DNA of 30,597 bases from a virus. A program made the position numbers and the translations under genes. Where the stretch lies: IMG/VR virus record IMGVR_UViG_3300037119_000423, positions 1 through 30,597 of that record; one strand, written 5' to 3'. Below are positions 1 through 30,597 of this stretch, piece by piece. How positions within the stretch are numbered: the stretch's first letter is position 1; the number at the start of each line of letters is the position of its first letter. The notes under the pieces were generated by a model that was not told the DNA's origin, ran no database searches, and was given only the letters and a program-made list of their open reading frames with translations.

Positions 1-3000
1 AGCGAACCTGATCAATGCCAACTTCGGTTTCGTAACGAGAAAGAGAAGCAGTAAACTGCTTCGCCTCTTCTGCAACGACGTTGTTGACATTGAGCATCAT
101 GTGACGGAACTGCTGCTCCTGCAAGTGCGGGAACATGTGATGGATTGCAGTTCCAACTCCGCTAAGAGCAATGTCCTTAGTGAAGTCAATACCCGCAATC
201 TCACGCAGTCGATCATCAGAAGACTCGACCATTTTCTGACCGGAGGTTTTAAGGTCCTCGACGTGGTTAGCGTTCAGGTTAGCAGTGCGCTCGCGGATAG
301 CAATTTCCGTACCGGGGTTGCTACGAGTTGCAAGTCTAACCTGATCGCCTACGCTATTAGCAGCACCGACAGGGGCCACCATGTTGGAATCCTTAACGAA
401 TCCAGCAATCCCCTTAGTCGAGTTCTCCACAAGACTAAAGATTTCGTCCTGAGTGTGAATAGTCGCAAGATCGTCAATAAACTTCTGGATAGCCTTATCA
501 GAAGTCTCCCTGACAAACTGCCCAGACTGAATATCGGCACGGCGCGAGTTAATCGCAACCGTGTCCTTGATCTTACGGATAAACTCCTCAGTGATAATCT
601 TGTCTACGTTGCTCTCGAAAGTTTTTTTGGTGACTCCAGCCTCGCGGTAAACCTGCTCAGCATCGAAGTTAGCACCGAACTTCCCCGCCTTCTCCTGTCG
701 CTTCGCAGTGTTAGCCTTAGCGCGGGCACCTACGTAACGAGCGTTACCCTCGAAACTCAACTTCTCCGCGTTGCCAGACAGGTCCAACTTTGCGATATCA
801 CGAACATCGTCAAGTTTGAAGTAGTACGCCGACTCAGCAATGTGCAGCCACTCCGAAGGCGTAATCTCCGCAGCCTTATTGAAGAAGAACTTCTCTGCCT
901 GCTCCCTTGGAAGCGATGAAAGAACATCGTGCAGAGAAAGCGGAAGTCCCTTGCCGCCAGCCGTAATTGACGGGTGAACTCCGTAAGCACGAAGAATACG
1001 AGCGTAAGCATCCAGAACTGGCATTGCCTGATCGTAAACAAGTGCGGCCCGCTCGGCTCCCTTAACGTCAGCAGGAAGATCTTTTTTGATCTGACCGATT
1101 AGGCCCTTCCACAGAGAATACTGCTTGTGCTCGTTAAACTCTCGGAATGTGTTGTAAACATCGTTGTTGGTGTTGGTACGCATCCGAGGAGTAACGCCCG
1201 GCAGAGGCTTACGGTTGTGCAGGAACGTATCACTCAGGGCAGACTTAATAGTACCCATGAGAAGTTCAGCGTTTTTAGGCGCAATCTTCCCGAGAGTTTC
1301 GACCGGAACAATATCCGAAACAGCCTCTACGAACTGACGCATGGGAGAACTATCGAACGTCTCGCGCTTAATTGCAAAGTTCTGATCAAAGAACCTGCGA
1401 GGAGTCTTAGGTGCCGGAATCGGGTTAGCGTCAGCCCAACGAACTGCTTCTGCTCGACTACGCGGAATTGCGTTATCGTACGCCTCAGTCTGAGTTGCAC
1501 TGATCTTGTCAGACAACTTAGACTTAGTCTTAGAGATTCGATTGTCGATAGACTCAATACGCTTACGAGCCTCACCAGCAGTATTGGCCCCAAACTTGGA
1601 CCAAACTTCCTTAGCCGTTTCCTTGGGAATACGTCCGTCAGCGACAGCAGCGTTAAACTCGTCGATAACGTCAAGATCGAGAGAAGCCTCTCGCTCCATG
1701 ATGTTGTCGACTAGTTTGTTGAACTGCTTCTCGCTACCCCGGTAAAGAGCCTCGTTGAGTTTCTTAGTCTCGTCCTTCGTCAGTTTATCCTTATGCTTGT
1801 TAATCCACTCACGACGAGACTGCGCATCCGGCCTTACTGACTGCCACTCCGGTACGTAATTGTCTGCTGCCTTAACAGCGGCTTCATATGCATCACGCTG
1901 GGCCGTCTGAGCGGCCACTGCTTTTTCGTACGCCTGTAGTTGCCGCTTGCTGGGCTCTTGGACAATATCCGCTCCCTTACTTCCCTTAGCCCGCTCTGCA
2001 TAAGTTGCAGAACGAGAAGTGATGTATTTGTTGAGGTCGGTAATATCTTCGCCGACAGGCAAGCCAATTCCCTGTAGGAAAGGCTTTTCCTGTCCCTGCT
2101 TTAGAGCAGAAGCATACTGCCCATAGGTAAGCGACTGTCCGCCGGGAAGTTCCAGAGAAGAAGGAGTGGTGTTAATGCTCTCGTCCAGCGTGCTGAAATC
2201 GAACGTCTCGTCCGCGTGAGTTTTGAGGTCTTGGAAACCCTCACCGACTTTCTCACCAGCGTAGTAAACAGAGTCTCCGTGAGTGGCATAGCCTTCGTTC
2301 TTGGCACTGACTTTCTTAGCCTGAGCAGCAGTTTTTGCCTCCGGTGCAGTTTCCCACAGGAAGCGAATTGTTGCGTCACGGTTAGCCTGAGTCTCTAGCG
2401 GAACGCCGGGGATATCCTCACCCTTGATTGTCTTACCGACAGGGCGCTTAATCTCCGGGAAGTCCATCGGCTCTGGACGGTGAACTGCATCCGTGATGAG
2501 TTTATCCTCCCACGGAGAATCCATTTCACCCTTTTTGTAGAGCCGCCCGCGAGTCTCACGAAGATTCTTGGCAATGTCTGCTCGGAGCAAAGTGAGCATG
2601 GCAAGATCGTTCTCCGGGGTCCCGGTGGAGAACTTAAGATTCTTGGCAACTTTCTCAACACCCTGCTGTGCAACAGGAGAGTCCAGTGCTCCGACGATGT
2701 TCTTTTTAAGGGTAGGTTCGTCGAGAAGCCGAGTAATTAGGTCCTTGCCAGAAAGACCAGCCGTGTCATTAACTGACATGACTGGCATGTTGGGGATGAA
2801 CGTCTTGTTTACACCGATATCCGAGGCAGAGGTATTAAGTTTCTGATCCCCGAGAATCCTGTCGATAAGCGGATTACCGTTAAGACGTTCTCCAAGGGAA
2901 CTGTTCTTAATGCGGCTAGTGTCAATTGCAACGTCAGAAGCCTTCTCAGCAGCGGCATCGAGCATTGTTGCGGAACTACGGGACGCTGCTGCGTCTTTGA

Positions 3001-3502
3001 CAGCGTCGCCTACTTTACCGAGTCCAAGAGCCTTTGCGCCCTTACCTATTGCAGACCCGGTAACAAAAGAAAGAGGGTCGGTAGCGATAGCCGCAACAAG
3101 ATCAAGAACAAACCTACTGCCAGTTTTGCCAGCCGCCTCGTTATCCTCATGAGGCGCAAGAATAGACGCAGGCTTAAAGAATTCCTTTTTCTTCCCTGTA
3201 AGACCCTCCCACGCAGACTCCCACGGATTCTCGTCAGCCGCTTTCGGATCGTTAACCGAATTTTCCAGCAGAGTATTAAGGAATCCACCAGTGGTGTAGC
3301 CGGGACGTGAAATAACATCGAGTGCTCGACCGCCCCAATCTAGAAGGTGCTCGCCAAGTCCGTTAGGGTTCTTTTTAAATCCCGAAGTGTCAACAGTCGG
3401 GGCAACCATTGCGATACTATTCGGAGTGCGAGCACTAAGGACGGACCTAGTGCTCGCACTCGCGAGGTTGTTCTGAAATTCTTTATACCATGAAGAAGCC
3501 AT
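1..3502 (-). CDS. Giant probable internal virion / ejection protein, partial (3' end outside window)
   Basis: The leftward frame starting at ATG 3502 (MASSWYKEFQNNLASAS) stays open to the left edge, at least 1167 codons with no stop, so the C-terminus lies outside the window. Around residues 130-168 there is a hydrophobic, glycine-rich stretch (DLVAAIATDPLSFVTGSAIG, then a GKGAKALGLGK-like segment). The rest is mostly charged, helical sequence rich in K, A, E and D. It follows other probable internal proteins in the late operon, 8 bases after the previous stop. Size, position behind the tail-tube genes and the early hydrophobic patch fit the large internal or ejection proteins of podoviruses, which enter the cell with the DNA. 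No catalytic motif was recognised. The role is inferred from context; the open frame itself is certain. A tail-associated polyvalent protein is the main alternative. Confidence 0.85.
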   Translation of the reverse strand, partial: MASSWYKEFQNNLASASTRSVLSARTPNSIAMVAPTVDTSGFKKNPNGLGEHLLDWGGRALDVISRPGYTTGGFLNTLLENSVNDPKAADENPWESAWEGLTGKKKEFFKPASILAPHEDNEAAGKTGSRFVLDLVAAIATDPLSFVTGSAIGKGAKALGLGKVGDAVKDAAASRSSATMLDAAAEKASDVAIDTSRIKNSSLGERLNGNPLIDRILGDQKLNTSASDIGVNKTFIPNMPVMSVNDTAGLSGKDLITRLLDEPTLKKNIVGALDSPVAQQGVEKVAKNLKFSTGTPENDLAMLTLLRADIAKNLRETRGRLYKKGEMDSPWEDKLITDAVHRPEPMDFPEIKRPVGKTIKGEDIPGVPLETQANRDATIRFLWETAPEAKTAAQAKKVSAKNEGYATHGDSVYYAGEKVGEGFQDLKTHADETFDFSTLDESINTTPSSLELPGGQSLTYGQYASALKQGQEKPFLQGIGLPVGEDITDLNKYITSRSATYAERAKGSKGADIVQEPSKRQLQAYEKAVAAQTAQRDAYEAAVKAADNYVPEWQSVRPDAQSRREWINKHKDKLTKDETKKLNEALYRGSEKQFNKLVDNIMEREASLDLDVIDEFNAAVADGRIPKETAKEVWSKFGANTAGEARKRIESIDNRISKTKSKLSDKISATQTEAYDNAIPRSRAEAVRWADANPIPAPKTPRRFFDQNFAIKRETFDSSPMRQFVEAVSDIVPVETLGKIAPKNAELLMGTIKSALSDTFLHNRKPLPGVTPRMRTNTNNDVYNTFREFNEHKQYSLWKGLIGQIKKDLPADVKGAERAALVYDQAMPVLDAYARILRAYGVHPSITAGGKGLPLSLHDVLSSLPREQAEKFFFNKAAEITPSEWLHIAESAYYFKLDDVRDIAKLDLSGNAEKLSFEGNARYVGARAKANTAKRQEKAGKFGANFDAEQVYREAGVTKKTFESNVDKIITEEFIRKIKDTVAINSRRADIQSGQFVRETSDKAIQKFIDDLATIHTQDEIFSLVENSTKGIAGFVKDSNMVAPVGAANSVGDQVRLATRSNPGTEIAIRERTANLNANHVEDLKTSGQKMVESSDDRLREIAGIDFTKDIALSGVGTAIHHMFPHLQEQQFRHMMLNVNNVVAEEAKQFTASLSRYETEVGIDQVR

Positions 3503-3510
3503 TGGGTGCC

Positions 3511-5007
3511 TTACTGCTTCTGTCCGAGAATCCTATTGAAGTAGTCGTAAGCAAGAGCCTTGTTGCCGGGCTGAGCCAGCCAACCGGGATTGTTTTCCTC
3601 AAGAAGATTCATGAGCACTGACATGTTCTGAGCACCGGGATCACCCAGCGCAGTTTTGTAGACAATCTCTGCGTCGTTGGCAGCCTCGGTCGGATCAGTA
3701 TTATACTGGCCAGACCTGTCAAGAAGTGCATCGTACGGATTCATCTTGGAAGGATCGGCAGAAGGTCCGCTCTGATCCGCAAGGAATTTCTGGAGGTCAA
3801 GATCAAGACGCCCCTGCTGAATTTCCCGGTTAGCAGTTCTATCCTGCTGTCCAAGAAGATCACCAAAGGACTTAGCAATCTGCTCCTGAATTCCAGAGTT
3901 ACCCTTCTGGATAAGTCCCTCAATGTTCATACCGTAGTTATTGAGAGCCTGACCCTTAGCACCTTCCAAACCAAGACGCTGAGCGCCGTACTGGTTCATA
4001 AGTTGCTCATACTGGCCCATAAGTTCCTGACCAGCATTAAGTCCTGCCTGCTGTGCTACTCCATGACTAGCAGTATCAGCAGCGTAAGTATTTGCACCCA
4101 ACTGAGTATTCAGTGCAGCAGAAGCACCCTGCGCTTTTGAAAGATCGCCCAACTGCTCTCCAAGAACAGCCTGCTTCTCTTGCAATACGGCAGGAGCCGC
4201 TTCCTGCTGCCCGAGAAGAGCAAGTTGCGCGCCCATCTCTTTGGTGGCATCGTTCATGTTATTTGTAACATTAGTCTGCGCACCGGAGTAGGTGTCATTA
4301 ATGGTCTTCGTTGCACCAGCATAAGCCTGAGCGTTTGCATCGCGTCCCGACAGAACATCATCAGCATAGGCTTTGTAAAGTCCAGCCATGTCTGCTGAAT
4401 TCTGCTTGTAACGATTCGTAGTGCCAGACTCCATTTGCGACAGGGCTGCAAACTGAGGATCAAACTCACGGTTAGTCATAGTTTCAGCAGATGGGCCACC
4501 GTACTGGTAACTTCCATACTGCTTCCGAAGCATTTCCATAAGAGCCTCGGGAGACTGAGCATCGGCCTCGGACTGATTCGCCTGATCCGCAACAAGTTTT
4601 CCAATGCCGAAAACACTATCGACCATGTCGCCGAGCATACCCTGAGTCCCGGCCTTACTTTCAGCAAGACTAGGGCCGTTATACTCCGGGGTCGGTGCAC
4701 TTGCAGAAATCTGATTGCGCCAGTCAGGCATTACACCTTTGACATTTTCAACACGCTTGACCGGATCAAACTCAAGAGCAGGATCAAAAGGGCTGCTAGG
4801 CTTACTCTGAATTCCATGAAGACCAGTAGGCTGAGCCTCCTGCTGCGTAATCATTTCTTCGATAGCCTGAGCCATAAGCGCCTCAGAAGGCTGGCCGCCA
4901 GCAGCACGAATATCCGCAACCTGAGCCTGAGCAGACTGAATTGCTTTGGGAGCATTTGGATTAGCGACAGGGGTTCGATTTCCTGTGCGATCCCAATAGT
5001 TAGCCAT
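3511..5007 (-). CDS. Probable internal virion protein, Ala/Gln-rich
   Basis: 498 aa, starting MANYWDRTGNRTPVANPNAP. The sequence is low in cysteine and rich in A, Q, G and N. From about residue 190 to 400 it is a long predicted-helical region with repeated tyrosine/alanine/glutamine patterns (for example LMGQYEQLMNQYGAQRLG). This composition is typical of podovirus internal core or ejection proteins. The ATG follows the stop of the upstream gene directly (TAAATG), so the two are probably translationally coupled. The giant protein ending at the left edge follows 8 bases later. No enzymatic motif was seen. The internal-protein role is inferred from neighbours and composition. Confidence 0.75.
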   Translation of the reverse strand: MANYWDRTGNRTPVANPNAPKAIQSAQAQVADIRAAGGQPSEALMAQAIEEMITQQEAQPTGLHGIQSKPSSPFDPALEFDPVKRVENVKGVMPDWRNQISASAPTPEYNGPSLAESKAGTQGMLGDMVDSVFGIGKLVADQANQSEADAQSPEALMEMLRKQYGSYQYGGPSAETMTNREFDPQFAALSQMESGTTNRYKQNSADMAGLYKAYADDVLSGRDANAQAYAGATKTINDTYSGAQTNVTNNMNDATKEMGAQLALLGQQEAAPAVLQEKQAVLGEQLGDLSKAQGASAALNTQLGANTYAADTASHGVAQQAGLNAGQELMGQYEQLMNQYGAQRLGLEGAKGQALNNYGMNIEGLIQKGNSGIQEQIAKSFGDLLGQQDRTANREIQQGRLDLDLQKFLADQSGPSADPSKMNPYDALLDRSGQYNTDPTEAANDAEIVYKTALGDPGAQNMSVLMNLLEENNPGWLAQPGNKALAYDYFNRILGQKQ

Positions 5008-5739
5008 TTAGAGTCCCAACTGTGCTTTACGTCGCGCTGCCGCTGCATCCTGTGCTCGCTGAAGTTCCAACTGCTGCTGCGTAGTAAAGTTAGTCTTGTC
5101 GGTAGTCAGATCGTCAAGATAACCAGTACGGGCACGCTCTGCATCTGCCTGCTTAGTAGCGTAACTATTCTGGAAATCATTAAGAGCATCTGCGTAAAGA
5201 CCAGAAGTTAGCATTCCGCGAGCAGCATAGTCATCGTTGAGAGCAGTCTGGGCAAGACCCTTTTCCGTCTCCAACTTCTTACCGGCAGCATCGTACTCAG
5301 TGTTATACTTGGCACGCTCTGCTGCATCCTGTGCTGCATAATCCTTAGCGGCTTTGTCATACGCATTTTTCTGCGTAAGATATGCCGTGTCGGTAGCAAG
5401 CCACTGGTCAAGAGTCATAGGCGGCTTCGCAGGAGCCGGAACACTTGGCGCTACAGTTCCCCTAGAAGTAGAACCGACAGCCGGGCGAGAAACCTGTGGA
5501 CGGGTAACTGTCGGCTGTCGAGAAGCAGTCCTACTTACGTTATTGCGAGGAGCAGAAACTCGCGTTCCACCGCCACCTCCACCGCCCCCATTAGAAGGTC
5601 GGCGGCGAGGAGTATTACGTCGCGGAGCAGGAGCAGCCGCTTTCTTAGCAACCTTTTTGACGGTATTACCAATAGCGCCAATTGCCTGCCCAAACCCCGG
5701 AGCGAAACCGTTTCCGCCTCCGTCAGCAAATCCTGCCAT
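5008..5739 (-). CDS. Probable internal or tail-associated structural protein with Gly/Pro-rich N-terminus
   Basis: I place the start at ATG 5739 (MAGFADGGGNGFAPGFGQ), where TAATG overlaps the stop of the preceding gene and an AGAGG ribosome site sits just upstream. A start at 5760 is possible. The protein is 243 aa. The N-terminal third is basic and low-complexity: KKVAKKAAAPAPRR, a run of eight glycines, then Ser/Thr/Pro-rich linkers. The C-terminal half is alanine/glutamine-rich, probably coiled coil, ending QDAAAARRKAQLGL. This looks like a flexible linker joined to a helical rod. It sits in the same run as the other probable internal proteins. Function is not recognised. Confidence 0.7.
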   Translation of the reverse strand: MAGFADGGGNGFAPGFGQAIGAIGNTVKKVAKKAAAPAPRRNTPRRRPSNGGGGGGGGTRVSAPRNNVSRTASRQPTVTRPQVSRPAVGSTSRGTVAPSVPAPAKPPMTLDQWLATDTAYLTQKNAYDKAAKDYAAQDAAERAKYNTEYDAAGKKLETEKGLAQTALNDDYAARGMLTSGLYADALNDFQNSYATKQADAERARTGYLDDLTTDKTNFTTQQQLELQRAQDAAAARRKAQLGL

Positions 5740-5984
5740 TACCTCTGTCCTCTCAGCCATTCAGGAGTCATATAACGACCCTGCTGTCCACGTTTCATTC
5801 TTGCAAGAAGTGCGTTTCGACGCATCTTTCCGCGAGCGTCGCGATCTAGATATCCCTGTTTGTTATCAACAGGTCCAACATTAGGAGCCGAACGTCCACC
5901 GCCATAAACCTTCTTACCTGTACCGTAAGGGTTATACGACTGACCTGCTCCCTGCAAGTATGAGAGAAAGTTCTGATCTGCCAT
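5739..5984 (-). CDS. Small hypothetical structural-region protein
   Basis: 81 aa, MADQNFLSYLQGAGQSYNPY at the N-terminus and a basic C-terminal half (RGKMRRNALLARMKRGQQG). It overlaps its neighbours by TAATG at both ends (5984 and 5739), a layout that usually marks real coupled genes. The family is not recognised. Position between a tail-tube-like gene and the probable internal proteins suggests a small virion or assembly component. Confidence 0.65.
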   Translation of the reverse strand: MADQNFLSYLQGAGQSYNPYGTGKKVYGGGRSAPNVGPVDNKQGYLDRDARGKMRRNALLARMKRGQQGRYMTPEWLRGQR

Positions 5985-7519
5985 TACGAAACCTTCTTGC
6001 TGACAAGTTCTTTATTGTCGACAAACGACGTAAGCGAAAAAATCCGCAGAGGTCCCGTAACAGTTGAACCATCTGACTGTGTTACAAGTGTAAACTGCAA
6101 CTGCCTAAACCGCAACCCCTTTAGAAGTTTAATAAACGTTCTAAAGTTGCTGGGATTACTTCCGCCTGCCGAATCTGAAACGTCAATACTGATATCCAGC
6201 GGACGTCCCCACGTCAGATACTCCGAGAAGGGGTGAAGTGCAAGTTGACCCCATGTAATCGGAATATTGAAAGCAATTGGCGAAACTCGATACTGAATTT
6301 CACTCTTAGAGAAAATGTCCGCGCCCCACCAATATAGCCGTTTGAATCCGTACGGAACACCGTAGTCGTAAGCCTTGGAAATCAGTCGGATAGTAAACGT
6401 TTCGCTGCGTGCAACAGAGTTAACAGCGTCTACAAAAATGTACCAGTTAGTAGTACCCCCGACGTGATTAGCCGCAAAATACCTAGCAGTTCCAGCAGCA
6501 GGGTCAATATTAGGATCGCGAATAAAATCCGTCGGGAACATCGAGGTACCGTCGCCGAAAATCCACGTTGTCCATGCGCCAGTCTTAGTGCCAAGACAAT
6601 AATAGTAGTCGTAGTAACGAGCCACAATACGATTACCAACAGCCGCCAAAGAAGTTCCATCGGCTTGTCCCGAAATAGCAGTGTTTCGGTACTGGAAGGG
6701 AAGTTTGATGTTGGCGTGCTCCCACTGCCAGTTAGAGATACGATAAACTTTATCTTCGTGCATGACAAAGAGACTGTTCTCGTATTCTACGGTGCAGAAG
6801 TTGTTATTGGCACCGATTGTCTGCGAGACAGCCTGAACTTGACCTTTAGTGGGCTGAGACTCATACGCATAGATATATGTCGAGTCAGTTTTGAAGATGA
6901 TAATGCTGCTGTCGAAAACGTACAGGCACATAATGTCCTGACCGTCGCCAGCGTTAACGTCAAAGGTATCAGTAGAAGTCCACGTACCGGGGTTAGCCGG
7001 GTTAGAGAACTTTACGCGGTTAACAGAAGTTGTGTCGCTATTAACAGAGGCAGCAATGAACATGCGTTCTTTGTAGATGCACGCTGAATATCCGCGAGGC
7101 ATAGTCGGAACTGCTGTCCATCCCGCAACCGGGTCCCAACTTCCACCACCCTGCGTAGTACCTGACGGCATTTGAACAAGCCACAGTTTGTTGTTATACT
7201 GAACACAATCGGTAAAAACCCCTGCTTGAATCGTACTCCACGTTTTATCTGACGTGTTCAGCGCACGAACACTGTTAGCAAAAGCGTAGATTGCATAAAA
7301 AATTCCGGTGACAGAAGTATACTGTCCGATGATATGAGAAGTACCCGATAGCGGAGCCGTTCCATACTGATTAATTCCGGGCCTACCGACAAGGCTGCCG
7401 TCTAGGTCCACGTCCATATTCAGAATTTCAACGGCTTCGTTATCGGCAATAGCAGATACACCGCTGTAGGTATTCATTCCACCCACAAACGGACCGATTT
7501 TTACCGGGTCGCCTGCCAT
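5984..7519 (-). CDS. Tail tubular protein B-like (T7 gp12-type) structural protein
   Basis: 511 aa. The N-terminus has the pattern common in podovirus tail-tube or nozzle proteins: a short leader, FVGGMNTYSG, then ADNEAVEILNMDVDLDGSLVGRPG with an asparagine/aspartate-rich turn before an RPG motif. The remainder is aromatic and beta-rich with repeated short strands (KLWLVQMPSG, NSLFVMHEDKVYRISN), consistent with a beta-propeller-like fold. The gene upstream resembles tail tubular protein A, and this pairing is itself characteristic. The start directly follows the upstream stop (TAAATG). Family assignment is by pattern only. A different tail hub protein is the alternative. Confidence 0.65.
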   Translation of the reverse strand: MAGDPVKIGPFVGGMNTYSGVSAIADNEAVEILNMDVDLDGSLVGRPGINQYGTAPLSGTSHIIGQYTSVTGIFYAIYAFANSVRALNTSDKTWSTIQAGVFTDCVQYNNKLWLVQMPSGTTQGGGSWDPVAGWTAVPTMPRGYSACIYKERMFIAASVNSDTTSVNRVKFSNPANPGTWTSTDTFDVNAGDGQDIMCLYVFDSSIIIFKTDSTYIYAYESQPTKGQVQAVSQTIGANNNFCTVEYENSLFVMHEDKVYRISNWQWEHANIKLPFQYRNTAISGQADGTSLAAVGNRIVARYYDYYYCLGTKTGAWTTWIFGDGTSMFPTDFIRDPNIDPAAGTARYFAANHVGGTTNWYIFVDAVNSVARSETFTIRLISKAYDYGVPYGFKRLYWWGADIFSKSEIQYRVSPIAFNIPITWGQLALHPFSEYLTWGRPLDISIDVSDSAGGSNPSNFRTFIKLLKGLRFRQLQFTLVTQSDGSTVTGPLRIFSLTSFVDNKELVSKKVS

Positions 7520-8173
7520 TTAGTAGTCCTCCAGCCGAACAGTGATGCAAGGGTAAAAATCGACAGAGCCCTTGTTTTCGTCCTGTGCCATAGAAACGAG
7601 TTTGCTATCCATGTAATTGAGTTTCTCCGAAGAAGCCGAGAAATTCTCGTCCAATTCGTAAGCCTGAGCCATGACGTAATCAACGATCCGCTGAAAATAC
7701 TTATCAGGTAGGCTGAGTGTGTCTGCGACTCCTGTAACAATCACAGGAGTGCCGACGAAGTAAACTTCCATCGTGTACGTCTTATCCGGCACAGGGAAAA
7801 GGATAAGAGAACCGCCCCACTCAGACCAATGCGTAGGGCGCCCTGTCTGAGTATGGTTGGGGTCTTCGTCGTTTATAAAAGTTTCGTAGTCGTTGAAGTT
7901 GAGGTACCGGAGTTTGGAGCCGTCAACGTGGATGCTGTTGATCGACTCCAAACTCATACTCTGCCCGAGCGGGTACTGATAAGTTCCCGCGCTGACAACG
8001 GTATCTGCTTTAGCCTTGAGGATATTATTGTTAGTTGCAATTTCCGCCTGCGCGGAATTAACCCACCTAATAATGTCCTCGTCAGTAATCTGGACGCCCG
8101 ACTCGTCGCCAAATTGCCGCTTGACATAAGAAGCAACGTCACTAACTTTCTTGACAGGTGGCGTCCATGACAT
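7520..8173 (-). CDS. Head-tail adaptor / tail tubular protein A-like
   Basis: 217 aa, starting MSWTPPVKKVSDVASYVKRQ. The order of elements matches adaptor proteins of the T7 gp11 and gp6-connector type: an N-terminal helical section with IRWVNSAQAEIATNNNIL, a beta-rich middle (GSLILFPVPDKTYTMEVYFV), then LSLPDKYFQRIVDYVMAQAY, the helix that in these families packs against the portal or the next ring. It lies directly upstream of a gp12-like gene. In these phages the protein forms a ring beneath the portal. The assignment rests on pattern and synteny, not on a database match. Confidence 0.65.
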   Translation of the reverse strand: MSWTPPVKKVSDVASYVKRQFGDESGVQITDEDIIRWVNSAQAEIATNNNILKAKADTVVSAGTYQYPLGQSMSLESINSIHVDGSKLRYLNFNDYETFINDEDPNHTQTGRPTHWSEWGGSLILFPVPDKTYTMEVYFVGTPVIVTGVADTLSLPDKYFQRIVDYVMAQAYELDENFSASSEKLNYMDSKLVSMAQDENKGSVDFYPCITVRLEDY

Positions 8174-8174
8174 T

Positions 8175-8603
8175 TTAGGTATACTTCTTTCCGTTGTGCC
8201 TGTAGGTATGCTTCGGCGATTTCAGAATAGAGTGTGCGAGGTCTTCGCGCTCCTCCTGCTTATCAAGTGCCGCTCGCATAAGAATCGCTTCGCGCGCTCG
8301 CTCGTCATCTTCCAGATCAGTAAGAACATTACGGTTCTTTCGATCATGCTTAAAGACGTGTGCGATGAGGGTTTCGTTAACGTCTTTGGCCGCGAAGTGA
8401 CCGACGATATACGTTCCAAATCTCGGCGAATTATGGACAACACGAAAAGGCTTCGCATCGAATGCACCGCGATCCTGCTCTGGAATATACTGAAGTTCAA
8501 GTTCAGCGTTGTATTCCTTAAGCATTCGCGCAACGCGCTCCTGCGTTTCTGACATGTCGCCGCCACGCTCAAGAAGAACGGCTCCCCTGAGATTGACGCC
8601 CAT
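8175..8603 (-). CDS. Hypothetical protein between endolysin and tail adaptor
   Basis: 142 aa if the ATG at 8603 is used, where TAATG overlaps the endolysin stop. A second ATG at 8555 (MSETQERVARMLKEYNAELE) would give 126 aa and has a G-rich stretch upstream, so the start is uncertain. The protein is charged and helical with RFGTYIVGHFAAKDVNETLI in the middle and a lysine/histidine-rich C-terminus. No transmembrane segment is present, so it is not an obvious holin. Function is not recognised. Its position suggests a virion or lysis accessory role. Confidence 0.65.
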   Translation of the reverse strand: MGVNLRGAVLLERGGDMSETQERVARMLKEYNAELELQYIPEQDRGAFDAKPFRVVHNSPRFGTYIVGHFAAKDVNETLIAHVFKHDRKNRNVLTDLEDDERAREAILMRAALDKQEEREDLAHSILKSPKHTYRHNGKKYT

Positions 8604-9505
8604 TACTTTGGAGTCACAGTCACATCAAGGGAAGACTTAAGAGCATTCTCAAAAGCCTCCTGAGCAGCAGCCTTAAAGGCTTCAACATCTGTGTCTCCAG
8701 CAATTGCAGCCTCGATTGCTGCAACACGAGGAATAAGACTCTTCACAAGAGTCTCTGTACGAACTGCAATAGCAGACTGAGCGCCAAGGTTATTTCCGGC
8801 AGAAGAACCGGGATAGCCGGGCTTCCCCTCCCAAGGAATGTCAGCCCAGACTGCGTCTTTAATGTCGTTGATAAGAGCCTTACGCTCAGCAGGAGTCATG
8901 TCGAATTCGTCCTTTTCTACAGGAGTTGGTGTAACTGGTGTCGTTGTTCCCTTGATAAAACGAGCGAGTTTGGTACTATCAATAGCGCCGGGGTCCCAAT
9001 GCGAAGAAGGCTTGGGAACGTGCTGGTGACCAAGAATTCCGTTGAAAGAATCGTACTGAGCACTAGTCATATGCACGTTAGGTGCTTCCGACAGGCCCAC
9101 GAAATTGGCAAACTTAAGTTCCGGACCTCCCCACTCACTACGAACGTAGTTAATGAAAGCCGCAAGGTCCTCATAAGCGGAATCTGGCAGACTAGCCGCA
9201 TCTTTAGCGTACCAAATAAGTTCAATCTGGATAACGTTGTCTCGATTCTCACGAACCGGAGTTGAAGCGGGGTCGCCGAGAGCGCGAGCAGACGTATTCA
9301 GATAGTTGTGCTGTCGCCACTTACGCTGCTTAACATGGTATGTCAGAGTAGGTGCCAGAGCGCCAGACTGATAACCGGGCCAACCAGTAGTCTCGGTGCT
9401 GTGCAGAAGAATTTTCTCAATACGCGAGAAACGTCCTCTGATAAAATCATTCTCCCACCACTGCGTCGTTTTATCCGCAGGAGGATAAATCGTTGAGTTT
9501 GTCAT
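8603..9505 (-). CDS. Endolysin: N-acetylmuramoyl-L-alanine amidase (Amidase_2 type)
   Basis: 300 aa. The N-terminal domain (residues about 25-175) has the zinc-amidase pattern: ILLHSTETTG with His35 as a likely zinc ligand, VIQIELIWYA around residues 91-100, and ILGHQHVPKPSSHWDPG with His160, His169 and Asp171 near the expected second-histidine and catalytic positions. This enzyme type cuts the bond between muramic acid and L-alanine in peptidoglycan. A TPVTPTPVEK linker follows, then a helical C-terminal part (residues about 200-300) with alanine-rich repeats, which may bind the wall or form oligomers. There is no signal peptide, so release would need a holin. The gene sits inside the virion operon, close to a tiny membrane-peptide gene. 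Confidence 0.9.
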   Translation of the reverse strand: MTNSTIYPPADKTTQWWENDFIRGRFSRIEKILLHSTETTGWPGYQSGALAPTLTYHVKQRKWRQHNYLNTSARALGDPASTPVRENRDNVIQIELIWYAKDAASLPDSAYEDLAAFINYVRSEWGGPELKFANFVGLSEAPNVHMTSAQYDSFNGILGHQHVPKPSSHWDPGAIDSTKLARFIKGTTTPVTPTPVEKDEFDMTPAERKALINDIKDAVWADIPWEGKPGYPGSSAGNNLGAQSAIAVRTETLVKSLIPRVAAIEAAIAGDTDVEAFKAAAQEAFENALKSSLDVTVTPK

Positions 9506-9510
9506 AATCC

Positions 9511-10290
9511 CTACTTAGGAATAGCGATGCTCGGAGAGATACCTGCGGCACCTTGCCAAGAGTAGTTGTAATTAGAGTCAGCGGCATTTGCTCCGCTGAA
9601 ATAAGGAAGCGACTGACTAGTCTTCTCAACCATATGGTCGCTTATGTTAACAATACTACCAGCACCTAGGGCACCTGCCCCAGCGGTCGAGTAAACAATC
9701 ATTGCCAGAGCCAAGAAGTTCGCGCCTACGTCAGCGTTAAGTGTAGCCGTAGCAGCAACTCTAAAAGGTAGACCATCAGCAGGAGCGGGGTCTATAGGAG
9801 CAAGACCCGTACCGCCGTTACCGAGAAAGTAAACATTGCCTGACATGGAATGCACATTTACTCTAAAAAAACTTCCTACGGGGAGAGTAATTTTTGCAGA
9901 ACAGGTAACGATATCTCCAGCGCTGAAAGAGTCAGTAGAGTTTCCACCGAAAATGTAGAACGTACCGCCCCCTGTAGCAGTATATTGCGCTGCTTTTCGT
10001 GCAGCGTCCCACGGAGAGGCAATAATAGCAGGAACAACCGCACCAGACCATCCAGCGGCAGAACCCGTAAAGAATTCTGGATTACTGGAAGAGTTACGCC
10101 TAGCCAAAGTAGTGTTAGCGTACTTATTAGTGTAAAGCCTTGGCTTTTCATTGGCTAGATTATACAGGTCCCTAAGAGTTTTTCCTGCAGGATTAATTCC
10201 TAGCGTATTCACAAGGCGCCGATACTCTCTATCTACAAGAGTACCGGGACCCTGCAAAGAAGCGCTAAGAGTATCCGTCTGAGTGGGCAT
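9511..10290 (-). CDS. Minor structural (tail-fibre-like) protein
   Basis: 259 aa, MPTQTDTLSASLQGPGTLVD at the start. The N-terminal part contains INPAGKTLRDLYNLANE. The central and C-terminal parts are glycine/alanine/serine-rich with short beta strands and end with LPYFSGANAADSNYNYSWQG, a motif I associate with actinophage minor tail or carbohydrate-binding modules. That association is from memory of the family and is not a search result. The gene is 5 bases after a membrane-peptide gene and just ahead of the endolysin. A receptor-binding or decoration role is inferred. Confidence 0.65.
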   Translation of the reverse strand: MPTQTDTLSASLQGPGTLVDREYRRLVNTLGINPAGKTLRDLYNLANEKPRLYTNKYANTTLARRNSSSNPEFFTGSAAGWSGAVVPAIIASPWDAARKAAQYTATGGGTFYIFGGNSTDSFSAGDIVTCSAKITLPVGSFFRVNVHSMSGNVYFLGNGGTGLAPIDPAPADGLPFRVAATATLNADVGANFLALAMIVYSTAGAGALGAGSIVNISDHMVEKTSQSLPYFSGANAADSNYNYSWQGAAGISPSIAIPK

Positions 10291-10294
10291 ATGA

Positions 10295-10384
10295 TTATCG
10301 TACCCTAGAGACGAGTACGATCACAAGTAGGATAATCCCAAGAATCGCGCAAATACCGACAGCAGTTCCAGCCCAACGAGGCAT
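10295..10384 (-). CDS. 29-aa single-span membrane peptide (candidate lysis or membrane factor)
   Basis: A short ORF with a clear ribosome site (TTAGGAG, five bases before the ATG at 10384). It encodes MPRWAGTAVGICAILGIILL, then VIVLVSRVR and a TAA. Residues about 5-25 form one strongly hydrophobic span, with positive charge at both ends. It sits in the 107-base gap between the esterase-like gene and the minor structural gene, and nothing else fills that gap. Proximity to the endolysin makes a holin-like or regulatory membrane role possible, though 29 residues is very short for a holin. The hydrophobic design and ribosome site support a real gene. Confidence 0.6.
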   Translation of the reverse strand: MPRWAGTAVGICAILGIILLVIVLVSRVR

Positions 10385-10397
10385 TTTAACTCCTAAG

Positions 10398-11801
10398 TTA
10401 GCTTGCTTGATTTCCAAAAAGAGAATCAAAGAGAGCGCGTCCCCCACCATCACGAATTCCCACTACACCTGTAGTATTGGGATGCAGACCGTCAGAGGTA
10501 TAGTTTGCTTTCCACCTACCACTGTTTCTAGAACTTTCTGCAAGATCTGCGATTTCTAGAATTCCAGTAAGAGGATGCCCGAACTCTCCTGCTCTAGTTC
10601 CTGTAAGACCAGGTAGCACAGGAACTTTGGTACTCACGTTAATAGGTGCGCCGTCACGAAGCCAAGTGTTGTAATCAATTCTATTTGTTTCAGACGTTCC
10701 AAAAGGAGTTTGATTAGCAACAGTAGCCCAAGCGTCGGTGCTCGAAGTGTACGGTGTGATTGTATGGGCCCACGTTTTAGCATAACGACCAAGAGTAAGC
10801 CAATAGTTCACCGCCTGCTGCTTTAGCACTGTGATATTGAGGTCCATATCATTACGTCCGTGCAAAGCAAGAATATGCGTAACGTGAACTCTAGCCAAAA
10901 AACTTAGACGACGATATCTAGTTGCTCCGTTGTTGTCTACCCATTTGCTCATTTGTTCCGAAGGGTATGCAACTTTTTGAAAAGAATATCTTGCATCAAG
11001 AGACGCTTCTGGCCAACCGCGCTGATTGTCACCAGTGCCTGCTGAAATAGAGTCTCCGATAATAGCCACCACGGGAGTGTCTGGCGAAACTGGAAGGACA
11101 GTGATTGCAGCAGGACAATATACGTACTCGTTGATGGTAGTAGGTCTGGAACCGACTAGAGTAACATCAGTGCCGGGGGCACCAGAAGCAGTATAATTGT
11201 GGCCCTCGTTAACTCCCGAAGAAAGAGCATAGGCTCCTCGGGGGAACTTAGCGCCAGACGCAACTGAAACCCAGGTCCACGACCAAATATACGTTCCTCG
11301 AACAACGTCAATTCCCACAGGATCACTGACAACGCAGCCTCCTGGTGGAATTACCATGTCCTTAGAGCCATTCAATGTTACAGGAATTCTAGTTCCACCG
11401 AGTACCGGCTCAACTGCTGCACGAACTGTAATGCTATCAGTACCGTCGACCTCTGTCGCTCCACCAGCAGAAGTAGGGTAATGGTTTGTAAAGACAAATC
11501 TCACAGCAGAACCCGTAACAACTACAAGGTGTCGGGTAACCGCAGTGCCTCCCTGTGTAACTCCATCACTGATGCCATTTCCAGTTTGAAAGGCAGGAGC
11601 AGCCCTAGTAGTAGCAGGAATAGGCTGCCTAGCCAAAGCAGTAGCAGCCCTCCCATCAAACGGAATACTAAGTTCTCCTACGACACCATCCATGTCTAGG
11701 GCATCCCGAAGATCGGACTCATTTCTGATATCCTTAGCGGTGTTATTTTTTGAAACTATACGATTCCAAAACGTTCTTGTAGCGTCATTGAAGTCTGCCA
11801 C
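10398..11801 (-). CDS. SGNH/GDSL hydrolase-like virion protein (probable receptor-degrading esterase)
   Basis: 467 aa from a GTG start at 11801, chosen because GAAAGG lies at the right distance upstream. Residues 1-60 resemble a virion attachment segment (FWNRIVSKNNTAKDIRNESD). Residues about 85-230 are beta-rich. The catalytic domain begins near residue 243: VVAIIGDSISAGTGDN carries the nucleophile Ser251, LALHGRNDMDL (about 312-322) the Gly/Asn block, and SDGLHPN the Asp436/His439 pair. These match blocks I, III and V of SGNH esterases. Such enzymes on virions remove acyl groups from surface glycans, so a tailspike-like role is inferred. It follows the capsid gene after a terminator, so its expression may be set by read-through. 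Confidence 0.8.
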   Translation of the reverse strand: MADFNDATRTFWNRIVSKNNTAKDIRNESDLRDALDMDGVVGELSIPFDGRAATALARQPIPATTRAAPAFQTGNGISDGVTQGGTAVTRHLVVVTGSAVRFVFTNHYPTSAGGATEVDGTDSITVRAAVEPVLGGTRIPVTLNGSKDMVIPPGGCVVSDPVGIDVVRGTYIWSWTWVSVASGAKFPRGAYALSSGVNEGHNYTASGAPGTDVTLVGSRPTTINEYVYCPAAITVLPVSPDTPVVAIIGDSISAGTGDNQRGWPEASLDARYSFQKVAYPSEQMSKWVDNNGATRYRRLSFLARVHVTHILALHGRNDMDLNITVLKQQAVNYWLTLGRYAKTWAHTITPYTSSTDAWATVANQTPFGTSETNRIDYNTWLRDGAPINVSTKVPVLPGLTGTRAGEFGHPLTGILEIADLAESSRNSGRWKANYTSDGLHPNTTGVVGIRDGGGRALFDSLFGNQAS

Positions 11802-11824
11802 GTCTAAACCTTTCTAGCATGACA

Positions 11825-11857
11825 AAAGGGGCCGGGCCATAAAGACCCGGCCCCTTT
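11825..11857 (-). terminator. Rho-independent terminator after major capsid gene
   Basis: A perfect 12-bp stem (AAAGGGGCCGGG at 11825-11836 pairing with 11846-11857, 9-base loop) in the gap between the capsid stop and the GTG of the esterase gene. Read leftward the stem is followed by TTTTGTC, a short U-tract. It should reduce transcription of the tail genes relative to capsid, or act as a partial terminator. Confidence 0.85.
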
Positions 11858-11885
11858 CGGCAACTCGCCCATCCCAAGGCGAAAA

Positions 11886-13082
11886 TTAGCCCTCAGTGAT
11901 ATCCGAAATCATACCCTGAGAGTTACGACGGTGGCAGCCAATCTCCGAATACTGGTAGAGAGTAGCCTCGTAAGCGTCAAAGCCCGGAACCTGCTTCCAC
12001 ATGCTCCCGTCTCGATCCATGAAGGACCAGTCGTTCTCACGATAAAGAGTAATCTCCTTCTCGTTGAGGAAATACATGCGGTTGAACGGCGTGTCATTGT
12101 CAACAACAACAGGAATATCGCCCTCATCGGTAGCAAAGGCAAGACCCTTGAAACCGCCAGCAAACTCCTGCGTGTTGGTGAACTGACGCTGCTGAACAAG
12201 CAGGTTGTAGTAAGCGCGTCGAACACCACGACCAGCAAAAATAACCGTGGTGTCACCACCCTGCTGGGCAATGTTGTCAGCCATGAGAATCATAAGACCC
12301 TCGGAAAGCGCACGGTTAGTACCGGCGTTAGCATCCAGAACTGACTTCCAAAGCGGCTCAACAGCCGGGTCAATGTTCTGGTAAACCGAAGTCGCAGAAA
12401 TCATTGAACCAAAGCCGGACCACTCACGATTAACGTTGCCCTTACGGACAAGAACGTCACCAGCGACCGTAGTACCGTCAGCACCATTGTACGTCACAAC
12501 GTTACCAGTGATCGACGTAATCTGACGGTCGGAAACCTTAACGGTCGGGGTAGCAACGTTAAGAGTCGTTCCGTCAATAATGTCGATCTGCATACCCAAC
12601 TGAAGGTACTGCGAAGAAGCGACCGTTACAGTGTTAGCACCATCAGCAGTAATAGTTGCGAGAACACCGGAAGCGTTTCCGTAAACCTGACGGTTCTGAT
12701 CCTTGCGAACGTCGTCCTTAAGACCGTTAACCTCAGCGTCGAGAGCCGAAGTAAAAGCCTGCGGGTTCTTCTGCGCAAGTTCAAAAGTCTGGCCGGAAAG
12801 GCGAAGACCACCGTAAAGATACTTAAGCGGAACTCGCGAAGCGGCAAAACCCTGCTGACCGGGAGTAGGCAGGGCTTCCATTTCATTACGAGCACCGATA
12901 CCGGCGTTACGGCGAGTGTGAATCGGGAAAGTAACATACTTTCCACCGACGTTAGACTCGACGCCCTCGCCAGACTTCTCAATTCGCTTGAGAGCCTTCG
13001 TGCTATTCTCAAGTTGATCCCGAAGTTTCGGCTCGTAGATTTCCTTGAGGATAGCACCGACAGTGCTAAGAGTTGCGGGCAT
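11886..13082 (-). CDS. Major capsid protein
   Basis: 398 aa, MPATLSTVGAILKEIYEPKL. Position directly after a scaffold-like gene (2-base gap) and ahead of a strong terminator is the classic place for the major capsid gene. Features fit HK97-fold shell proteins of the kind found in podoviruses: an N-terminal helical arm, a GKYVTFPIHTRRNAGIG segment, a central beta/alpha region with KDQNRQVYGNASGVL (about residues 130-147), and a C-terminal LYRENDWSFMDRDGSMWKQV stretch. No protease gene or cleavable delta domain was seen, so assembly probably uses the separate scaffold. The assignment is by synteny and pattern. Confidence 0.85.
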   Translation of the reverse strand: MPATLSTVGAILKEIYEPKLRDQLENSTKALKRIEKSGEGVESNVGGKYVTFPIHTRRNAGIGARNEMEALPTPGQQGFAASRVPLKYLYGGLRLSGQTFELAQKNPQAFTSALDAEVNGLKDDVRKDQNRQVYGNASGVLATITADGANTVTVASSQYLQLGMQIDIIDGTTLNVATPTVKVSDRQITSITGNVVTYNGADGTTVAGDVLVRKGNVNREWSGFGSMISATSVYQNIDPAVEPLWKSVLDANAGTNRALSEGLMILMADNIAQQGGDTTVIFAGRGVRRAYYNLLVQQRQFTNTQEFAGGFKGLAFATDEGDIPVVVDNDTPFNRMYFLNEKEITLYRENDWSFMDRDGSMWKQVPGFDAYEATLYQYSEIGCHRRNSQGMISDITEG

Positions 13083-13084
13083 TA

Positions 13085-13882
13085 CTAGCCTCCATTGTTG
13101 GCATTTCGAAGAATGTTTTCGACCATGCGACGAGTGTCCTGGCCGTTAAGATTTGCCGGATTTACTACAGCGGCTGGCATTCCACCGCCCGGCGGCACAA
13201 CATTTGGAAGCGAAGACTGCTGCTGCTGTCCCTGCTGTCGCGGAGCAAAGGTGAAAACCTTTTCCGCAGCCTGCGGGACAGAAAGATTCTGAGAAGTGGC
13301 AACGCTGACGATCATAGAAATATCATCCTGCGACAGTTCACCGTACTTCTCAGAAACTTTCTTGAAATCACGATCAATTTCAGCGTCGATCTGAGCCCTA
13401 GCCTGCTGCTCCATCTGCGCCTGCTGAAACTGCGCAATTGCTCCAAGTTGTGCCTGAGTCTGCTGGAAAGCGGGATCACGCTCTAGCGCGTAAGTTCCCT
13501 CTTCCTGCTCGTCAAATTCCTCTTCCTCCGTGCCCTGAACTGAGTTAACTCCCCACTCCTCACCATACTGCTCCATCATCTTGTCATAAACAAAACGAGG
13601 ATTGGTCTGGAGAAGATTAGCAACCTGCAAAGCAGTCTGCACCTGATCCGGTGCAACACCCTGCTCTGTAAACTGCTTCCAAGGAGCGTATTCAGTTTGT
13701 ACCTTCTGGAAGTTTGAATCCCACTCACGAAGCGTAGGCGCAATCATGGGGACATAACCCTCAGGCAGTTTTTCAACTAGCGGCTGCCAAGCCGGGTTAA
13801 AACTTTCACCCCCGCCATTGTCTGCGGGAGTTTCAGAACCGGCTGCGGCTCCTGCTGTGTCAAAACCTGCGTCATTGCTCAT
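13085..13882 (-). CDS. Scaffolding protein
   Basis: 265 aa, acidic, starting MSNDAGFDTAGAAAGSETPA. A disordered N-terminus is followed by PAWQPLVEKLPEGYVPMIAP and a long glutamine/glutamate-rich helical region (QTQAQLGAIAQFQQAQMEQQ, about residues 140-165). The C-terminus has QQGQQQQSS followed by a small helix (RRMVENILRNANN) that could be the capsid-binding tail. Composition and place immediately before the capsid gene match phage scaffolds, which guide shell assembly and then leave. No protease motif was seen. Confidence 0.85.
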   Translation of the reverse strand: MSNDAGFDTAGAAAGSETPADNGGGESFNPAWQPLVEKLPEGYVPMIAPTLREWDSNFQKVQTEYAPWKQFTEQGVAPDQVQTALQVANLLQTNPRFVYDKMMEQYGEEWGVNSVQGTEEEEFDEQEEGTYALERDPAFQQTQAQLGAIAQFQQAQMEQQARAQIDAEIDRDFKKVSEKYGELSQDDISMIVSVATSQNLSVPQAAEKVFTFAPRQQGQQQQSSLPNVVPPGGGMPAAVVNPANLNGQDTRRMVENILRNANNGG

Positions 13883-13937
13883 GATTACTCCTCTGGCTGT
13901 ACCCTTAGGCCCTGGCCTGTCGTTGTTTGTATTCTAA

Positions 13938-13961
13938 CTTGCGCCCAATGGAGGGCGCAAG
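13938..13961 (-). other. Intercistronic hairpin upstream of scaffold gene
   Basis: A perfect 9-bp stem (CTTGCGCCC at 13938-13946 with GGGCGCAAG at 13953-13961, 6-base loop) lies in the 83-base gap before the scaffold gene. Read leftward it has no proper T-tract (TTAGAATAC follows). It is more likely an attenuator or RNA-stabilising or processing hairpin than a full terminator. Confidence 0.6.
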
Positions 13962-13965
13962 AGCA

Positions 13966-14205
13966 TTAAATTCCGGCAGAATCGGCCGAAGCAAGTCGAA
14001 GTGCATACTGCATGTCATTAACAGTCATTGCATCAAGCCTCGCTGCGGTATACGAAGCGGGAGCAAGAGCAGTAAGTCGAGCGCGAAGAGTCGCAACAGT
14101 AGAAAGATTTGCGTGTTCTGCCTGCGCCTGAGAACCCTTGTCGCGTCCTGCGCGCTTATCAATATAGTTGGCGGGGGTAATAGAACCAGTCTGAACATTA
14201 GCCAT
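13966..14205 (-). CDS. Small hypothetical protein between portal and scaffold
   Basis: 79 aa from ATG 14205 (MANVQTGSITPANYIDKRAG), chosen because AAGGAG lies eight bases upstream. The start overlaps the portal stop by eight bases. The sequence is alanine-rich and helical (VATLRARLTALAPASYTAAR), ending ASADSAGI. No family is recognised. Small genes at this spot often encode head-assembly accessories, which is inference from synteny only. Confidence 0.7.
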   Translation of the reverse strand: MANVQTGSITPANYIDKRAGRDKGSQAQAEHANLSTVATLRARLTALAPASYTAARLDAMTVNDMQYALRLASADSAGI

Positions 14206-16402
14206 TTGGAATCGCTCCTTGCATCTCGGACATTGGCGCACCGGCTTCCATACCGGGCGGGCCAAATTGATTACTACCGACAGGAGCCTCTGGCGGCATT
14301 CCTTCTGCAGCAGGGTCAACCGGAGTTCCATCAGGATTCATTCCCGGTGGCGGCATCATTGCCTGCTGGTGAAGATTAACGTGATACTCGAACTGCTGCT
14401 GAACTTCCGGTGAAAGAAGTTCGTAAGCCTGAGACTTACGGAAACGGTTGTGAGTCTCAATATGGATAGCGTGGTTGTCCCAAGAGTTAACTGGAACAAT
14501 ATTGGCGGGCATTTGCAGCGGGGCGCCGGTGTTAGGGTCAGTCTCAGCACCGGGAATAGCAACATCGGGAACAGAAGTACCAGTAGTCAATGCAGTAGGC
14601 TGAGCCTGAACTTCTGGTGACTGACCGGAAAAAATCTGGTCCTGCATCTGATTAATCTGGTCATTAGTCTGCTGAGCCTGCTGTAGATGTTGCTGAATCT
14701 CTTGGATATCGAGCCTACGCATACGAAGATTCTCGCGCTGAGCCTGCTGCTCATCAATCTTAATGTCATCATAAAGTTTATCCATGCCGCCCATTTCCAT
14801 GAGGGCAAGACCCTTGATAGGATCAATCCAGCCAAACTTCATAATGTCCATAAGAAGTGCCTGCTTGGCAGCCTTAGAAACAGGCAGAGCAGAACCCGCC
14901 TCCATACGAATATCTGTGCCCTTTTGAAGTTCCGTTCCCTTAAGGGCGATTGCATCAAAAGAACCATCGACACCCGTAACGCTCACAGTACGCTTAGTGT
15001 TCCAGAACTGCACAACATGCGAAAGAGTCTGCTTGGCAATTTTCTCCCAACCATCTTCAATCGACTGGTAGGTAGTCGTCATGAGAGCGTCGTCGCGCTC
15101 CTGCATGAAGTTAATTGCCGTTGCAGCAGTCACACCTGAAGTTGTGCCACCGCGAGAAACTGCGTGCTGCGAAGAGATATCCTCCATGTCTGCAAGAAGA
15201 TTATCAAGTTCCTGCAGAACGTAGTTAGGAATACCCTGCAACTGTAGCGGCTGCGGAGGAGCAAGACCCGGCATGTATTCAATAATCTGCCCCGGCTCAG
15301 AAGAAATACGCGAAGCCTGAATAGAACCCTTCGGAGCCAGAAGTTGCGGCTTCGACATTCTGTTCTTGGCTTCGGTCAACTGATTACGGGTACGGTTATA
15401 CTCACGCTGCGGGTCGAGAAGGTCAGTAATAACAGACTCAGGATAGAAGGAGCCTGTCGGAATGTTCTCCCATTTAACAAACGGGTACTGCTTGTGCTCG
15501 TAAAATGGGTCCAAACGAATATCAACAACTCTATCGTCAATAATCGTCAGATAGCCACCCTTCGGGAACAAAGGGTGACCGTTAGGCTTAAACCAAGCCT
15601 CGATGACAAGACAAGAATCTGCTACAGCCTGATTCGTTCCATAGACAAACTGAGCGTTCTCCATTGGATCGTTAACAGACTGCGTAGTCGGAGTTGCCGG
15701 AATTCCGTAGGTTGACTTAACCCACTCTACGCTCTTAGTGAAGACGTTAAAGACGTACGACTGATTCTCAATCTCAGGTTCCATAAGGTCAGGAACATAG
15801 ATATGAAACGGAGAGACAGGAGCGTACTGAATGGTGCCCGGCATCTTAGTAAGATCGTCGTACCCCTGCGGGTCCCACCAAATCTTAGTGTAGCCAACAC
15901 CACAGCACACAAGCCAGAAAGCAGATCGACTAAAGTTCTTTAGCAGTTTCTTACCTGCGTAGATACTTTCCCAAATCTGCTCGCCAGCCTGCGCTGCAAA
16001 AAGATCCTCGTCCTCAGAAGATGCAGGAACAACGGAAGCATTGGGTTTGTTAGACATAACCCTAGCCATTTCCGTTCGCATAATTGGACGGATACGGTTA
16101 ATGACCCTACGAGTGACATACGAAGGGACGGGAGGAGTAACCAGACGCCCGGCCTGATTAGTCTTCCCGCCAAAGAACTGAACGTTCTGCCTGCCAGCAA
16201 CAAACGAAAGGTTGATAGCCCACTGGCGCTCAAAACGCTGGCGCTCAGACTTCATCTTTTCATACTGCGACAGGGCCCATCCAACGAGCGCCTTAATCTG
16301 GCGATCCTCGTTAAATGCTTCGAGAACGTCAGGAGTCAGAAGTCGAGAAGGGCTCTCCGCCGGTGCTGGACTTGAGAAGTTCTCGGATACTGTCAGGGTC
16401 AT
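14198..16402 (-). CDS. Portal protein
   Basis: 734 aa, close to the size of P22-type portals and larger than lambda-type ones. Features include an N-terminal helical part with YEKMKSERQRFERQWAINLS, a conserved-looking RRVINRIRPIMRTEMARVMS (about residues 97-116), a wing domain with WWDPQGYDDL and SPFHIYVPDLMEPEIENQSY, and a stem/clip region near LDPQREYNRTRNQLTEAKNR. After residue about 560 comes a glutamine-rich helix (QEIQQHLQQAQQTNDQINQM), like a barrel, then a proline/glycine-rich tail. It forms the twelve-fold DNA channel and docks terminase. The upstream gene overlaps its start and the downstream gene overlaps its stop. Confidence 0.88.
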   Translation of the reverse strand: MTLTVSENFSSPAPAESPSRLLTPDVLEAFNEDRQIKALVGWALSQYEKMKSERQRFERQWAINLSFVAGRQNVQFFGGKTNQAGRLVTPPVPSYVTRRVINRIRPIMRTEMARVMSNKPNASVVPASSEDEDLFAAQAGEQIWESIYAGKKLLKNFSRSAFWLVCCGVGYTKIWWDPQGYDDLTKMPGTIQYAPVSPFHIYVPDLMEPEIENQSYVFNVFTKSVEWVKSTYGIPATPTTQSVNDPMENAQFVYGTNQAVADSCLVIEAWFKPNGHPLFPKGGYLTIIDDRVVDIRLDPFYEHKQYPFVKWENIPTGSFYPESVITDLLDPQREYNRTRNQLTEAKNRMSKPQLLAPKGSIQASRISSEPGQIIEYMPGLAPPQPLQLQGIPNYVLQELDNLLADMEDISSQHAVSRGGTTSGVTAATAINFMQERDDALMTTTYQSIEDGWEKIAKQTLSHVVQFWNTKRTVSVTGVDGSFDAIALKGTELQKGTDIRMEAGSALPVSKAAKQALLMDIMKFGWIDPIKGLALMEMGGMDKLYDDIKIDEQQAQRENLRMRRLDIQEIQQHLQQAQQTNDQINQMQDQIFSGQSPEVQAQPTALTTGTSVPDVAIPGAETDPNTGAPLQMPANIVPVNSWDNHAIHIETHNRFRKSQAYELLSPEVQQQFEYHVNLHQQAMMPPPGMNPDGTPVDPAAEGMPPEAPVGSNQFGPPGMEAGAPMSEMQGAIPNG

Positions 16403-16559
16403 AACTTATTCCATCCACATCATTTGGATCGAAAATGGCCCGGTCTTGGGCTTCGGCTTCTGCAAGTGCTTCGTCAAGATCGGAAGAATAAGTATCTTCC
16501 TCAGGCTCCGAGAAAGCCGTCTGCGAATAGGTCATCGCTTGGATTGCTTGGTACGTCAT
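16329..16559 (-). CDS. Possible small acidic protein, or frameshifted extension of the upstream gene
   Basis: An open frame that stays open up to GTG 16760, overlapping the upstream gene in another frame and the portal start by 74 bases. Only the part between 16501 and 16402 is free of other genes, and it is clearly protein-like and acidic (SEPEEDTYSSDLDEALAEAE). I give ATG 16559 as a nominal start (MTYQAIQAMTYSQTAFSEPE), but no good ribosome site precedes it, 16535, 16751 or 16760. One explanation is a +1 frameshift near the end of the upstream gene. Another is a membrane protein from 16751-16760, whose first 30 residues form a strong hydrophobic span. The start is unresolved. Confidence 0.45.
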   Translation of the reverse strand: MTYQAIQAMTYSQTAFSEPEEDTYSSDLDEALAEAEAQDRAIFDPNDVDGISYDPDSIRELLKSSTGGEPFSTSDS

Positions 16560-17037
16560 CGGATCGCCGCTTGCGAGAAGACTTTGGCTTCGATCCATCA
16601 TCTGCAACTGGCTCTGAATCGTTTCCTGCTGAATCATCAGAACTGTCAGCGTCGCCTTCTCGTGACTCTTCTGCATCCTCCACAGGAATATACAGAACAA
16701 TGCTGTCAGCAACACTATGCAGATCAGAGAGAGCACTACGGATATCGGCATAAATTCCACTTGGTACCGCCACTAGGTCGTTGTTGGCGAGGTAATTGTT
16801 GGCAGACTGTTCAGACTTCAATCCCTGGGCGATTGCCTCCTGTGGCTTAATATACCCAAACACCCTCGCGGCTTCCCCAATGCAGTCTTCGCAGAAGTAA
16901 ACTGCACCGTACCGATCGAAACTCATTCCGAAGTCGATAACTGGCCGGTCAACGGCACCGCAAGAGATACATTTAGCAGGAAGAGCAGCGGGCAGTTCAA
17001 GCCAGCGGAACTTTGAGATTGAAGTCTGAACAGTCAT
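16501..17037 (-). CDS. Zinc-binding hypothetical protein
   Basis: 178 aa, MTVQTSISKFRWLELPAALP. Two CxxC pairs (Cys23/Cys26 in CISCG and Cys49/Cys52 in FCEDC) look like one treble-clef or ribbon zinc site. The C-terminal 60 residues are disordered and highly charged (EESREGDADSSDDSAGNDSE, then KPKSSRKRRSDD). The gene lies between the acidic 204-residue protein and the portal. No function is recognised. A protein- or nucleic-acid-binding role is suggested by the zinc site. The charged tail may be extended by frameshifting into the next frame. Confidence 0.75.
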   Translation of the reverse strand: MTVQTSISKFRWLELPAALPAKCISCGAVDRPVIDFGMSFDRYGAVYFCEDCIGEAARVFGYIKPQEAIAQGLKSEQSANNYLANNDLVAVPSGIYADIRSALSDLHSVADSIVLYIPVEDAEESREGDADSSDDSAGNDSEPVADDGSKPKSSRKRRSDDVPSNPSDDLFADGFLGA

Positions 17038-17048
17038 AGTTGTGTGCC

Positions 17049-17663
17049 TTACTTAGAAGTGGACTTAGTCGTCTTACTGGCGCTAGAGGTCGACTTCGGG
17101 GACGTGTTAGACGTGGTGTTCTTCGGGTCTTTCTCAGACTTCGCCTGCTTCTCCTCGATAGAGTCATCGAGATTAAGGTCGTCGTCAGCCTCAAAAGAAA
17201 GAGTAGAGCCCGAAGTTCCCGGCTCTGCATGAGCAGGCGTCCCGTCAACAATATCGGCAGGAGCGTTGGGGTCATTCTCGTTAAAGTCAGACGCCTCAGT
17301 CTCATGCTTGGCGTCGTCCTTAACCATGCTGTCGACAAGACCCTTATCAATCTCGTCGAGAGGCTGGAGAGCATTCTCATCGTCGTTAACAGCACGATCA
17401 AACATGCCCTGAGCCTCGTTGACCCAATTAACTCCACCCTTGGACGGAAGAGACGCAACATTAATGTTGTGAATCATCTGCGCCGCAGTAGTAAGTGGAA
17501 TTCCAGCAGTTGCCGTAATCGTGTCATAGTCAGGCTCGCGCTTCTCAACTCGGGCTCGACGCTCTTCTGCAATTCGCGCCTCCTCCTCGTCAAGATAGGG
17601 TCCACCGTCACGGCCCGTAAGACCGTCATTCGGGTTAAAAAGCAGAACCGAGTCATCGGCCAT
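17049..17663 (-). CDS. Acidic hypothetical protein with Lys/Ser/Thr-rich tail
   Basis: 204 aa from ATG 17663 (MADDSVLLFNPNDGLTGRDG), chosen over an in-frame ATG at 17720 because AGGAG sits at the correct spacing before 17663 and the extension overlaps a promoter-like sequence. The protein has a helical EEEARIAEERRARVEKREP segment, a long acidic middle and a low-complexity end (KSTSSASKTTKSTSK). No domain is recognised. It is the first gene after the large terminase and follows a probable internal promoter. A head-assembly or scaffold-like accessory role is possible. Confidence 0.75.
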   Translation of the reverse strand: MADDSVLLFNPNDGLTGRDGGPYLDEEEARIAEERRARVEKREPDYDTITATAGIPLTTAAQMIHNINVASLPSKGGVNWVNEAQGMFDRAVNDDENALQPLDEIDKGLVDSMVKDDAKHETEASDFNENDPNAPADIVDGTPAHAEPGTSGSTLSFEADDDLNLDDSIEEKQAKSEKDPKNTTSNTSPKSTSSASKTTKSTSK

Positions 17664-17710
17664 TTTAAATCTCCTAATTGGTTTGGCGCGTAACGGGTGC
17701 CAATAGAGCC

Positions 17711-17740
17711 AGTGTAACAAACCGACAGGGCCTGCTACAA
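17711..17740 (-). promoter_or_regulatory. Candidate internal late promoter (leftward)
   Basis: On the leftward strand, TTGTAG (17735-17740), an 18-base spacer and TACACT (17711-17716), preceded by TGT as an extended -10. It lies in the 86-base gap between large terminase and the next gene. The spacer contains one copy of the recurring CGACAGGGC motif (17721-17731). Confidence 0.5.
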
Positions 17741-17749
17741 GACTGATTA

Positions 17750-19294
17750 CTAGTATTCCCCGTAACTATAATTCCAAGGATCACTCTGTTTAGCACTCGC
17801 AATTTGCTGCGAGAGAACTTCATCCCAACTACCTGAAACGGCGCCTTGTTTTACGGCGCCAATGGCATTCGAGTGCTCGGTAATCAAAGTACCAGTATCT
17901 ATTACCAGGCCCTTCTGGGGAGTGAGGTCTGGCAAGAAGGTAAAGAAATAGCGGGTACTGTCGCAAGCGTGATCGTCCTTCTTGTGAATCTTCTCCTGTG
18001 GGTTGTTCCGAGCCGTTAGTTTCCGAGACTCGTAGGTTGCCCACCGAAGTTTCTTCATTTCCCCAATCAACGCCGGGCAAGAACGGCTGATTCTCCATGA
18101 AGGTGTCCCGTTTTCTCGAATACGAAGATACTGCTGCATCTTCTCAATTCCGATACCTACATCGTTATTAGCTTCTGCAATATAAATACCGTGGGAAGCG
18201 TACTCCTGAACAATAGACGTACCAGTAACGCCATTACGCTGATGCATGGCAGGATCGCCTACAATAAAGTCAGTCGTGAATCCGTGCTCTTTTTCCTTAC
18301 GATGGAACACTGCTGCGTGTTCGGCTACGGTCATTTCTGAGGCGTAGTGCTCATCGAAGGTAATGACTTCATTGTCAGGACTTACTGCGTGCCATTCGAT
18401 TGCAGTAGGGTTGTTAAAACCATGATCGAATGACACAAACTTCTGCCAGTGCTTAAGACTCTCAAGGTTGGGAGGGTCGATGGTGTGAAGATCAACATCA
18501 AAATTCTTGAAGATTTTTCCGCCGATAGTAACAAACGTACCCTTTTCACGCGCAGCACGCTCGTCTTTATCTAGGCTACCCAAGAACTGATCAATCGCTT
18601 CTTTGCTAAGATGCGGGTTCTCCGTCATCTCAATCTCAATAACGTCGATCAAATCGTGACCCTCTGTACCGGGAGTGTAAAGAGTGTCAAACACCCAAGA
18701 CATGCCCTCAACAGGAGTCATTGTTAGCATTGAGTATCCGGCGGTGTCGACGAGACGAGCCATATTTTCATTGTAAATATGCTGCGGAGGTTCCTCATCG
18801 AACCAAATGATATGACGACTAGTACCTGCGAATTTTTCCAAATCTTGATCATAAGAACGAAATTCAAGGAATGACTTGTTCGCAAGCGTAAGAGTACGAT
18901 GTTGCCTGTCGTAACTGTCTTCCCATGAGCCATTTTTGAGAAATGAGGGAGGAAGCCACCTTTTAATTTCTGGAATGATGATCGCATCGACTCCGTAATC
19001 GAAGTCAACAGCACACGCACGCGCACGAACAGGCCCTTCGGGAAGTGGAAGCCTACGGTATGGGTGCTTCTTCATTAGCCAATAGCACATTTCGACAGCG
19101 CCACCAGTAGTCTTACCTGATCGGTTACCGCCAATATAAAGTCGAGTCTTCTTTTCCGAAGTATGAAACTTATACTGTTTTGCATGGGGCTTGTAGGCAT
19201 ACAGATTCGGACGAGCAGCCTGCATACGGATGCCGTCCGAAACTTGCTCTAGAATTTCACTTGCCGACAGGATACTCGGCTTACTTTTAGGCAT
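17750..19294 (-). CDS. terL: Terminase large subunit (TerL)
   Basis: 514 aa. The packaging ATPase has a Walker A at residues 54-63 (IGGNRSGKTT) and a Walker B at about 161-167 (RHIIWFDEE, with Asp166 and Glu167). The nuclease half begins at about residue 285 with FVSFDHGFNNP, whose aspartate is the expected first metal ligand, then DFIVGDPAMHQRNG, and KKDDHACDSTRYF near residue 450 as the probable last metal ligands. The protein pumps DNA through the portal and cuts concatemers. Its start overlaps the upstream stop by TAATG. It is downstream of two structural-like genes that separate it from the small subunit, which is unusual. Confidence 0.95.
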   Translation of the reverse strand: MPKSKPSILSASEILEQVSDGIRMQAARPNLYAYKPHAKQYKFHTSEKKTRLYIGGNRSGKTTGGAVEMCYWLMKKHPYRRLPLPEGPVRARACAVDFDYGVDAIIIPEIKRWLPPSFLKNGSWEDSYDRQHRTLTLANKSFLEFRSYDQDLEKFAGTSRHIIWFDEEPPQHIYNENMARLVDTAGYSMLTMTPVEGMSWVFDTLYTPGTEGHDLIDVIEIEMTENPHLSKEAIDQFLGSLDKDERAAREKGTFVTIGGKIFKNFDVDLHTIDPPNLESLKHWQKFVSFDHGFNNPTAIEWHAVSPDNEVITFDEHYASEMTVAEHAAVFHRKEKEHGFTTDFIVGDPAMHQRNGVTGTSIVQEYASHGIYIAEANNDVGIGIEKMQQYLRIRENGTPSWRISRSCPALIGEMKKLRWATYESRKLTARNNPQEKIHKKDDHACDSTRYFFTFLPDLTPQKGLVIDTGTLITEHSNAIGAVKQGAVSGSWDEVLSQQIASAKQSDPWNYSYGEY

Positions 19295-19698
19295 TATGCT
19301 GTCGTGCTGTTAGTTGCGCCGAGAGTAGTAAGTGCCTGCAACACCTGCTGCAAAACAGCCGCAGTTTGCGTACTCCGAGAACCTGTAAACGTTACTGTCC
19401 TAAGCGGCCCGCTACTCCCTGCCGTCACCTGCAAACCAAGCGGCTTCAATGAGTTTGCAAGTTGTAGCAAAGTCGCGGGGTCGCCAAAATCCCCGGTAAT
19501 CGTATCTGCTAGAAGAGACGCTGAATTGCCTCCGTCATGCGAATGGTTACCCGGTGAAGCCTGATTAGGACCCGGTCCAAGAGTATGGTGTTGTGACTTT
19601 GGCCCACCGTCTTTGTCGGACCTTTCGTGGATTTTCGCTACCTGATCTGGATTTGGGGGTTTCCCATCCAGAACTTCTCGTAGTTTCTCTCCAGACAT
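19294..19698 (-). CDS. Minor structural protein with His-rich GPNQASPGNH motif
   Basis: 134 aa from ATG 19698 (MSGEKLREVLDGKPPNPDQV), where TAATG overlaps the upstream stop. An upstream in-frame start at 19758 would run into that gene. The segment HHTLGPGPNQASPGNHSHDG (residues about 38-57) is a motif I know from actinophage minor tail proteins. The remainder is a threonine/leucine-rich helical domain. It probably acts as a connector or fibre-base protein. Its position between the two terminase genes is unusual for a tail component. Confidence 0.65.
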   Translation of the reverse strand: MSGEKLREVLDGKPPNPDQVAKIHERSDKDGGPKSQHHTLGPGPNQASPGNHSHDGGNSASLLADTITGDFGDPATLLQLANSLKPLGLQVTAGSSGPLRTVTFTGSRSTQTAAVLQQVLQALTTLGATNSTTA

Positions 19699-20342
19699 TA
19701 GATCGCCGCCGCTGCCTTGTATCGTCCAGAGTACGTAATAATTTCGCCTCCAGACCAACCTCCGGGAAGAGTGTTGGAAATACGAGTTGTTGCCAGAGAA
19801 GTACCCTGCGTAACTAGAATCATCACAGAACTGTTAACAGCCATGCACTCAAAGTTCATCACTGCGTTAGTTCCGTAAGAAACGAAACCATGACCAAAAA
19901 CAGCGCGGTAATCAGCAGGGGGAACGGGGAAGTTAAATCCGTACCATGTCGTTCCAACGTTAGTTGCAGCAACTCGAACAATCAGAACTTCAAAGTCAAC
20001 AACATCGCCTACCTGCTTAAAGTAGCCCTGCATGACGCCGCCAGAACCAATGACGATAGCCGAACCGCCACCATTGTTCCAGCCAACGTTAAAAGCCTGC
20101 ATCTCTCGCTGTGACTCAACACGCCAAACACTACCGTTATAATACAGCGTACGCGTAGTGTCAGTCTCATAGATTCGTCGTCCGGGAAAGAGATTAGTCG
20201 TGGGACGCGCAGAGGACAGGCAAAAAGTAACGGGGATGAGGTCAGTTAGATCAGTGTTCTCGTTAACTTCTGTGGGCAACATCGGATCAAGCGAATCGAA
20301 ACGATGCATCCCCATAACTACGCTAGCCGGTAGGGAACTCAT
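19698..20342 (-). CDS. Tail-fibre-like structural protein
   Basis: 214 aa, MSSLPASVVMGMHRFDSLDP. Near residue 48 it has PTTNLFPGRRIYETDTTRTL followed by YYNGSVWR, a pattern shared by many phage fibre and minor structural proteins. A glycine/aromatic beta-rich C-terminal domain follows (GGWSGGEIITYSGRYKAAAA). It lies between small terminase (TAATG overlap at 20342, good GGAGG ribosome site) and the His-rich minor protein. A two-gene fibre module inserted among the terminase genes is inferred. Confidence 0.65.
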   Translation of the reverse strand: MSSLPASVVMGMHRFDSLDPMLPTEVNENTDLTDLIPVTFCLSSARPTTNLFPGRRIYETDTTRTLYYNGSVWRVESQREMQAFNVGWNNGGGSAIVIGSGGVMQGYFKQVGDVVDFEVLIVRVAATNVGTTWYGFNFPVPPADYRAVFGHGFVSYGTNAVMNFECMAVNSSVMILVTQGTSLATTRISNTLPGGWSGGEIITYSGRYKAAAAI

Positions 20343-21295
20343 TAATCTTCCTCCAAAAGTGAGTCAAAGAAACCCGGGGGAATATCGTCGTCGGCCCCTA
20401 GTGGCTCTACTGTATCAAACTTAACGACAGGCGGGGTAGCCTGTTCTGGCACTTCATAATTAGCCGGGATAACGTCAATCTCTTTGAGGTTGTGTCCACC
20501 GATAATTCTATCGAGGTCAGAGTTAACTTTACTCAGGATAATGGGGTCTGTAATATGCCGCGTCAGCACTTCAAGCAGCAGCCCCACCATATTCGTAAAG
20601 TCCAACATCTGCTGCTTTGTCGGATCGTGGCGCCCGGTGAGTTCGTAATACAAACGCTGGGATGCAACGTTGCCTGCCGTCGCGCCATTGACAACGGAGG
20701 CGTGAACTGCTGCCTGCGAAGTTTGTAGCATGTTTTCAGAACTGACGCGCACGGCCTCAGCGAACATCGGCTCTTTCAGCCAGTTCATCCACGTTGCTGC
20801 GTTGATTCCTGCTTTACGGAGTTTTTGCTGAAAACTTTCTCGGGTCGGTTCAAGGACAATTGCCAAGACTTGCGCTTGCTCGGGTCGCAAATGCGATCGG
20901 AGTACGGCGCCGCTATGATATGCCTCGTTCCAATTCGCGGGCCATTGGATATTGCGCTCAAGACAGGCGGACCGAAATCGACGGTGCGCGAGAATCTTGC
21001 GGATATCATCGGGGTCTACCTGACTGGCAAAGTCGGAGATATCTTTGACTGTCGGCAGTTTCGTATCCCCTCGCATCCAGAGGACGTGCACCGCACCGAG
21101 TACGATATCGAAATCCGCGTTTTCGACTCCTCCAACAATTCGCTTTCCCGAATTTCGACGAATCGACACCCGAGAAACATCGGTGGGAGTATTGAGCCCT
21201 CGAAATCCCTGGCGGACTGACTTATCTGGGTCGTCTTTTCGGTAGACATTACCAATACCTCGAAATACAGTAGGGTCTGGATTAGAAAGGCTCAT
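20342..21295 (-). CDS. terS: Terminase small subunit-like DNA-binding protein
   Basis: 317 aa. A helix-turn-helix at about residues 154-181 (FQQKLRKAGINAATWMNWLK, then EPMFAEAV) is the pattern of small terminases of the phBC6A51-like group, where KAGIN..TW..WLK..PMFAEAV is recognisable. It is followed by a long helix and GNVASQRLYYELTGRHDPTK (about 209-228), also typical of that group. The first 110 residues are an extra basic domain. It would recognise the packaging site and load the large subunit, which here is two genes away. The start overlaps the upstream stop by ATGA. Confidence 0.8.
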   Translation of the reverse strand: MSLSNPDPTVFRGIGNVYRKDDPDKSVRQGFRGLNTPTDVSRVSIRRNSGKRIVGGVENADFDIVLGAVHVLWMRGDTKLPTVKDISDFASQVDPDDIRKILAHRRFRSACLERNIQWPANWNEAYHSGAVLRSHLRPEQAQVLAIVLEPTRESFQQKLRKAGINAATWMNWLKEPMFAEAVRVSSENMLQTSQAAVHASVVNGATAGNVASQRLYYELTGRHDPTKQQMLDFTNMVGLLLEVLTRHITDPIILSKVNSDLDRIIGGHNLKEIDVIPANYEVPEQATPPVVKFDTVEPLGADDDIPPGFFDSLLEED

Positions 21296-21915
21296 AGCGC
21301 ACGCTCACACATAATTTGAAGGGTTGCAATTTCCTCATTAGAAAGATCGAGGACTACCGACAGGGCTCGTTTAATAGAATGCTCCATCGAACCTTTGTAC
21401 GCTTCGAGATTCGCAATGACAGTTGGATGAATCCCGGTGAAATTAGCAAACTTAATCTGCGAAGTCGGCAGATCGAAAGCAGTGAATAGATACGTACGAA
21501 AAAGCGTGAAAGGGTGCTTTCCTGAATCGGTAACTGCCTGATCTGAGTTGAGAAAGTGATCTGTCGCATAGTCAAGTGCCGCCTTCACGCGCTGCTTGTA
21601 GTACGGATTCTGAGTCAACATCGAGCCGTTAATACGGAGTTGCATCCCACGCCCGGTAATATAAGTCTCTAGAATCGTGGCAGCACTACGCCCCTGAGTG
21701 TCAATTTCCGACAGAACATGGGCAAGTCTTTCCGACAGGGCCACATGTAGATACTGCTCTGCTCGCAAAATAAACAGAGGAGACACGTCCGCTAGGTCGG
21801 CAAGTTCCTTCTGCGTCATGTTTGCAACGCTACGAATATCCCGCACAACATTAGGCAACTCAGCAATCGTATGAATTACCTTGCTGGAACCGGGACCATT
21901 TGCTGTCAGTTCCAT
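21292..21915 (-). CDS. Double helix-turn-helix protein, possible regulator of the leftward operon
   Basis: 207 aa. Residues about 33-55 (NMTQKELADLADVSPLFILR) form a textbook XRE-type helix-turn-helix. A second likely one spans about 152-174 (SQIKFANFTGIHPTVIANLE), so the protein may fold as two related DNA-binding halves. It is the first gene of the leftward block, with AAGGA eight bases before ATG 21915, an inverted repeat about 30 bases upstream and a sigma70-type promoter beyond that. Autoregulation, or control of the divergent early and late transcripts, is inferred. A packaging-site role is the alternative, since small terminase follows with an ATGA overlap. Confidence 0.8.
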   Translation of the reverse strand: MELTANGPGSSKVIHTIAELPNVVRDIRSVANMTQKELADLADVSPLFILRAEQYLHVALSERLAHVLSEIDTQGRSAATILETYITGRGMQLRINGSMLTQNPYYKQRVKAALDYATDHFLNSDQAVTDSGKHPFTLFRTYLFTAFDLPTSQIKFANFTGIHPTVIANLEAYKGSMEHSIKRALSVVLDLSNEEIATLQIMCERAL

Positions 21916-21946
21916 AATTAGTTCCTTAGTTAAGGTTAAGTCTATA

Positions 21947-21969
21947 CCTTCATTACACGTAAATGAAGG
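21947..21969 (-). promoter_or_regulatory. Inverted repeat, candidate operator
   Basis: CCTTCATT (21947-21954) and AATGAAGG (21962-21969) form a perfect 8-bp inverted repeat around a 7-base centre. It lies between the leftward promoter and the helix-turn-helix gene, in the untranslated leader. It could be the binding site of that protein, or a weak RNA hairpin. Confidence 0.55.
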
Positions 21970-22004
21970 CTGGGTTTCCGTTTGTTCGTGTGCGGTATAC
22001 CTTA

Positions 22005-22033
22005 ATGATACGCTATAAAATTTTGCAAGTCAA
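22005..22033 (-). promoter_or_regulatory. Leftward sigma70-type promoter of the structural block
   Basis: On the leftward strand TTGACT (22028-22033), a 17-base spacer and TATCAT (22005-22010), followed by GGTATACCG at the expected start point (21993-22001). It is the only strong promoter-like sequence ahead of the terminase genes. TATACC copies at 21943-21948, 21996-22001 and (as GGTATAGG) 22051-22058 surround it. Confidence 0.65.
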
Positions 22034-22159
22034 GGCTTTTCTTTCTAGGTTGGTATAGGTGAATGGGAATTAAAAATTAGGGTGTGAGTTCCCTAACAAA
22101 CATACCCGGGGGTCTGCTACCCGTGACAACATGGGTCGCCCGCATTTGAATTCGATCTG

Positions 22160-22168
22160 TGCTACAAT
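22160..22168 (+). promoter_or_regulatory. Extended -10 promoter for the first rightward gene
   Basis: TGCTACAAT (TGn plus TACAAT at 22163-22168), about 40 bases before the gene start, with no convincing -35. The core TGTGCTACAAT resembles TGTGCTATAAT at 23641-23651, suggesting one promoter class. Confidence 0.55.
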
Positions 22169-22206
22169 TGACCCATCAGCCGCTCACCACATCCTTAGGA
22201 GTTTCA

Positions 22207-22554
22207 ATGTCCACGCTCACCACTCGTATCGCTGGTTACAAGTTCACGATCGTTCGTGACGGAGAGCGTGCTCTCGGCATGTTCAACACGTTTGACCCGA
22301 GCAACAACGTGCAGTCGATCCACGATCTTCCGACCGAACTTCGTTCGACGTTCTCTCAGGCACAAGGTCAGACGCTTCCGATTCTCGCGGGTGCAGTTGC
22401 TGCAACTGAGGATCTTCACTCTCGCGTGGCATGGTCTGCCAACCGTCACGACTACAACGACTCGGGCGAGCAGTGCCGATGCGACAACTGCACGATCTGG
22501 GACGGACTCTTCGGTCGGAAGTTTCAGGAGGGTCGCAAGGTTTCCTGGGTGTGA
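22207..22554 (+). CDS. Hypothetical early protein, own promoter-terminator cassette
   Basis: 115 aa from ATG 22207 (MSTLTTRIAGYKFTIVRDGE), chosen for TTAGGAG seven bases upstream. An in-frame ATG at 22159 overlaps the promoter. The N-terminal part is a small alpha/beta-looking domain. The C-terminus carries Cys90, Cys92 and Cys95 in CRCDNC before TIWDGLFG. One zinc ion could bind with His81, which is speculative. An extended -10 promoter lies upstream and a very strong terminator overlaps the gene end, so it is a monocistronic early unit. Codons are uniform and C-ending, suggesting strong expression. No family is recognised. A host-takeover factor is a guess. Confidence 0.8.
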   Translation: MSTLTTRIAGYKFTIVRDGERALGMFNTFDPSNNVQSIHDLPTELRSTFSQAQGQTLPILAGAVAATEDLHSRVAWSANRHDYNDSGEQCRCDNCTIWDGLFGRKFQEGRKVSWV

Positions 22555-22557
22555 TTG

Positions 22558-22599
22558 AAATTGGGTCGGCCTCTTCGGAGGTCGGCCCAATTTTTTTTT
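22558..22599 (+). terminator. Strong rho-independent terminator with UUCG loop
   Basis: A 16-bp stem with two G-T wobbles (22558-22573 with 22578-22593) is closed by TTCG and followed by six more T bases. It separates the first early gene from the second. Confidence 0.95.
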
Positions 22600-22604
22600 G
22601 TCAA

Positions 22605-22647
22605 CTGCATGGAAACAAACCGCCCCACAGGTCGTCTCGCCTATCTA
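22605..22647 (+). repeat. Intergenic leader element, copy 1
   Basis: CTGCATGGAAACAAAC (22605-22620) followed 17 bases later by CGCCTATCTA (22638-22647). The same two blocks in the same order recur at 23562-23597. Each copy follows a terminator and precedes a promoter by about 25 bases. Confidence 0.75.
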
Positions 22648-22671
22648 CTCCGAACCAATATCCCAATGGTG

Positions 22672-22700
22672 TTGACGTATACCGGGACCTATGATCTAAT
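22672..22700 (+). promoter_or_regulatory. Sigma70-type promoter for the 249-aa early gene
   Basis: TTGACG (22672-22677), a 17-base spacer and TCTAAT (22695-22700) with a TGA extension before the -10. The spacer starts with TATACCG (22678-22684), an element shared with promoters at 26108 and 30399. Confidence 0.7.
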
Positions 22701-22750
22701 TGACCTTGTCGCCGCAACTACGCGGCTCATCACAACGAAAGGCACACACC

Positions 22751-23500
22751 ATGTCCGCAGATTTCCTTGCTCCTCTCGTCGCCGCTGCTACCGCGAGCGT
22801 GGAGGAAGCGAACAAGATTGCAACTGAGGTCAATGGCGCAAAGGAAGGCTCGCAGGCTAAGTCGCTCAAGGAGTGGCGAGAGAACTCCGAGAGTGACGCC
22901 GCGAAGAAGTACCGCGCGAATGTCGAGAAGGCTCAGGCCGCCATTCTTAAGTGGCGTGAGGAGGTCGACAAGATTGCGGCCGCCGAACTTAAGTTCGCTG
23001 CTCCGCTCACGGATGAGGAGATTTCCGCGAAGAAGGAGACTTACAAGGAGCACGCTTCCGCCGCGAAGAAGGCCCTTGGGCTTCTTAAGGACGTTGCAGA
23101 GACTCTGCACGTTGACGCGCCGGAGGTTCCTGCCCTTCTCAACTTCGGTTCTGGCAAGCCTGCCGGTGAGCGTACGGGATCGACTGGAACGCGTACCCGG
23201 TGGAGCAAGGTCGAGATTACTCCCGAGGGTGGGGAGACTTCCGAGCACAAGCGTCTGAGCGACTTTGCCGCGATCGTGAAGAAGGACACGGGAGTTCAGA
23301 TTTCGGCTCAGGATGTTTCCAAGGCAATCTTCGATGAGGCTGGGACGACGGACCCTGACCAGATTACGGATGCCAGCATTGAGTGGTCCGAGACTGACAA
23401 GTCCGGCACGACTCACAAGTGGACCGTGACTGTTTACCGCGACCCGAAGAACGTTTCGGACGACGAGACTTCTGATGAGGAGTCGACTGAGTCGGAGTGA
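22751..23500 (+). CDS. Hypothetical early protein, helical N-terminus and acidic tail
   Basis: 249 aa from ATG 22751 (MSADFLAPLVAAATASVEEA), with GAAAGG upstream. An in-frame ATG at 22700 lies inside the promoter. Residues about 1-125 are charged, alanine-rich helices (AKKYRANVEKAQAAILKWRE). A glycine-rich basic joint follows (ERTGSTGTRTRWSKVEITPE). The C-terminal part looks alpha/beta, with SIEWSETDKSGTTHKWTVTV, and ends in an acidic run (DDETSDEESTESE). The gene stands alone between its own promoter and a strong terminator, so it is probably abundant. The fold is not recognised. An architectural or nucleic-acid-mimic role is possible only as speculation from the charge pattern. Confidence 0.85.
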   Translation: MSADFLAPLVAAATASVEEANKIATEVNGAKEGSQAKSLKEWRENSESDAAKKYRANVEKAQAAILKWREEVDKIAAAELKFAAPLTDEEISAKKETYKEHASAAKKALGLLKDVAETLHVDAPEVPALLNFGSGKPAGERTGSTGTRTRWSKVEITPEGGETSEHKRLSDFAAIVKKDTGVQISAQDVSKAIFDEAGTTDPDQITDASIEWSETDKSGTTHKWTVTVYRDPKNVSDDETSDEESTESE

Positions 23501-23503
23501 AGC

Positions 23504-23548
23504 AAAAAAAGAATTGGCTCGGCCCGAAAGGGTCGGGCCATTCTTTTT
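23504..23548 (+). terminator. Rho-independent terminator after the 249-aa gene
   Basis: CCC and GGG close a GAAA loop (23526-23529). The stem extends outward for about 20 bp with one bulged T and two wobbles, ending in TTCTTTTT. The A-run on the other side means it could also terminate leftward transcripts. Confidence 0.92.
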
Positions 23549-23561
23549 GCCCGGAAAGGCC

Positions 23562-23597
23562 CTGCATGGAAACAAACGCCGCCACTCCGCCTATCTA
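23562..23597 (+). repeat. Intergenic leader element, copy 2
   Basis: CTGCATGGAAACAAAC (23562-23577) and CGCCTATCTA (23588-23597), as at 22605-22647 but with a 10-base gap instead of 17. It is placed between a terminator and a promoter in the same way. Confidence 0.75.
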
Positions 23598-23622
23598 TCG
23601 CACACCGCGCAACAATTCTGGG

Positions 23623-23651
23623 AATTAACGACAGGGCGCGTGTGCTATAAT
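23623..23651 (+). promoter_or_regulatory. Extended -10 promoter for the 101-aa gene
   Basis: TGCTATAAT (TATAAT at 23646-23651) with only weak -35 options around 23623-23630 (for example TTAACG at a 15-base spacing). One CGACAGGGC motif (23629-23637) lies in the spacer. Confidence 0.65.
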
Positions 23652-23707
23652 GGATTCAACACGGCGGCTCGACGGCTGACCAAATACTTATTCGGAGGAT
23701 AATCAAA

Positions 23708-24013
23708 ATGGCAACTTTGCGAGAGAACTTGACGAAGTTTGAAATTGAACATTGCACGGCGGCAGGAATTGCTAGAGTTCAGTATAGATTGTCAGAACTA
23801 AAAGACGTAGTCGGTGAGGCCCCACTTTCGCCCACTCATCAGAGATATGTCTTGGATGAGATGCAAAAAGATCGGGACTTGTGGACTAAGTCCAAACGGT
23901 CAAACATCGAGGCTGGGTATTGGCGTCACGCATTTAAAGATCAGGTTGCACTACTACATATGCGACGTGCAATAATCCTCATGCGCGAAACGAACTCATG
24001 GCTGAACCCTTAA
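23708..24013 (+). CDS. Hypothetical early protein
   Basis: 101 aa from ATG 23708 (MATLRENLTKFEIEHCTAAG), with a strong GGAGG ribosome site. It is mostly helical and charged: VQYRLSELKDVVGEAPLSPT, then HQRYVLDEMQKDRDLWTKSK. No domain or zinc site is recognised. It follows an extended -10 promoter and is the last gene before a 266-base non-coding stretch. The stop is not followed by a clear T-rich terminator, although a palindrome lies about 50 bases beyond. Confidence 0.8.
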   Translation: MATLRENLTKFEIEHCTAAGIARVQYRLSELKDVVGEAPLSPTHQRYVLDEMQKDRDLWTKSKRSNIEAGYWRHAFKDQVALLHMRRAIILMRETNSWLNP

Positions 24014-24064
24014 TCCGCACCCCAACAATTATTACTCCAGAATACGCCACCGTGGGGAAACGAA

Positions 24065-24086
24065 GCATAACCCTAAAGGGTTATGC
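24065..24086 (+). repeat. 22-base perfect palindrome
   Basis: GCATAACCCT and AGGGTTATGC (24065-24074 and 24077-24086) flank only two bases. The centre is too tight for a full RNA hairpin but a shorter one can form. No T-tract follows, so it could be a protein-binding site as well as a weak terminator. It lies in a relatively AT-rich gap. Confidence 0.6.
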
Positions 24087-24115
24087 GAAGTGTTATCTCC
24101 ACTGGGAACTAATTA

Positions 24116-24252
24116 TAACTCCATGCGGTAACTCCACAAGATAGGAGTTTGGCACTACTACTGTGGAGTATGACCTCTTATTCCAAGACTATACTAGACT
24201 AATGTGGTTGACTCTAGGCTAGAGTAGTAGTACCATGATCCATGTAACTCCA
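24116..24252 (+). repeat. TAACTCCA repeats and inverted repeat in a non-coding gap
   Basis: TAACTCCA occurs at 24116-24123, 24129-24136 and 24245-24252. The second copy extends to ACTCCACA (24131-24138), which pairs perfectly with TGTGGAGT at 24163-24170. With the palindrome at 24065 these make the 24014-24279 gap repeat-rich. Regulation or replication initiation are both possible. No gene was found in the gap. Confidence 0.5.
24208..24236 (+). promoter_or_regulatory. Promoter for the 24280-26097 gene run
   Basis: TTGACT (24208-24213), a 17-base spacer and TACCAT (24231-24236), about 44 bases before the ATG at 24280. It lacks the TATACCG spacer element. Confidence 0.55.
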
Positions 24253-24279
24253 ATACTACGAATAACTTTAGGGGAATAA

Positions 24280-24771
24280 ATGCTCAACCACATTTACACT
24301 GGAGTTCAGACTTTGCTCAAGGCTAAGGCTGTGGCAAATCCTGACAATCCAATGGCCCAAGGTATGACTTCCCGCGAACTAATTGATCTGGGTGATTTCT
24401 CCCCGTCAAGTTTGCACATGGCACTTCAAGAGAAATCTCTCGCCGCACGTTATGGGATCGTTTCGATTACACCGAATAAGCGGCGTAACACACTCTATGC
24501 TTTCAGCCAATCCGTTATGGATGACGCTAACGCCGGGCCGTTCGTTTCGCCCGGAATTGATCCAAAATTGCAAGCCGAGGCAGTCAATAAGATTGTCAAA
24601 CCGTGTGATGATCCAAGTGTCCACGCGTTGATGGAACAATTGGATTTGGTTCGCAAGGATTACGCCGAGAATCTCGGACTGATCTTCGATGACGTGAAGC
24701 ATATGCTGAACACAATTATCGGCCACGACTACGTAACAAAGATTCAGGAGAAGAGCAATGAACAAGTCTGA
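24280..24771 (+). CDS. Hypothetical protein, possible winged-helix-like N-terminal half
   Basis: 163 aa from ATG 24280 (MLNHIYTGVQTLLKAKAVAN), with AGGGGA upstream. Residues about 28-72 (MTSRELIDLGDFSPSSLHMA, then YGIVSITPNKRRNTLYAFSQ) read like a small helix-turn-helix with a following beta wing, but this is by eye only. The C-terminal half is helical and acidic. It is the first gene of a run of overlapping small genes with its own promoter. The next gene overlaps it by 14 bases. A regulatory role is inferred and weak. Confidence 0.8.
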   Translation: MLNHIYTGVQTLLKAKAVANPDNPMAQGMTSRELIDLGDFSPSSLHMALQEKSLAARYGIVSITPNKRRNTLYAFSQSVMDDANAGPFVSPGIDPKLQAEAVNKIVKPCDDPSVHALMEQLDLVRKDYAENLGLIFDDVKHMLNTIIGHDYVTKIQEKSNEQV

Positions 24772-24979
24772 GGCATACAAACTGCGTGAGAAGATCGTTA
24801 GTGAACTTGCGGAGAAGGCAGCCAAGACAGGCGAGCGACAGCCTAAGCCGTGCGAATATTGGGAGTCGCTTGACGTAACTTTCGACACGCCCACAGAGTC
24901 GCCACTTCACCACGACTCCCGCCACCGACTTAACGAATGCAAGCCACGAAACTCGACCGGAGCGAAGGAGCGATCATGA
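24758..24979 (+). CDS. Small hypothetical protein
   Basis: 73 aa, MNKSEAYKLREKIVSELAEK, with AGGAG before the ATG inside the upstream gene. The first 25 residues form a charged helix. The rest is polar and proline/histidine-rich (HHDSRHRLNECKPRNSTGAK), probably disordered. It ends in an ATGA overlap with the next gene. No family is recognised. Confidence 0.7.
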   Translation: MNKSEAYKLREKIVSELAEKAAKTGERQPKPCEYWESLDVTFDTPTESPLHHDSRHRLNECKPRNSTGAKERS

Positions 24980-25338
24980 AATACGAGATGAGCGACATAA
25001 CAAACATTCAAGAAGATTACAGAGGTGCGAGACTGCCCTGTAAGGGAACGGTAGTCTTCTTTGAGCGAGAGATTGCCTGCTCAGTGTGCGATAAGCCGGA
25101 GCCTGTCGTTAAGTACGAACTCGTTGCAACCTTTAATGATGACGAGTCAAAGGTTGAATACGGTAAGTTGCGTGAAGCGATTCTCGGATTTAATTTCACT
25201 CAGTTTCACCCGCTTGACGGAGTGACATCATACTCAGTTCGCGTCACTAAAGGAAACATCGTCAGAATCCTTATGCGAAAGACAACCGACGGAACTTTCC
25301 ATGTTCACGCAGATTGGATGACCGGCCTTGAAGATTAA
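24976..25338 (+). CDS. Hypothetical protein with CxxC motif
   Basis: 120 aa from ATG 24976 (MKYEMSDITNIQEDYRGARL), with AAGGAG and an ATGA overlap, preferred over the in-frame ATG at 24937. It contains IACSVCDKPEPVVKYELVAT with a CSVC pair, then mixed alpha/beta sequence ending FHVHADWMTGLED. A single CxxC could bind metal with nearby histidines, but no known family is recognised. Confidence 0.75.
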   Translation: MKYEMSDITNIQEDYRGARLPCKGTVVFFEREIACSVCDKPEPVVKYELVATFNDDESKVEYGKLREAILGFNFTQFHPLDGVTSYSVRVTKGNIVRILMRKTTDGTFHVHADWMTGLED

Positions 25339-25363
25339 TTGGAAGCGACAGTGCCAGACAACA

Positions 25364-25465
25364 ATGTTCTATCCCGGGTACTCTCACCCCATCTTCTACA
25401 AGTGTCCTAAGCGAACTGCTTTCACCAAAACTCACTGCACAACTTGCGAGCGGAATCGAGACTGA
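25364..25465 (+). CDS. Possible 33-aa Cys-rich mini-protein
   Basis: The frame MFYPGYSHPIFYKCPKRTAF, then TKTHCTTCERNRD, ends in TGA one base before the next ATG. It carries KCPK and HCTTCE, a compact zinc-like arrangement. GGAAG lies 18 bases upstream of the ATG, which is too far, and an in-frame TTG at 25328 could start a longer version. It fills the otherwise empty 128-base gap, and the stop/start layout supports a gene. The start is uncertain. Confidence 0.45.
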   Translation: MFYPGYSHPIFYKCPKRTAFTKTHCTTCERNRD

Positions 25466-25466
25466 A

Positions 25467-25754
25467 ATGGCACACGCAGAACTCATTGGTAACTACTCTT
25501 CCGAAGAGCGAGACTGCGATGGTAAGCACGTTGCAGAGCACGTTTACCGAATGACTGACAAAGAGAAGACAGAACAGTTCGGTGACCTGAACTTTATGTA
25601 TCGAATCGTATCGAATATGGTTTCCGTTCACGCCCAAAAGGGGACGCTGACTATTACTCAACAGGACGGCCAGCCGCGTGCAGAATGGCAAGAACGAACA
25701 GAAGAGGGTTACGTCAACAAGGTTGTTACTTTTGAGGAGACTGGAAATGAGTAG
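25467..25754 (+). CDS. Hypothetical protein
   Basis: 95 aa, MAHAELIGNYSSEERDCDGK. Contains NFMYRIVSNMVSVHAQKGTL and TITQQDGQPRAEWQERTEEG, a small mixed alpha/beta-looking protein. It has a weak ribosome site and is probably coupled to the tiny upstream frame. The next gene overlaps it by eight bases. No function is recognised. Confidence 0.7.
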   Translation: MAHAELIGNYSSEERDCDGKHVAEHVYRMTDKEKTEQFGDLNFMYRIVSNMVSVHAQKGTLTITQQDGQPRAEWQERTEEGYVNKVVTFEETGNE

Positions 25755-26097
25755 CGAACACCAGGAATTCACCGCCGACGTAGTTAAGTTGCTCAACACA
25801 GTTTACACTGCAAGCAGCAAGACAAACTTCACAGTGTTCTCAGAGGAACTAGGTATTCGCGTCACAGTAGAGAATGTCGCCAAGGAAGAGATTGCACAGT
25901 TGCAGGAACTTCTTCGCCCTGTCGGTACGTTCTCACAGCAGGACACGGAGATTAACTACTTCAACTCAGGCAACCGATCACTTCGAATCGTTATGCCGGG
26001 AGAAATCAAAGCAGGAGTCGATATTACAAATGAATCTCACGTTCACAGCCATGACGGCATATGCCTAATAAATACAGACGGACCTCTCTGCAACTGA
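25747..26097 (+). CDS. Hypothetical protein
   Basis: 116 aa from ATG 25747 (MSSEHQEFTADVVKLLNTVY), with GGAG upstream and an 8-base overlap with the preceding gene. An in-frame ATG at 25678 lies deep inside that gene and is less likely. The middle reads VTVENVAKEEIAQLQELLRP. The C-terminus has NESHVHSHDGICLINTDGPL with several histidines. No domain is recognised. It ends the small-gene run before a new promoter. Confidence 0.7.
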   Translation: MSSEHQEFTADVVKLLNTVYTASSKTNFTVFSEELGIRVTVENVAKEEIAQLQELLRPVGTFSQQDTEINYFNSGNRSLRIVMPGEIKAGVDITNESHVHSHDGICLINTDGPLCN

Positions 26098-26107
26098 CTA
26101 TTGAGGC

Positions 26108-26137
26108 TTGACAGCCTATACCGATCCATGATACAAT
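26108..26137 (+). promoter_or_regulatory. Sigma70-type promoter with TATACCG spacer element
   Basis: TTGACA (26108-26113), an 18-base spacer and TACAAT (26132-26137) with TGA before the -10. The spacer contains TATACCG (26117-26123). It drives the 29-aa ORF and probably the genes and tRNA beyond. Confidence 0.75.
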
Positions 26138-26164
26138 CTACTTAACAACCTAAGGACGGCTACA

Positions 26165-26254
26165 ATGTTTGATCTTTTCTTCGCGATTCTTTCCTCGCTT
26201 TCTTACTTCTCCGTCACGGAGATTGCTCAGTTGGTTATCGCTGACGCACAGTAA
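26165..26254 (+). CDS. 29-aa hydrophobic peptide (leader peptide or membrane factor)
   Basis: MFDLFFAILSSLSYFSVTEI, then AQLVIADAQ and TAA, with AAGGACGG upstream and a strong promoter about 30 bases before the start. The first 20 residues are hydrophobic and could lie in the membrane. It precedes 154 bases without an ORF that may be a structured leader. It could be a real peptide or a regulatory upstream ORF. Confidence 0.55.
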   Translation: MFDLFFAILSSLSYFSVTEIAQLVIADAQ

Positions 26255-26408
26255 ACTTTTATGTGGGAACTTAGGTTGGCGTAGCGTAGTTCGCGGGTGC
26301 CGCCCAGTCAGTAAGTAGATTCGGGTTCAGACTGACACACAAGTTTCCGCGCCATTCGGCCGGAATAACATAGCAAGACCCAATCACTAGCAAAAGGAAC
26401 AGATTAAA
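26255..26408 (+). promoter_or_regulatory. Non-coding 5' leader of the 69-aa gene
   Basis: 154 bases with no ORF. They contain GTCAGT/ACTGAC (26307-26312 with 26331-26336) and GC-rich blocks that can pair locally. No known riboswitch core was recognised. Confidence 0.35.
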
Positions 26409-26618
26409 ATGGCTCTTAACAAGCAGGTTCAGACGCTCGTCGACAACTACGTTGCTGCTCAGGAGAATGCAGCCGCCGCGCGTAAGGCAAACCTTGAGGC
26501 GCGTAAGGCAGTTCGTGATCTTCGCGGCACGATCGAGACTCTTGTCGAGTACGGCGTTGTTTCCGAGTCGATTCTTGGCTCGGAGGACGACGAGGTTGCC
26601 GACAACGGCGACGAGTGA
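26409..26618 (+). CDS. Small coiled-coil-like acidic protein
   Basis: 69 aa from ATG 26409 (MALNKQVQTLVDNYVAAQEN), with AAAAGGA upstream. Residues about 1-50 are alanine-rich helix with heptad-like spacing (AAAARKANLEARKAVRDLRG). The C-terminus is acidic (GSEDDEVADNGDE). Codons are uniform and C-ending, as in the two early cassette genes, suggesting high expression. No function is recognised. Confidence 0.8.
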   Translation: MALNKQVQTLVDNYVAAQENAAAARKANLEARKAVRDLRGTIETLVEYGVVSESILGSEDDEVADNGDE

Positions 26619-26634
26619 CAACTAAATAGCCAGC

Positions 26635-26668
26635 CCTGTCGGTAGTCTGAAATATGACTACCGACAGG
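26635..26668 (+). other. Perfect 13-bp hairpin just upstream of tRNA-Lys
   Basis: CCTGTCGGTAGTC (26635-26647) pairs perfectly with GACTACCGACAGG (26656-26668) across an 8-base loop. No T-tract follows, so it is not a standard terminator. The 3' arm ends three bases before the tRNA, so it could be a processing signal. Both arms carry the recurring motif. Confidence 0.75.
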
Positions 26669-26671
26669 TGC

Positions 26672-26744
26672 GTCCCTTTAACTCAGTTGGTAGAGTGGCG
26701 GACTTTTAATCCGTAGGTCGTCGGTTCGAGCCCGACAGGGGACA
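26672..26744 (+). tRNA. tRNA-Lys (anticodon TTT)
   Basis: All arms pair. Acceptor stem GTCCCTT (26672-26678) pairs with AGGGGAC (26737-26743) with one wobble, discriminator A 26744. D stem is ACTC/GAGT. Anticodon loop CTTTTAA has TTT at 26705-26707. T stem GTCGG/CCGAC encloses TTCGAGC. The CCA tail is not encoded. Phage tRNAs can supplement host supply for AAA and AAG codons. Confidence 0.97.
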
Positions 26745-26773
26745 CTTAAGTTTCAACTAGTAAGGAGCAAGTA

Positions 26774-28999
26774 ATGAGTGACTTCGATTTTGATAATTGG
26801 GATGACTTTCTTGTTACTGACGCAAAGATTAATCGTCAGGAAATGGAAGGTGATCTTGAGTTTGGTCCTTCCACCATTCGACTGGAATTGGATTCAGAGA
26901 CGCTAGAGTTCACCGAGGGCGATCCTGTTTACAAGTATGGTGAGACTGTTATGTCGGCCCGCAAGTCTGAGGCTGATGCGCTTGTTGAGCGTAACAAGGT
27001 TTACGATGAACGTAGGGAACTGAACAAGGTTATTCAGGATCTCAAGGACGAATACTCCAAGAAGTTGCAGGAGTTTGAAGCGCAACAGCGTGAAATGGCT
27101 TCGCGTATTTGGGCCGTAGAGCGTGCCATGCGCGAATCTCAGCGACAGACTAAGGATGCCGAGCAGGCACTCCGCGATGCACTTGTTAACCGACAGCAGG
27201 CTATTGCTTTTCAGCAGAAGGCGGCTGAGTTTGACAAGATTTCCGCGGGATTCCACTGGCGCGAGTTTGCGCTGCCGCACCAGATTGACGGTGCGAAGTT
27301 CTGTGCAACGGCTGGCCGTAGTATCCTCGCCGATAAGATGGGCCTCGGAAAGACTCTTGAATCGCTTATGGTAGCGGACATGCTCAAGGTTCAGAAGTTG
27401 CTCATTGTTGTGCCGGATGACGTGGCATCTAACTTTGTGGCTGAGATTCTTCATTGGGCTCCGCACCGTCACGCAATTCTCGTTGGCAAGCGGACTAAGG
27501 ACGAGCGAGAGATGCTTTTCAACCTTCTCCTTCCTGCTATGGAAGAAGTCACGGTTGTTATTAACTACAGCGCGTGGCGCAAGGACAAGTCAATCCTTGA
27601 GAAGTTGGCTGACCTGCGTTTTGAAATGGTCATTATGGATGAGGCGCATTCCATTAAGAATGTTCGCACGTCTGCGTTCAAGGGTTGTGCTGCTGTCGTT
27701 TTGGCCGAAAACTCTTGCCCGGAATGTAGGGGTCGTTTGCAGTCCGTTCACAATGACGCTACGGATATTGATATCTGGAACGGTGAGAAGCGCGACTACT
27801 TCGCTTGTGTTGGCGAGTCCAAGACTTCGTCAAAGCGACTTCCCGTTCAGGCTTTGCAGCCGGGAGGTTGTGGCTGGTCCGATCTTCGCGACATTCGGCT
27901 TCGAGTAAAGCGTAAGGCCGGAGATAAGCGTTCGGTTACTAAGATCATCACCATGACTGGCACGCCGATTCTCAACAAGCCTACTGACGTGTTCGCGATG
28001 CTGAACCTTATTGATGATGTGACCTACAACAAGGAAGCGGACTTCATTAACAACTACTGCTTCCGCGATTACGACAACAAGATTAAGTTCCGTCCCGGTG
28101 GCATGGAGTCTCTTGTTAAGCGACTTTCGGGCCTTTACATTGGACGCGATCGCAAGTCGGCTGGTGTCGTGCTGCCTAAGCAGGAAATTCAAATTCATAA
28201 CCTCGAATTCAACCGCGTTAAGTACGCCGCTCAGTATGAGGTCATCAAGCAACTTACTAAGCACGCAGCAATTATGTTGTCGTCAGGTAAGGTGCTGCCG
28301 ATTCCCGCTATCATTGCGCTTATCACTCGTAAGCGTCAGGCAAATGTCTGGCCCGCTGGAATTGAGATTAGCGATCCGGAGACGGGACTTGTCGAGTTTT
28401 CTGTCGGTGAAGATGTTCAGGAGTCTCAGAAGTGCGACTTTATTATTGAGCGTCCTCAGACTTCTGACTCTGGAGAGTGGGAAGGTCTTGGCTGGGATAT
28501 TACTGGCGAAGGCGACCGACTCAACGGTGAGCGTCTCGTTATCTTCTCGCAGTTTAAGACCCCGCTGCGTGAACTTGAGAAGCGTTTCAATGAGGCTGGA
28601 GTTTCTGTCGTGCGTTTCGATGGTGACACACCGCAGGATATTCGCGACGCAGTCAAAATTGACTTCGACCGTAAGCACACGCCCGGTGAAGATTACAAGT
28701 GGCAGGTTGTGCTTTGCAACTACAAGACTGGTGGAGTGGGTCTTAACTTCACCGCTGCAACTCAGATGATTGTTCTCGATGAGGAGTGGAACCCCGGAAA
28801 GCGCGATCAGGCTTATGCCCGTATGGATCGCATTGGACAGACTGAGGAAACTACTGTTCACGTTCTTCGTCACGACGCTAGCATTGATGCATGGCTGGCC
28901 GGATTGATTAACGACAAGGAGAACATGATTAATGATTTCGAGTCCGGTGCTTCTATGCAGCAGGCTTTCGCAGAGTTTCTTGCTAAGGAGGAAATCTGA
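26774..28999 (+). CDS. SNF2-family DEAH-type helicase/ATPase with zinc-ribbon-like insertion
   Basis: 741 aa from ATG 26774, with AAGGAGC upstream. Residues about 65-160 form a charged coiled coil (KDEYSKKLQEFEAQQREMAS). The motor follows: motif I ILADKMGLGKTLES (about 184-197), motif II VIMDEAHSIKN (about 286-296), motif III MTGTPILNKP (about 395), and in the second lobe VIFSQFKTPL, GVGLNFTAATQMIVLDEEWN (about 652) and ARMDRIGQTEE with the arginine finger. Between motifs II and III is an inserted cysteine cluster (CPEC about 315-318, Cys near 343, GGCGW near 365). SNF2 motors translocate on double-stranded DNA. A replication, recombination or anti-host role is inferred. The next gene starts in the stop (TGATG). 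Confidence 0.93.
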   Translation: MSDFDFDNWDDFLVTDAKINRQEMEGDLEFGPSTIRLELDSETLEFTEGDPVYKYGETVMSARKSEADALVERNKVYDERRELNKVIQDLKDEYSKKLQEFEAQQREMASRIWAVERAMRESQRQTKDAEQALRDALVNRQQAIAFQQKAAEFDKISAGFHWREFALPHQIDGAKFCATAGRSILADKMGLGKTLESLMVADMLKVQKLLIVVPDDVASNFVAEILHWAPHRHAILVGKRTKDEREMLFNLLLPAMEEVTVVINYSAWRKDKSILEKLADLRFEMVIMDEAHSIKNVRTSAFKGCAAVVLAENSCPECRGRLQSVHNDATDIDIWNGEKRDYFACVGESKTSSKRLPVQALQPGGCGWSDLRDIRLRVKRKAGDKRSVTKIITMTGTPILNKPTDVFAMLNLIDDVTYNKEADFINNYCFRDYDNKIKFRPGGMESLVKRLSGLYIGRDRKSAGVVLPKQEIQIHNLEFNRVKYAAQYEVIKQLTKHAAIMLSSGKVLPIPAIIALITRKRQANVWPAGIEISDPETGLVEFSVGEDVQESQKCDFIIERPQTSDSGEWEGLGWDITGEGDRLNGERLVIFSQFKTPLRELEKRFNEAGVSVVRFDGDTPQDIRDAVKIDFDRKHTPGEDYKWQVVLCNYKTGGVGLNFTAATQMIVLDEEWNPGKRDQAYARMDRIGQTEETTVHVLRHDASIDAWLAGLINDKENMINDFESGASMQQAFAEFLAKEEI

Positions 29000-29199
29000 T
29001 GCGTTGCCCTACTTGCGGTCAAGAAGTTGAAGATGACGGTGGAAATCATCTCGTTCATGACCAAATGTGCGAAAAGACTCTTTGCAAGGTTTGCGACCAC
29101 TGCGAGTTTAGCAGCGGTGCTATAGCAGAAACCTGTAGGTGTAGAGAATGTAGTTGTATCGACATTAACTATCCAGGAATTATAAAAGGAACCCTCTAA
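28999..29199 (+). CDS. Cysteine-rich zinc mini-protein
   Basis: 66 aa with ten cysteines: CPTCG at 3-6, Cys24, CKVCDHC at 29-35, and CRCRECSC at 46-53. It could hold two zinc ions. The start overlaps the helicase stop (TGATG) and its own stop overlaps the next start (TAATG), so it is translated with the helicase. A partner or cofactor role for the helicase is inferred. Nothing more specific can be said. Confidence 0.8.
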   Translation: MRCPTCGQEVEDDGGNHLVHDQMCEKTLCKVCDHCEFSSGAIAETCRCRECSCIDINYPGIIKGTL

Positions 29200-29525
29200 T
29201 GAAGATTTATTGTCACAAGCATGACGAAATTCACAATATCAGCGAACATACGGCAGTGCGACTTATTTCTCAGTATCAGTATCGAATCATCGAAGCCGCT
29301 AAGTCGGAACCGATTATCGACAGCCCACTAACTTCTTTTGACGCGATTCTGCAAAATGCATTTTGTGTCAAGGAAGATGACAAACTCATGATCCCGACGT
29401 GGCGTGAGCATGTCAAGACAACGGCTGCCCGTGCCCGAGAGTTGGGTCGGTTGACCAACCAGCGAGTCCAGAACGTCCGACGACGTGAGGCTCGACGCCA
29501 GACTGTTACAGAAATCCCCAACTAG
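29199..29525 (+). CDS. Hypothetical protein
   Basis: 108 aa, MKIYCHKHDEIHNISEHTAV. The N-terminus has Cys5/His6/His8 in a zinc-like arrangement. The C-terminus is strongly basic (RLTNQRVQNVRRREARRQTV), consistent with nucleic-acid binding. It is coupled to the cysteine-rich gene by TAATG. No family is recognised. Confidence 0.75.
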   Translation: MKIYCHKHDEIHNISEHTAVRLISQYQYRIIEAAKSEPIIDSPLTSFDAILQNAFCVKEDDKLMIPTWREHVKTTAARARELGRLTNQRVQNVRRREARRQTVTEIPN

Positions 29526-29566
29526 ACACCTCCAAACGTTGTGCTGATCCCCGTTGGGATGCTAGA

Positions 29567-29612
29567 CTCACCATATAAAAGGTGAGCCGGTGTCCCAATG
29601 GGGCACCGGCTC
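29567..29612 (+). other. Two overlapping hairpins in the HNH gene leader
   Basis: CTCACC/GGTGAG (29567-29572 with 29581-29586, 8-base loop) and a longer 13-bp stem (29584-29596 with 29600-29612, 3-base loop, one wobble). They share 29584-29586, so only one can be complete at a time. No T-tract follows. An attenuator-like switch or transcript-end hairpin is possible. Confidence 0.6.
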
Positions 29613-29631
29613 TCAGGATTTAAGGGACAAA

Positions 29632-30183
29632 ATGGCTATCGACTGCCTGCCTTGTGCGAGCGGGTATCACTCCGAGTGCTGGACTCCTACCGACACGGGA
29701 CAGTGTCATTGTTTCAACGACACTCCTGTCGTTATTACCTCCGAAGATACAAAAGAGCGCGGCGGTCAAATTAAAGACATGGCTGACGTTCGAGATTTGG
29801 AATCTACAGGACGTAAGCGAGCCGCTAAACTTTACCCTCTCAACAGGGAGAATGACTGTGAGTGGAAGGGATTGAAAAATGCTGGCGGAGGAACTTCCCC
29901 AATCGTTGGATGCCTTGCCGGAAAACAAGAAGCAATTCATCATGGACCTGATAAAAACACACTATCCAACTTTGTGGGAAACGTTCACCGAATCTGCCAT
30001 ACGTGTCATAATCGTTGGCACACGCTTAATGATCCGCATTACCCTTCCGTTAGACCAAGCGGTGATACTCCATATCTGCCAACCTCTGGAGAGCCGCCAC
30101 TACCGCATGATGGTATAAACAAATTCACCCCACAGGAATTTGCAGACAACGAACTTATGTGGGCCAGCCGAAAGAAGAAGTAA
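29632..30183 (+). CDS. HNH endonuclease-like protein
   Basis: 183 aa from ATG 29632 (MAIDCLPCASGYHSECWTPT), with TTTAAGGG upstream. An in-frame GTG at 29590 lies within the hairpin and is less likely. The C-terminal half has the HNH pattern: CEWKG (Cys76) and GC (Cys94), AIHHGPDKNTLSN with His103/His104, then VHRICHTCHNRWHTLND with Cys122, Cys125, His126, His130 and Asn133. Cys76/94/122/125 could bind structural zinc. The N-terminal 30 residues have five more cysteines. HNH proteins cut or nick DNA. Roles in packaging, recombination or mobility are all possible; the place here points to DNA metabolism. Confidence 0.8.
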   Translation: MAIDCLPCASGYHSECWTPTDTGQCHCFNDTPVVITSEDTKERGGQIKDMADVRDLESTGRKRAAKLYPLNRENDCEWKGLKNAGGGTSPIVGCLAGKQEAIHHGPDKNTLSNFVGNVHRICHTCHNRWHTLNDPHYPSVRPSGDTPYLPTSGEPPLPHDGINKFTPQEFADNELMWASRKKK

Positions 30184-30184
30184 C

Positions 30185-30391
30185 ATGGCCGACTACCATC
30201 CAGAAAATGAAATGGTGTGGATTGGCGATCTATCGGGATTTCAAGTTGAAGAAGTAAATGATATTTCTGTAATGCTTACCCACCGTTGTGGTTTTGCACT
30301 GATACTCTATGATTCAGACAAGTATTTAGGTAATATTATTTTGAAAGCCTTGGAGCACAGAAAAGAAACTTGTGTTCCATATAGAACATAA
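30185..30391 (+). CDS. Small hypothetical protein
   Basis: 68 aa, MADYHPENEMVWIGDLSGFQ. Contains VEEVNDISVMLTHRCGFALI, then YLGNIILKALEHRKETCVPY, a small alpha/beta pattern. The ATG is two bases after the HNH stop, with a purine-rich AGAAGAAG ribosome site. No family is recognised. Confidence 0.65.
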   Translation: MADYHPENEMVWIGDLSGFQVEEVNDISVMLTHRCGFALILYDSDKYLGNIILKALEHRKETCVPYRT

Positions 30392-30398
30392 ATAAGAG

Positions 30399-30427
30399 TT
30401 GACACAGGTATACCGATGGTGTATAAT
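30399..30427 (+). promoter_or_regulatory. Near-consensus sigma70 promoter with TATACCG element
   Basis: TTGACA (30399-30404), a 17-base spacer and TATAAT (30422-30427), the best promoter in the window. TATACCG (30409-30415) lies in the spacer. It reads into the nuclease-like gene at the right edge. Confidence 0.85.
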
Positions 30428-30448
30428 GGTACTTACAAAGAGAGAAGA

Positions 30449-30485
30449 GGCGGGGCAGGAATTGTGCGGACATGCCTGCCCCGCC
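30449..30485 (+). other. Leader hairpin ahead of the edge gene
   Basis: A perfect 11-bp GC-rich stem (GGCGGGGCAGG at 30449-30459 with CCTGCCCCGCC at 30475-30485, 15-base loop) between the promoter and ATG 30506. No T-tract follows, so it is probably a 5' stabilising structure or attenuator rather than a terminator. Confidence 0.65.
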
Positions 30486-30505
30486 CTAAATGAAAGAAGA
30501 AATAA

Positions 30506-30597
30506 ATGAGTAACCTAGTATCGAACTCTGAGGCGGACAGTTTCCTGTCCTGTCAGCAGAAGCACTTTTACTCCTTCGGTGAGCCTAACTCCGACGG
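30506..30597 (+). CDS. Possible PD-(D/E)XK (RecB/Cas4-like) nuclease, N-terminal fragment
   Basis: Only the first 30 codons are in the window: MSNLVSNSEADSFLSCQQKH, then FYSFGEPNSDG. The pattern of a serine turn, an acidic/alanine helix, a Ser-Cys pair and an aromatic block (xFYSFG) resembles the start of RecB/Cas4-type exonucleases in phages (S..E...FLSC..K..Y). No catalytic residue can be seen yet. AAAGAAG precedes the ATG. Any other DNA-metabolism protein remains possible. Confidence 0.5.
   Translation, partial: MSNLVSNSEADSFLSCQQKHFYSFGEPNSD

Follow-up and report, generated by a model that had tools for sequence, protein, structure and literature searches.

Putative priming sites of a phage-encoded primase repeated across a podovirus genome fragment

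The DNA analysed here (the window, 30,597 nucleotides, IMG/VR record IMGVR_UViG_3300037119_000423) is a podovirus fragment, kin of Arthrobacter phage Jasmine, in which a short word, CCCTGTCGGTA with the core CTGTCG, is repeated. Judging from genome comparisons, this motif is probably a priming site, i.e. the template recognition site of an archaeo-eukaryotic-type primase that the virus itself would encode. The enrichment goes beyond codon use, relatives carry related motifs, and these are tightly associated with one primase type across hosts; the motif is lost where the primase domain was replaced, and the sites are evenly spaced in several genomes. We infer that this primase is the reader of the motif and that primers begin at it; we also expect the enzyme, predicted to be close to those of Shocker, G005 and DS1, to be encoded beyond the right end of the contig. 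The evidence points to the phage's own primase, a candidate absent from an earlier note on this DNA, which had suggested a protein-recognised site (for a repressor, Chi-like or nucleoid) or a codon-pair effect.

Copies of the word in the window

The repeated word is genuine and not a product of chance. CTGTCG is the top 6-mer of the contig, and against a third-order Markov model the core words also lead the 7-, 8-, 9- and 10-mers in over-representation. All 12 exact copies of the 8-mer CGACAGGG/CCCTGTCG listed in the earlier note are present, as are the four exact copies of the 12-mer GCCCTGTCGGTA (expected 0.00); for the 8-mer, 0.6-0.85 copies are expected by chance. Dinucleotide shuffles (n=100) contained at most 3 copies of CGACAGGG, with 0.74 expected, and 19 sites lie within two mismatches of the 12-mer, with 1.55 expected. 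The codon-preserving control proposed in the note did not reproduce the count either: synonymous-codon shuffles, which keep codons but not codon pairs, averaged 0.85 copies, with 5 at most (n=500), and a smaller set had a mean of 0.61 (n=40).

Most copies are on the minus strand. CCCTGTCG is found there at 367-374 (sense to the leftward gene 2-3502), in coding DNA at 4438-4445, 4965-4972 and 21733-21740, within the portal gene at 16268-16275, between the terminase gene and the next leftward gene at 17723-17730, and upstream of a TATAAT box at 23629-23636, between early genes (end 23500, start 23708). The full 12-mer occurs in coding DNA at 2434-2445 and 21355-21366 on the minus strand and at 25916-25927 on the plus strand, and a near copy, CCTGTCGGTA, is at 14275-14286 (minus strand, coding). 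The fourth 12-mer (26633-26644) contributes to a perfect 13-bp hairpin with an 8-nt loop (26635-26668), whose arms are two inverted motif copies, CCTGTCGGTAGTC and GACTACCGACAGG, given by the copy at 26634 and a near-copy at 26659. Its DNA fold has -16.1 kcal/mol (z -6.7), but such hairpins are not general across genomes, being seen in the window, Shocker and Emalyn. The CGACAGGG copy at 26733-26740 (plus strand) is probably coincidental: a tRNA-Lys gene (anticodon TTT, 26672-26745, plus strand) accounts for it independently, the copy forming part of the T-arm/acceptor junction.

Eight of the 12 copies are inside genes, and the others lie between genes or within the tRNA gene. The word occurs on both strands, in coding DNA in two frames, and also in non-coding DNA. 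On inspection, none of the 12 is at a ribosome-binding site. The sense strand reads CCCTGTCG in all coding copies. Of the 12 copies of the 8-mer, 10 are in sense orientation, which is not significant (p=0.24) because codon constraint alone predicts 65% sense. For the 7-mer core CTGTCGG, part of the bias towards sense remains in this contig (17/6, p=0.011).

Related words and the RepB'-type primase-helicase

Since the record is a 30.6-kb fragment and not a whole genome, enrichment beyond the window was checked in relatives, found with the terminase large subunit (17750-19294, minus strand) as query. The SNF2-type helicase of the replication arm (26774-28999, plus strand) is common to DS1, Shocker and Jasmine. 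IMG/VR searches found no relatives of the window's helicase, of the primases, or of a 207-aa protein (21292-21915) that has a weak HTH match.

Related words are enriched in these genomes, each relative having its own top motif with a shared core: CTGTGGG in Jasmine, CTGTCGC in DS1, CTGTCGGA, CCTGTAGG, and CTGTAAAG in Shocker, which has a second strong word, CCCTGTCG, plus TACCCTA. Codon-preserving shuffles fall short for CTGTGGG in Jasmine (47 vs 5.4), CTGTCGC in DS1 (47 vs 9.5), CTGTAAAG in Shocker (45 vs 0.44), CCTGTAGG in ctEqG8 (28 vs 2.0), CTGTCGCG in genome G003 (22 vs 0.5) and CTGTCGG in genome G005 (57 vs 13). Sites are spaced more evenly than random in McGalleon (p=.001), Muddy (.001), Emalyn (.003) and Koji (.009), and not significantly so in the window, DS1, Shocker and ctEqG8. 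In the literature that we searched, these motifs are not described.

The protein shared by the motif phages joins a primase of the RSF1010 RepB' type, at its N terminus, to a RepA-like helicase; in Jasmine, DS1, Shocker and Emalyn this N-terminal domain has about 300 residues. RepB_primase Pfam matches above cut-off, together with an AAA_25 helicase, were obtained for Muddy (5e-11), Koji, Emalyn and McGalleon, and the alignment shows the AEP motifs hDhD and LRxPxT. The best PDB profile matches are RSF1010 RepB' structures (3h20, E 0.001; 3h25, E 0.007); the relatives' primase domain has no TOPRIM match, RepB_primase/Prim-Pol models matching instead. A RepB'-type primase is found in all complete motif-carrying relatives. 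The 30.6-kb window has no such gene, so for its virus the link rests on relatives.

As a test of prediction, phages were selected by the presence of the primase-helicase alone; 144 phage records are positive for this primase. GTGTGG is the top or a near-top 6-mer in phages chosen this way: Emalyn (81 v 28), Muddy (71 v 30), Serbin (62 v 19), PMBT14 (74 v 20) and Cozz (71 v 30). Its carriers with the primase-helicase are phages of Gordonia, Mycobacterium, Serratia, Pseudomonas and Microbacterium. When 6-mers were ranked (2080 in all), the best NTGTNG word had a rank of 1-13 in 16 of 17 primase genomes and of 12-260 in 13 genomes without the primase (rank-sum p 7e-6 for the 30 genomes; 5e-5 with one value per clade), and no comparable motif was found in the thirteen phages without it, G009 included. 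The remaining primase genome, Fribs8, is weak by this rank (30), yet has GTGTGG 64 v 34. The motif tracks the primase tree across hosts, the word changing with the primase and not with the host.

The primase and other candidate readers

In the mechanism we propose, the primase would combine a RepB'-like domain with a RepA-like ring helicase in one fusion protein. When the fork opens, the primase domain would meet CTGTCGG(TA) on the single-stranded template, and the primer would be laid just 5' of it. Such a site would be too rare by chance because it is long (7-9 bases); selection would hold about one site per kilobase on both strands, mainly via synonymous changes in genes. As the primase diverges, the word would drift, giving CTGTGGG, CTGTCGC, CTGTCGGA, CCTGTAGG, CTGTAAAG and GTGTGG(CC). 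Several observations speak against the primase as reader, among them the missing primase gene in the window, the two strong words of Shocker plus its TACCCTA, the weak NTGTNG rank of Fribs8, the lack of enrichment of the NrS-1 8-mer (see below) and the non-significant spacing in DS1, Shocker, ctEqG8 and the window. The GTG trinucleotide of related enzymes is present in GTGTGG and CTGTGGG but missing from the words of the window (CTGTCGG), DS1, G005, ctEqG8 and Shocker. In addition, the replication genes travel together, so that another of them could be the reader, and only G009 separates them.

That other reader could be a protein of the replication/recombination cassette (the Cas4-like exonuclease with its ATPase partner, PolA or the resolvase), for example a phage-encoded Chi-like regulator of recombination-dependent replication, which we consider unlikely. 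PolA, exonuclease and ATPase accompany the primase in every genome searched that has it, which leaves the cassette proteins inseparable by association alone, and asymmetric words at about one per kilobase, with the strand bias of Jasmine (33 copies on the top strand, 14 on the bottom), also suit a Chi-like site. On the other hand, G009 keeps relatives of PolA, SNF2 helicase, exonuclease, ATPase and resolvase (the last two distant), while its primase domain is exchanged for a Prim-Pol domain (1e-18) and the motif is absent. Moreover, related primases recognise GTG-type words, and we know of no sequence recognition by Cas4-like nucleases.

The repressor version of the earlier note's proposal corresponds to stoperators, the 13-bp asymmetric sites, present in 20-30 copies, at which a phage repressor blocks transcription in cluster A mycobacteriophages. 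We initially favoured this explanation, and rejected it on the orientation of the motif in relatives; it is now improbable. The window does present an asymmetric site in 12-20 copies, a sense-oriented 7-mer core (17 of 23 copies), one copy near a TATAAT box and the weak HTH match of the 207-aa protein, and motif families drifting between relatives are typical of stoperators (PMC6550527). However, stoperators follow the direction of transcription and have a partner repressor. In relatives, where copies are far more numerous than in the window, the motif shows no such orientation (sense/antisense 27/20 in Jasmine, 27/20 in DS1, 22/25 in ctEqG8). The annotations of Jasmine, Brad, DS1 and Shocker contain neither a repressor nor an integrase, and stoperators would not be expected to go with one primase type in phages of Serratia, Pseudomonas and Gordonia.

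A word determined by the host (its Chi, its DnaG priming site or a nucleoid protein site) and acquired by the phages is very improbable. Many bacteria do have host-specific Chi words. Nevertheless, CapnMurica and Galaxy, two unrelated phages of Jasmine's Arthrobacter strain, show no enrichment of CTGTGGG (2 and 4 copies; NTGTNG ranks 12 and 231), and on this comparison of phage genomes we rejected host Chi and host primase. GTGTGG is common to phages of Gordonia, Mycobacterium, Serratia and Pseudomonas despite their different hosts, and Microbacterium phages with different primases differ in their word (Shocker vs Koji/McGalleon). A functionless effect of codon usage, codon pairs or mutational bias would fit copies that are mainly in coding DNA and use two frames, but it is the least credible explanation: synonymous shuffles (codon pairs not preserved) and Markov models fall short by a large factor, the copies are confined neither to one frame or strand nor to coding DNA, and the pattern is conserved by primase type. 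The note's proposal of a recognised site is supported, and an effect of codon usage is rejected by the synonymous shuffles.

Known priming systems and significance of the words

By sequence profile, the nearest solved relative of the primase domain is RSF1010 RepB' (3h20), which has a template-specific start, proposed to be GTG on ssiA (PMC4434180). RSF1010 differs in having one 40-nt hairpin site per strand (ssiA/ssiB), whereas here there are many short genome-wide sites, mostly hairpin-free. The AEP enzymes pRN1 ORF904 (GTG) and NrS-1 PrimPol (TTTGGTTA, GTGG/GTGA) also need a defined template word, with synthesis beginning at the base immediately 5' of the site (PMC8718748), but they belong to a different AEP family. 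As a calibration, NrS-1 gave no support: the NrS-1 genome shows no enrichment of the known 8-mer TTTGGTTA (1 v 2.2). T7 gp4 is likewise a phage primase-helicase with defined sites, 5'-(G/T)2GTC, and T7 Okazaki fragments of about 1-6 kb (PMC12839067) resemble the spacing of about 1 kb found here, although its primase is TOPRIM-type with a 5-base site. In a control, the T7 primase pentamers were mildly enriched (GGGTC 94 v 71, TGGTC 141 v 89). The SAS/ESAS of cluster K and Microbacterium cluster EF phages are also short asymmetric actinophage repeats (PMC7302621), but SAS are located at start codons and the window motif is not.

We find it reasonably probable, somewhat above even, that phages with a RepB'-type primase-helicase form a widespread lineage with selected genome-wide putative priming sites of 6-9 bases, whose sequence co-evolves with the primase, as a replication counterpart of the repressor-stoperator code. 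Sequence specificity is known for very few phage primases. If co-evolution is the true reading, that of uncharacterised ones could be read directly from genome sequence, and natural specificity variants would be at hand for structural work. Should the words prove to be priming sites, k-mer counts would reveal the specificity of an entire enzyme family, and Okazaki spacing would be predictable from sequence. Exchange of replication modules between phages would then bear a genome-wide cost, because dozens of sites would need retuning to the new primase, and this would give a testable reason for these modules staying together.

The repeated word in the window and its relatives

All 12 copies of CGACAGGG counted in the earlier note were recovered at the same positions, against 0.74 expected, and CCTGTCG, CCGACAGG, CGACAGGGC and ACCGACAGGG are the window's most over-represented 7-, 8-, 9- and 10-mer, respectively. 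The enrichment also held against 500 synonymous-codon shuffles, in which the 8-mer averaged 0.85 copies (maximum 5) and the 12-mer, observed 4 times, averaged 0.01. The copy at 26733 is part of a tRNA-Lys gene (26672-26745). Directly 5' of this gene, two inverted copies of CCTGTCGG form the arms of a perfect hairpin (26635-26668). A comparable hairpin, GCTCCCTGTCGGAG/CTCCGACAGGGAGC, is found in Microbacterium phage Shocker (36213-36247) beside a minus-strand stretch that resembles a tRNA and that ARAGORN does not call as one. Terminator, tRNA processing and ssi-like origin are candidate roles for such hairpins.

The 30,597-base window is apparently a fragment of a virus genome, with terminase, portal, major capsid, tail and amidase genes running leftward (3511-21915), a replication arm including an SNF2-type helicase running rightward (22159-30597), and no primase gene on the contig. 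Its terminase shows 46% identity to the one in Cellulosimicrobium phage DS1, 44% to that of Arthrobacter phage Jasmine, described as a podovirus with terminal repeats of 1,330 bp (PMC5513430), and 41% to that of Shocker. A 207-aa protein (21292-21915, minus strand) that weakly matches HTH_3 and a Crp-like HTH adjoins the divergent early region; no relatives of it were found in IMG/VR. The spacers of early promoter-like sites at about 22672-22700, 26109-26139 and 30400-30429 (among them TTGACAgccTATACCGATccatgaTACAAT, TTGACAcaggTATACCGATggtgTATAAT and TTGACGTATACCGGG) share TATACCG, possibly an operator, and GGTATACC is also present at about 21994-22002.

K-mer counts run blind to the window's word gave leading words that differ by relative yet are related to it, sharing CTGT followed by a variable 3-base stretch. 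CTGTGGG occurs 47, 40 and 45 times in Jasmine, Brad and Casserole (about 5 expected), CTGTCGC 47 times in DS1 (9.5), CCTGTAGG 28 times in ctEqG8 (2.0), CTGTCGCG 22 times in contig G003 (0.5) and CTGTCGG 57 times in contig G005 (13), while Shocker has two strong words, CTGTAAAG (45 versus 0.44) and CCCTGTCG (27 versus 3.4). In the partial contigs L012 and L005, CCCTGTAG and CCTGTAGG lead. A search of the open-access literature found no paper describing these words. Other repeats were also seen: TACCCTA in Shocker (25 copies, about 1.6 expected), clustered near both genome ends, mostly at 63-1927 and 41825-45010; GGATAGGATAG and CTCTATGCTAC in Jasmine (5-8 copies each, over-represented), possibly operators or promoters; and, in G005, GGTAAACTAAC repeats (6 copies of TAAACTAA versus 0.0) and TTGACA (54 versus 15).

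Association with a RepB'-type primase

The complete relatives encode a protein that carries the annotation RecA-like recombinase or DNA primase/helicase and has a RepA-like AAA_25 helicase as its C-terminal half. In the N-terminal half, Pfam RepB_primase is above cut-off in Muddy (4.7e-11), Koji (1.4e-6), Emalyn (3.5e-6) and McGalleon (1.6e-5), the match being weak or absent for podoviral halves searched singly. Archaeo-eukaryotic primase motifs are present, and the best solved structures in an alignment-profile search were those of RSF1010 RepB' (3h20, 3h25). In G005 (5052-7389, plus strand) the protein is spread over two ORFs, the primase part at 5052-5756 and the helicase part from 6124, either by a frameshift or by a true gene split.

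If the primase reads the word, phages picked for the primase alone should carry a word related to it, irrespective of host and morphology. This was borne out in phages selected by tblastn solely for encoding the primase-helicase. GTGTGG ranks first among the 6-mers of Emalyn (Gordonia; 81 versus 28 expected), Muddy (Mycobacterium; 71 versus 30), Serbin (Serratia; 62 versus 19) and PMBT14 (Pseudomonas; 74 versus 20), and second among those of Cozz (71 versus 30). Microbacterium phages McGalleon and Koji have GTGTGGCC (36 versus 2.0 and 27 versus 2.3), and a Desulfofustis phage CCTGTGGA (14 versus 1.7). In a set of 30 genomes, the best NTGTNG 6-mer ranks 1-13 of 2080 in 16 of the 17 that encode the primase (30 in the remaining one, Fribs8) and 12-260 in the 13 that lack it. 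A one-sided rank-sum test gave p 7e-6, and 5e-5 when each clade supplied one value; both are indicative only, since the genomes are not independent. Among fragments without the primase gene, the best such 6-mer ranks 1 in the window and 3 in G003; in the 21-kb fragment G006 it ranks 33.

Words also sort by branch of the primase tree: DS1, G005 and Shocker have the CTGTCG type, the Jasmine group has CTGTGGG, and the siphovirus branches have GTGTGG whatever the host. Enrichment of the word is lacking in CapnMurica and Galaxy, which share Jasmine's host and have other replication genes. The single control separating the primase from other replication genes is contig G009, which belongs to the window's terminase family and shares PolA at 42% (to Shocker), the SNF2 helicase at 47%, the exonuclease at 34%, the ATPase at 26% and the resolvase at 28%. 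Its helicase carries another primase domain (Prim-Pol PF09250, 1.1e-18), and neither k-mer counts nor NTGTNG rank revealed a comparable word.

Orientation and candidate priming sites

Orientation is independent of transcription in Jasmine (27 sense/20 antisense), DS1 (27/20) and ctEqG8 (22/25); in Jasmine, 33 copies are on the top strand versus 14 on the bottom, whichever way the genes run. Of the window's 12 copies of the 8-mer, 10 are in the sense direction, as codon constraint predicts (65% expected, p=0.24), and the 7-mer CTGTCGG retains a sense excess there (17/23, p=0.011).

In related primases, synthesis begins at specific words in the template: RepB' is proposed to start at GTG on ssiA (PMC4434180), and pRN1 ORF904 recognises GTG and NrS-1 PrimPol GTGG/GTGA or TTTGGTTA, with the start at the base immediately 5' of the word (PMC8718748). 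Unlike these GTG-type sites, the window's CTGTCGG holds no GTG, and the NrS-1 genome is not enriched in its own 8-mer. By chance a 7-9-base word would occur only a few times per 45-kb genome, and any greater number would need to be maintained by selection; about one per kilobase is seen. McGalleon, Koji, Emalyn and Muddy have copies spaced more evenly than random (p.001 to.009), Jasmine marginally so (p.046), and T7 Okazaki fragments measure about 1-6 kb (PMC12839067). From the association we infer recognition of the word by the primase. The template words of related primases, the density, the even spacing and the T7 fragment size together suggest, as the most economical reading of these sequences, that the word would be a genome-wide set of priming sites.
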